From: Brachycybe producta | Lineage: Eukaryota > Arthropoda > Diplopoda > Playtdesmida > Andrognathidae | Direction of reading: 5' to 3' | DNA length: 64,000 bases | NCBI GenBank assembly: GCA_036925085.1 | Contig: JAUPFP010000099.1 | Coordinates: forward strand, 248,001-312,000 | Notes under the pieces: model-generated | The model's database searches: none | Seen by the model: only the letters and a program-made list of their open reading frames with translations | Told to the model about the DNA's origin: nothing | Shown: positions 1 to 64,000 of the stretch, piece after piece | Position numbering within the stretch: position 1 is the stretch's first letter | Layout of the letters: each line of letters begins with the position of its first letter | Translations under genes and position numbers: made by a program

Positions 1-540
1 AGTTGAAGTTGAAGTTGAAATTGAAGTTGAAGTTGAAGTTGAAGTTAAAGTTGAGTTTGAAGTTAAAGTTGAAGTTGAAGTTGAAGTTGAAGTTCAAGTT
101 GAAGTTCAAGTTGAAGTTCAAGTTGAGGTTCAAGTTGAAGTTCAAGTTGAAGTTCAAGTTGAAGTTCAAGTTGAAGTTCAAGTTGAAGTTCAAGTTGAAG
201 TTCAAGTTGAAGTTCAAGTTGAAGTTCAAGTTGATGTTCAAGTTGAAGTTCAAGTTGAAGTTCAAGTTGAAGTTCAAGTTGAAGTTCAAATTGAAGTTCA
301 AGTTGAAGTTCAAGTTGAAGTTCAAGTTGAAGTTCAAGTTGAAGTTCAAGTTGAAGTTCAAGTTGAAGTTCAAGTTGAAGTTCAAGTTGAAGTTCAAGTT
401 GAAGTTCAAGTTGAAGTTCAAGTTGAAGTTCAAGTTGAAGTTCAAGTTGAAGTTCAAGTTGAAGTTCAAGTTGAAGTTCAAGTTAAAGTTCAAGTTGAAG
501 TTCAAGTTAAAGTTCAAATTGAAGTACAAGTTGAAGTTAA
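1..540. repeat. 12-mer tract with hexamer header
   Basis: A short hexamer header (GAAATT, AAAGTT, GAGTTT words) is followed by about 400 bp of almost pure GAAGTTCAAGTT. Exceptions include GAGGTT at about 125 and GATGTT at about 233. It closes with AAAGTT and GAAGTA words. The same header, tract and closing order recurs at about 5,230-5,690, so this is the 5'-truncated start of a repeat copy. No gene is present. Confidence 0.85.
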
Positions 541-660
541 AGTTGAAATTGAAGTTGAAGCTGAAGTTGAAGTTAAAGTTGCAGTTAAACTTGAAGTTAA
601 AATTGAAGTTGAAGTTAAAGTTGAAGTTGCAGTTGAAATTGCAGTTGACATTTAAGTTTA
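537..660. repeat. GCAGTT/GACATTTAA module (representative of 31)
   Basis: A variant-rich hexamer block with AAAGTT, GAAATT, GAAGCT, GCAGTT, AAACTT and AAAATT words ends in GCAGTT-GACATT-TAAGTT. GACATT starts at 647, 1007, 1367, 2580, 3932, 5800, 6040, 6394, 7511, 9216, 9954, 12211, 13087, 13518, 14322, 15198, 15629, 17153, 17596, 19283, 21565, 21913, 31227, 31575, 38779, 42676, 46561, 50096, 50444, 57952 and 59687. Nineteen lie in the first 18 kb. Copies from 38.7 kb on near the 3,897 and 1,759 HORs carry GTAGTT. Confidence 0.93.
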
Positions 661-1410
661 AGTTGAAGTTGAAACTAAAGTTGAAGTTGAATGTGAATTT
701 GAAGTTGAAGTTGAAGTTAAAGTTGAAGTTGAAGTTGAAGTTGAAGTTGAGGTTGAAGTTAAAGTTAAAGTTGGGTTTGAAGTTGAAGTTGAAGTTGAAG
801 TTGAAGTTGAAGTTGAAGTTGAAGTTGAATTTGAAGTTGAAGTTGAAGTTGAAGTTGAATTTGAAGTTGCATTTGAAGTTGAATTTGAAGTTGAAGTTAA
901 AGTTGAAATTGAAGTTGAAGCTGAAGTTGAAGTTAAAGTTGCAGTTAAACTTGAAGTTAAAATTGAAGTTGAAGTTAAAGTTGAAGTTGCAGTTGAAATT
1001 GCAGTTGACATTTAAGTTTAAGTTGAAGTTGAAACTAAAGTTGAAGTTGAATGTGAATTTGAAGTTGAAGTTGAAGTTAAAGTTGAAGTTGAAGTTGAAG
1101 TTGAAGTTGAGGTTGAAGTTAAAGTTAAAGTTGGGTTTGAAGTTGAAGTTGAAGTTGAAGTTGAAGTTGAAGTTGAAGTTGAAGTTGAATTTGAAGTTGA
1201 AGTTGAAGTTGAAGTTGAATTTGAAGTTGCATTTGAAGTTGAATTTGAAGTTGAAGTTAAAGTTGAAATTGAAGTTGAAGCTGAAGTTGAAGTTAAAGTT
1301 GCAGTTAAACTTGAAGTTAAAATTGAAGTTGAAGTTAAAGTTGAAGTTGCAGTTGAAATTGCAGTTGACATTTAAGTTTAAGTTGAAGTTGAAACTAAAG
1401 TTGAAGTTGA
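541..1410. repeat. 360-bp higher-order repeat, about 2.4 copies
   Basis: The GACATTTAA landmark falls at 647, 1007 and 1367, exactly 360 bp apart. Lines 661-1020 and 1021-1380 read identically by eye, including rare words such as GAATGT, GGGTTT and GCATTT. The third copy breaks off just after about 1,400 into 12-mers. The homologous cluster at 5,800-6,400 has spacings of 240 and 354 bp, so the unit has lost or gained whole hexamers there. Confidence 0.93.
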
Positions 1411-1936
1411 AGTTCAAGTTCAAGTTCAAGTTCAAGTTCAAGTTGAAGCTGAAGTTCAAGTTGAAGTTCAAGTTGAAGTTCAAGTTGAAGTTCAAGTTGA
1501 AGTTCAAGTAGAAGTTCAAGTTGAAGTTCAAGTTGAAGTTCAAGTTGAAGTTCAAGTTGAAGTTCAAGTTGAAGTTCAAGTTGAAGTTCAAGTTGAAGTT
1601 CAAGTTGAAGTTCAAGTTGAAGTTCAAGTTGAAGTTCAAGTTGAAGTTCAAGTTGAAGTTCAAGTTGAAGTTCAAGTTGAAGTTCAAGTTGAAGTTCAAG
1701 TTGAAGTTCAAGTTGAAGTACAAGTTGAAGTTCAAGTTGAAGTTCAAGTTGAAGCTGAAGTTGAAGTTCAAGTTGAAGTCGAAGTTAAATTTCAAGTTGA
1801 GGTTGAACTTGAAGTTGAAGTTGAAGTTGAAGTTCAAGTTGAAGTTCAAGTTGAAGTTCAAGTTGAAGTTCAAGTTGAATTCGAAGTTAAATTTCAAGTT
1901 GAATCTGAAGTTGAAGTTAAAGTTGAAGTTGAAGTT
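1411..1936. repeat. 12-mer tract leading to the first junction element
   Basis: The tract is mostly GAAGTTCAAGTT. It carries one GAAGTA word at about 1,506-1,511, then GAAGTC/AAATTT and GAGGTT/GAACTT words from about 1,770, and an EcoRI site (GAATTC) at 1877-1882 followed by CGAAG rather than the usual CAGAG. The hexamer register set at base 5 is unchanged until 1954, which implies no net indel other than multiples of six. Confidence 0.85.
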
Positions 1937-1974
1937 GAAGTCAGAGTTGAACTTTGAAGTCGATGTTAAATTTC
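1937..1974. repeat. Junction element J, type 1 (representative)
   Basis: J is a 38-bp element: GAAGTC, then AGAGTTGAACTTTGAAGTC, then a 14-base tail that differs between types. The extra base is the third T after GAAC (1955 here); it moves the register +1. The type 1 tail is GATGTTAAATTTC after GTC. Type 1a (followed by AAGTT) starts at 1937, 3301, 6856 and 18202. Type 1b (followed by AATTT) starts at 5103, 8441 and 10950. Most copies are preceded by GAATCT and AAAGTT words. Confidence 0.96.
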
Positions 1975-2117
1975 AAGTTGAAGTTCAAGTTGAAGTCAAA
2001 GTTAAATTTCAAGTTGAATCTGAAGTTGAAGTTGAAGTTGAAATTGAAGTTGAAGTTGAAGTTAAAGTTGAGTTTGAAGTTAAAGTTGAAGTTGAAGTTG
2101 AAGTTGAAGTTGAAGTT

Positions 2118-2210
2118 GAAGTTGAAGTTGATGTTGAAGTTGAATTCAGAGTTGAAGTTGAAGTCGAAGTTAAATTTCAAGTTGAAGCTGAAGTTCAAGT
2201 TGATGTTCAA
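2118..2210. repeat. EcoRI-site module (representative)
   Basis: GATGTT-GAAGTT-GAATTC-AGAGTT leads into GAAGTC-GAAGTT-AAATTT-CAAGTT-GAAGCT and then CAAGTT-GATGTT. GAATTC in this context starts at 2142, 3506, 7061, 19499, 19878, 20388, 24488, 26715, 27094, 27592, 27983, 28362, 28866, 29173, 29552, 30056, 34162, 36389, 36768, 37272, 37675, 38185, then +3,897/3,885 copies to 45967, and 47306, 48590, 52640, 53102, 53294, 53709, 55665, 56127, 56319, 56734, 57418, 58078, 58493, 59177, 61248, 61627, 62107, 62498, 62889 and 63453. Confidence 0.9.
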
Positions 2211-2825
2211 GTTGAAGTTCAAGTTGAAGTTCAAGTTGAAGTTCAAGTTGAAGTTCAAGTTGAAGTACAAGTTGAATTTCAAGTTGAAGTTCAAGTTGAA
2301 GTTCAAGTTGAAGTTCAAATTGAAGTTCAAGTTGAAGTTCAAGTTGAAGTTCAAGTTGAAGTTCAAGTTGAAGTTCAAGTTGAAGTTCAAGTTGAAGTTC
2401 AAGTTGAAGTTCAAGTTGAAGTTCAAGTTGAAGTTCAAGTTAAAGTTCAAGTTGAAGTACAAGTTGAAGTTAAAGTTGAAATTAAAGTTGAAGCTGAAGT
2501 TGAAGTTAAAGTTGCAGTTAAACTTGAAGTTAAAATTGAAGTTGAAGTTAAAGTTGAAGTTGCAGTTGAAATTGCAGTTGACATTTAAGTTGAAGTTGAA
2601 GTTGAAACTAAAGTTGAAGTTGAAGTTGAAGTTCAAGTTCAAGTTCAAGTTCAAGTTCAAGTTCAAGTTCAAGTTGAAGTTCAAGTTGAAGATCAAGTTG
2701 AAGTTAAAGTTGAAGTTCAAGTTGAAGTTCAAGTTGAAGTTCAAGTTGAAGTTCAAGTTGAAGTTCAAGTTGAAGTCGAAGTTAAATTTCAAGTTGAATC
2801 TGAAGTTGAAGTTGAAGTTGAAGTT

Positions 2826-2863
2826 GAAGTCAGAGTTGAACTTTGAAGTCAATGTTTAATTTC
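2826..2863. repeat. Junction element J, type 2 (representative)
   Basis: The tail reads AATGTTTAATTTC. Relative to type 1 it has a G-to-A change at a CpG and an A-to-T change. Copies start at 2826, 4166, 7751 and 10200, always between type 1 copies and only in the first 11 kb. The extra T is present. Confidence 0.95.
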
Positions 2864-5102
2864 AAGTTGAAGTTCAAGTTGAAGTTGAAGTTCAAGTTGA
2901 AGTTCAAGTTGAAGTTCAAGTTGAAGTTCAAGTTGAAGTTCAAGTTGAAGTTCAAGTTGAAGTTCAAGTTGAAGTTCAAGTTGAAGTTCAAGTTGAAGTT
3001 CAAGTTGAAGTTCAAGTTGAAGTTCAAGTTGAAGTTCAAGTTGAAGTTCAAGTTGAAGTTCAAGTTGAAGTACAAGTTGAAGTTCAAGTTGAAGTTCAAG
3101 TTGAAGCTGAAGTTGAAGTTCAAGTTGAAGTCGAAGTTAAATTTCAAGTTGAGGTTGAACTTGAAGTTGAAGTTGAAGTTGAAGTTCAAGTTGAAGTTCA
3201 AGTTGAAGTTCAAGTTGAAGTTCAAGTTGAAGTTCAAGTTGAAGTCGAAGTTAAATTTCAAGTTGAATCTGAAGTTGAAGTTAAAGTTGAAGTTGAAGTT
3301 GAAGTCAGAGTTGAACTTTGAAGTCGATGTTAAATTTCAAGTTGAAGTTCAAGTTGAAGTCAAAGTTAAATTTCAAGTTGAATCTGAAGTTGAAGTTGAA
3401 GTTGAAATTGAAGTTGAAGTTGAAGTTAAAGTTGAGTTTGAAGTTAAAGTTGAAGTTGAAGTTGAAGTTGAAGTTGAAGTTGAAGTTGAAGTTGATGTTG
3501 AAGTTGAATTCAGAGTTGAAGTTGAAGTCGAAGTTAAATTTCAAGTTGAAGCTGAAGTTCAAGTTGATGTTCAAGTTGAAGTTCAAGTTGAAGTTCAAGT
3601 TGAAGTTCAAGTTGAAGTACAAGTTGAATTTCAAGTTGAAGTTCAAGTTGAAGTTCAAGTTGAAGTTCAAATTGAAGTTCAAGTTGAAGTTCAAGTTGAA
3701 GTTCAAGTTGAAGTTCAAGTTGAAGTTCAAGTTGAAGTTCAAGTTGAAGTTCAAGTTGAAGTTCAAGTTGAAGTTCAAGTTGAAGTTCAAGTTAAAGTTC
3801 AAGTTGAAGTACAAGTTGAAGTTAAAGTTGAAATTAAAGTTGAAGCTGAAGTTGAAGTTAAAGTTGCAGTTAAACTTGAAGTTAAAATTGAAGTTGAAGT
3901 TAAAGTTGAAGTTGCAGTTGAAATTGCAGTTGACATTTAAGTTGAAGTTGAAGTTGAAACTAAAGTTGAAGTTGAAGTTCAAGTTCAAGTTCAAGTTCAA
4001 GTTCAAGTTCAAGTTCAAGTTCAAGTTGAAGATCAAGTTGAAGTTAAAGTTGAAGTTCAAGTTGAAGTTCAAGTTGAAGTTCAAGTTGAAGTTCAAGTTG
4101 AAGTTCAAGTTGAAGTCGAAGTTAAATTTCAAGTTGAATCTGAAGTTGAAGTTGAAGTTGAAGTTGAAGTCAGAGTTGAACTTTGAAGTCAATGTTTAAT
4201 TTCAAGTTGAAGTTCAAGTTGAAGTTGAAGTTGAAGTTGAAGTTCAAGTTGAAGTTCAAGTTGAAGTTCAAGTTGAAGTTCAAGTTGAAGTTCAAGTTGA
4301 AGTTCAAGTTGAAGTTCAAGTTGAAGTTCAAGTTGAAGTTCAAGTTGAAGTCGAAGTTAAATTTCAAGTTGAATCTGAAGTTGAAGTTGAAGTTCAAGTT
4401 GAAGTTGAAGTTGAAGTTGAAGTTCAAGTTGAAGTTCAAGTTGAAGTTCAAGTTGAAGTTCAAGTTGAAGTTCAAGTTGAAGTTCAAGTTGAAGTTCAAG
4501 TTGAAGTTCAAGTTGAAGTTCAAGTTGAAGTTCAAGTTGAAGTTCAAGTTGAAGTTCAAGTTGAAGTTCAAGTTGAAGTACAAGTTGAAGTTCAAGTTGA
4601 AGTTCAAGTTGAAGTTGAAGTTCAAGTTCAAGTTGAAGTCAAAGTTAAATTTCAAGTTGAGGTTGAAGTTGAAGTTGAAGTTGAAGTTCAAGTTGAAGTT
4701 CAAGTTGAAGTTCAAGTTGAAGTTCAAGTTGAAGTTCAAGTTGAAGTTCAAGTTGAAGTTCAAGTTGAAGTTCAAGTTGAAGTTCAAGTTGAAGTTCAAG
4801 TTGAAGTTCAAGTTGAAGTTCAAGTTGAAGTACAAGTTGAAGTTCAAGTTGAAGTTCAAGTTGAAGTTCAAGTTGAAGTACAAGTTGAAGTTCAAGTTGA
4901 AGTTCAAGTTGAAGTTGAAGTTGAAGTTCAAGTTGAAGTCGAAGTTAAATTTCAAGTTGAGGTTGAAGTTGAAGTTGAAGTTGAAGTTCAAGTTGAAGTT
5001 CAAGTTGAAGTTCAAGTTGAAGTTCAAGTTGAAGTTCAAGTTGAAGTCGAAGTTAAATTTCAAGTTGAATCTGAAGTTGAAGTTAAAGTTGAAGTTGAAG
5101 TT

Positions 5103-6855
5103 GAAGTCAGAGTTGAACTTTGAAGTCGATGTTAAATTTCAATTTGAAGTTCAAGTTGAAGTTCAAGTTGAAGTTCAAGTTGAAGTTCAAGTTGAAGTCA
5201 AAGTTAAATTTCAAGTTGAATCTGAAGTTGAAGTTGAAGTTGAAATTGAAGTTGAAGTTGAAGTTGAAGTTAAAGTTGAGTTTGAAGTTAAAGTTGAAGT
5301 TGAAGTTCAAGTTGAAGTTCAAGTTGAAGTTCAAGTTGAAGTTCAAGTTGAAGTTCAAGTTGAAGTTCAAGTTGAAGTTCAAGTTGAAGTTCAAGTTGAA
5401 GTTCAAGTTGAAGTTCAAGTTGAAGTTCAAGTTGATGTTCAAGTTGAAGTTCAAGTTGAAGTTCAAGTTGAAGTTCAAGTTGAAGTTCAAATTGAAGTTC
5501 AAGTTGAAGTTCAAGTTGAAGTTCAAGTTGAAGTTCAAGTTGAAGTTCAAGTTGAAGTTCAAGTTGAAGTTCAAGTTGAAGCTCAAGTTGAAGTTCAAGT
5601 TGAAGTTCAAGTTGAAGTTCAAGTTGAAGTTCAAGTTAAAGTTCAAGTTGAAGTTCAAGTTAAAGTTCAAGTTGAAGTACAAGTTGAAGTTAAAGTTGAA
5701 ATTGAAGTTGAAGCTGAAGTTGAAGTTAAAGTTGCAGTTAAACTTGAAGTTAAAATTGAAGTTGAAGTTAAAGTTGAAGTTGCAGTTGAAATTGCAGTTG
5801 ACATTTAAGTTTAAGTTGAAGTTGAAACTAAAGTTGAAGTTGAATGTGAATTTGAAGTTGAAGTTGAAGTTAAAGTTGAAGTTGAAGTTGAAGTTGAAGT
5901 TGAGGTTGAAGTTAAAGTTAAAGTTGGGTTTGAAGTTGAAGTTGAAGTTGAAGTTGAAGTTGAAGTTGAAGTTGAAGTTAAACTTGAAGTTAAAATTGAA
6001 GTTGAAGTTAAAGTTGAAGTTGCAGTTGAAATTGCAGTTGACATTTAAGTTTAAGTTGAAGTTGAAACTAAAGTTGAAGTTGAATGTGAATTTGAAGTTG
6101 AAGTTGAAGTTAAAGTTGAAGTTGAAGTTGAAGTTGAAGTTGAGGTTGAAGTTAAAGTTAAAGTTGGGTTTGAAGTTGAAGTTGAAGTTGAAGTTGAAGT
6201 TGAAGTTGAAGTTGAAGTTGAATTTGAAGTTGAAGTTGAAGTTGAATTTGAAGTTGCATTTGAAGTTGAATTTGAAGTTGAAGTTAAAGTTGAAATTGAA
6301 GTTGAAGCTGAAGTTGAAGTTAAAGTTGCAGTTAAACTTGAAGTTAAAATTGAAGTTGAAGTTAAAGTTGAAGTTGCAGTTGAAATTGCAGTTGACATTT
6401 AAGTTTAAGTTGAAGTTGAAACTAAAGTTGAAGTTGAAGTTCAAGTTCAAGTTCAAGTTCAAGTTCAAGTTGAAGCTGAAGTTCAAGTTGAAGTTCAAGT
6501 TGAAGTTCAAGTTGAAGTTCAAGTTGAAGTTCAAGTTGAAGTTCAAGTTGAAGTTCAAGTTGAAGTTCAAGTTGAAGTTCAAGTTGAAGTTCAAGTTGAA
6601 GTTCAAGTTGAAGTTCAAGTTGAAGTTCAAGTTGAAGTACAAGTTGAAGTTCAAGTTGAAGTTCAAGTTGAAGCTGAAGTTGAAGTTCAAGTTGAAGTCG
6701 AAGTTAAATTTCAAGTTGAGGTTGAACTTGAAGTTGAAGTTGAAGTTGAAGTTCAAGTTGAAGATCAAGTTGAAGTTCAAGTTGAAGTTCAAGTTGAAGT
6801 CGAAGTTAAATTTCAAGTTGAATCTGAAGTTGAAGTTAAAGTTGAAGTTGAAGTT
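5103..6855. repeat. Copy of the first ~1.9 kb of the window
   Basis: It begins with a type 1b junction (AAATTTCAATTT). It then repeats the header, long 12-mer tract and GACATTTAA cluster seen at 1-1,940. GACATTTAA lies at 5800, 6040 and 6394. A single GAAGCT-CAAGTT variant falls within the tract near 5,581. It ends at the type 1a junction at 6856. Confidence 0.85.
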
Positions 6856-8440
6856 GAAGTCAGAGTTGAACTTTGAAGTCGATGTTAAATTTCAAGTTGA
6901 AGTTCAAGTTGAAGTCAAAGTTAAATTTCAAGTTGAATCTGAAGTTGAAGTTGAAGTTGAAATTGAAGTTGAAGTTGAAGTTAAAGTTGAGTTTGAAGTT
7001 AAAGTTGAAGTTGAAGTTGAAGTTGAAGTTGAAGTTGAAGTTGAAGTTGATGTTGAAGTTGAATTCAGAGTTGAAGTTGAAGTCGAAGTTAAATTTCAAG
7101 TTGAAGCTGAAGTTCAAGTTGATGTTCAAGTTGAAGTTCAAGTTGAAGTTCAAGTTGAAGTTCAAGTTGAAGTTCAAGTTGAAGTACAAGTTGAATTTCA
7201 AGTTGAAGTTCAAGTTGAAGTTCAAGTTGAAGTTCAAATTGAAGTTCAAGTTGAAGTTCAAGTTGAAGTTCAAGTTGAAGTTCAAGTTGAAGTTCAAGTT
7301 GAAGTTCAAGTTGAAGTTCAAGTTGAAGTTCAAGTTGAAGTTCAAGTTGAAGTTCAAGTTGAAGTTCAAGTTAAAGTTCAAGTTGAAGTACAAGTTGAAG
7401 TTAAAGTTGAAATTAAAGTTGAAGCTGAAGTTGAAGTTAAAGTTGCAGTTAAACTTGAAGTTAAAATTGAAGTTGAAGTTAAAGTTGAAGTTGCAGTTGA
7501 AATTGCAGTTGACATTTAAGTTGAAGTTGAAGTTGAAACTAAAGTTGAAGTTGAAGTTCAAGTTCAAGTTCAAGTTCAAGTTCAAGTTCAAGTTCAAGTT
7601 GAAGTTCAAGTTGAAGATCAAGTTGAAGTTAAAGTTGAAGTTCAAGTTGAAGTTCAAGTTGAAGTTCAAGTTGAAGTTCAAGTTGAAGTTCAAGTTGAAG
7701 TCGAAGTTAAATTTCAAGTTGAATCTGAAGTTGAAGTTGAAGTTGAAGTTGAAGTCAGAGTTGAACTTTGAAGTCAATGTTTAATTTCAAGTTGAAGTTC
7801 AAGTTGAAGTTGAAGTTCAAGTTGAAGTTCAAGTTGAAGTTCAAGTTGAAGTTCAAGTTGAAGTTCAAGTTGAAGTTCAAGTTGAAGTTCAAGTTGAAGT
7901 TCAAGTTGAAGTCGAAGTTAAATTTCAAGTTGAATCTGAAGTTGAAGTTGAAGTTGAAGTTGAAGTTGAAGTTGAAGTTGAAGTTAAAGTTGAAGTTGAA
8001 GTTGAAATTGCAGTTGAAGTTGAAATTGAATTTAAAGTTGGAGTTGAAGTTGAAGTTGAGTTGAAGTTGAAGTTAAAGTTAAAGTTGAAGTTGAAGTTGA
8101 AGTCGAAGTTAACTTTCAAGTTGAAGCTGAAGTTCAAGTTGAAGTTCAAGTTGAAGTTCAAGTTGAAGTTCAAGTTGAAGTTCAAGTTGAAGTTCAAGTT
8201 GAAGTTCAAGTTGAAGTTCAAGTTGAAGTTCAAGTTGAAGTTCAAGTTGAAGTTCAAGTTGAAGTTCAAGTTGAAGTTCAAGTTGAAGTTCAAGTTGAAG
8301 TTCAAGTTGAAGTTCAAGTTGAAGTACAAGTTGAAGTTCAAGTTGAAGTTCAAGTTGAAGTTGAAGTTGAAGTTCAAGTTGAAGTCGAAGTTAAATTTCA
8401 AGTTGAATCTGAAGTTGAAGTTAAAGTTGAAGTTGAAGTT
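6856..8440. repeat. Third 1a-to-2 junction unit plus a 690-bp segment with a register loss
   Basis: From 6856 to about 7,750 the unit matches the 1937 and 3301 units in module order, with EcoRI at 7061 and GACATTTAA at 7511. After the type 2 junction at 7751 a different segment follows, holding words such as GGAGTT and GCAGTT and a one-base loss at 8058-8062. It then continues as a long 12-mer tract to the next junction. Confidence 0.85.
8058..8062. other. Register break -1 (five-base unit GAGTT)
   Basis: GAAGTT at 8052-8057 is followed by GAGTT (five bases) and then GAAGTT at 8063. The flanking words match those around 10507-10511. One deletion event copied by segmental duplication is the simplest origin. 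Confidence 0.95.
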
Positions 8441-10949
8441 GAAGTCAGAGTTGAACTTTGAAGTCGATGTTAAATTTCAATTTGAAGTTCAAGTTGAAGT
8501 TCAAGTTGAAGTTCAAGTTGAAGTCAAAGTTAAATTTCAAGTTGAATCTGAAGTTGAAGTTGAAGTTGAAATTGAAGTTGAAGTTGAAGTTGAAGTTAAA
8601 GTTGAGTTTGAAGTTAAAGTTGAAGTTGAAGTTGAAGTTGAAGTTGAAGTTGAAGTTGAAGTTCAAGTTGAAGTTGAAGTTGAAGTTGAAGTTGAAGTTC
8701 AAGTTGAAGTTCAAGTTGAAGTTCAAGTTGAAGTTCAAGTTGAAGTTCAAGTTGAAGTTCAAGTTGAAGTTCAAGTTGAAGTTCAAGTTGAAGTTCAAGT
8801 TGAAGTTCAAGTTGAAGTTCAAGTTGATGTTCAAGTTGACGTTCAAGTTGAAGTTCAAGTTGAAGTTCAAGTTGAAGTTCAAGTTGAAGTTCAAGTTGAA
8901 GTTCAAGTTGAAGTTCAAATTGAAGTTCAAGTTGAAGTTCAAGTTGAAGTTCAAGTTGAAGTTCAAGTTGAAGTTCAAGTTGAAGTTCAAGTTGAAGTTC
9001 AAGTTGAAGTTCAAGTTGAAGTTCAAGTTGAAGTTCAAGTTGAAGTTCAAGTTGAAGTTCAAGTTGAAGTTCAAGTTCAAGTTCAAGTTGAAGTACAAGT
9101 TGAAGTTAAAGTTGAAATTGAAGTTGAAGCTGAAGTTGAAGTTAAAGTTGCAGTTAAACTTGAAGTTAAAATTGAAGTTGAAGTTAAAGTTGAAGTTGCA
9201 GTTGAAATTGCAGTTGACATTTAAGTTTAAGTTGAAGTTGAAACTAAAGTTGAAGTTGAATGTGAATTTGAAGTTGAAGTTGAAGTTAAAGTTGAAGTTG
9301 AAGTTGAAGTTGAAGTTGAGGTTGAAGTTAAAGTTAAAGTTGGGTTTGAAGTTGAAGTTGAAGTTGAAGTTGAAGTTGAAGTTGAAGTTGAAGTTGAATT
9401 TGAAGTTGAAGTTGAAGTTGAAGTTGAATTTGAAGTTGCATTTGAAGTTGAATTTGAAGTTGAAGTTAAAGTTGAAATTGAAGTTGAAGCTGAAGTTGAA
9501 GTTAAAGTTGAGGTTAAACTTGAAGTTAAAATTGAAGTCGAAGTTAAATTTCAAGTTGAAGCTGAAGTTCAAGTTGATGTTCAAGTTGAAGTTCAAGTTG
9601 AAGTTCAAGTTGAAGTTCAAGTTGAAGTTCAAGTTGAAGTACAAGTTGAATTTCAAGTTGAAGTTCAAGTTGAAGTTCAAGTTGAAGTTCAAATTGAAGT
9701 TCAAGTTGAAGTTCAAGTTGAAGTTCAAGTTGAAGTTCAAGTTGAAGTTCAAGTTGAAGTTCAAGTTGAAGTTCAAGTTGAAGTTCAAGTTGAAGTTCAA
9801 GTTCAAGTTCAAGTTCAAGTTCAAGTTGAAGTACAAGTTGAAGTTAAAGTTGAAATTAAAGTTGAAGCTGAAGTTGAAGTTAAAGTTGCAGTTAAACTTG
9901 AAGTTAAAATTGAAGTTGAAGTTAAAGTTGAAGTTGCAGTTGAAATTGCAGTTGACATTTAAGTTGAAGTTGAAGTTGAAACTAAAGTTGAAGTTGAAGT
10001 TGAAGTTCAAGTTCAAGTTCAAGTTCAAGTTCAAGTTCAAGTTCAAGTTCAAGTTCAAGTTGAAGATCAAGTTGAAGTTCAAGTTGAAGTTCAAGTTGAA
10101 GTTCAAGTTGAAGTTCAAGTTGAAGTTCAAGTTGAAGTTCAAGTTGAAGTCGAAGTTAAATTTCAAGTTGAATCTGAAGTTGAAGTTGAAGTTGAAGTTG
10201 AAGTCAGAGTTGAACTTTGAAGTCAATGTTTAATTTCAAGTTGAAGTTCAAGTTGAAGTTGAAGTTCAAGTTGAAGTTCAAGTTGAAGTTCAAGTTGAAG
10301 TTCAAGTTGAAGTTCAAGTTGAAGTTCAAGTTGAAGTTCAAGTTGAAGTTCAAGTTGAAGTCGAAGTTAAATTTCAAGTTGAATCTGAAGTTGAAGTTGA
10401 AGTTCAAGTTGAAGTTGAAGTTGAAGTTGAAGTTAAAGTTGAAGTTGAAGTTGAAATTGCAGTTGAAGTTGAAATTGAATTTAAAGTTGGAGTTGAAGTT
10501 GAAGTTGAGTTGAAGTTGAAGTTAAAGTTAAAGTTGAAGTTGAAGTTGAAGTCGAAGTTAAATTTCAAGTTGAAGCTGAAGTTCAAGTTGAAGTTCAAGT
10601 TGAAGTTCAAGTTGAAGTTCAAGTTGAAGTTCAAGGTGAAGTTCAAGTTGAAGTTCAAGTTGAAGTTCAAGTTGAAGTTCAAGTTGAAGTTCAAGTTGAA
10701 GTTCAAGTTGAAGTTCAAGTTGAAGTTCAAGTTGAAGTACAAGTTGAAGTTCAAGTTGAAGTTCAAGTTGAAGTTGAAGTTGAAGTTCAAGTTGAAGTCG
10801 AAGTTAAATTTCAAGTTGAGGTTGAAGTTGAAGTTGAAGTTGAAGTTCAAGTTGAAGTTCAAGTTGAAGTTCAAGTTGAAGTTCAAGTTGAAGTCGAAGT
10901 TAAATTTCAAGTTGAATCTGAAGTTGAAGTTAAAGTTGAAGTTGAAGTT
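8441..10949. repeat. Junction units 8441-10199 and 10200-10949
   Basis: A type 1b junction opens a 1,759-bp unit: header, 12-mer tract, GATGTT-CAAGTT-GACGTT at 8826-8843, GACATTTAA at 9216, a GGGTTT-containing hexamer block, a second 12-mer tract, GACATTTAA at 9954 and a CAAGTT run. It ends at the type 2 junction at 10200. The following 750 bp repeat the 7751-8440 segment, including its -1 register break. A private CAAGGT variant lies near 10,632. Confidence 0.85.
10507..10511. other. Register break -1 (second copy of the GAGTT event)
   Basis: GAAGTT at 10501-10506, then GAGTT, then GAAGTT from 10512. Sequence context is the same as at 8058-8062. Confidence 0.95.
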
Positions 10950-11820
10950 GAAGTCAGAGTTGAACTTTGAAGTCGATGTTAAATTTCAATTTGAAGTTCA
11001 AGTTGAAGTTCAAGTTGAAGTTCAAGTTGAAGTTCAAGTTGAAGTCAAAGTTAAATTTCAAGTTGAATCTGAAGTTGAAGTTGAAGTTAAAGTTGAGTTT
11101 GAAGTTAAAGTTGAAGTTGAAGTTGAAGTTGAAGTTGAAGTTGAAGTTGAAGTTCAAGTTGAAGTTGAAGTTGAAGTTGAAGTTGAAGTTGAAGTTGAAG
11201 TTCAAGTTGAAGTTCAAGTTGAAGTTCAAGTTGAAGTTCAAGTTGAAGTTCAAGTTGAAGTTCAAGTTGAAGTTCAAGTTGAAGTTCAAGTTGAAGTTCA
11301 AGTTGAAGTTCAAGTTGAAGTTCAAGTTGAAGTACAAGTTGAAGTTCAAGTTGAAGTTCAACTTGAAGCTGAAGTTGAAGTTCAAGTAGAAGTCGAAGTT
11401 AAATTTCAAGTTGAGGTTGAAGTTGAAGTTGAAGTTGAAGTTGAAGTTCAAGTTGAAGTTCAAGTTGAAGTTCAAGTTTAAGTTGAAGTTCAAGTTGAAA
11501 TTCAAGTTGAAGTTCAAGTTGAAGTTCAAGTTGAAGTTCAAGTTGAAGTTCAAGTTGAAGTTCAAGTTGAAGTTCAAGTTGAAGTTCAAGTTGAAGTTCA
11601 AGTTGAAGTTCAAGTTGAAGTTCAAGTTGAAGTTCAAGTTCAAGTTCAAGTTGAAGTTCAAGTTGAAGTTCAAGTTGAAGTTCAAGTTGAAGTTCAAGTT
11701 GAAGTTCAAGTTGAAGTTCAAGTTGAAGTTCAAGTTGAAGTTCAAGTTGAAGTTCAAATTGAAGTTCAAGTTGAAGTTCAAGTTGAAGTTCAAGTTGAAG
11801 TTCAAGTTGAAGTTCAAGTT

Positions 11821-11862
11821 GACGTTCAAGTTGACGTTCAAGTTGACGTTCAAGTTGACGTT
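11821..11862. repeat. GACGTT quadruplet, copy 1
   Basis: Four GACGTT words at 11821, 11833, 11845 and 11857 alternate with CAAGTT. This clusters four CpG sites at 12-bp spacing in an otherwise CpG-poor array. Confidence 0.95.
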
Positions 11863-12696
11863 CAAGTTGAAGTTCAAGTTGAAGTTCAAGTTGAAGTTCA
11901 AGTTGAAGTTCAAGTTGAAGTTCAAATTGAAGTTCAAGTTGAAGTTCAAGTTGAAGTTCAAGTTGAAGTTCAAGTTGAAGTTCAAGTTGAAGTTCAAGTT
12001 GAAGTTCAAGTTGAAGTTCAAGTTGAAGTTCAAGTTGAAGTTCAAGTTGAAGTTCAAGTTGAAGTTCAAGTTAAAGTTCAAGTTGAAGTACAAGTTGAAG
12101 TTAAAGTTGAAATTGAAGTTGAAGCTGAAGTTGAAGTTAAAGTTGCAGTTAAACTTGAAGTTAAAATTGAAGTTGAAGTTAAAGTTGAAGTTGCAGTTGA
12201 AATTGCAGTTGACATTTAAGTTTAAGTTGAAGTTCAACTTGAAGCTGAAGTTGAAGTTCAAGTAGAAGTCGAAGTTAAATTTCAAGTTGAGGTTGAAGTT
12301 GAAGTTGAAGTTGAAGTTGAAGTTCAAGTTGAAGTTCAAGTTGAAGTTCAAGTTTAAGTTGAAGTTCAAGTTGAAATTCAAGTTGAAGTTCAAGTTGAAG
12401 TTCAAGTTGAAGTTCAAGTTGAAGTTCAAGTTGAAGTTCAAGTTGAAGTTCAAGTTGAAGTTCAAGTTGAAGTTCAAGTTGAAGTTCAAGTTGAAGTTCA
12501 AGTTGAAGTTCAAGTTCAAGTTCAAGTTGAAGTTCAAGTTGAAGTTCAAGTTGAAGTTCAAGTTGAAGTTCAAGTTGAAGTTCAAGTTGAAGTTCAAGTT
12601 GAAGTTCAAGTTGAAGTTCAAGTTGAAGTTCAAGTTGAAGTTCAAGTTGAAGTTCAAGTTGAAGTTCAAGTTGAAGTTCAAGTTGAAGTTCAAGTT

Positions 12697-12738
12697 GACG
12701 TTCAAGTTGACGTTCAAGTTGACGTTCAAGTTGACGTT
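12697..12738. repeat. GACGTT quadruplet, copy 2
   Basis: Words at 12697, 12709, 12721 and 12733, exactly 876 bp after copy 1. Confidence 0.95.
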
Positions 12739-13158
12739 CAAGTTGAAGTTCAAGTTGAAGTTCAAGTTGAAGTTCAAGTTGAAGTTCAAGTTGAAGTTCA
12801 AATTGAAGTTCAAGTTGAAGTTCAAGTTGAAGTTCAAGTTGAAGTTCAAGTTGAAGTTCAAGTTGAAGTTCAAGTTGAAGTTCAAGTTGAAGTTCAAGTT
12901 GAAGTTCAAGTTGAAGTTCAAGTTGAAGTTCAAGTTGAAGTTCAAGTTAAAGTTCAAGTTGAAGTACAAGTTGAAGTTAAAGTTGAAATTGAAGTTGAAG
13001 CTGAAGTTGAAGTTAAAGTTGCAGTTAAACTTGAAGTTAAAATTGAAGTTGAAGTTAAAGTTGAAGTTGCAGTTGAAATTGCAGTTGACATTTAAGTTTA
13101 AGTTGAAGTTGAAACTAAAGTTGAAGTTGAAGTTGAAGTTGAAGTTGAAGTTGAAATT

Positions 13159-13175
13159 GAGATGGAGTTATTGTT
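13159..13175. other. Register break -1 (GAGATG-GAGTTA-TTGTT), copy 1
   Basis: The words GAGATG and GAGTTA are followed by a five-base TTGTT. GAAGTT resumes at 13176, one base short. This is the most diverged spot in the array: GAGATG differs from GAAGTT at three positions. Confidence 0.93.
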
Positions 13176-14807
13176 GAAGTTAAAATTGAAGTTGAATGTG
13201 GATTTGAAGTTGAAGTTGAAGTTAAAGTTGAAGTTGAAGTTGAAGTTGAAGTTGAGGTTGAAGTTGAAGTTAAAGTTAAATTTGAGTTTGAAGTTGAAGT
13301 TGAAGTTGAAGTTGAAGTTGAAGTTGAAGTTGAAGTTCAATTTGAAGTTGAAGTTGAAGTTGAAGTTGAATTTGAAGTTGCATTTGAAGTTGAATTTGAA
13401 GTTGAAGTTAAAGTTGAAATTGAAGTTGAAGCTGAAGTTGAAGTTAAAGTTGCAGTTAAACTTGAAGTTAAAATTGAAGTTGAAGTTAAAGTTGAAGTTG
13501 CAGTTGAAATTGCAGTTGACATTTAAGTTTAAGTTGAAGTTGAAACTAAAGTTGAAGTTGAAGTTGAAGTTCAAGTTCTAGTTGAAGCAGAAGTTCAAGT
13601 TGAAGTTCAAGTTGAAGTTCAAGTTGAAGTTCAAGTTGAAGTTCAAGTTGAAGTTCAAGTTGAAGTTCAAGTTGAAGTTCAAGTTGAAGTTCAAGTTGAA
13701 GTTCAAGTTGAAGTTCAAGTTGAAGTTCAAGTTGAAGTTCAAGTTGAAGTTCAAGTTGAAGTTCAAGTTGAAGTTCAAGTTGAAGTTCAAGTTGAAGTTC
13801 AAGTTGAAGTTCAAGTTGAAGTTCAAGTTGAAGTTCAAGTTGAAGTTCAAGTTGAAGTTCAATTTGAAGTTCAAGTTGAAGTACAAGTTGAAGTTCAAGT
13901 TGAAGTTCAAGTTGAAGCTGAAGTTGAAGTTCAAGTAGAAGTCGAAGTTAAATTTCAAGTTGAGGTTGAAGTTGAAGTTCAAGTTCAAGTTGAAGTTCAA
14001 GTTGAAGTTCAAGTTGAAGTTCAAGTTGAAGTTCAAATTGAAGTTCAAGTTGAAGTTCAAGTTGAAGTTCAAGTTGAAGTTCAAGTTGAAGTTCAAGTTG
14101 AAGTTCAAGTTGAAGTTCAAGTTGAAGTTCAAGTTGAAGTTCAAGTTGAAGTTCAAGTTGAAGTTCAAGTTGAAGTTCAAGTTAAAGTTCAAGTTGAAGT
14201 ACAAGTTGAAGTTAAAGTTGAAATTGAAGTTGAAGCTGAAGTTGAAGTTAAAGTTGCAGTTAAACTTGAAGTTAAAATTGAAGTTGAAGTTAAAGTTGAA
14301 GTTGCAGTTGAAATTGCAGTTGACATTTAAGTTTAAGTTGAAGTTCAACTTGAAGCTGAAGTTGAAGTTCAAGTAGAAGTCGAAGTTAAATTTCAAGTTG
14401 AGGTTGAAGTTGAAGTTGAAGTTGAAGTTGAAGTTCAAGTTGAAGTTCAAGTTGAAGTTCAAGTTTAAGTTGAAGTTCAAGTTGAAATTCAAGTTGAAGT
14501 TCAAGTTGAAGTTCAAGTTGAAGTTCAAGTTGAAGTTCAAGTTGAAGTTCAAGTTGAAGTTCAAGTTGAAGTTCAAGTTGAAGTTCAAGTTGAAGTTCAA
14601 GTTGAAGTTCAAGTTGAAGTTCAAGTTCAAGTTCAAGTTGAAGTTCAAGTTGAAGTTCAAGTTGAAGTTCAAGTTGAAGTTCAAGTTGAAGTTCAAGTTG
14701 AAGTTCAAGTTGAAGTTCAAGTTGAAGTTCAAGTTGAAGTTCAAGTTGAAGTTCAAGTTGAAGTTCAAGTTGAAGTTCAAGTTGAAGTTCAAGTTGAAGT
14801 TCAAGTT

Positions 14808-14849
14808 GACGTTCAAGTTGACGTTCAAGTTGACGTTCAAGTTGACGTT
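14808..14849. repeat. GACGTT quadruplet, copy 3
   Basis: It starts 2,111 bp after copy 2, matching the spacing of the TTCTAG and CAACTT landmarks. Confidence 0.95.
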
Positions 14850-15269
14850 CAAGTTGAAGTTCAAGTTGAAGTTCAAGTTGAAGTTCAAGTTGAAGTTCAA
14901 GTTGAAGTTCAAATTGAAGTTCAAGTTGAAGTTCAAGTTGAAGTTCAAGTTGAAGTTCAAGTTGAAGTTCAAGTTGAAGTTCAAGTTGAAGTTCAAGTTG
15001 AAGTTCAAGTTGAAGTTCAAGTTGAAGTTCAAGTTGAAGTTCAAGTTGAAGTTCAAGTTAAAGTTCAAGTTGAAGTACAAGTTGAAGTTAAAGTTGAAAT
15101 TGAAGTTGAAGCTGAAGTTGAAGTTAAAGTTGCAGTTAAACTTGAAGTTAAAATTGAAGTTGAAGTTAAAGTTGAAGTTGCAGTTGAAATTGCAGTTGAC
15201 ATTTAAGTTTAAGTTGAAGTTGAAACTAAAGTTGAAGTTGAAGTTGAAGTTGAAGTTGAAGTTGAAATT

Positions 15270-15286
15270 GAGATGGAGTTATTGTT
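15270..15286. other. Register break -1, copy 2
   Basis: Same words as at 13159, displaced by exactly 2,111 bp, so inherited by HOR duplication rather than arising again. Confidence 0.93.
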
Positions 15287-16762
15287 GAAGTTAAAATTGA
15301 AGTTGAATGTGGATTTGAAGTTGAAGTTGAAGTTAAAGTTGAAGTTGAAGTTGAAGTTGAAGTTGAGGTTGAAGTTGAAGTTAAAGTTAAATTTGAGTTT
15401 GAAGTTGAAGTTGAAGTTGAAGTTGAAGTTGAAGTTGAAGTTGAAGTTCAATTTGAAGTTGAAGTTGAAGTTGAAGTTGAATTTGAAGTTGCATTTGAAG
15501 TTGAATTTGAAGTTGAAGTTAAAGTTGAAATTGAAGTTGAAGCTGAAGTTGAAGTTAAAGTTGCAGTTAAACTTGAAGTTAAAATTGAAGTTGAAGTTAA
15601 AGTTGAAGTTGCAGTTGAAATTGCAGTTGACATTTAAGTTTAAGTTGAAGTTGAAACTAAAGTTGAAGTTGAAGTTGAAGTTCAAGTTCTAGTTGAAGCA
15701 GAAGTTCAAGTTGAAGTTCAAGTTGAAGTTCAAGTTGAAGTTCAAGTTGAAGTTCAAGTTGAAGTTCAAGTTGAAGTTCAAGTTGAAGTTCAAGTTGAAG
15801 TTCAAGTTGAAGTTCAAGTTGAAGTTCAAGTTGAAGTTCAAGTTGAAGTTCAAGTTGAAGTTCAAGTTGAAGTTCAAGTTGAAGTTCAAGTTGAAGTTCA
15901 AGTTGAAGTTCAAGTTGAAGTTCAAGTTGAAGTTCAAGTTGAAGTTCAAGTTGAAGTTCAAGTTGAAGTTCAATTTGAAGTTCAAGTTGAAGTACAAGTT
16001 GAAGTTCAAGTTGAAGTTCAAGTTGAAGCTGAAGTTGAAGTTCAAGTAGAAGTCGAAGTTAAATTTCAAGTTGAGGTTGAAGTTGAAGTTCAAGTTCAAG
16101 TTGAAGTTCAAGTTGAAGTTCAAGTTGAAGTTCAAGTTGAAGTTCAAGTTGAAGTTCAAGTTGAAGTTCAAGTTGAAGTTCAAGTTGAAGTTCAAGTTGA
16201 AGTTCAAGTTGAAGTTCAAGTTGAAGTTCAAGTTGAATTTCAAGTTGAAGTTCAAGTTGAAGTACAAGTTGAAGTTCAAGTTGAAGTTCAACTTGAAGCT
16301 GAAGTTGAAGTTCAAGTAGAAGTCGAAGTTAAATTTCAAGTTGAGGTTGAAGTTGAAGTTGAAGTTGAAGTTGAAGTTCAAGTTGAAGTTCAAGTTGAAG
16401 TTCAAGTTTAAGTTGAAGTTCAAGTTGAAATTCAAGTTGAAGTTCAAGTTGAAGTTCAAGTTGAAGTTCAAGTTGAAGTTCAAGTTGAAGTTCAAGTTGA
16501 AGTTCAAGTTGAAGTTCAAGTTGAAGTTCAAGTTGAAGTTCAAGTTGAAGTTCAAGTTGAAGTTCAAGTTGAAGTTCAAGTTCAAGTTCAAGTTGAAGTT
16601 CAAGTTGAAGTTCAAGTTGAAGTTCAAGTTGAAGTTCAAGTTGAAGTTCAAGTTGAAGTTCAAGTTGAAGTTCAAGTTGAAGTTCAAGTTGAAGTTCAAG
16701 TTGAAGTTCAAGTTGAAGTTCAAGTTGAAGTTCAAGTTGAAGTTCAAGTTGAAGTTCAAGTT

Positions 16763-16804
16763 GACGTTCAAGTTGACGTTCAAGTTGACGTTCAAGTTGA
16801 CGTT
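16763..16804. repeat. GACGTT quadruplet, copy 4
   Basis: It starts 1,955 bp after copy 3. This is 12 bp more than the CAACTT spacing, so one 12-mer was gained between the landmarks. Confidence 0.93.
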
Positions 16805-17224
16805 CAAGTTGAAGTTCAAGTTGAAGTTCAAGTTGAAGTTCAAGTTGAAGTTCAAATTGAAGTTCAAATTGAAGTTCAAGTTGAAGTTCAAGTTGAAGTT
16901 CAAGTTGAAGTTCAAGTTGAAGTTCAAGTTGAAGTTCAAGTTGAAGTTCAAGTTGAAGTTCAAGTTGAAGTTCAAGTTGAAGTTCAAGTTGAAGTTCAAG
17001 TTGAAGTTCAAGTTAAAGTTCAAGTTGAAGTACAAGTTGAAGTTAAAGTTGAAATTGAAGTTGAAGCTGAAGTTGAAGTTAAAGTTGCAGTTAAACTTGA
17101 AGTTAAAATTGAAGTTGAAGTTAAAGTTGAAGTTGCAGTTGAAATTGCAGTTGACATTTAAGTTTAAGTTGAAGTTGAAACTAAAGTTGAAGTTGAAGTT
17201 GAAGTTGAAGTTGAAGTTGAAATT

Positions 17225-17241
17225 GAGATGGAGTTATTGTT
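17225..17241. other. Register break -1, copy 3
   Basis: Same words, 1,955 bp after copy 2. Confidence 0.93.
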
Positions 17242-18201
17242 GAAGTTAAAATTGAAGTTGAATGTGGATTTGAAGTTGAAGTTGAAGTTAAAGTTGAAGT
17301 TGAAGTTGAAGTTGAAGTTGAGGTTGAAGTTGAAGTTAAAGTTAAAGTTGAGTTTGAAGTTGAAGTTGAAGTTGAAGTTGAAGTTGAAGTTGAAGTTGAA
17401 GTTCAATTTGAAGTTGAAGTTGAAGTTGAAGTTGAATTTGAAGTTGCATTTGAAGTTGAATTTGAAGTTGAATTTGAAGTTGAAGTTAAAGTTGAAATTG
17501 AAGTTGAAGCTGAAGTTGAAGTTAAAGTTGCAGTTAAACTTGAAGTTAAAATTGAAGTTGAAGTTAAAGTTGAAGTTGCAGTTGAAATTGCAGTTGACAT
17601 TTAAGTTTAAGTTGAAGTTGAAACTAAAGTTGAAGTTGAAGTTCAAGTTCAAGTTCTAGTTGAAGCAGAAGTTCAAGTTGAAGTTCAAGTTGAAGTTCAA
17701 GTTGAAGTTCAAGTTGAAGTTCAAGTTGAAGTTCAAGTTGAAGTTCAAGTTGAAGTTCAAGTTGAAGTTCAAGTTGAAGTTCAAGTTGAAGTTCAAGTTG
17801 AAGTTCAAGTTGAAGTTCAAGTTGAAGTTCAAGTTGAAGTTCAAGTTGAAGTTCAAGTTGAAGTTCAAGTTGAAGTTCAAGTTGAAGTTCAAGTTGAAGT
17901 TCAAGTTGAAGTTCAAGTTGAAGTTCAATTTGAAGTTCAAGTTGAAGTACAAGTTGAAGTTCAAGTTGAAGTTCAAGTTGAAGCTGAAGTTGAAGTTCAA
18001 GTAGAAGTCGAAGTTAAATTTCAAGTTGAGGTTGAAGTTGAAGTTCAAGTTCAAGTTGAAGTTCAAGTTGAAGTTCAAGTTGAAGTTCAAGTTGAAGTTC
18101 AAGTTGAAGTTCAAGTTGAAGTTCAAGTTGAAGTTCAAGTTGAAGTCGAAGTTAAATTTCAAGTTGAATCTGAAGTTGAAGTTAAAGTTGAAGTTGAAGT
18201 T

Positions 18202-20459
18202 GAAGTCAGAGTTGAACTTTGAAGTCGATGTTAAATTTCAAGTTGAAGTTCAAGTTGAAGTCAAAGTTAAATTTCAAGTTGAACCTGAAGTTGAATTTGA
18301 AGTTGAAGTTAAAGTTGAAGTTGAAGTTGAAGTTCAAGTTGAAGTTCAAGTTGAAGTTCAAGTTAAAGTTCAAGTTGAAGTACAAGTTGAAGTTCAAGTT
18401 GAAGTTCAAGTTGAAGTTCAAGTTGAAGTTCAAGTTGAAGTTCAAGTTGAAGTTCAAGTTGAAGTTCAAGTTGAAGTTCAAGTTGAAGTTCAAGTTGAAG
18501 TTCAAGTTGAAGTTCAAGTTGAAGTTCAAGTTAAAGTTCAAGTTGAAGTTCAAGTTGAAGTTCAAGTTGAAATTCAAGTTGAAGTTCAAGTTGAAGTTCA
18601 AGTTGAAGTTCAAGTTGAAGTTCAAGTTGAAGTTCAAGTTGAAATTCAAGTTGAAGTTCAAGTTGAAGTTCAAGTTGAAGTTCAAGTTGAAGTTCAAGTT
18701 GAAGTTCAAGTTGAAGTTTAAGTTGAAGTTCAAGTTGAAGTTCAAGTTGAAGTTCAAGTTGAAGTTCAAGTTGAAGTACAAGTTGAAGTTCAAGTTGAAG
18801 TTCAAGTTGAAGTTCAAGTTGAAGTTCAAGTTGAAGTTCAAGTTGAAGTTCAAGTTGAAGTCGAAGTTAAATTTCAAGTTGAGGTTGAAGTTGAAGTTGA
18901 AGTTGAAGTTGAAATTGAAGTTGAAGTTGAAGTTGTAGTTAAAGTTGAATTTGAATTTGCAGTTTAATTTGAAATTAAAGTTGAAGCTGAAGTTGAAGTT
19001 AAAGTTGAAGTTGAATTTGAAGTTAAAGTTGAATTTGAATTTGAAGTTGAATTTGAAGTTGAAGTTAAAGTTGAATTTGATAATGAAGTTGAAGTTGAAT
19101 TTGCAGTTGAAATTTAAGTTTAAGTTGAAGTTGAAACTAAAGTTGAAGTTGAAGTTGAAGTTGAAGGTGAATTTGAAGTTGAAGTTGAAGGTGAATTTGA
19201 AGTTGAAGTTGAAGTTAAAGTTGAAGTTAAAGTTAAAGTTGAGTTTGAAGTTAAAGTTGAAGTTGCATTTGAAATTGCAGTTGACATTTAAGTTTAAATT
19301 GAAGTTGAAACTAAAGTTGAAGTTGAAGTTGAAGTTGAAGTTGAAGGTGAATTTGAAGTTAAAGTTGAAGTTCAAGTTTAAGTTTAAGTTGAAGTTCAAG
19401 TTGAAGTTCAAGTTGAAGTTCAAGTTGAAGTTGAAGTTCAAGTTAAAGTTGAGTTTGAAGTTGAAGTTGAAGTTGAAGTTGAAGTTGATGTTGAAGTTGA
19501 ATTCAGAGTTGAAGTTGAAGTCGAAGTTAAATTTCAAGTTGAAGCTGAAGTTCAAGTTGATGTTCAAGTTGAAGTTCAAGTTGAAGTTCAAGTTGAAGTT
19601 CAAGTTGAAGTCGAAGTTAAATTTCAAGTTGAATCTGAAGTTGAAGTTAAAGTTGAAGTTGAAGTTGAAGTCAGAGTTGAACTTTGAAGTCGATGTTAAA
19701 TTTTAAGTTGAAGTTCAAGTTGAAGTTCAAGTTGAAGTTCAAGTTGAAGTCGAAGTTAAATTTCAAGTTGAATCTGAAGTTGAAGTTGAAATTGAAGTTG
19801 AAGTTGAAGTTGAAGTTGAAGTTGAAGTTAAAGTTGAGTTTGAAGTTGAAGTTGAAGTTGAAGTTGATGTTGAAGTTGAATTCAGAGTTGAAGTTGTAGT
19901 CGAAGTTAAATTTCAAGTTGAAGCTGAAGTTCAAGTTGATGTTCAAGTTGAAGTTCAAGTTTAAGTTGAAGTTCAAGTTCAAGTTGAAGTTCAAGTTGAA
20001 GTTCATGTTGAAGTTCAAGTTGAAGTTCAAGTTGAAGTTCAAGTTAAAGTTCAAGTTGAAGTTCAAGTTGAAGTTCAAGTTGAAGTTCAAGTTGAAGTTC
20101 AAGTTGAAGTTCAAGTTGAAGTACAAGTTGAAGTTCAAGTTGAAGTTCAAGTTGAAGTTCAAGTTGAAGTCGAAGTTAAATTTCAAGTTGAGGTTGAAGT
20201 TGAAGTTGAAGTTGAAGTTGAAGTTGAAGTTGAAATTGAAGTTGAAGTTGAAGTTGAAGTTGAATTTGAAGTTAAAGTTGACTTTGAAGTTGAAGTTGAA
20301 GTTGAAGTTAATGTTGAAGTTGCAGTTAAAGTTGAAGTTGAGTTTGAAGTTAAAGTTGAAGTTGAAGTTGAAGTTGATGTTGAAGTTGAATTCAGAGTTG
20401 AAGTTGAAGTCGAAGTTAAATTTCAAGTTGAAGCTGAAGTTCAAGTTGATGTTCAAGTT
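18202..20459. repeat. Transition domain between left and right subfamilies
   Basis: It starts at the last type 1a junction. After a 12-mer-rich stretch (18,330-18,860), roughly 18,880-19,370 is almost CAAGTT-free and variant-rich, with GAAGGT-GAATTT words, GATAAT at 19079 (first in the window) and GACATTTAA at 19283. The first type 3 junction is at 19667. EcoRI sites reappear at 19499, 19878 and 20388 after a gap since 7061. The 19667-20459 segment is the same kind of unit as 28151-28937. Confidence 0.85.
19667..19704. repeat. Junction element J, type 3 (representative)
   Basis: The tail is GATGTTAAATTTT, with the final C of type 1 replaced by T. There are 25 copies, starting at 19667, 20460, 24001, 26240, 26871, 27760, 28151, 28938, 29341, 30128, 33687, 35926, 36545, 37440, 39823, 40442, 41337, 43720, 44339, 45222, 60773, 61404, 62275, 62666 and 63525. 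None lies left of 19.6 kb. Confidence 0.95.
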
Positions 20460-20639
20460 GAAGTCAGAGTTGAACTTTGAAGTCGATGTTAAATTTTAAG
20501 TTGAAGTTCAAGTTGAAGTTCAAGTTGAAGTTGAAGTTGAAGTTCAAGTTGAAGTTCAAGTTGAAGTCGAAGTTAAATTTCAAGTTGAATCTGAAGTTGA
20601 AGTTGAAATTGAAGTTGAAGTTGAAGTTGAATTTGAAGT

Positions 20640-20702
20640 TGAATTTGAAGTTGAATTTGAAGTTGAATTTGAAGTTGAAGTTAAAGTTGAATTTGATAAT
20701 GA
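20640..20702. repeat. GAATTT/GATAAT module (representative of 12)
   Basis: Alternating GAATTT and GAAGTT words, then AAAGTT-GAATTT-GATAAT-GAAGTT. GATAAT starts at 19079, 20695, 23581, 25814, 30351, 33261, 35488, 49214, 52106, 55131, 60329 and 63664. It is absent from 1-19 kb and from the 3,897-bp HOR copies, except at the start of copy 1's parent block. Confidence 0.93.
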
Positions 20703-21959
20703 AGTTCAAGTTGAAGTTCAAGTTGAAGTTCAAGTTGAAGTACAAGTTGAAGTTCAAATTGAAGTTCAAGTTGAAGTACAAGTTGAAGTTCAAGTTGAAG
20801 TTCAAGTTGAAGTTCAAGTTGAAGTTCAAGTTGAAGTTCAAGTTGAAGTTCAAGTTGAAGTTCAAGTTGAAGTTCAAGTTGAAGTTCAAGTTGAAGTTCA
20901 AGTTGAAGTTCAAGTTGAAGTTCAAGTTGAAGTTCAAGTTGAAGTTCAAGTTGAAGTTCAAGTTGAAGTTCAAGTTGAAGTTCAAGTTGAAGTTCAAGTT
21001 GAAGTTCAAGTTGAAGTTCAAGTTGAAGTTCAAGTTGTAGTTCAAGTTGAAGTTCAAGTTGAAGTTCAAGTTGAAGTTCAAGTTGAAGTTCAAGTTGAAG
21101 TTCAAGTTGAAGTTCAAGTTGAAGTTCAAGTTGACGTTCAAGTTGACATTCAAGTTGAAGTTCAAGTTGAAGTTCAAGTTGAAGTTCAAGTTGAAGTTCA
21201 AGTTGAAGTTCAAGTTGAAGTTCAAGTTGAAGTTCAAATTGAAGTTCAAGTTGAAGTTCAAGTTGAAGTTCAAGTTGAAGTTCAAGTTGAAGTTCAAGTT
21301 GAAGTTCAAGTTGAAGTTCAAGTTGAAGTTCAAGTTGAAGTTCAAGTTGAAGTTCAAGTTGAAGTTGAAGTTGAAGTTGAAGTTCAAGTTGAAGTTCAAG
21401 TTGAAGTTCAAGTTGAAGTTCAAGTTAAAGTTCAAGTTGAAGTACAAGTTGAAGTTAAAGTTGAAATTGAAGTTGAAGCGGAAGTTGAAGTTAAAGTTGC
21501 AGTTAAACTTGAAGTTAAAATTGAAGTTGAAGTTAAAGTTGAAGTTGCAGTTGAAATTGCAGTTGACATTTAAGTTTAAGTTGAAGTTGAAACTAAAGTT
21601 GAAGTTGAATGTGAATTTGAAGTTGAAGTTGAAGTTAAAGTTGAAGTTGAAGTTGAAGTTGAAGTTGAGGTTGAAGTTGAAGTTAAAGTTAAAGTTGAGT
21701 TTGAAGTTGAAGTTGAAGTTGAAGTTGAAGTTGAATTTGAAGTTGAAGTTGAAGTTGAAGTTGAATTTGAAGTTGCATTTGAAGTTGAATTTGAAGTTGA
21801 AGTTAAAGTTGAAATTGAAGTTGAATCTGAAGTTGAAGTTAAAGTTGCAGTTAAACTTGAAGTTAAAATTGAAGTTGAAGTTAAAGTTGAAGTTGCAGTT
21901 GAAATTGCAGTTGACATTTAAGTTTAAGTTGAAGTTGAAACTAAAGTTGAAGTTGAAGT

Positions 21960-22860
21960 TCAAGTTCAAGTTCAAGTTGAAGCTGAAGTTCAAGTTGAAG
22001 TTCAAGTTGAAGTTCAAGTTGAAGTTCAAGTTGAAGTTCAAGTTGAAGTTCAAGTTGAAGTTCAAGTTGAAGTACAAGTTGAAGTACAAGTTGAAGTTCA
22101 AGTTGAAGTTCAAGTTGAAGTTCAAGTTGAAGTTCAAGTTGAAGTTCAAGTTGAAGTTCAAGTTGAAGTTCAAGTTGAAGTTCAAGTTGAAGTTCAAGTT
22201 GAAGTTCAAGTTGAAGTCGAAGTTAAATTTCAAGTTGAGGTTGAAGTTGAAGTTGAAGTTGAAGTTGAAGTTGAAGTTGAATTTGAAGTTGAAGTTGAAG
22301 TTGAAGTTCAAGTTGAAGTTCAAGTTGAAGTTCAAGTTGAAGTTCAAGTTGAAGTTCAAGTTGAAGTTCAAGTTGAAGTTCAAGTTGAAGTACAAGTTGA
22401 AGTTCAAGTTGAAGTTCAAGTTGAAGTTCAAGTTGAAGTTCAAGTTGAAGTTCAAGTTGAAGTTCAAGTTGAAGTTCAAGTTGAAGTTCAAGTTGAAGTT
22501 CAAGTTGAAGTCGAAGTTAAATTTCAAGTTGAGGTTGAAGTTGAAGTTGAAGTTGAAGTTGAAGTTGAAGTTGAAGTTGAAGTTGAAGTTGAAGTTCAAA
22601 TTGAAGTTCAAGTTGAAGTTCAAGTTGAAGTTCAAGTTGAAGTTCAAGTTGAAGTTCAAGTTGAAGTACAAGTTGAAGTTCAAGTTGAAGTTCAAGTTGA
22701 AGTTCAAGTTGAAGTTCAAGTTGAAGTTCAAGTTGAAGTTCAAGTTGAAGTTCAAGTTGAAGTTCAAGTTGAAGTTCAAGTTGAAGTTCAAGTTGAAGTT
22801 CAAGTTGAAGTCGAAGTTAAATTTCAAGTTGAGGTTGAAGTTGAAGTTGAAGATGAAGTT
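21960..22860. repeat. ~300-bp sub-repeat, three units
   Basis: A 12-mer tract ending in GAAGTC-GAAGTT-AAATTT-CAAGTT-GAGGTT is repeated. The GTC-containing landmark falls at 22214, 22508 and 22808 (294 and 300 bp apart). In copy B it falls at 31864, 32170 and 32476 (306 and 306), so homologous units differ by 6-12 bp. Confidence 0.88.
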
Positions 22861-24000
22861 GAAGTTGAAGTTGAAGTTGAAGTTGAAGTTGAAATTGAAG
22901 TTGAAGTTGAAGTTGAAGTTGAATTTGAAGTTAAAGTTGACTTTGAAGTTGAAGTTGAAGTTGAAGTTAATGTTGAAGTTGCAGTTAAAGTTGAAGTTGA
23001 AATTAAAGTCGAAGTTGAAGTTGAAGTTGAAGTTGAAGTTGAAGTTGAAGTTGAAGTTGAATTTGAAGTTGAATTTGAAGTTAAAGTTGAAGTTGAATTT
23101 GAAGTTGAATTTGAAGTTGAATTTGAAGTTGAATTTGAAGTTGAATTTGAAGTTGAAGTTAAAGTTGAAGTTGAAGTTGAAGTTCAAGTTGAAGTTCAAG
23201 TTGAAGTTCAAGTTGAAGTTCAAGTTGAAGTACAAGTTGAAGTTCAAGTTGAAGTTCAAGTTGAAGTTCAAGTTGAAGTTCAAGTTGAAGTTCAAGTTGA
23301 AGTTCAAGTTGAAGTTCAAGTTGAAGTTCAAGTTGAAGTTCAAGTTGAAGTTCAAGTTGAAGTTCAAGTTGAAGTTCAAGTTGAAGTTCAAGTTGAAGTT
23401 GAAGTTGAAGTTCAAGTTGAAGTTCAAGTTGAAGTTGCAGTTAAAGTTGAAGTTGAATTTGCAGTTTAATTTGAAATTAAAGTTGAAGCTGAAGTTGAAG
23501 TTAAAGTTGAAGTTGAATTTGAAGTTAAAGTTGAAGTTGAATTTGAAGTTGAATTTGAAGTTGAAGTTAAAGTTGAATTTGATAATGAAGTTGAAGTTGA
23601 AGTTGCAGTTGAAATTTAAGTTGAAGTTGAAGTTGAAACTAAAGTTGAAGTTGAAGTTGAAGTTGAAGTTGAAGGTGAATTTGAAGTTGAAGTTGAAGTT
23701 AAAGTTGAAGTTAAAGTTGAAGTTGAAGTTGAAGTTGAAGTTAAAGTTGAAGTTCAAGTTGAAGTACAAGTTGAAGTTCAAGTTGAAGTTCAAGTTGAAG
23801 TTCAAGTTGAAGTTCAAGTTGAAGTTCAAGTTGAAGTTCAAGTTGAAGTACAAGTTGAAGTTCAAGTTGAAGTTCAAGTTGAATTTCAAGTTGAAGTTCA
23901 AGTTGAAGTTCAAGTTGAAGTTCAAGTTGAAGTTCAAGTTGAAGTCGAAGTTAAATTTCAAGTTGAATCTGAAGTTGAAGTTAAAGTTGAAGTTGAAGTT

Positions 24001-26239
24001 GAAGTCAGAGTTGAACTTTGAAGTCGATGTTAAATTTTAAGTTGAAGTTCAAGTTGAAGTTCAAGTTGAAGTTCAAGTTGAAGTTCAAGTTGAAGTTCAA
24101 GTTGAAGTTCAAGTTGAAGTCGAAGTTAAATTTCAAGTTGAATCTGAAGTTGAAGTTGAAATTGAAGTTGAAGTTGAAGTTGAAGTTGAAGTTGAAGTTA
24201 AAGTTGAGTTTGAAGTTGAAGTTGAAGTTGAAGTTGATGTTGAAGTTGAAGTACAAGTTGAAGTTCAAGTTGAAGTTCAAGTTGAAGTTCAATTTCAAGT
24301 TGAGGTTGAAGTTGAAGTTGAAGTTGAAGTTGAAGTTGAAATTGAAGTTGAAGTTGAAGTTGAAGTTGAATTTGAAGTTAAAGTTGACTTTGAAGTTGAA
24401 GTTGAAGTTGAAGTTAATGTTGAAGTTGCAGTTAAAGTTGAAGTTGAGTTTGAAGTTGAAGTTGAAGTTGAAGTTGATGTTGAAGTTGAATTCAGAGTTG
24501 AAGTTGAAGTCGAAGTTAAATTTCAAGTTGAAGCTGAAGTTCAAGTTGATGTTCAAGTTGAAGTTCAAGTTGAAGTTCAAGTTGAAGTTCAAGTTGAAGT
24601 TCAAGTTGAAGTTCAAGTTGAAGTTCAAGTTGAAGTTCAAGTTGAAGTTCAAGTTGAAGTTCAAGTTGAAGTTCAAGTTGAAGTTCAAGTTGAAGTTCAA
24701 GTTGAAGTTCAAGTTGAAGTCGAAGTTAAATTTCAAGTTGAGGTTGAAGTTGAAGTTGAAGTTGAAGTTGAAGTTGAAGTTGAAGTTGAAGTTGAAGTTG
24801 AAGTTCAAATTGAAGTTCAAGTTGAAGTTGAAGTTGAAGTTGAAGTTGAAGTTCAAGTTGAAGTTCAAGTTGAAGTACAAGTTGAAGTTCAAGTTGAAGT
24901 TCAAGTTGAAGTTCAAGTTGAAGTTCAAGTTGAAGTTCAAGTTGAAGTTCAAGTTGAAGTTCAAGTTGAAGTTCAAGTTGAAGTTCAAGTTGAAGTTCAA
25001 GTTGAAGTTCAAGTTGAAGTTCAAGTTGAAGTTCAAGTTGAAGTCGAAGTTAAATTTCAAGTTGAGGTTGAAGTTGAAGTTGAAGATGAAGTTGAAGTTG
25101 AAGTTGAAGTTGAAGTTGAAGTTGAAATTGAAGTTGAAGTTGAAGTTGAAGTTGAATTTGAAGTTAAAGTTGACTTTGAAGTTGAAGTTGAAGTTGAAGT
25201 TAATGTTGAAGTTGCAGTTAAAGTTGAAGTTGAAATTAAAGTCGAAGTTGAAGTTGAAGTTGAAGTTGAAGTTGAAGTTGAAGTTGAAGTTGAATTTGAA
25301 GTTGAATTTGAAGTTAAAGTTGAAGTTGAATTTGAAGTTGAATTTGAAGTTGAATTTGAAGTTGAATTTGAAGTTGAATTTGAAGTTGAAGTTAAAGTTG
25401 AAGTTGAAGTTGAAGTTCAAGTTGAAGTTCAAGTTGAAGTTCAAGTTGAAGTTCAAGTTGAAGTACAAGTTGAAGTTCAAGTTGAAGTTCAAGTTGAAGT
25501 TCAAGTTGAAGTTCAAGTTGAAGTTCAAGTTGAAGTTCAAGTTGAAGTTCAAGTTGAAGTTCAAGTTGAAGTTCAAGTTGAAGTTCAAGTTGAAGTTCAA
25601 GTTGAAGTTCAAGTTGAAGTTGAAGTTGAAGTTGAAGTTGAAGTTCAAGTTGAAGTTCAAGTTGAAGTTGCAGTTAAAGTTGAAGTTGAATTTGCAGTTT
25701 AATTTGAAATTAAAGTTGAAGCTGAAGTTGAAGTTAAAGTTGAAGTTGAATTTGAAGTTAAAGTTGAAGTTGAATTTGAAGTTGAATTTGAAGTTGAAGT
25801 TAAAGTTGAATTTGATAATGAAGTTGAAGTTGAAGTTGCAGTTGAAATTTAAGTTGAAGTTGAAGTTGAAACTAAAGTTGAAGTTGAAGTTGAAGTTGAA
25901 GTTGAAGGTGAATTTGAAGTTGAAGTTGAAGTTAAAGTTGAAGTTAAAGTTGAAGTTGAAGTTGAAGTTGAAGTTAAAGTTAAAGTTGAAGTTCAAGTTG
26001 AAGTACAAGTTGAAGTTCAAGTTGAAGTTCAAGTTGAAGTTCAAGTTGAAGTTCAAGTTGAAGTTCAAGTTGAAGTTCAAGTTGAAGTACAAGTTGAAGT
26101 TCAAGTTGAAGTTCAAGTTGAATTTCAAGTTGAAGTTCAAGTTGAAGTTCAAGTTGAAGTTCAAGTTGAAGTTCAAGTTGAAGTCGAAGTTAAATTTCAA
26201 GTTGAATCTGAAGTTGAAGTTAAAGTTGAAGTTGAAGTT
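24001..26239. repeat. 2,239-bp tandem copy inside block A
   Basis: Its 3' ~1.7 kb repeats 22.2-24.0 kb. The rare GAAGAT word at 22851 recurs at 25084 (+2,233). The CAGTTTAATTT module, GATAAT and the junction recur in the same order. Its 5' part instead matches the short junction unit seen at 26240 (GAAGTA, CAATTT and GAGGTT words). Confidence 0.88.
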
Positions 26240-28150
26240 GAAGTCAGAGTTGAACTTTGAAGTCGATGTTAAATTTTAAGTTGAAGTTCAAGTTGAAGTT
26301 CAAGTTGAAGTTCAAGTTGAAGTTCAAGTTGAAGTTCAAGTTGAAGTCGAAGTTAAATTTCAAGTTGAATCTGAAGTTGAAGTTGAAATTGAAGTTGAAG
26401 TTGAAGTTAAAGTTGAAGTTGAAGTTAAAGTTGAGTTTGAAGTTGAAGTTGAAGTTGAAGTTGATGTTGAAGTTGAAGTACAAGTTGAAGTTCAAGTTGA
26501 AGTTCAAGTTGAAGTTCAATTTCAAGTTGAGGTTGAAGTTGAAGTTGAAGTTGAAGTTGAAGTTGAAATTGAAGTTGAAGTTGAAGTTGAAGTTGAATTT
26601 GAAGTTAAAGTTGACTTTGAAGTTGAAGTTGAAGTTGAAGTTAATGTTGAAGTTGCAGTTAAAGTTGAAGTTGAGTTTGAAGTTGAAGTTGAAGTTGAAG
26701 TTGATGTTGAAGTTGAATTCAGAGTTGAAGTTGAAGTCGAAGTTAAATTTCAAGTTGAAGCTGAAGTTCAAGTTGATGTTCAAGTTGAAGTTCAAGTTGA
26801 AGTTCAAGTTGAAGTCGAAGTTAAATTTCAAGTTGAATCTGAAGTTGAAGTTAAAGTTGAAGTTGAAGTTGAAGTCAGAGTTGAACTTTGAAGTCGATGT
26901 TAAATTTTAAGTTGAAGTTCAAGTTGAAGTTGAAGTTGAAGTTCAAGTTGAAGTTCAAGTTGAAGTCGAAGTTAAATTTCAAGTTGAATCTGAAGTTGAA
27001 GTTGAAATTGAAGTTGAAGTTGAAGTTGAAGTTGAAATTGAAGTTAAAGTTGAGTTTGAAGTTGAAGTTAAAGTTGAAGTTGATGTTGAAGTTGAATTCA
27101 GAGTTGAAGTTGAAGTCGAAGTTAAATTTCAAGTTGAAGCTGAAGTTCAAGTTGATGTTCAAGTTGAAGTTCAAGTTGAAGTTCAAGTTGAAGTTCAAGT
27201 TGAAGTTCAAGTTGAAGTTCAAGTTGAAGTTCAAGTTGAAGTTCAAGTTGAAGTTCAAGTTGAAGTTCAAGTTGAAGTTCAAGTTGAAGTTCAAGTTGAA
27301 GTTCAAGTTGAAGTTCAAGTTGAAGTTCAAGTTGAAGTTCAAATTGAAGTTCAAGTTGAAGTTCAAGTTGAAGTTCAAATTGAAGTTCAAGTTGAAGTTC
27401 AAGTTGAAGTACAAGTTGAAGTTCAAGTTGAAGTTCAAGTTTAAGTTGAAGTTCAAGTTGAAGTTCAAGTTGAAGTTCAAGTTGAATTTCAAGTTGAAGT
27501 TCAAGTTGAAGTTGAAGTTGAAGTTAATGTTAAAGTTGCAGTTAAAGTTGAAGTTGAGTTTGAAGTTGAAGTTGAAGTTGATGTTGAAGTTGAATTCAGA
27601 GTTGAAGTTGAAGTCGAAGTTAAATTTCAAGTTGAAGCTGAAGTTCAAGTTGATGTTCAAGTTGAAGTTCAAGTTGAAGTTCAAGTTGAAGTTCAAGTTG
27701 AAGTCGAAGTTAAATTTCAAGTTGAATCTGAAGTTGAAGTTAAAGTTGAAGTTGAAGTTGAAGTCAGAGTTGAACTTTGAAGTCGATGTTAAATTTTAAG
27801 TTGAAGTTCAAGTTGAAGTTGAAGTTGAAGTTCAAGTTGAAGTTCAAGTTGAAGTCGAAGTTAAATTTCAAGTTGAATCTGAAGTTGAAGTTGAAATTGA
27901 AGTTGAAGTTGAAGTTGAAGTTGAAGTTGAAGTTAAAGTTGAGTTTGAAGTTGAAGTTAAAGTTGAAGTTGATGTTGAAGTTGAATTCAGAGTTGAAGTT
28001 GAAGTCGAAGTTAAATTTCAAGTTGAAGCTGAAGTTCAAGTTGATGTTCAAGTTGAAGTTCAAGTTGAAGTTCAAGTTGAAGTTCAAGTTGAAGTCGAAG
28101 TTAAATTTCAAGTTGAATCTGAAGTTGAAGTTAAAGTTGAAGTTGAAGTT
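26240..28150. repeat. Run of short junction units, 631/889/391 bp
   Basis: Three junction-bounded units in succession, each with an EcoRI module (26715, 27094 and 27592, 27983). The same succession with near-identical lengths recurs at 35926 (619/895) and at 60773 (631/871/391). Confidence 0.88.
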
Positions 28151-30127
28151 GAAGTCAGAGTTGAACTTTGAAGTCGATGTTAAATTTTAAGTTGAAGTTC
28201 AAGTTGAAGTTCAAGTTGAAGTTCAAGTTGAAGTCGAAGTTAAATTTCAAGTTGAATCTGAAGTTGAAGTTGAAATTGAAGTTGAAGTTGAAGTTGAAGT
28301 TGAAGTTGAAGTTAAAGTTGAGTTTGAAGTTGAAGTTGAAGTTGAAGTTGATGTTGAAGTTGAATTCAGAGTTGAAGTTGTAGTCGAAGTTAAATTTCAA
28401 GTTGAAGCTGAAGTTCAAGTTGATGTTCAAGTTGAAGTTCAAGTTTAAGTTGAAGTTCAAGTTCAAGTTGAAGTTCAAGTTGAAGTTCAAGTTGAAGTTC
28501 AAGTTGAAGTTCAAGTTGAAGTTCAAGTTAAAGTTCAAGTTGAAGTTCAAGTTGAAGTTCAAGTTGAAGTTCAAGTTGAAGTTCAAGTTGAAGTTCAAGT
28601 TGAAGTACAAGTTGAAGTTCAAGTTGAAGTTCAAGTTGAAGTTCAAGTTGAAGTCGAAGTTAAATTTCAAGTTGAGGTTGAAGTTGAAGTTGAAGTTGAA
28701 GTTGAAGTTGAAATTGAAGTTGAAGTTGAAGTTGAAGTTGAATTTGAAGTTAAAGTTGACTTTGAAGTTGAAGTTGAAGTTGAAGTTAATGTTGAAGTTG
28801 CAGTTAAAGTTGAAGTTGAGTTTGAAGTTAAAGTTGAAGTTGAAGTTGAAGTTGATGTTGAAGTTGAATTCAGAGTTGAAGTTGAAGTCGAAGTTAAATT
28901 TCAAGTTGAAGCTGAAGTTCAAGTTGATGTTCAAGTGGAAGTCAGAGTTGAACTTTGAAGTCGATGTTAAATTTTAAGTTGAAGTTCAAGTTGAAGTTCA
29001 AGTTGAAGTTGAAGTTGAAGTTCAAGTTGAAGTTCAAGTTGAAGTCGAAGTTAAATTTCAAGTTGAATCTGAAGTTGAAGTTGAAATTGAAGTTGAAGTT
29101 GAAGTTGAAGTTGAAGTTGAAGTTAAAGTTGAGTTTGAAGTTGAAGTTAAAGTTGAAGTTGATGTTGAAGTTGAATTCAGAGTTGAAGTTGAAGTCGAAG
29201 TTAAATTTCAAGTTGAAGCTGAAGTTCAAGTTGATGTTCAAGTTGAAGTTCAAGTTGAAGTTCAAGTTGAAGTTCAAGTTGAAGTCGAAGTTAAATTTCA
29301 AGTTGAATCTGAAGTTGAAGTTAAAGTTGAAGTTGAAGTTGAAGTCAGAGTTGAACTTTGAAGTCGATGTTAAATTTTAAGTTGAAGTTCAAGTTGAAGT
29401 TCAAGTTGAAGTTCAAGTTGAAGTCGAAGTTAAATTTCAAGTTGAATCTGAAGTTGAAGTTGAAATTGAAGTTGAAGTTGAAGTTGAAGTTGAAGTTGAA
29501 GTTAAAGTTGAGTTTGAAGTTGAAGTTGAAGTTGAAGTTGATGTTGAAGTTGAATTCAGAGTTGAAGTTGTAGTCGAAGTTAAATTTCAAGTTGAAGCTG
29601 AAGTTCAAGTTGATGTTCAAGTTGAAGTTCAAGTTTAAGTTGAAGTTCAAGTTCAAGTTGAAGTTCAAGTTGAAGTTCAAGTTGAAGTTCAAGTTGAAGT
29701 TCAAGTTGAAGTTCAAGTTAAAGTTCAAGTTGAAGTTCAAGTTGAAGTTCAAGTTGAAGTTCAAGTTGAAGTTCAAGTTGAAGTTCAAGTTGAAGTACAA
29801 GTTGAAGTTCAAGTTGAAGTTCAAGTTGAAGTTCAAGTTGAAGTCGAAGTTAAATTTCAAGTTGAGGTTGAAGTTGAAGTTGAAGTTGAAGTTGAAGTTG
29901 AAATTGAAGTTGAAGTTGAAGTTGAAGTTGAATTTGAAGTTAAAGTTGACTTTGAAGTTGAAGTTGAAGTTGAAGTTAATGTTGAAGTTGCAGTTAAAGT
30001 TGAAGTTGAGTTTGAAGTTAAAGTTGAAGTTGAAGTTGAAGTTGATGTTGAAGTTGAATTCAGAGTTGAAGTTGAAGTCGAAGTTAAATTTCAAGTTGAA
30101 GCTGAAGTTCAAGTTGATGTTCAAGTG
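28151..30127. repeat. 1,190-bp tandem duplication
   Basis: Junctions at 28151/29341 and 28938/30128 are each exactly 1,190 bp apart. The rare CAAGTG-GAAGTC step just before the junctions at 28938 and 30128 is shared. The equivalent junctions at 20460 and 63525 have CAAGTT there, so the T-to-G change predates this duplication but is confined to it. Confidence 0.93.
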
Positions 30128-33100
30128 GAAGTCAGAGTTGAACTTTGAAGTCGATGTTAAATTTTAAGTTGAAGTTCAAGTTGAAGTTCAAGTTGAAGTT
30201 GAAGTTGAAGTTCAAGTTGAAGTTCAAGTTGAAGTCGAAGTTAAATTTCAAGTTGAATCTGAAGTTGAAGTTGAAATTGAAGTTGAAGTTGAAGTTGAAT
30301 TTGAAGTTGAATTTGAAGTTGAATTTGAAGTTGAAGTTAAAGTTGAATTTGATAATGAAGTTCAAGTTGAAGTTCAAGTTGAAGTTCAAGTTGAAGTACA
30401 AGTTGAAGTTCAAATTGAAGTTCAAGTTGAAGTACAAGTTGAAGTTCAAGTTGAAGTTCAAGTTGAAGTTCAAGTTGAAGTTCAAGTTGAAGTTCAAGTT
30501 GAAGTTCAAGTTGAAGTTCAAGTTGAAGTTCAAGTTGAAGTTCAAGTTGAAGTTCAAGTTGAAGTTCAAGTTGAAGTTCAAGTTGAAGTTCAAGTTGAAG
30601 TTCAAGTTGAAGTTCAAGTTGAAGTTCAAGTTGAAGTTCAAGTTGAAGTTCAAGTTGAAGTTCAAGTTGAAGTTCAAGTTGAAGTTCAAGTTGAAGTTCA
30701 AGTTGTAGTTCAAGTTGAAGTTCAAGTTGAAGTTCAAGTTGAAGTTCAAGTTGAAGTTCAAGTTGAAGTTCAAGTTGAAGTTCAAGTTGAAGTTCAAGTT
30801 GACGTTCAAGTTGACATTCAAGTTGAAGTTCAAGTTGAAGTTCAAGTTGAAGTTCAAGTTGAAGTTCAAGTTGAAGTTCAAGTTGAAGTTCAAGTTGAAG
30901 TTCAAATTGAAGTTCAAGTTGAAGTTCAAGTTGAAGTTCAAGTTGAAGTTCAAGTTGAAGTTCAAGTTGAAGTTCAAGTTGAAGTTCAAGTTGAAGTTCA
31001 AGTTGAAGTTCAAGTTGAAGTTGAAGTTGAAGTTGAAGTTGAAGTTCAAGTTGAAGTTCAAGTTGAAGTTCAAGTTGAAGTTCAAGTTAAAGTTCAAGTT
31101 GAAGTACAAGTTGAAGTTAAAGTTGAAATTGAAGTTGAAGCGGAAGTTGAAGTTAAAGTTGCAGTTAAACTTGAAGTTAAAATTGAAGTTGAAGTTAAAG
31201 TTGAAGTTGCAGTTGAAATTGCAGTTGACATTTAAGTTTAAGTTGAAGTTGAAACTAAAGTTGAAGTTGAATGTGAATTTGAAGTTGAAGTTGAAGTTAA
31301 AGTTGAAGTTGAAGTTGAAGTTGAAGTTGAGGTTGAAGTTGAAGTTAAAGTTAAAGTTGAGTTTGAAGTTGAAGTTGAAGTTGAAGTTGAAGTTGAATTT
31401 GAAGTTGAAGTTGAAGTTGAAGTTGAATTTGAAGTTGCATTTGAAGTTGAATTTGAAGTTGAAGTTAAAGTTGAAATTGAAGTTGAATCTGAAGTTGAAG
31501 TTAAAGTTGCAGTTAAACTTGAAGTTAAAATTGAAGTTGAAGTTAAAGTTGAAGTTGCAGTTGAAATTGCAGTTGACATTTAAGTTTAAGTTGAAGTTGA
31601 AACTAAAGTTGAAGTTGAAGTTCAAGTTCAAGTTCAAGTTGAAGCTGAAGTTCAAGTTGAAGTTCAAGTTGAAGTTCAAGTTGAAGTTCAAGTTGAAGTT
31701 CAAGTTGAAGTTCAAGTTGAAGTTCAAGTTGAAGTACAAGTTGAAGTACAAGTTGAAGTTCAAGTTGAAGTTCAAGTTGAAGTTCAAGTTGAAGTTCAAG
31801 TTGAAGTTCAAGTTGAAGTTCAAGTTGAAGTTCAAGTTGAAGTTCAAGTTGAAGTTCAAGTTGAAGTCGAAGTTAAATTTCAAGTTGAGGTTGAAGTTGA
31901 AGTTGAAGTTGAAGTTGAAGTTGAAGTTGAATTTGAAGTTGAAGTTGAAGTTGAAGTTCAAGTTGAAGTTCAAGTTGAAGTTCAAGTTGAAGTTCAAGTT
32001 GAAGTTCAAGTTGAAGTTCAAGTTGAAGTTCAAGTTGAAGTACAAGTTGAAGTTCAAGTTGAAGTTCAAGTTGAAGTACAAGTTGAAGTTCAAGTTGAAG
32101 TTCAAGTTGAAGTTCAAGTTGAAGTTCAAGTTGAAGTTCAAGTTGAAGTTCAAGTTGAAGTTCAAGTTGAAGTCGAAGTTAAATTTCAAGTTGAGGTTGA
32201 AGTTGAAGTTGAAGTTGAAGTTGAAGTTGAAGTTGAAGTTGAAGTTGAAGTTGAAGTTGAAGTTCAAATTGAAGTTCAAGTTGAAGTTCAAGTTGAAGTT
32301 CAAGTTGAAGTTCAAGTTGAAGTTCAAGTTGAAGTACAAGTTGAAGTTCAAGTTGAAGTTCAAGTTGAAGTTCAAGTTGAAGTTCAAGTTGAAGTTCAAG
32401 TTGAAGTTCAAGTTGAAGTTCAAGTTGAAGTTCAAGTTGAAGTTCAAGTTGAAGTTCAAGTTGAAGTTCAAGTTGAAGTCGAAGTTAAATTTCAAGTTGA
32501 GGTTGAAGTTGAAGTTGAAGATGAAGTTGAAGTTGAAGTTGAAGTTGAAGTTGAAGTTGAAATTGAAGTTGAAGTTGAAGTTGAAGTTGAATTTGAAGTT
32601 AAAGTTGACTTTGAAGTTGAAGTTGAAGTTGAAGTTAATGTTGAAGTTGCAGTTAAAGTTGAAGTTGAAATTAAAGTCGAAGTTGAAGTTGAAGTTGAAG
32701 TTGAAGTTGAAGTTGAAGTTGAAGTTGAATTTGAAGTTGAATTTGAAGTTAAAGTTGAAGTTGAATTTGAAGTTGAATTTGAAGTTGAATTTGAAGTTGA
32801 ATTTGAAGTTGAATTTGAAGTTGAAGTTAAAGTTGAAGTTGAAGTTGAAGTTGAAGTTGAAGTTCAAGTTGAAGTTCAAGTTGAAGTTCAAGTTGAAGTA
32901 CAAGTTGAAGTTCAAGTTGAAGTTCAAGTTGAAGTTCAAGTTGAAGTTCAAGTTGAAGTTCAAGTTGAAGTTCAAGTTGAAGTTCAAGTTGAAGTTCAAG
33001 TTGAAGTTCAAGTTGAAGTTCAAGTTGAAGTTCAAGTTGAAGTTCAAGTTGAAGTTCAAGTTGAAGTTCAAGTTGAAGTTGAAGTTGAAGTTCAAGTTGA

Positions 33101-36100
33101 AGTTCAAGTTGAAGTTGCAGTTAAAGTTGAAGTTGAATTTGCAGTTTAATTTGAAATTAAAGTTGAAGCTGAAGTTGAAGTTAAAGTTGAAGTTGAATTT
33201 GAAGTTAAAGTTGAAGTTGGATTTGAAGTTGAATTTGAAGTTGAAGTTAACGTTGAATTTGATAATGAAGTTGAAGTTGAAGTTGCAGTTGAAATTTAAG
33301 TTGAAGTTGAAGTTGAAACTAAAGTTGAAGTTGAAGTTGAAGTTGAAGTTGAAGGTGAATTTGAAGTTGAAGTTGAAGTTAAAGTTGAAGTTAAAGTTGA
33401 AGTTGAAGTTGAAGTTGAAGTTAAAGTTAAAGTTGAAGTTCAAGTTGAAGTACAAGTTGAAGTTCAAGTTGAAGTTCAAGTTGAAGTTCAAGTTGAAGTT
33501 CAAGTTGAAGTTCAAGTTGAAGTTCAAGTTGAAGTACAAGTTGAAGTTCAAGTTGAAGTTCAAGTTGAATTTCAAGTTGAAGTTCAAGTTGAAGTTCAAG
33601 TTGAAGTTCAAGTTGAAGTTCAAGTTGAAGTCGAAGTTAAATTTCAAGTTGAATCTGAAGTTGAAGTTAAAGTTGAAGTTGAAGTTGAAGTCAGAGTTGA
33701 ACTTTGAAGTCGATGTTAAATTTTAAGTTGAAGTTCAAGTTGAAGTTCAAGTTGAAGTTCAAGTTGAAGTTCAAGTTGAAGTTCAAGTTGAAGTCGAAGT
33801 TAAATTTCAAGTTGAATCTGAAGTTGAAGTTGAAATTGAAGTTGAAGTTGAAGTTGAAGTTGAAGTTGAAGTTAAAGTTGAGTTTGAAGTTGAAGTTGAA
33901 GTTGAAGTTGATGTTGAAGTTGAAGTACAAGTTGAAGTTCAAGTTGAAGTTCAAGTTGAAGTTCAATTTCAAGTTGAGGTTGAAGTTGAAGTTGAAGTTG
34001 AAGTTGAAGTTGAAATTGAAGTTGAAGTTGAAGTTGAAGTTGAATTTGAAGTTAAAGTTGACTTTGAAGTTGAAGTTGAAGTTGAAGTTAATGTTGAAGT
34101 TGCAGTTAAAGTTGAAGTTGAGTTTGAAGTTGAAGTTGAAGTTGAAGTTGATGTTGAAGTTGAATTCAGAGTTGAAGTTGAAGTCGAAGTTAAATTTCAA
34201 GTTGAAGCTGAAGTTCAAGTTGATGTTCAAGTTGAAGTTCAAGTTGAAGTTCAAGTTGAAGTTCAAGTTGAAGTTCAAGTTGAAGTTCAAGTTGAAGTTC
34301 AAGTTGAAGTTCAAGTTGAAGTTCAAGTTGAAGTTCAAGTTGAAGTTCAAGTTGAAGTTCAAGTTGAAGTTCAAGTTGAAGTTCAAGTTGAAGTTCAAGT
34401 TGAAGTCGAAGTTAAATTTCAAGTTGAGGTTGAAGTTGAAGTTGAAGTTGAAGTTGAAGTTGAAGTTGAAGTTGAAGTTGAAGTTGAAGTTCAAATTGAA
34501 GTTCAAGTTGAAGTTCAAGTTGAAGTTCAAGTTGAAGTTCAAGTTGAAGTTCAAGTTGAAGTACAAGTTGAAGTTCAAGTTGAAGTTCAAGTTGAAGTTC
34601 AAGTTGAAGTTCAAGTTGAAGTTCAAGTTGAAGTTCAAGTTGAAGTTCAAGTTGAAGTTCAAGTTGAAGTTCAAGTTGAAGTTCAAGTTGAAGTTCAAGT
34701 TGAAGTTCAAGTTGAAGTTCAAGTTGAAGTCGAAGTTAAATTTCAAGTTGAGGTTGAAGTTGAAGTTGAAGATGAAGTTGAAGTTGAAGTTGAAGTTGAA
34801 GTTGAAGTTGAAATTGAAGTTGAAGTTGAAGTTGAAGTTGAATTTGAAGTTAAAGTTGACTTTGAAGTTGAAGTTGAAGTTGAAGTTAATGTTGAAGTTG
34901 CAGTTAAAGTTGAAGTTGAAATTAAAGTCGAAGTTGAAGTTGAAGTTGAAGTTGAAGTTGAAGTTGAAGTTGAAGTTGAATTTGAAGTTGAATTTGAAGT
35001 TAAAGTTGAAGTTGAATTTGAAGTTGAATTTGAAGTTGAATTTGAAGTTGAATTTGAAGTTGAAGTTAAAGTTGAAGTTGAAGTTGAAGTTCAAGTTGAA
35101 GTTCAAGTTGAAGTTCAAGTTGAAGTTCAAGTTGAAGTACAAGTTGAAGTTCAAGTTGAAGTTCAAGTTGAAGTTCAAGTTGAAGTTCAAGTTGAAGTTC
35201 AAGTTGAAGTTCAAGTTGAAGTTCAAGTTGAAGTTCAAGTTGAAGTTCAAGTTGAAGTTCAAGTTGAAGTTCAAGTTGAAGTTCAAGTTGAAGTTGAAGT
35301 TGAAGTTGAAGTTGAAGTTCAAGTTGAAGTTCAAGTTGAAGTTGCAGTTAAAGTTGAAGTTGAATTTGCAGTTTAATTTGAAATTAAAGTTGAAGCTGAA
35401 GTTGAAGTTAAAGTTGAAGTTGAATTTGAAGTTAAAGTTGAAGTTGAATTTGAAGTTGAATTTGAAGTTGAAGTTAAAGTTGAATTTGATAATGAAGTTG
35501 AAGTTGAAGTTGCAGTTGAAATTTAAGTTGAAGTTGAAGTTGAAACTAAAGTTGAAGTTGAAGTTGAAGTTGAAGTTGAAGGTGAATTTGAAGTTGAAGT
35601 TGAAGTTAAAGTTGAAGTTAAAGTTGAAGTTGAAGTTGAAGTTGAAGTTAAAGTTAAAGTTGAAGTTCAAGTTGAAGTACAAGTTGAAGTTCAAGTTGAA
35701 GTTCAAGTTGAAGTTCAAGTTGAAGTTCAAGTTGAAGTTCAAGTTGAAGTTCAAGTTGAAGTACAAGTTGAAGTTCAAGTTGAAGTTCAAGTTGAATTTC
35801 AAGTTGAAGTTCAAGTTGAAGTTCAAGTTGAAGTTCAAGTTGAAGTTCAAGTTGAAGTTCAAGTTGAAGTCGAAGTTAAATTTCAAGTTGAATCTGAAGT
35901 TGAAGTTAAAGTTGAAGTTGAAGTTGAAGTCAGAGTTGAACTTTGAAGTCGATGTTAAATTTTAAGTTGAAGTTCAAGTTGAAGTTCAAGTTGAAGTTCA
36001 AGTTGAAGTTCAAGTTGAAGTTCAAGTTGAAGTCGAAGTTAAATTTCAAGTTGAATCTGAAGTTGAAGTTGAAATTGAAGTTGAAGTTGAAGTTGAAGTT

Positions 36101-37760
36101 AAAGTTGAGTTTGAAGTTGAAGTTGAAGTTGAAGTTGATGTTGAAGTTGAAGTACAAGTTGAAGTTCAAGTTGAAGTTCAAGTTGAAGTTCAATTTCAAG
36201 TTGAGGTTGAAGTTGAAGTTGAAGTTGAAGTTGAAGTTGAAATTGAAGTTGAAGTTGAAGTTGAAGTTGAATTTGAAGTTAAAGTTGACTTTGAAGTTGA
36301 AGTTGAAGTTGAAGTTAATGTTGAAGTTGCAGTTAAAGTTGAAGTTGAGTTTGAAGTTGAAGTTGAAGTTGAAGTTGATGTTGAAGTTGAATTCAGAGTT
36401 GAAGTTGAAGTCGAAGTTAAATTTCAAGTTGAAGCTGAAGTTCAAGTTGATGTTCAAGTTGAAGTTCAAGTTGAAGTTCAAGTTGAAGTCGAAGTTAAAT
36501 TTCAAGTTGAATCTGAAGTTGAAGTTAAAGTTGAAGTTGAAGTTGAAGTCAGAGTTGAACTTTGAAGTCGATGTTAAATTTTAAGTTGAAGTTCAAGTTG
36601 AAGTTGAAGTTGAAGTTCAAGTTGAAGTTCAAGTTGAAGTCGAAGTTAAATTTCAAGTTGAATCTGAAGTTGAAGTTGAAATTGAAGTTGAAGTTGAAGT
36701 TGAAGTTGAAATTGAAGTTAAAGTTGAGTTTGAAGTTGAAGTTAAAGTTGAAGTTGATGTTGAAGTTGAATTCAGAGTTGAAGTTGAAGTCGAAGTTAAA
36801 TTTCAAGTTGAAGCTGAAGTTCAAGTTGATGTTCAAGTTGAAGTTCAAGTTGAAGTTCAAGTTGAAGTTCAAGTTGAAGTTCAAGTTGAAGTTCAAGTTG
36901 AAGTTCAAGTTGAAGTTCAAGTTGAAGTTCAAGTTGAAGTTCAAGTTGAAGTTCAAGTTGAAGTTCAAGTTGAAGTTCAAGTTGAAGTTCAAGTTGAAGT
37001 TCACGTTGAAGTTCAAATTGAAGTTCAAGTTGAAGTTCAAGTTGAAGTTCAAATTGAAGTTCAAGTTGAAGTTCAAGTTGAAGTACAAGTTGAAGTTCAA
37101 GTTGAAGTTCAAGTTTAAGTTGAAGTTCAAGTTGAAGTTCAAGTTGAAGTTCAAGTTGAATTTCAAGTTGAAGTTCAAGTTGAAGTTGAAGTTGAAGTTA
37201 ATGTTAAAGTTGCAGTTAAAGTTGAAGTTGAGTTTGAAGTTGAAGTTGAAGTTGAAGTTGATGTTGAAGTTGAATTCAGAGTTGAAGTTGAAGTCGAAGT
37301 TAAATTTCAAGTTGAAGCTGAAGTTCAAGTTGATGTTCAAGTTGAAGTTCAAGTTGAAGTTCAAGTTGAAGTTCAAGTTGAAGTCGAAGTTAAATTTCAA
37401 GTTGAATCTGAAGTTGAAGTTAAAGTTGAAGTTGAAGTTGAAGTCAGAGTTGAACTTTGAAGTCGATGTTAAATTTTAAGTTGAAGTTCAAGTTGAAGTT
37501 GAAGTTGAAGTTCAAGTTGAAGTTCAAGTTGAAGTTCAAGTTGAAGTCGAAGTTAAATTTCAAGTTGAATCTGAAGTTGAAGTTGAAATTGAAGTTGAAG
37601 TTGAAGTTGAAGTTGAAGTTGAAGTTAAAGTTGAGTTTGAAGTTGAAGTTAAAGTTGAAGTTGATGTTGAAGTTGAATTCAGAGTTGAAGTTGAAGTCGA
37701 AGTTAAATTTCAAGTTGAAGCTGAAGTTCAAGTTGATGTTCAAGTTGAAGTTCAAGTTGA
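30128..37760. repeat. Copy B of block A
   Basis: Junctions at 30128, 33687, 35926, 36545 and 37440 match the first five of block A at +9,668, +9,686, +9,686, +9,674 and +9,680. Modules correspond: GACGTT/GACATT at 30801/30813, paired GACATTTAA at 31227/31575, GATAAT at 30351, 33261 and 35488. Private changes in B include GGATTT near 33,219 and AACGTT near 33,249, the latter creating a GTTAAC site. Confidence 0.92.
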
Positions 37761-39477
37761 AGTTCAAGTTGAAGTTCAAGTTGAAGTTCAAGTTGAAGTT
37801 CAAGTTGAAGTTCAAGTTGAAGTTCAAGTTGAAGTTCAAGTTGAAGTTCAAGTTGAAGTTCAAGTTGAAGTTCAAGTTGAAGTTCAAGTTGAAGTTCAAG
37901 TTGAAGTTCAAGTTGAAGTTCAAATTGAAGTTCAAGTTGAAGTTCAAGTTGAAGTTCAAATTGAAGTTCAAGTTGAAGTTCAAGTTGAAGTACAAGTTGA
38001 AGTTCAAGTTGAAGTTCAAGTTTAAGTTGAAGTTCAAGTTGAAGTTCAAGTTGAAGTTCAAGTTGAATTTCAAGTTGAAGTTCAAGTTGAAGTTCAAGTT
38101 GAAGTTCAAGTTGAAGTTCAAGTTGAAGTTCAAGTTGAAGTTCAAGTTGAAGTTCAAGTTCAAGTTCAAGTTGATGTTGAAGTTGAATTCAGAGTTGAAG
38201 TTGAAGTCGAAGTTAAATTTCAAGTTGAAGCTGAAGTTCAAGTTGATGTTCAAGTTGAAGTTCAAGTTGAAGTTCAAGTTGAAGTTCAAGTTGAAGTTCA
38301 AGTTCAAGTTGAAGTTCAAGTTGAAGTTCAAGTTGAAGTTCAAGTTGAAGTTCAAGTTGAAGTTCAAGTTGAAGTTCAAGTTGAAGTTCAAGTTGAAGTT
38401 CAAGTTGTAGTACAAGTTGAAGTTCAAGTTGAAGTTCAAGTTGAAGTTCAAGTTGAAGTCGAAGTTAAATTTCAAGTTGAGGTTGAAGTAGAAGTTCAAG
38501 TTCAAGTTCAAGTTGAAGTTGAAGTTGAAATTGAAGTTGAAGTTGAAGTTGAAGTTGAATTTGAAGTTGAATTTGAAGTTGAATTTGAAGTTAAAGTTGA
38601 AGTTGAATTTGAAGTTGAATTTGAAGTTGAATTTGAAGTTGAATTTGAAGTTGAATTTGAAGTTGAAGTTAAAGTTGAAATTGTAGTTGAAGCTGAAGTT
38701 CAAGTTAAAGTTGCAGTTAAACTTGAAGTTAAAATTGAAGTTGAAGTTAAAGTTGTAGTTGCAGTTAAAATTGCAGTTGACATTTAAGTTGAAGTTGAAG
38801 TTGAAACTAAAGTTGAAGTTGAAGTTGAAGTTGAAGTTGAAGTTGAAGGTGAATTTGAAGTTGAAGTTGAAGTTCAAGTTAAAGTTCAATTTCAAGTTGA
38901 AGTTCAAGTTGAAGTTCAAGTTGAAGTTCAAGTTAAAGTTCAAGTTGAAGTTCAAGTTGAATTTCAAGTTGAAGTTCAAGTTGAAGTTCAAGTTGAAGTT
39001 CAAGTTGAAGTTCAAGTTGAAGTTCAAGTTGAAGTACAAGTTGAAGTTCAAGTTGAAGTTCAAGTTCAAGTTCAAGTTGAAGTTCAAGTTGAAGTTCAAG
39101 TTGAAGTTCAAGTTGAAGTTGAAGTTGAAGTTGAAGTTGAAGTTGAAATTGAAGTTGAAGTTGAAGTTGAAGTTGAATTTGAAGTTAAAGTTGACTTTGA
39201 AGTTGAAGTTGAAGTTAATGTTGAAGTTGCAGTTAAAGTTGAAGTTGAAATTAAAGTTGAAGTTGAAGTTGAAGTTGAAGTTGAAGTTGAATTTGAAGTT
39301 GAATTTGAAGTTAAAGTTGAAGTTGAATTTGAAGTTGAATTTGAAGTTTAAGTTAAAGTTGAAATTGTAGTTGAAGCTGAAGTTGAAGTTAAAGTTGCAG
39401 TTAAACTTGAAGTTAAAATTGATGTTCAAGTTGAAGTTCAAGTTGAAGTTCAAGTTGAAGTTGAAGTTCAAGTTGAA
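35581..39477. repeat. 3,897-bp HOR, copy 1
   Basis: The copy boundary is placed at the GGTGAATTT step, which recurs exactly 3,897 bp later. It contains junctions at 35926, 36545 and 37440, EcoRI sites at 36389, 36768, 37272, 37675 and 38185, and a GACATTTAA variant at 38779 preceded by GTAGTT and AAAATT words. 3,897 equals 6x649+3, as expected for three +1 junctions. It overlaps the end of copy B, from which this HOR probably arose. Confidence 0.93.
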
Positions 39478-42400
39478 GGTGAATTTGAAGTTGAAGTTGA
39501 AGTTAAAGTTGAAGTTAAAGTTGAAGTTGAAGTTGAAGTTGAAGTTAAAGTTAAAGTTGAAGTTCAAGTTGAAGTACAAGTTGAAGTTCAAGTTGAAGTT
39601 CAAGTTGAAGTTCAAGTTGAAGTTCAAGTTGAAGTTCAAGTTGAAGTTCAAGTTGAAGTACAAGTTGAAGTTCAAGTTGAAGTTCAAGTTGAATTTCAAG
39701 TTGAAGTTCAAGTTGAAGTTCAAGTTGAAGTTCAAGTTGAAGTTCAAGTTGAAGTTCAAGTTGAAGTCGAAGTTAAATTTCAAGTTGAATCTGAAGTTGA
39801 AGTTAAAGTTGAAGTTGAAGTTGAAGTCAGAGTTGAACTTTGAAGTCGATGTTAAATTTTAAGTTGAAGTTCAAGTTGAAGTTCAAGTTGAAGTTCAAGT
39901 TGAAGTTCAAGTTGAAGTTCAAGTTGAAGTCGAAGTTAAATTTCAAGTTGAATCTGAAGTTGAAGTTGAAATTGAAGTTGAAGTTGAAGTTGAAGTTAAA
40001 GTTGAGTTTGAAGTTGAAGTTGAAGTTGAAGTTGATGTTGAAGTTGAAGTACAAGTTGAAGTTCAAGTTGAAGTTCAAGTTGAAGTTCAATTTCAAGTTG
40101 AGGTTGAAGTTGAAGTTGAAGTTGAAGTTGAAGTTGAAATTGAAGTTGAAGTTGAAGTTGAAGTTGAATTTGAAGTTAAAGTTGACTTTGAAGTTGAAGT
40201 TGAAGTTGAAGTTAATGTTGAAGTTGCAGTTAAAGTTGAAGTTGAGTTTGAAGTTGAAGTTGAAGTTGAAGTTGATGTTGAAGTTGAATTCAGAGTTGAA
40301 GTTGAAGTCGAAGTTAAATTTCAAGTTGAAGCTGAAGTTCAAGTTGATGTTCAAGTTGAAGTTCAAGTTGAAGTTCAAGTTGAAGTCGAAGTTAAATTTC
40401 AAGTTGAATCTGAAGTTGAAGTTAAAGTTGAAGTTGAAGTTGAAGTCAGAGTTGAACTTTGAAGTCGATGTTAAATTTTAAGTTGAAGTTCAAGTTGAAG
40501 TTGAAGTTGAAGTTCAAGTTGAAGTTCAAGTTGAAGTCGAAGTTAAATTTCAAGTTGAATCTGAAGTTGAAGTTGAAATTGAAGTTGAAGTTGAAGTTGA
40601 AGTTGAAATTGAAGTTAAAGTTGAGTTTGAAGTTGAAGTTAAAGTTGAAGTTGATGTTGAAGTTGAATTCAGAGTTGAAGTTGAAGTCGAAGTTAAATTT
40701 CAAGTTGAAGCTGAAGTTCAAGTTGATGTTCAAGTTGAAGTTCAAGTTGAAGTTCAAGTTGAAGTTCAAGTTGAAGTTCAAGTTGAAGTTCAAGTTGAAG
40801 TTCAAGTTGAAGTTCAAGTTGAAGTTCAAGTTGAAGTTCAAGTTGAAGTTCAAGTTGAAGTTCAAGTTGAAGTTCAAGTTGAAGTTCAAGTTGAAGTTCA
40901 CGTTGAAGTTCAAATTGAAGTTCAAGTTGAAGTTCAAGTTGAAGTTCAAATTGAAGTTCAAGTTGAAGTTCAAGTTGAAGTACAAGTTGAAGTTCAAGTT
41001 GAAGTTCAAGTTTAAGTTGAAGTTCAAGTTGAAGTTCAAGTTGAAGTTCAAGTTGAATTTCAAGTTGAAGTTCAAGTTGAAGTTGAAGTTGAAGTTAATG
41101 TTAAAGTTGCAGTTAAAGTTGAAGTTGAGTTTGAAGTTGAAGTTGAAGTTGAAGTTGATGTTGAAGTTGAATTCAGAGTTGAAGTTGAAGTCGAAGTTAA
41201 ATTTCAAGTTGAAGCTGAAGTTCAAGTTGATGTTCAAGTTGAAGTTCAAGTTGAAGTTCAAGTTGAAGTTCAAGTTGAAGTCGAAGTTAAATTTCAAGTT
41301 GAATCTGAAGTTGAAGTTAAAGTTGAAGTTGAAGTTGAAGTCAGAGTTGAACTTTGAAGTCGATGTTAAATTTTAAGTTGAAGTTCAAGTTGAAGTTGAA
41401 GTTGAAGTTCAAGTTGAAGTTCAAGTTGAAGTTCAAGTTGAAGTCGAAGTTAAATTTCAAGTTGAATCTGAAGTTGAAGTTGAAATTGAAGTTGAAGTTG
41501 AAGTTGAAGTTGAAGTTGAAGTTAAAGTTGAGTTTGAAGTTGAAGTTAAAGTTGAAGTTGATGTTGAAGTTGAATTCAGAGTTGAAGTTGAAGTCGAAGT
41601 TAAATTTCAAGTTGAAGCTGAAGTTCAAGTTGATGTTCAAGTTGAAGTTCAAGTTGAAGTTCAAGTTGAAGTTCAAGTTGAAGTTCAAGTTGAAGTTCAA
41701 GTTGAAGTTCAAGTTGAAGTTCAAGTTGAAGTTCAAGTTGAAGTTCAAGTTGAAGTTCAAGTTGAAGTTCAAGTTGAAGTTCAAGTTGAAGTTCAAGTTG
41801 AAGTTCAAGTTGAAGTTCAAATTGAAGTTCAAGTTGAAGTTCAAGTTGAAGTTCAAATTGAAGTTCAAGTTGAAGTTCAAGTTGAAGTACAAGTTGAAGT
41901 TCAAGTTGAAGTTCAAGTTTAAGTTGAAGTTCAAGTTGAAGTTCAAGTTGAAGTTCAAGTTGAATTTCAAGTTGAAGTTCAAGTTGAAGTTCAAGTTGAA
42001 GTTCAAGTTGAAGTTCAAGTTGAAGTTCAAGTTGAAGTTCAAGTTGAAGTTCAAGTTCAAGTTCAAGTTGATGTTGAAGTTGAATTCAGAGTTGAAGTTG
42101 AAGTCGAAGTTAAATTTCAAGTTGAAGCTGAAGTTCAAGTTGATGTTCAAGTTGAAGTTCAAGTTGAAGTTCAAGTTGAAGTTCAAGTTGAAGTTCAAGT
42201 TCAAGTTGAAGTTCAAGTTGAAGTTCAAGTTGAAGTTCAAGTTGAAGTTCAAGTTGAAGTTCAAGTTGAAGTTCAAGTTGAAGTTCAAGTTGAAGTTCAA
42301 GTTGTAGTACAAGTTGAAGTTCAAGTTGAAGTTCAAGTTGAAGTTCAAGTTGAAGTCGAAGTTAAATTTCAAGTTGAGGTTGAAGTAGAAGTTCAAGTTC

Positions 42401-43374
42401 AAGTTCAAGTTGAAGTTGAAGTTGAAATTGAAGTTGAAGTTGAAGTTGAAGTTGAATTTGAAGTTGAATTTGAAGTTGAATTTGAAGTTAAAGTTGAAGT
42501 TGAATTTGAAGTTGAATTTGAAGTTGAATTTGAAGTTGAATTTGAAGTTGAATTTGAAGTTGAAGTTAAAGTTGAAATTGTAGTTGAAGCTGAAGTTCAA
42601 GTTAAAGTTGCAGTTAAACTTGAAGTTAAAATTGAAGTTGAAGTTAAAGTTGTAGTTGCAGTTAAAATTGCAGTTGACATTTAAGTTGAAGTTGAAGTTG
42701 AAACTAAAGTTGAAGTTGAAGTTGAAGTTGAAGTTGAAGTTGAAGGTGAATTTGAAGTTGAAGTTGAAGTTCAAGTTAAAGTTCAATTTCAAGTTGAAGT
42801 TCAAGTTGAAGTTCAAGTTGAAGTTCAAGTTAAAGTTCAAGTTGAAGTTCAAGTTGAATTTCAAGTTGAAGTTCAAGTTGAAGTTCAAGTTGAAGTTCAA
42901 GTTGAAGTTCAAGTTGAAGTTCAAGTTGAAGTACAAGTTGAAGTTCAAGTTGAAGTTCAAGTTCAAGTTCAAGTTGAAGTTCAAGTTGAAGTTCAAGTTG
43001 AAGTTCAAGTTGAAGTTGAAGTTGAAGTTGAAGTTGAAGTTGAAATTGAAGTTGAAGTTGAAGTTGAAGTTGAATTTGAAGTTAAAGTTGACTTTGAAGT
43101 TGAAGTTGAAGTTAATGTTGAAGTTGCAGTTAAAGTTGAAGTTGAAATTAAAGTTGAAGTTGAAGTTGAAGTTGAAGTTGAAGTTGAATTTGAAGTTGAA
43201 TTTGAAGTTAAAGTTGAAGTTGAATTTGAAGTTGAATTTGAAGTTTAAGTTAAAGTTGAAATTGTAGTTGAAGCTGAAGTTGAAGTTAAAGTTGCAGTTA
43301 AACTTGAAGTTAAAATTGATGTTCAAGTTGAAGTTCAAGTTGAAGTTCAAGTTGAAGTTGAAGTTCAAGTTGAA
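39478..43374. repeat. 3,897-bp HOR, copy 2
   Basis: All landmarks fall at +3,897 from copy 1: junctions 39823, 40442 and 41337, and GACATTTAA 42676. Sampled stretches and the long open-frame translations match copy 1 by eye, including the rare CACGTT variant (about 37,003 and 40,900). Confidence 0.94.
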
Positions 43375-46300
43375 GGTGAATTTGAAGTTGAAGTTGAAGT
43401 TAAAGTTGAAGTTAAAGTTGAAGTTGAAGTTGAAGTTGAAGTTAAAGTTAAAGTTGAAGTTCAAGTTGAAGTACAAGTTGAAGTTCAAGTTGAAGTTCAA
43501 GTTGAAGTTCAAGTTGAAGTTCAAGTTGAAGTTCAAGTTGAAGTTCAAGTTGAAGTACAAGTTGAAGTTCAAGTTGAAGTTCAAGTTGAATTTCAAGTTG
43601 AAGTTCAAGTTGAAGTTCAAGTTGAAGTTCAAGTTGAAGTTCAAGTTGAAGTTCAAGTTGAAGTCGAAGTTAAATTTCAAGTTGAATCTGAAGTTGAAGT
43701 TAAAGTTGAAGTTGAAGTTGAAGTCAGAGTTGAACTTTGAAGTCGATGTTAAATTTTAAGTTGAAGTTCAAGTTGAAGTTCAAGTTGAAGTTCAAGTTGA
43801 AGTTCAAGTTGAAGTTCAAGTTGAAGTCGAAGTTAAATTTCAAGTTGAATCTGAAGTTGAAGTTGAAATTGAAGTTGAAGTTGAAGTTGAAGTTAAAGTT
43901 GAGTTTGAAGTTGAAGTTGAAGTTGAAGTTGATGTTGAAGTTGAAGTACAAGTTGAAGTTCAAGTTGAAGTTCAAGTTGAAGTTCAATTTCAAGTTGAGG
44001 TTGAAGTTGAAGTTGAAGTTGAAGTTGAAGTTGAAATTGAAGTTGAAGTTGAAGTTGAAGTTGAATTTGAAGTTAAAGTTGACTTTGAAGTTGAAGTTGA
44101 AGTTGAAGTTAATGTTGAAGTTGCAGTTAAAGTTGAAGTTGAGTTTGAAGTTGAAGTTGAAGTTGAAGTTGATGTTGAAGTTGAATTCAGAGTTGAAGTT
44201 GAAGTCGAAGTTAAATTTCAAGTTGAAGCTGAAGTTCAAGTTGATGTTCAAGTTGAAGTTCAAGTTGAAGTTCAAGTTGAAGTCGAAGTTAAATTTCAAG
44301 TTGAATCTGAAGTTGAAGTTAAAGTTGAAGTTGAAGTTGAAGTCAGAGTTGAACTTTGAAGTCGATGTTAAATTTTAAGTTGAAGTTCAAGTTGAAGTTG
44401 AAGTTGAAGTTCAAGTTGAAGTTCAAGTTGAAGTCGAAGTTAAATTTCAAGTTGAATCTGAAGTTGAAGTTGAAATTGAAGTTGAAGTTGAAGTTGAAGT
44501 TGAAATTGAAGTTAAAGTTGAGTTTGAAGTTGAAGTTAAAGTTGAAGTTGATGTTGAAGTTGAATTCAGAGTTGAAGTTGAAGTCGAAGTTAAATTTCAA
44601 GTTGAAGCTGAAGTTCAAGTTGATGTTCAAGTTGAAGTTCAAGTTGAAGTTCAAGTTGAAGTTCAAGTTGAAGTTCAAGTTGAAGTTCAAGTTGAAGTTC
44701 AAGTTGAAGTTCAAGTTGAAGTTCAAGTTGAAGTTCAAGTTGAAGTTCAAGTTGAAGTTCAAGTTGAAGTTCAAGTTGAAGTTCACGTTGAAGTTCAAAT
44801 TGAAGTTCAAGTTGAAGTTCAAGTTGAAGTTCAAATTGAAGTTCAAGTTGAAGTTCAAGTTGAAGTACAAGTTGAAGTTCAAGTTGAAGTTCAAGTTTAA
44901 GTTGAAGTTCAAGTTGAAGTTCAAGTTGAAGTTCAAGTTGAATTTCAAGTTGAAGTTCAAGTTGAAGTTGAAGTTGAAGTTAATGTTAAAGTTGCAGTTA
45001 AAGTTGAAGTTGAGTTTGAAGTTGAAGTTGAAGTTGAAGTTGATGTTGAAGTTGAATTCAGAGTTGAAGTTGAAGTCGAAGTTAAATTTCAAGTTGAAGC
45101 TGAAGTTCAAGTTGATGTTCAAGTTGAAGTTCAAGTTGAAGTTCAAGTTGAAGTTCAAGTTGAAGTCGAAGTTAAATTTCAAGTTGAATCTGAAGTTGAA
45201 GTTAAAGTTGAAGTTGAAGTTGAAGTCAGAGTTGAACTTTGAAGTCGATGTTAAATTTTAAGTTGAAGTTCAAGTTGAAGTTGAAGTTGAAGTTCAAGTT
45301 GAAGTTCAAGTTGAAGTTCAAGTTGAAGTCGAAGTTAAATTTCAAGTTGAATCTGAAGTTGAAGTTGAAATTGAAGTTGAAGTTGAAGTTGAAGTTGAAG
45401 TTGAAGTTAAAGTTGAGTTTGAAGTTGAAGTTAAAGTTGAAGTTGATGTTGAAGTTGAATTCAGAGTTGAAGTTGAAGTCGAAGTTAAATTTCAAGTTGA
45501 AGCTGAAGTTCAAGTTGATGTTCAAGTTGAAGTTCAAGTTGAAGTTCAAGTTGAAGTTCAAGTTGAAGTTCAAGTTGAAGTTCAAGTTGAAGTTCAAGTT
45601 GAAGTTCAAGTTGAAGTTCAAGTTGAAGTTCAAGTTGAAGTTCAAGTTGAAGTTCAAGTTGAAGTTCAAGTTGAAGTTCAAGTTCAAGTTCAAGTTGAAG
45701 TTCAAATTGAAGTTCAAGTTGAAGTTCAAGTTGAAGTTCAAATTGAAGTTCAAGTTGAAGTTCAAGTTGAAGTACAAGTTGAAGTTCAAGTTGAAGTTCA
45801 AGTTTAAGTTGAAGTTCAAGTTGAAGTTCAAGTTGAAGTTCAAGTTGAATTTCAAGTTGAAGTTCAAGTTGAAGTTCAAGTTGAAGTTCAAGTTGAAGTT
45901 CAAGTTGAAGTTCAAGTTGAAGTTCAAGTTGAAGTTCAAGTTCAAGTTCAAGTTGATGTTGAAGTTGAATTCAGAGTTGAAGTTGAAGTCGAAGTTAAAT
46001 TTCAAGTTGAAGCTGAAGTTCAAGTTGATGTTCAAGTTGAAGTTCAAGTTGAAGTTCAAGTTGAAGTTCAAGTTGAAGTTCAAGTTCAAGTTGAAGTTCA
46101 AGTTGAAGTTCAAGTTGAAGTTCAAGTTGAAGTTCAAGTTGAAGTTCAAGTTGAAGTTCAAGTTGAAGTTCAAGTTGAAGTTCAAGTTGTAGTACAAGTT
46201 GAAGTTCAAGTTGAAGTTCAAGTTGAAGTTCAAGTTGAAGTCGAAGTTAAATTTCAAGTTGAGGTTGAAGTAGAAGTTCAAGTTCAAGTTCAAGTTGAAG

Positions 46301-47258
46301 TTGAAGTTGAAATTGAAGTTGAAGTTGAAGTTGAAGTTGAATTTGAAGTTGAATTTGAAGTTGAATTTGAAGTTAAAGTTGAAGTTGAATTTGAAGTTGA
46401 ATTTGAAGTTGAATTTGAAGTTGAATTTGAAGTTGAATTTGAAGTTGAAGTTAAAGTTGAAATTGTAGTTGAAGCTGAAGTTCAAGTTAAAGTTGCAGTT
46501 AAACTTGAAGTTAAAATTGAAGTTGAAGTTAAAGTTGTAGTTGCAGTTAAAATTGCAGTTGACATTTAAGTTGAAGTTGAAGTTGAAACTAAAGTTGAAG
46601 TTGAAGTTGAAGTTGAAGTTGAAGTTGAAGGTGAATTTGAAGTTGAAGTTGAAGTTCAAGTTAAAGTTCAATTTCAAGTTGAAGTTCAAGTTGAAGTTCA
46701 AGTTGAAGTTCAAGTTAAAGTTCAAGTTGAAGTTCAAGTTGAATTTCAAGTTGAAGTTCAAGTTGAAGTTCAAGTTGAAGTTCAAGTTGAAGTTCAAGTT
46801 GAAGTTCAAGTTGAAGTACAAGTTGAAGTTCAAGTTGAAGTTCAAGTTCAAGTTCAAGTTGAAGTTCAAGTTGAAGTTCAAGTTGAAGTTCAAGTTGAAG
46901 TTGAAGTTGAAGTTGAAGTTGAAGTTGAAATTGAAGTTGAAGTTGAAGTTGAAGTTGAATTTGAAGTTAAAGTTGACTTTGAAGTTGAAGTTGAAGTTAA
47001 TGTTGAAGTTGCAGTTAAAGTTGAAGTTGAAATTAAAGTTGAAGTTGAAGTTGAAGTTGAAGTTGAAGTTGAATTTGAAGTTGAATTTGAAGTTTAAAGT
47101 TGAAGTTGAATTTGAAGTTGAATTTGAAGTTTAAGTTAAAGTTGAAATTGTAGTTGAAGCTGAAGTTGAAGTTAAAGTTGCAGTTAAACTTGAAGTTAAA
47201 ATTGATGTTCAAGTTGAAGTTCAAGTTGAAGTTCAAGTTGAAGTTGAAGTTCAAGTTA
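43375..47258. repeat. 3,897-bp HOR, copy 3 (-12 and +1 bp)
   Basis: Junctions at 43720 and 44339 keep the 3,897 spacing. The third, at 45222, is 3,885 bp after its counterpart, a loss of one 12-mer. One extra T lies at 47095. Similarity to copy 2 stops at about 47,258, where AAAGTT-GAGTTT replaces GAAGGT-GAATTT. That is almost exactly one full unit. Confidence 0.92.
47093..47095. other. Register break +1 (extra T), private to HOR copy 3
   Basis: GAAGTT at 47089-47094 is followed by an extra T and then AAAGTT from 47096. HOR copy 2 has GAAGTT-AAAGTT with no extra base at the matching place. It is the only +1 break outside the junction elements. It may be a young mutation or a T-homopolymer consensus error. 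Confidence 0.93.
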
Positions 47259-49155
47259 AAGTTGAGTTTGAAGTTGAAGTTGAAGTTGAAGTTGATGTTG
47301 AAGTTGAATTCAGAGTTGAAGTTGAAGTCGAAGTTAAATTTCAAGTTGAAGCTGAAGTTCAGGTTGATGTTCAAGTTGAAGTTCAAGTTGAAGTTCAAGT
47401 TGAAGTTCAAGTTGAAGTTCAAGTTGAAGTTCAAGTTGAAGTACAAGTTGAAGTTCAAGTTGAAGTTCAAGTCGAAGTTCAAGTTGAAGTTCAAGTTGAA
47501 GTTCAAGTTGAAGTTCAAGTTGAAGTTCAAGTTGAAGTTCAAGTTGAAGTTCAAGTTGAAGTTCAAGTTGAAGTTCAAGTTGAAGTTCAAGTTGAAGTTC
47601 AAGTTCAAGTTCAAGTTGAAGTTCAAGTTGAAGTTCAAGTTGAAGTACAAGTTGAAGTTCAAGTTGAAGTTCAAGTTGAAGTTCAAGTTGAAGTTCAAGT
47701 TGAAGTTCAAGTTGAAGTTCAAGTTGAAGTCGAAGTTAAATTTGAAGTTGAGGTTGAAGTTGAAGTTGAAGTTGAAGTTGAAGTTGAAATTGAAGTTGAA
47801 GTTGAAGTTGCAGTTAAAGTTGAAGTTGAATTTGCAGTTTAATTTGAAATTAAAGTTGAAGCTGAAGTTGAAACTAAAGTTGAAGTTGAAGTTGAAGTTG
47901 AAGTTGAAGTTGAAGTTGAAGTTGAAGGTGAATTTGAAGTTGAAGTTGAAGTTCAAGTTAAAGTTCAATTTCAAGTTGAAGTTCAAGTTGAAGTTCAAGT
48001 TGAAGTTCAAGTTAAAGTTCAAGTTGAAGTTCAAGTTGAATTTCAAGTTGAAGTTCAAGTTGAAGTTCAAGTTGAAGTTCAAGTTGAAGTTCAAGTTGAA
48101 GTACAAGTTGAAGTTCAAGTTGAAGTTCAAGTTCAAGTTCAAGTTGAAGTTCAAGTTGAAGTTCAAGTTGAAGTTCAAGTTGAAGTTGAAGTTGAAGTTG
48201 AAGTTGAAGTTGAAATTGAAGTTGAAGTTGAAGTTGAAGTTGAATTTGAAGTTAAAGTTGACTTTGAAGTTGAAGTTGAAGTTAATGTTGAAGTTGCAGT
48301 TAAAGTTGAAGTTGAAATTAAAGTTGAAGTTGAAGTTGAAGTTGAAGTTGAAGTTGAATTTGAAGTTGAATTTGAAGTTAAAGTTGAAGTTGAATTTGAA
48401 GTTGAATTTGAAGTTTAAGTTAAAGTTGAAATTGTAGTTGAAGCTGAAGTTGAAGTTAAAGTTGCAGTTAAACTTGAAGTTAAAATTGATGTTCAAGTTG
48501 AAGTTCAAGTTGAAGTTCAAGTTGAAGTTGAAGTTCAAGTTAAAGTTGAGTTTGAAGTTGAAGTTGAAGTTGAAGTTAATGTTGAAGTTGAATTCAGAGT
48601 TGAAGTTGAAGTCGAAGTTAAATTTCAAGTTGAAGCTGAAGTTCAAGTTGATGTTCAAGTTGAAGTTCAAGTTGAAGTTCAAGTTGAAGTTCAAGTTGAA
48701 GTTCAAGTTGAAGTTCAAGTTGAAGTACAAGTTGAAGTTCAAGTTGAAGTTCAAGTCGAAGTTCAAGTTGAAGTTCAAGTTGAAGTTCAAGTTGAAGTTC
48801 AAGTTGAAGTTCAAGTTGAAGTTCAAGTTGAAGTTCAAGTTGAAGTTCAAGTTGAAGTTCAAGTTGAAGTTCAAGTTGAAGTTCAAGTTGAAGTTCAAGT
48901 TGAAGTTCAAGTTGAAGTTCAAGTTGAAGTTCAAGTTGAAGTTCAAGTTGAAGTACAAGTTGAAGTTCAAGTTGAAGTTCAAGTTGAAGTTCAAGTTGAA
49001 GTTCAAGTTGAAGTTCAAGTTGAAGTCGAAGTTAAATTTGAAGTTGAGGTTGAAGTTGAAGTTGAAGTTGAAGTTGAAGTTGAAATTGAAGTTGAAGTTG
49101 AAGTTGCAGTTAAAGTTGAAGTTGAATTTGCAGTTTAATTTGAAATTAAAGTTGA
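47154..49155. repeat. 1,284-bp tandem duplication, about 1.56 copies
   Basis: Copies start at 47154 and 48438. The rare CAAGTC-GAAGTT step recurs at 47468 and 48752 and the EcoRI site at 47306 and 48590, both 1,284 bp apart. The first copy has a private CAGGTT at about 47,360; the second has AATGTT where the first has GATGTT, just before the EcoRI site. The second copy ends near 49,155 by switching to a GATAAT module. No junction element lies between 45222 and 53486. Confidence 0.92.
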
Positions 49156-49169
49156 AGCTGAAGTTGAAG

Positions 49170-52100
49170 TTAAAGTTGAAGTTGAATTTGAAGTTGAAGT
49201 TAAAGTTGAATTTGATAATGAAGTTCAAGTTGAAGTTCAAGTTGAAGTTCAAGTTGAAGTACAAGTTGAAGTTCAAATTGAAGTTCAAGTTGAAGTACAA
49301 GTTGAAGTTCAAGTTGAAGTTCAAGTTTAAGTTGAAGTTCAAGTTAAAGTTCAAGTTGAAGTTCAAGTTGAAGTTCAAGTTGAAGTTCAAGTTGAAGTTC
49401 AAGTTGAAGTTCAAGTTGAAGTTCAAGTTGAAGTTCAAGTTGAAGTTCAAGTTGAAGTTCAAGTTGAAGTTCAAGTTGAAGTTCAAGTTGAAGTTCAAGT
49501 TGAAGTTCAAGTTGAAGTTCAAGTTGAAGTTCAAGTTGAAGTTCAAGTTGAAGTTCAAGTTGAAGTTCAAGTTGAAGTTCAAGTTGTAGTTCAAGTTGAA
49601 GTTCAAGTTGAAGTTCAAGTTGAAGTTCAAGTTGAAGTTCAAGTTGAAGTTCATGTTGAAGTTCAAGTTGAAGTTCAAGTTGACGTTCAAGTTGACGTTC
49701 AAGTTGAAGTTCAAGTTGAAGTTCAAGTTGAAGTTCAAGTTGAAGTTCAAGTTGAAGTTCAAGTTGAAGTTCAAATTGAAGTTCAAGTTGAAGTTCAAGT
49801 TGAAGTTCAAGTTGAAGTTCAAGTTGAAGTTCAAGTTGAAGTTCAAGTTGAAGTTCAAGTTGAAGTTCAAGTTGAAGTTCAAGTTGAAGTTCAAGTTGAA
49901 GTTCAATTTGAAGTTCAAGTTGAAGTTCAAGTTGAAGTTCAAGTTGAAGTTCAAGTTAAAGTTCAAGTTGAAGTACAAGTTGAAGTTAAAGTTGAAATTG
50001 AAGTTGAAGCAGAAGTTGAAGTTAAAGTTGCAGTTAAACTTGAAGTTAAAATTGAAGTTGAAGTTAAAGTTGAAGTTGCAGTTGAAATTGCAGTTGACAT
50101 TTAAGTTTAAGTTGAAGTTGAAACTAAAGTTGAAGTTGAATGTGAATTTGAAGTTGAAGTTGAAGTTAAAGTTGAAGTTGAAGTTGAAGTTGAAGTTGAG
50201 GTTGAAGTTGAAGTTAAAGTTAAAGTTGAGTTTGAAGTTGAAGTTGAAGTTGAAGTTGAAGTTGAATTTGAAGTTGAAGTTGAAGTTGAAGTTGAATTTG
50301 AAGTTGCATTTGAAGTTGAATTTGAAGTTGAAGTTAAAGTTGAAATTGAAGTTGAAGCTGAAGTTGAAGTTAAAGTTGCAGTTAAACTTGAAGTTAAAAT
50401 TGAAGTTGAAGTTAAAGTTGAAGTTGCAGTTGAAATTGCAGTTGACATTTAAGTTTAAGTTGAAGTTGAAACTAAAGTTGAAGTTGAAGTTCAAGTTCAA
50501 GTTCAAGTTGAAGCTGAAGTTCAAGTTGAAGTTCAAGTTGAAGTTCAAGTTGAAGTTCAAGTTGAAGTTCAAGTTGAAGTTCAAGTTGAAGTACAAGTTG
50601 AAGTACAAGTTGAAGTTCAAGTTGAAGTTCAAGTTGAAGTTCAAGTTGAATTTCAAGTTGAAGTTCAAGTTGAAGTTCAAGTTGAAGTTCAAGTTGAAGT
50701 TCAAATTGAAGTTCAAGTTGAAGTCGAAGTTAAATTTCAAGTTGAGGTTGAAGTTGAAGTTGAAGTTGAAGTTGAAGTTGAAGTTGAAGTTGAATTTGAA
50801 GTTGAAGTTCAAGTTGAAGTTCAAGTTGAAGTTCAAGTTGAAGTTCAAGTTGAAGTTCAAGTTGAAGTTCAAGTTGAAGTTCAAGTTGAAGTACAAGTTG
50901 AAGTTCAAGTTGAAGTTCAAGTTGAAGTTCAAGTTGAAGTTCAAGTTGAAGTTCAAGTTGAAGTTCAAGTTGAAGTTCAAGTTGAAGTTCAAGTTGAAGT
51001 TCAAGTTGAAGTTCAAGTTGAAGTCGAAGTTAAATTTCAAGTTGAGGTTGAAGTTGAAGTCGAAGTTAAATTTCAAGTTGAGGTTGAAGTTGAAGTTGAA
51101 GTTGAAGTTCAAATTGAAGTTCAAGTTGAAGTTCAAGTTGAAGTTCAAGTTGAAGTTCAAGTTGAAGTTCAAGTTGAAGTACAAGTTGAAGTTCAAGTTG
51201 AAGTTCAAGTTGAAGTTCAAGTTGAAGTTCAAGTTGAAGTTCAAGTTGAAGTTCAAGTTGAAGTTCAAGTTGAAGTTCAAGTTGAAGTTCAAGTTGAAGT
51301 TCAAGTTGAAGTTCAAGTTGAAGTCGAAGTTAAATTTCAAGTTGAGTTTGAAGTTGAAGTTGAAGTTGAAGTTGAAGTTGAAGTTGAAGTTGAAGTTGAA
51401 GTTGAAATTGAAGTTGAAGTTGAAGTTGAAGTTGAATTTGAAGTTAAAGTTGACTTTGAAGTTGAAGTTGAAGTTGAAGTTAATGTTGAAGTTGCAGTTA
51501 AAGTTGAAGTTGAAATTAAAGTCGAAGTTGAAGTTGAAGTTGAAGTTGAAGTTGAAGTTGAAGTTGAAGTTGAATTTGAAGTTGAATTTGAAGTTAAAGT
51601 TGAAGTTGAATTTGAAGTTGAATTTGAAGTTGAATTTGAAGTTGAATTTGAAGTTGAAGTTAAAGTTGAAGTTGAAGTTGAAGTTGAAGTTGAAGTTCAA
51701 GTTGAAGTTCAAGTTGAAGTTCAAGTTGAAGTACAAGTTGAAGTTCAAGTTGAAGTTCAAGTTGAAGTTCAAGTTGAAGTTCAAGTTGAAGTTCAAGTTG
51801 AAGTTCAAGTTGAAGTTCAAGTTGAAGTTCAAGTTGAAGTTCAAGTTGAAGTTCAAGTTGAAGTTCAAGTTGAAGTTCAAGTTGAAGTTCAAGTTGAAGT
51901 TCAAGTTGAAGTTCAAGTTGAAGTTCAAGTTGAAGTTCAAGTTGAAGTTGCAGTTAAAGTTGAAGTTGAATTTGCAGTTTAATTTGAAATTAAAGTTGAA
52001 GCTGAAGTTGAAGTTAAAGTTGAAGTTGAATTTGAAGTTAAAGTTGAAGTTGAATTTGAAGTTGAATTTGAAGTTGAATTTGAAGTTGAAGTTAAAGTTG

Positions 52101-52480
52101 AATTTGATAATGAAGTTGAAGTTGAAGTTGCAGTTGAAATTTAAGTTGAAGTTGAAGTTGAAACTAAAGTTGAAGTTGAAGTTGAAGTTGAAGTTGAAGG
52201 TGAATTTGAAGTTGAAGTTGAAGTTAAAGTTGAAGTTAAAGTTGAAGTTGAAGTTGAAGTTGAAGTTAAAGTTAAAGTTGAAGTTCAAGTTGAAGTACAA
52301 GTTGAAGTTCAAGTTGAAGTTCAAGTTGAAGTTCAAGTTGAAGTTCAAGTTGAAGTTCAAGTTGAAGTTCAAGTTGAAGTACAAGTTGAAGTTCAAGTTG
52401 AAGTTCAAGTTGAATTTCAAGTTGAAGTTCAAGTTGAAGTTCAAGTTGAAGTTCAAGTTGAAGTTCAAGTTGAAGTTCAA
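49170..52480. repeat. Partial copy C of block A 5' part
   Basis: The order matches 20.66-23.9 kb: GATAAT (49214), long 12-mer tract with a GTAGTT word near 49,584, GACGTT pair (49682, 49694), paired GACATTTAA 348 bp apart (50096, 50444), ~300-bp sub-repeats, GAATTT-rich block, second GATAAT (52106). Here the second GACGTT keeps its CpG, whereas A and B have GACATT. The junction that opens A and B is missing. Confidence 0.88.
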
Positions 52481-55400
52481 GTTGAACTTCAAGTTGAAGT
52501 TCAAGTTGAAGTTCAAGTTGAAGTTCAAGTTGAAGTTCAAGTTGAAGTTCAAGTTGAAGTTCAAGTTGAAGTTCAAGTTGAAGTTCAAGTTGAAGTTCAA
52601 GTTGAAGTTCAAGTTCAAGTTCAAGTTGATGTTGAAGTTGAATTCAGAGTTGAAGTTGAAGTCGAAGTTAAATTTCAAGTTGAAGCTGAAGTTCAAGTTG
52701 ATGTTCAAGTTCAAGTTCAAGTTGAAGTTCAAGTTGAAGTTCAAGTTGAAGTTCAAGTTCAAGTTGAAGTTCAAGTTGAAGTTCAAGTTGAAGTTCAAGT
52801 TGAAGTTCAAGTTGAAGTTCAAGTTGAAGTTCAAGTTGAAGTACAAGTTGAAGTTCAAGTTGAAGTTCAAGTTGAAGTTCAAGTTGAAGTCGAAGTTAAA
52901 TTTCAAGTTGAGGTTGAAGTTGAAGTTGAAGTTGAAGTTGAAGTTGAAGATGAAATTGAAGTTGAAGTTGAAGTTGAAGTTGAATTTGAAGTTAAAGTTG
53001 ACTTTGAAGTTGAAGTTGAAGTTGAAGTTAATGTTGAAATTGCAGTTAAAGTTGAAGTTGAGTTTGAAGTTGAAGTTGAAGTTGAAGTTGATGTTGAAGT
53101 TGAATTCAGAGTTGAAGTTGAAGTCGAAGTTAAATTTCAAGTTGAGGTTGAAGTTGAAGTTGAAGTTGAAGTTGAAGTTAAAGTTGACTTTGAAGTTGAA
53201 GTTGAAGTTGAAGTTAATGTTGAAGTTGCAGTTAAAGTTGAAGTTGAGTTTGAAGTTGAAGTTGAAGTTGAAGTTGAAGTTGATGTTGAAGTTGAATTCA
53301 GAGTTGAAGTTGAAGTCGAAGTTAAATTTCAAGTTGAAGCTGAAGTTCAAGTTGATGTTCAAGTTGAAGTTCAAGTTGAAGTTCAAGTTGAAGTTCAAGT
53401 TGAAGTTCAAGTTGAAGTTCAAGTTGAAGTCGAAGTTAAATTTCAAGTTGAATCTGAAGTTGAAGTTAAAGTTGAAGTTGAAGTTGAAGTCAGAGTTGAA
53501 CTTTGAAGTTGATGTTAAATTTTAAGTTGAAGTTCAAGTTGAAGTTGAAGTTGAAGTTCAAGTTGAAGTTCAAGTTGAAGTCGAAGTTAAATTTCAAGTT
53601 GAATCTGAAGTTGAAGTTGAAATTGAAGTTGAAGTTGAAGTTGAAGTTGAAGTTGAAGTTAAAGTTGAGTTTGAAGTTGAAGTTAAAGTTGAAGTTGATG
53701 TTGAAGTTGAATTCAGAGTTGAAGTTGAAGTCGAAGTTAAATTTTAAGTTGAAGCTGAAGTTCAAGTTGATGTTCAAGTTGAAGTTCAAGTTGAAGTTCA
53801 AGTTGAAGTTCAAGTTGAAGTTCAAGTTGAAGTTCAAGTTGAAGTTCAAGTTGAAGTTCAAGTTGAAGTTCAAGTTGAAGTTCAAGTTGAAGTTCAAGTT
53901 GAAGTACAAGTTGAAGTTCAAGTTGAAGTTCAAGTTGAAGTTCAAGTTGAAGTTCAAGTTGAAGTTCAAGTTGAAGTTCAAGTTGAAGTTCAAGTTGAAG
54001 TTCAAGTTGAAGTTCAAGTTGAAGTTCAAGTTGAAGTCGAAGTTAAATTTCAAGTTGAGGTTGAAGTTGAAGTCGAAGTTAAATTTCAAGTTGAGGTTGA
54101 AGTTGAAGTTGAAGTTGAAGTTCAAATTGAAGTTCAAGTTGAAGTTCAAGTTGAAGTTCAAGTTGAAGTTCAAGTTGAAGTTCAAGTTGAAGTACAAGTT
54201 GAAGTTCAAGTTGAAGTTCAAGTTGAAGTTCAAGTTGAAGTTCAAGTTGAAGTTCAAGTTGAAGTTCAAGTTGAAGTTCAAGTTGAAGTTCAAGTTGAAG
54301 TTCAAGTTGAAGTTCAAGTTGAAGTTCAAGTTGAAGTCGAAGTTAAATTTCAAGTTGAGTTTGAAGTTGAAGTTGAAGTTGAAGTTGAAGTTGAAGTTGA
54401 AGTTGAAGTTGAAGTTGAAATTGAAGTTGAAGTTGAAGTTGAAGTTGAATTTGAAGTTAAAGTTGACTTTGAAGTTGAAGTTGAAGTTGAAGTTAATGTT
54501 GAAGTTGCAGTTAAAGTTGAAGTAGAAATTAAAGTCGAAGTTGAAGTTGAAGTTGAAGTTGAAGTTGAAGTTGAAGTTGAAGTTGAATTTGAAGTTGAAT
54601 TTGAAGTTAAAGTTGAAGTTGAATTTGAAGTTGAATTTGAAGTTGAATTTGAAGTTGAATTTGAAGTTGAAGTTAAAGTTGAAGTTGAAGTTGAAGTTGA
54701 AGTTGAAGTTCAAGTTGAAGTTCAAGTTGAAGTTCAAGTTGAAGTACAAGTTGAAGTTCAAGTTGAAGTTCAAGTTGAAGTTCAAGTTGAAGTTCAAGTT
54801 GAAGTTCAAGTTGAAGTTCAAGTTGAAGTTCAAGTTGAAGTTCAAGTTGAAGTTCAAGTTGAAGTTCAAGTTGAAGTTCAAGTTGAAGTTCAAGTTGAAG
54901 TTCAAGTTGAAGTTCAAGTTGAAGTTCAAGTTGAAGTTCAAGTTGAAGTTCAAGTTGAAGTTCAAGTTGAAGTTGCAGTTAAAGTTGAAGTTGAATTTGC
55001 AGTTTAATTTGAAATTAAAGTTGAAGCTGAAGTTGAAGTTAAAGTTGAAGTTGAATTTGAAGTTAAAGTTGAAGTTGAATTTGAAGTTGAATTTGAAGTT
55101 GAATTTGAAGTTGAAGTTAAAGTTGAATTTGATAATGAAGTTGAAGTTGAAGTTGCAGTTGAAATTTAAGTTGAAGTTGAAGTTGAAACTAAAGTTGAAG
55201 TTGAAGTTGAAGTTGAAGTTGAAGGTGAATTTGAAGTTGAAGTTGAAGTTAAAGTTGAAGTTAAAGTTGAAGTTGAAGTTGAAGTTGAAGTTAAAGTTAA
55301 AGTTGAAGTTCAAGTTGAAGTACAAGTTGAAGTTCAAGTTGAAGTTCAAGTTGAAGTTCAAGTTGAAGTTCAAGTTGAAGTTCAAGTTGAAGTTCAAGTT

Positions 55401-56510
55401 GAAGTACAAGTTGAAGTTCAAGTTGAAGTTCAAGTTGAATTTCAAGTTGAAGTTCAAGTTGAAGTTCAAGTTGAAGTTCAAGTTGAAGTTCAAGTTGAAG
55501 TTCAAGTTGAACTTCAAGTTGAAGTTCAAGTTGAAGTTCAAGTTGAAGTTCAAGTTGAAGTTCAAGTTGAAGTTCAAGTTGAAGTTCAAGTTGAAGTTCA
55601 AGTTGAAGTTCAAGTTGAAGTTCAAGTTGAAGTTCAAGTTCAAGTTCAAGTTGATGTTGAAGTTGAATTCAGAGTTGAAGTTGAAGTCGAAGTTAAATTT
55701 CAAGTTGAAGCTGAAGTTCAAGTTGATGTTCAAGTTCAAGTTCAAGTTGAAGTTCAAGTTGAAGTTCAAGTTGAAGTTCAAGTTCAAGTTGAAGTTCAAG
55801 TTGAAGTTCAAGTTGAAGTTCAAGTTGAAGTTCAAGTTGAAGTTCAAGTTGAAGTTCAAGTTGAAGTACAAGTTGAAGTTCAAGTTGAAGTTCAAGTTGA
55901 AGTTCAAGTTGAAGTCGAAGTTAAATTTCAAGTTGAGGTTGAAGTTGAAGTTGAAGTTGAAGTTGAAGTTGAAGATGAAATTGAAGTTGAAGTTGAAGTT
56001 GAAGTTGAATTTGAAGTTAAAGTTGACTTTGAAGTTGAAGTTGAAGTTGAAGTTAATGTTGAAATTGCAGTTAAAGTTGAAGTTGAGTTTGAAGTTGAAG
56101 TTGAAGTTGAAGTTGATGTTGAAGTTGAATTCAGAGTTGAAGTTGAAGTCGAAGTTAAATTTCAAGTTGAGGTTGAAGTTGAAGTTGAAGTTGAAGTTGA
56201 AGTTAAAGTTGACTTTGAAGTTGAAGTTGAAGTTGAAGTTAATGTTGAAGTTGCAGTTAAAGTTGAAGTTGAGTTTGAAGTTGAAGTTGAAGTTGAAGTT
56301 GAAGTTGATGTTGAAGTTGAATTCAGAGTTGAAGTTGAAGTCGAAGTTAAATTTCAAGTTGAAGCTGAAGTTCAAGTTGATGTTCAAGTTGAAGTTCAAG
56401 TTGAAGTTCAAGTTGAAGTTCAAGTTGAAGTTCAAGTTGAAGTTCAAGTTGAAGTCGAAGTTAAATTTCAAGTTGAATCTGAAGTTGAAGTTAAAGTTGA
56501 AGTTGAAGTT
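50888..56510. repeat. ~3.02-kb tandem duplication, two copies
   Basis: A GAAGTA word at 50888 recurs at 53901, and a GAAGTC landmark at 51021 recurs at 54034 (both +3,013). EcoRI sites at 52640, 53102 and 53294 recur at 55665, 56127 and 56319 (all +3,025), as does the type 4 junction (53486, 56511). The 12-bp difference is a gained 12-mer. Copy 2 has a private GAAGTA in place of GAAGTT near 54,520. Confidence 0.92.
53486..53523. repeat. Junction element J, type 4 (representative)
   Basis: Like type 3, but GTCGAT has become GTTGAT, a C-to-T change at the CpG. The three copies start at 53486, 56511 and 58270, all within one 4.8-kb interval, so they descend from one mutated type 3 copy through the local duplications. 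Confidence 0.95.
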
Positions 56511-59500
56511 GAAGTCAGAGTTGAACTTTGAAGTTGATGTTAAATTTTAAGTTGAAGTTCAAGTTGAAGTTGAAGTTGAAGTTCAAGTTGAAGTTCAAGT
56601 TGAAGTCGAAGTTAAATTTCAAGTTGAATCTGAAGTTGAAGTTGAAATTGAAGTTGAAGTTGAAGTTGAAGTTGAAGTTGAAGTTAAAGTTGAGTTTGAA
56701 GTTGAAGTTAAAGTTGAAGTTGATGTTGAAGTTGAATTCAGAGTTGAAGTTGAAGTCGAAGTTAAATTTTAAGTTGAAGCTGAAGTTCAAGTTGATGTTC
56801 AAGTTGAAGTTCAAGTTGAAGTTCAAGTTGAAGTTCAAGTTGAAGTTCAAGTTGAAGTTCAAGTTGAAGTTCAAGTTGAAGTTCAAGTTGAAGTTCAAGT
56901 TGAAGTTCAAGTTGAAGTTCAAGTTGAAGTTCAAGTTGAAGTTCAAGTTGAAGTTCAAGTTGAAGTTCAAGTTGAAGTTCAAGTTGAAGTTCAAGTTGAA
57001 GTTCAAGTTGAAGTTCAAGTTGAAGTTCAAGTTGAAGTTCAAGTTGAAGTTCAAGTTGAAGTTCAAATTGAAGTTCAAGTTGAAGTTCAAGTTGAAGTTC
57101 AAATTGAAGTTCAAGTTGAAGTTCAAGTTGAAGTACAAGTTGAAGTTCAAGTTGAAGTTCAAGTTCAAGTTGAAGTTCAAGTTGAAGTTCAAATTGAAGT
57201 TCAAGTTGAAGTTCAAGTTGAAGTACAAGTTGAAGTTCAAGTTGAAGTTCAAGTTTAAGTTGAAGTTCAAGTTGAAGTTCAAGTTGAAGTTCAAGTTGAA
57301 TTTCAAGTTGAAGTTCAAGTTGAAGTTCAAGTTGAAGTTCAAGTTGAAGTTCAAGTTGAAGTTCAAGTTGAAGTTCAAGTTGAAGTTGAAGTTCAAGTTC
57401 AAGTTGATGTTGAAGTTGAATTCAGAGTTGAAGTTGAAGTCGAAGTTAAATTTCAAGTTGAAGCTGAAGTTCAAGTTGATGTTCAAGTTGAAGTTCAAGT
57501 TGAAGTTCAAGTTGAAGTTCAAGTTGAAGTTCAAGTTCAAGTTGAAGTTCAAGTTGAAGTTCAAGTTGAAGTTCAAGTTGAAGTTCAAGTTGAAGTTCAA
57601 GTTGAAGTTCAAGTTGAAGTTCAAGTTGAAGTTCAAGTTGAAGTTCAAGTTGTAGTACAAGTTGAAGTTCAAGTTGAAGTTCAAGTTGAAGTTCAAGTTG
57701 AAGTTCAAGTTGAAGTTCAAGTTGAAGTTGAAGTTGAAGTTGAAGTTGAAGTTGAAGTTGAAGTTGAAATTGAAGTTGAAGTTGAAGTTGAATTTGAAGT
57801 TGAATTTGAAGTTGAATTTGAAGTTGAATTTGAAGTTGAAGTTAAAGTTGAAATTGTAGTTGAAGCTGAAGTTCAAGTTAAAGTTGCAGTTAAACTTGAA
57901 GTTAAAATTGAAGTTGAAGTTAAAGTTGTAGTTGCAGTTAAAATTGCAGTTGACATTTAAGTTGAAGTTGAAGTTGAAACTAAAGTTGAAGTTGAAGTTG
58001 AAGTTGAAGTTGAAGTTGAAGTTGAAGGTGAATTTGAAGTTGAAGTTGAAGTTCAAGTTGAAGTTGATGTTGAAGTTGAATTCAGAGTTGAAGTTGAAGT
58101 CGAAGTTAAATTTCAAGTTGAAGCTGAAGTTCAAGTTGATGTTCAAGTTGAAGTTCAAGTTGAAGTTCAAGTTGAAGTTCAAGTTGAAGTTCAAGTTGAA
58201 GTTCAAGTTGAAGTCGAAGTTAAATTTCAAGTTGAATCTGAAGTTGAAGTTAAAGTTGAAGTTGAAGTTGAAGTCAGAGTTGAACTTTGAAGTTGATGTT
58301 AAATTTTAAGTTGAAGTTCAAGTTGAAGTTGAAGTTGAAGTTCAAGTTGAAGTTCAAGTTGAAGTCGAAGTTAAATTTCAAGTTGAATCTGAAGTTGAAG
58401 TTGAAATTGAAGTTGAAGTTGAAGTTGAAGTTGAAGTTGAAGTTAAAGTTGAGTTTGAAGTTGAAGTTAAAGTTGAAGTTGATGTTGAAGTTGAATTCAG
58501 AGTTGAAGTTGAAGTCGAAGTTAAATTTTAAGTTGAAGCTGAAGTTCAAGTTGATGTTCAAGTTGAAGTTCAAGTTGAAGTTCAAGTTGAAGTTCAAGTT
58601 GAAGTTCAAGTTGAAGTTCAAGTTGAAGTTCAAGTTGAAGTTCAAGTTGAAGTTCAAGTTGAAGTTCAAGTTGAAGTTCAAGTTGAAGTTCAAGTTGAAG
58701 TTCAAGTTGAAGTTCAAGTTGAAGTTCAAGTTGAAGTTCAAGTTGAAGTTCAAGTTGAAGTTCAAGTTGAAGTTCAAGTTGAAGTTCAAGTTGAAGTTCA
58801 AGTTGAAGTTCAAGTTGAAGTTCAAATTGAAGTTCAAGTTGAAGTTCAAGTTGAAGTTCAAATTGAAGTTCAAGTTGAAGTTCAAGTTGAAGTACAAGTT
58901 GAAGTTCAAGTTGAAGTTCAAGTTCAAGTTGAAGTTCAAGTTGAAGTTCAAATTGAAGTTCAAGTTGAAGTTCAAGTTGAAGTACAAGTTGAAGTTCAAG
59001 TTGAAGTTCAAGTTTAAGTTGAAGTTCAAGTTGAAGTTCAAGTTGAAGTTCAAGTTGAATTTCAAGTTGAAGTTCAAGTTGAAGTTCAAGTTGAAGTTCA
59101 AGTTGAAGTTCAAGTTGAAGTTCAAGTTGAAGTTCAAGTTGAAGTTGAAGTTCAAGTTCAAGTTGATGTTGAAGTTGAATTCAGAGTTGAAGTTGAAGTC
59201 GAAGTTAAATTTCAAGTTGAAGCTGAAGTTCAAGTTGATGTTCAAGTTGAAGTTCAAGTTGAAGTTCAAGTTGAAGTTCAAGTTGAAGTTCAAGTTCAAG
59301 TTGAAGTTCAAGTTGAAGTTCAAGTTGAAGTTCAAGTTGAAGTTCAAGTTGAAGTTCAAGTTGAAGTTCAAGTTGAAGTTCAAGTTGAAGTTCAAGTTGA
59401 AGTTCAAGTTGTAGTACAAGTTGAAGTTCAAGTTGAAGTTCAAGTTGAAGTTCAAGTTGAAGTTCAAGTTGAAGTTCAAGTTGAAGTTGAAGTTGAAGTT

Positions 59501-59790
59501 GAATTTGAAGTTGAATTTGAAGTTGAATTTGAAGTTGAATTTGAAGTTGAATTTGAAGTTGAATTTGAAGTTGAAGTTAAAGTTGAAATTGTAGTTGAAG
59601 CTGAAGTTCAAGTTAAAGTTGCAGTTAAACTTGAAGTTAAAATTGAAGTTGAAGTTAAAGTTGTAGTTGCAGTTAAAATTGCAGTTGACATTTAAGTTGA
59701 AGTTGAAGTTGAAACTAAAGTTGAAGTTGAAGTTGAAGTTGAAGTTGAAGTTGAAGTTGAAGGTGAATTTGAAGTTGAAGTTGAAGTTCA
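56511..59790. repeat. 1,759-bp tandem duplication, about 1.9 copies
   Basis: Type 4 junctions at 56511 and 58270 are 1,759 bp apart, as are EcoRI sites 56734/58493 and 57418/59177. GACATTTAA at 57952 recurs at 59687 (+1,735), so copy 2 lost 24 bp in its GAATTT-rich part. Similarity ends near 59,790. The module set (GTAGTT, AAAATT, GACATTTAA) is shared with the 3,897-bp HOR. Confidence 0.91.
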
Positions 59791-60159
59791 AGTTAAAGTT
59801 CAAGTTCAAGTTGAAGTTCAAGTTGAAGTTCAAGTTGAAGTTCAAGTTAAAGTTCAAGTTGAAGTTCAAGTTGAATTTCAAGTTGAAGTTCAAGTTGAAG
59901 TTCAAGTTGAAGTTCAAGTTGAAGTTCAAGTTGAAGTACAAGTTGAAGTTCAAGTTGAAGTTCAAGTTCAAGTTCAAGTTGAAGTTCAAGTTGAAGTTCA
60001 AGTTGAAGTTGAAGTTGAAGTTGAAGTTGAAGTTGAAGTTGAAGTTGAAATTGAAGTTGAAGTTGAAGTTGAAGTTGAATTTGAAGTTAAAGTTGACTTT
60101 GAAGTTGAAGTTGAAGTTAATGTTGAAGTTGCAGTTAAAGTTGAAGTTGAAATTAAAGT

Positions 60160-63100
60160 TCAAGTTGAAGTTGCAGTTAAAGTTGAAGTTGAATTTGCAG
60201 TTTAATTTGAAATTAAAGTTGAAGCTGAAGTTGAAGTTAAAGTTGAAGTTGAATTTGAAGTTAAAGTTGAAGTTGAATTTGAAGTTGAATTTGAAGTTGA
60301 ATTTGAAGTTGAAGTTAAAGTTGAATTTGATAATGAAGTTGAAGTTGAAGTTGCAGTTGAAATTTAAGTTGAAGTTGAAGTTGAAACTAAAGTTGAAGTT
60401 GAAGTTGAAGTTGAAGTTGAAGTTGAAGGTGAATTTGAAGTTGAAGTTGAAGTTAAAGTTGAAGTTAAAGTTGAAGTTGAAGTTGAAGTTGAAGTTAAAG
60501 TTAAAGTTGAAGTTCAAGTTGAAGTACAAGTTGAAGTTCAAGTGGAAGTTCAAGTTGAAGTTCAAGTTGAAGTTCAAGTTGAAGTTCAAGTTGAAGTTCA
60601 AGTTGAAGTACAAGTTGAAGTTCAAGTTGAAGTTCAAGTTGAATTTCAAGTTGAAGTTCAAGTTGAAGTTCAAGTTGAAGTTCAAGTTGAAGTTCAAGTT
60701 GAAGTTCAAGTTGAAGTCGAAGTTAAATTTCAAGTTGAATCTGAAGTTGAAGTTAAAGTTGAAGTTGAAGTTGAAGTCAGAGTTGAACTTTGAAGTCGAT
60801 GTTAAATTTTAAGTTGAAGTTCAAGTTGAAGTTCAAGTTGAAGTTCAAGTTGAAGTTCAAGTTGAAGTTCAAGTTGAAGTCGAAGTTAAATTTCAAGTTG
60901 AATCTGAAGTTGAAGTTGAAATTGAAGTTGAAGTTGAAGTTGAAGTTGAAGTTGAAGTTAAAGTTGAGTTTGAAGTTGAAGTTGAAGTTGAAGTTGATGT
61001 TGAAGTTGAAGTACAAGTTGAAGTTCAAGTTGAAGTTCAAGTTGAAGTTCAATTTCAAGTTGAGGTTGAAGTTGAAGTTGAAGTTGAAGTTGAAGTTGAA
61101 ATTGAAGTTGAAGTTGAAGTTGAAGTTGAATTTGAAGTTAAAGTTGACTTTGAAGTTGAAGTTGAAGTTGAAGTTAATGTTGAAGTTGCAGTTAAAGTTG
61201 AAGTTGAGTTTGAAGTTGAAGTTGAAGTTGAAGTTGATGTTGAAGTTGAATTCAGAGTTGAAGTTGAAGTCGAAGTTAAATTTCAAGTTGAAGCTGAAGT
61301 TCAAGTTGATGTTCAAGTTGAAGTTCAAGTTGAAGTTCAAGTTGAAGTCGAAGTTAAATTTCAAGTTGAATCTGAAGTTGAAGTTAAAGTTGAAGTTGAA
61401 GTTGAAGTCAGAGTTGAACTTTGAAGTCGATGTTAAATTTTAAGTTGAAGTTCAAGTTGAAGTTGAAGTTGAAGTTCAAGTTGAAGTTCAAGTTGAAGTC
61501 GAAGTTAAATTTCAAGTTGAATCTGAAGTTGAAGTTGAAATTGAAGTTGAAGTTGAAGTTGAAGTTGAAATTGAAGTTAAAGTTGAGTTTGAAGTTGAAG
61601 TTAAAGTTGAAGTTGATGTTGAAGTTGAATTCAGAGTTGAAGTTGAAGTCGAAGTTAAATTTCAAGTTGAAGCTGAAGTTCAAGTTGATGTTCAAGTTGA
61701 AGTTCAAGTTGAAGTTCAAGTTGAAGTTCAAGTTGAAGTTCAAGTTGAAGTTCAAGTTGAAGTTCAAGTTGAAGTTCAAGTTGAAGTTCAAGTTGAAGTT
61801 CAAGTTGAAGTTCAAGTTGAAGTTCAAGTTGAAGTTCAAGTTGAAGTTCAAATTGAAGTTCAAGTTGAAGTTCAAGTTGAAGTTCAAATTGAAGTTCAAG
61901 TTGAAGTTCAAGTTGAAGTACAAGTTGAAGTTCAAGTTGAAGTTCAAGTTTAAGTTGAAGTTCAAGTTGAAGTTCAAGTTGAAGTTCAAGTTGAATTTCA
62001 AGTTGAAGTTCAAGTTGAAGTTGAAGTTGAAGTTAATGTTAAAGTTGCAGTTAAAGTTGAAGTTGAGTTTGAAGTTGAAGTTGAAGTTGAAGTTGATGTT
62101 GAAGTTGAATTCAGAGTTGAAGTTGAAGTCGAAGTTAAATTTCAAGTTGAAGCTGAAGTTCAAGTTGATGTTCAAGTTGAAGTTCAAGTTGAAGTTCAAG
62201 TTGAAGTTCAAGTTGAAGTCGAAGTTAAATTTCAAGTTGAATCTGAAGTTGAAGTTAAAGTTGAAGTTGAAGTTGAAGTCAGAGTTGAACTTTGAAGTCG
62301 ATGTTAAATTTTAAGTTGAAGTTCAAGTTGAAGTTGAAGTTGAAGTTCAAGTTGAAGTTCAAGTTGAAGTCGAAGTTAAATTTCAAGTTGAATCTGAAGT
62401 TGAAGTTGAAATTGAAGTTGAAGTTGAAGTTGAAGTTGAAGTTGAAGTTAAAGTTGAGTTTGAAGTTGAAGTTAAAGTTGAAGTTGATGTTGAAGTTGAA
62501 TTCAGAGTTGAAGTTGAAGTCGAAGTTAAATTTCAAGTTGAAGCTGAAGTTCAAGTTGATGTTCAAGTTGAAGTTCAAGTTGAAGTTCAAGTTGAAGTTC
62601 AAGTTGAAGTCGAAGTTAAATTTCAAGTTGAATCTGAAGTTGAAGTTAAAGTTGAAGTTGAAGTTGAAGTCAGAGTTGAACTTTGAAGTCGATGTTAAAT
62701 TTTAAGTTGAAGTTCAAGTTGAAGTTCAAGTTGAAGTTCAAGTTGAAGTTCAAGTTGAAGTCGAAGTTAAATTTCAAGTTGAATCTGAAGTTGAAGTTGA
62801 AATTGAAGTTGAAGTTGAAGTTGAAGTTGAAGTTGAAGTTAAAGTTGAGTTTGAAGTTGAAGTTGAAGTTGAAGTTGATGTTGAAGTTGAATTCAGAGTT
62901 GAAGTTGTAGTCGAAGTTAAATTTCAAGTTGAAGCTGAAGTTCAAGTTGATGTTCAAGTTGAAGTTCAAGTTTAAGTTGAAGTTCAAGTTGAAGTTCAAG
63001 TTGAAGTTCAAGTTGAAGTTCAAGTTGAAGTACAAGTTGAAGTTCAAGTTGAAGTTCAAGTTGAAGTTCAAGTTGAAGTTCAAGTTGAAGTTCAAGTTGA

Positions 63101-63524
63101 AGTTCAAGTTAAAGTTCAAGTTGAAGTTCAAGTTGAAGTTCAAGTTGAAGTTCAAGTTGAAGTTCAAGTTGAAGTTCAAGTTGAAGTACAAGTTGAAGTT
63201 CAAGTTGAAGTTCAAGTTGAAGTTCAAGTTGAAGTCGAAGTTAAATTTCAAGTTGAGGTTGAAGTTGAAGTTGAAGTTGAAGTTGAAGTTGAAGTTGAAA
63301 TTGAAGTTGAAGTTGAAGTTGAAGTTGAATTTGAAGTTAAAGTTGACTTTGAAGTTGAAGTTGAAGTTGAAGTTAATGTTGAAGTTGCAGTTAAAGTTGA
63401 AGTTGAGTTTGAAGTTAAAGTTGAAGTTGAAGTTGAAGTTGATGTTGAAGTTGAATTCAGAGTTGAAGTTGAAGTCGAAGTTAAATTTCAAGTTGAAGCT
63501 GAAGTTCAAGTTGATGTTCAAGTT
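60160..63524. repeat. Copy of block A 3' part (25.7-28.9 kb)
   Basis: CAGTTTAATTT and GATAAT (60329) modules precede type 3 junctions at 60773, 61404, 62275 and 62666. Spacings of 631, 871, 391 and 859 parallel 631, 889, 391 and 787 in block A. The offset to A is 34,533 bp, then 34,515 after an 18-bp loss. The 859-bp unit is longer than its 787-bp counterpart because it holds extra 12-mers (72 bp), including an added GAAGTA word. Confidence 0.9.
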
Positions 63525-64000
63525 GAAGTCAGAGTTGAACTTTGAAGTCGATGTTAAATTTTAAGTTGAAGTTCAAGTTGAAGTTCAAGTTGAAGTTGAA
63601 GTTGAAGTTGAATTTGAAGTTGAATTTGAAGTTGAATTTGAAGTTGAAGTTAAAGTTGAATTTGATAATGAAGTTCAAGTTGAAGTTCAAGTTGAAGTTC
63701 AAGTTGAAGTACAAGTTGAAGTTCAAATTGAAGTTCAAGTTGAAGTACAAGTTGAAGTTCAAGTTGAAGTTCAAGTTGAAGTTCAAGTTGAAGTTCAAGT
63801 TGAAGTTCAAGTTGAAGTTCAAGTTGAAGTTCAAGTTGAAGTTCAAGTTGAAGTTCAAGTTGAAGTTCAAGTTGTAGTTCAAGTTGAAGTTCAAGTTGAA
63901 GTTCAAGTTGAAGTTCAAGTTGAAGTTCAAGTTGAAGTTCAAGTTGAAGTTCAAGTTGAAGTTCAAGTTGACGTTCAAGTTGACATTCAAGTTGAAGTTC
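63525..64000. repeat. Start of another block A-like copy
   Basis: A type 3 junction is followed by GAATTT words, GATAAT (63664), a 12-mer tract with a GTAGTT word and GACGTT-CAAGTT-GACATT at 63970-63987. This is the order seen after 20460 and 30128. The 12-mer section is shorter, and the window ends inside the copy. Confidence 0.88.

Follow-up and report, generated by a model that had tools for sequence, protein, structure and literature searches.

The six-letter rhythm of the satellite array described here is very probably the residue of copying in whole-unit blocks together with rare point indels, and the rhythm itself does not appear to be protected. We analyzed a stretch of 64,000 bp (hereafter the window; bases 248001-312000 of contig C99, which measures 458,539 bp, in an assembly of 295.3 Mb and 442 contigs). 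Long copies within the window are identical or nearly so, the lengths of these copies differ by multiples of six, the register breaks are of four kinds, and the regular pattern is lost outside the window.

Composition of the hexamer array

The entire window (1-64000, plus strand) is occupied by GAAGTT / CAAGTT hexamers arranged head-to-tail (~10,700 units), as part of one longer array on C99. A one-strand version of the same satellite was present in all 15 of the other C99 stretches sampled, so that the short tandem unit extends over many kilobases beyond the 64 kb analyzed. About half of the window units lie in zones of a 12-bp dimer (GAAGTTCAAGTT), and the other half lie in GAAGTT monomer zones. 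Mismatches were 4.6 times fewer in dimer-zone units (n = 5,295) than in monomer-zone units (n = 5,372), and the monomer-zone units hold 45/45 register breaks of the window, versus none in the dimer-zone units. The longest homopolymer in the 64 kb is 4 nucleotides. Judged by its sequence, the array is most likely simple, non-coding satellite DNA. The window contains 53 GAATTC (EcoRI) sites. One variant, GAATTCAGAGTT, contains an EcoRI site and occurs in 52 copies in the window; the heptamer CAGAGTT is common to GAATTCAGAGTT (52 places) and to the motif GAAGTCAGAGTT of the J elements described below (39 places), i.e., 91 copies in total, perhaps reflecting a single old origin.

Register changes in the window

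The first-pass annotation had accounted exactly for the 6-bp register of the whole window, and this bookkeeping held when we applied a dynamic-programming parse in which the phase may jump at a fixed cost: the 45 changes comprise 39 J elements (+1), one further +1 at 47094, and five changes of -1. The same number follows from exact GAAGTT words, which form 46 constant-phase runs. The phases at the two ends also agree: GAAGTT is first encountered at position 5 (5 mod 6) and last at 63994 (4 mod 6), and 5 + 39 - 5 + 1 = 40 = 4 mod 6. At jump costs of 2, 3, 4, and 6, the parse returned 40 changes of +1, 5 changes of -1, and none of any other size; the break places, which were printed for costs 2 and 3, matched those annotated previously to within 1 bp. 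Costs of 1.4 and 1.7 yielded the same breaks, with no additional one >20 bp from a known break.

Compensating +1/-1 pairs, which would undo this bookkeeping, were absent at costs of 1.4 or more, but at a cost of 1.1 the parse introduced 104 further breaks, including possible -1/+1 pairs. The 60 of these 104 breaks that were listed make up 30 such pairs, each 4 bp apart. The 52 pairs expected from 104 breaks equal the number of GAATTCAGAGTT copies, a match that is based on the equal count and on inspection by eye at 2145 rather than on a pair-by-pair comparison. The pairs at GAATTCAGAGTT may be compensating indels or clustered substitutions, and one motif may hence hide a compensated pair. At a cost of 0.8, the parse fragments, with small jumps at hundreds of places.

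All 45 changes belong to one of four kinds—J, the unit GAGTT (2 places), the unit GAGAT (3 places), and the T at 47094—copied along with their surroundings; when counted by 25-base context, the indel contexts in the window number 6, since J varies. Net phase drift over the window is +35 bases, and the array occupies each of the six phases to a similar extent (717-924 exact GAAGTT each). Unit GAGTT, in which one A of AA is missing, produces the -1 breaks at 8059 (8054-8064) and, in the same context, at 10508 (10503-10513), whereas unit GAGAT produces those at 13160 (13155-13166) and, again in the same context, at 15271 (15266-15277) and 17226 (17221-17232), all on the plus strand. The remaining +1 break (47088-47098, plus strand) consists of one extra T at 47094, both flanks of which match copies at offsets -3,885 and -7,782. 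This T is a recent, uncompensated single-copy insertion of 1 bp; it could be a sequencing error, in which case recent non-6n indels would number 0 versus 16 substitutions. An exact repeat ends at this place, and we considered a non-homologous junction there, which was ruled out by the copies matching again past the extra T.

The J elements

Each J element has a core of 25 bp that carries one extra T (GAACTT T GAAGT) and shifts the register by +1. The 39 cores lie on the plus strand between 1949 and 63561, with starts at 1949, 2838, 3313, 4178, 5115, 6868, 7763, 8453, 10212, 10962, 18214, 19679, 20472, 24013, 26252, 26883, 27772, 28163, 28950, 29353, 30140, 33699, 35938, 36557, 37452, 39835, 40454, 41349, 43732, 44351, 45234, 53498, 56523, 58282, 60785, 61416, 62287, 62678, and 63537. 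The extra T is present in 39/39 cores, and a J form lacking it was seen neither in the window nor in the outside loci that were compared. As annotated from the letters, J-to-J distances are 6n+1 in 34 of 38 cases, and the four exceptions (690, 750, 7,252, and 8,264 bp) contain exactly the extra breaks named above. Spacing ranges from 391 to 8,264 bp, and the array shows no regular block period.

Over positions -60 to +45, the 39 J elements represent 7 haplotypes, and each element shares an identical stretch, 161 to 5,316 bp long, with another J. The main form occurs in 99 exact copies in the genome (94 on C99, 4 on C147, and 1 on C204), and this near confinement to C99 indicates that J is a local lineage. 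We also asked whether J might be a functional box. Ungapped columns vary by 0.03-0.04 at J versus 0.07-0.20 at 30-240 bp away, a comparison that is uninformative because the alignment was anchored on J and slippage displaces the more distant columns.

Differences between recent copies

A block of 3,897 bp carrying three J elements is triplicated in tandem at 35573-47257 (plus strand), with a repeat of 5,316 bp that is exact at an offset of 3,897; the third copy of the block differs by a single substitution, a 12-bp indel, and the extra T at 47094. Likewise, the segment 19476-28095 recurs at 29150-37787 (plus strand; offset ~9.67 kb), and this pair, compared in two chained parts separated by 32 bp where extension stopped, has 6 substitutions and 18 indels of 6n and lacks non-6n indels. 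Across 12 block pairs obtained by greedy extension, we counted 17 substitutions, 34 indels of 6n, and 1 non-6n indel over 36,514 bp. With two overlapping comparisons removed, the figures are 16 substitutions, 32 indels of 6n, and 1 non-6n indel (47094) over 29,565 bp, the remaining comparisons still being partly non-independent. Greedy extension accepts a difference only when 40 exact bases follow it, meaning that clustered changes end the extension and go uncounted. A cheap-gap alignment of 8 block pairs (44 non-6n gaps) was discarded, having run into unrelated neighborhoods and aligned two pairs with themselves.

The segments between successive J elements gave a similar picture. From 118 pairs of similar length, those that differ by <0.5% join 26 of the 38 segments into an 18-edge forest (18,984 bp), which contains 7 substitutions, 29 indels of 6n (29/29 indels), and 0 non-6n indels. 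Non-6n gaps were seen in 5 of the 60 pairs listed among the 118, all involving the two segments with the -1 breaks at 8059 or 10508.

The register outside the window

When intervals were defined by the exact main-form J pattern, 27/31 were 6n+1 in the window, relative to 8/38 to its left on C99 and 11/22 to its right; for intervals <4 kb, the corresponding fractions were 27/29, 6/29, and 10/18 (both sets omit two intervals that cross the window edges). J variants missed by the exact pattern add 1 each and can explain spacings of 6n+2, whereas spacings of 0, 3, 4, or 5 mod 6 require additional changes or multiple undetected variants. This loss of the 6n+1 pattern beyond the window indicates that the regularity is a property of the window and not of the satellite family.

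Breaks per C99 stretch ranged from 2 to 35, with 35 breaks (18 contexts) in 10 kb at the left end of the contig and 22 breaks (14 contexts) in 8.5 kb at its right end; the loci L009, L023, and L036 had 2.6-4 breaks per kb. Related arrays are present on contigs C53 and C17. The phase changes at least 6 times over 4.4 kb of C17 (25 of 100 listed places used), 4 breaks lie in one kb at the end of C53, and 19 of 39 C53 intervals >50 bp are out of phase (67 places used, 28 of them between closer neighbors). On C53, spacings of the dimer 28-mer were 3 mod 6 in 8/39 intervals >50 bp, which suggests that shifts of 3 happen on that contig; the window showed none.

Several further observations concern the genome around these arrays. 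Samples L026 and L027 (G000:C53:1-1000 and 200001-201000) hold a different repeat, each carrying two occurrences of GAAGCATGCAGTGCACAC, or of a close variant, within its first 300 bases. Among the 1-kb C53 samples from 600 kb to the contig end (L029-L036), the hexamer array lies on the minus strand in six samples (600 to 1,101 kb), no satellite is present at 1.2 Mb, and the hexamer array at the contig end lies on the plus strand, i.e., orientation changes within one contig. TTAGG repeats are present in the genome, and a 28-mer of TTTAGGG is absent. For COX1 of contig C442, the millipedes Antrokoreana and Abacion rank highest among the best 120 of 7,999 scored matches, at 85% identity, and the host is probably a millipede. 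COX1-like stretches with TGA codons in large contigs, at G000:C1:12697416-12698753 and G000:C17:3332011-4029047 are probably nuclear copies of mitochondrial DNA.

Indel-to-substitution ratios and neutral simulation

To compare stretches, we counted distinct 25-base contexts, which are not independent events. Indel versus substitution contexts numbered 6 versus 359 in the window (0.017), 47 versus 1,411 in C99 as a whole (window plus 15 stretches; 0.033), and 9 versus 507 in 11 C53 samples (0.018). The ratio varies ~40-fold along C99, from 1 versus 235 in L021 (0.004) to 18 versus 108 in L009 (0.17). Four overlapping C53 loci with 8.4-8.7% mismatch had 3 breaks of one context versus 201 substitution contexts (0.005), and six 1-kb C53 samples had 5 breaks in 4 contexts versus 343 substitution contexts. 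By zone, indel versus substitution contexts were 47 versus 1,274 for monomer and 4 versus 219 for dimer (window, C99 stretches, and L036, with 4 kb at the window edges counted in two stretches for both units and breaks).

Mismatch and break density correlated at a Spearman coefficient of 0.49 (p 0.06) over the 15 C99 stretches and of -0.01 once the 11 C53 samples were added. The idea that older stretches simply carry more breaks was rejected, as the C53 samples are diverged yet break-poor. Since some diverged stretches (C53 and L021) have few breaks, youth alone is not the reason for a low number, and the weak or absent correlation suggests that breaks follow lineages with amplified variants more than they follow age.

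The first-pass annotation had stated that random 1-bp indels would normally build up in such an array. We used a simple simulation of neutral evolution with in-register duplications, a homogeneous start, and chosen block sizes, stopping at the divergence of the window; a 24-run pilot at one rate came before the main simulation, in which runs were kept if they had 250-470 substitution contexts (185-210 of 240 per rate). Six or fewer indel contexts were obtained in 86, 79, 63, 35, 5, and 0.5% of runs at 0.01, 0.02, 0.03, 0.05, 0.1, and 0.15 indels per substitution, respectively, and ≤6 contexts together with ≤45 breaks in 55%, 28%, and 5% of runs at 0.03, 0.05, and 0.1. The expectation thus depends on the rate: it fails at ≤0.05 indels per substitution, where the window is unremarkable, and stands at ≥0.1. 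In the simulation, the window is ordinary at the ratio observed for the family, borderline at 0.1, and odd at 0.15. For Chironomus riparius, the portion of PMC6121839 drawn on here gives new indels about as common as substitutions (25 versus 26), with 21/25 new 1-2 bp indels in A/T runs; outside A/T runs, 4 indels versus 26 substitutions remain, or ~0.15 from small numbers. That last value counts against regarding the window as ordinary, because only 0.5% of simulated runs at 0.15 match it.

Proposed mechanism and alternatives

In the mechanism we propose, slippage would add new copies one or a few units at a time, and larger blocks would be duplicated by homology-guided exchange or break-induced replication. 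Only in-register pairing is homologous, so duplicated blocks would join in register; as slippage and block duplication both leave the phase unshifted, register changes would come only from point indels. These would be rare in the window because it contains no homopolymer >4 and because much of it consists of very recent copies with few point mutations of any class. Indels that predate amplification (J, GAGTT, and GAGAT) would have been copied with their neighborhoods, and one new insertion (47094) would have been added since. Unequal exchange and break-induced replication both fit, and the data do not separate them. We infer that the indel rate in this homopolymer-poor DNA is low and that the register evolves neutrally; homology itself would bring such joins into register, and the phase need not be protected.

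The first-pass annotation had offered three readings of the array: great youth, very active homogenization, or constraint in phase. Youth and active homogenization, through whole-unit slippage and in-register block duplication, are supported, but constraint in phase is not. If selection, or a protein or structure counting in sixes, removed out-of-phase indels, one would expect the few kinds of break in 64 kb, the 6n+1 intervals between most J elements, and the break-poor, diverged C53 samples; nevertheless, the net phase drifts and takes all six values, J has been amplified despite shifting it, the insertion at 47094 stands uncompensated, the 6n+1 spacing is lost elsewhere on C99, and L009, L023, and L036, as well as the C17 and C53 arrays, change phase often. 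We therefore regard such phase-holding as very unlikely. Even less credible, to the point of being negligible, is translation of the array with a reading frame that restricts indels to multiples of 6. Open frames of up to 2,162 codons do exist on the minus strand, but the longest consists mainly of AAC, TTC, and TTG, and open frames follow from the repeat unit because a single change in AAC or TTC never gives a stop. Moreover, every break shifts the frame, and indels of 3n but not 6n, which a frame would tolerate, were not seen between recent copies.

Two other explanations are improbable, though less so than phase-holding. An assembly consensus might have erased real 1-bp indels and made the regular register partly an artifact; yet a 1-bp difference survives between otherwise identical copies at 47094, such differences survive often in L009 and L023, and long homopolymers are absent. 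Alternatively, indels might be purged from heteroduplex between copies, e.g., by mismatch repair acting on 1-base loops, with recombination cleaning the register. There is a small chance that recombination removes 1-base loops more readily than it does base mismatches, such that arrays that turn over proofread their register and neglected ends lose it; if true, this self-proofreading would leave as its trace the ~40-fold spread of ratios along C99 and the break-poor, diverged C53 loci. The low ratios in the window, L021, and the C53 loci relative to L009 fit this idea, but 1 non-6n indel versus 16 substitutions between recent copies is not low, and J, GAGTT, and GAGAT have been multiplied instead of removed. 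The uneven ratio along arrays may instead be lineage chance, and it is the one loose end remaining. The striking regularity of the satellite can be explained by a count of events in place of copies, with 45 breaks reduced to four kinds of event; most of the surprise goes once this is done and the rest of C99 is examined.

Comparison with known satellites

Taken as a whole, the evidence makes it likely that this stretch is an ordinary young hexamer satellite. An account of a GAAGTT / CAAGTT repeat was not found in a limited literature search judged by title and abstract, and the parts of PMC12181768 and PMC7523956 drawn on here do not mention a satellite. A megablast comparison of 2 kb of the window with phage sequences, in which simple repeats are filtered, gave no match. 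In this host, probably a myriapod, a long assembled array with a marker such as J would allow slippage, block duplication, and point indels to be measured side by side.

Under the Smith model, as set out in the parts of PMC8997354 and PMC8122249 drawn on here, simple-sequence satellites evolve via slippage, unequal exchange, and gene conversion. The array resembles such satellites in its short units, its very long head-to-tail arrangement on one strand, its copy numbers, which differ by whole units (6n accounts for 32 of the 33 indels that separate recent copies), and its block duplication; it differs from those described in its unit, GAAGTT / CAAGTT, and in its host. The same portion of PMC8997354 models higher-order repeats through unequal exchange and break-induced replication. 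Like the higher-order repeats of alpha satellite, the window contains near-identical multi-unit blocks (the 5,316-bp repeat and others) in which sets of variant units have been duplicated together and in register; unlike them, it has a unit of 6 or 12 bp and, with J spacing from 391 to 8,264 bp, no single block period.
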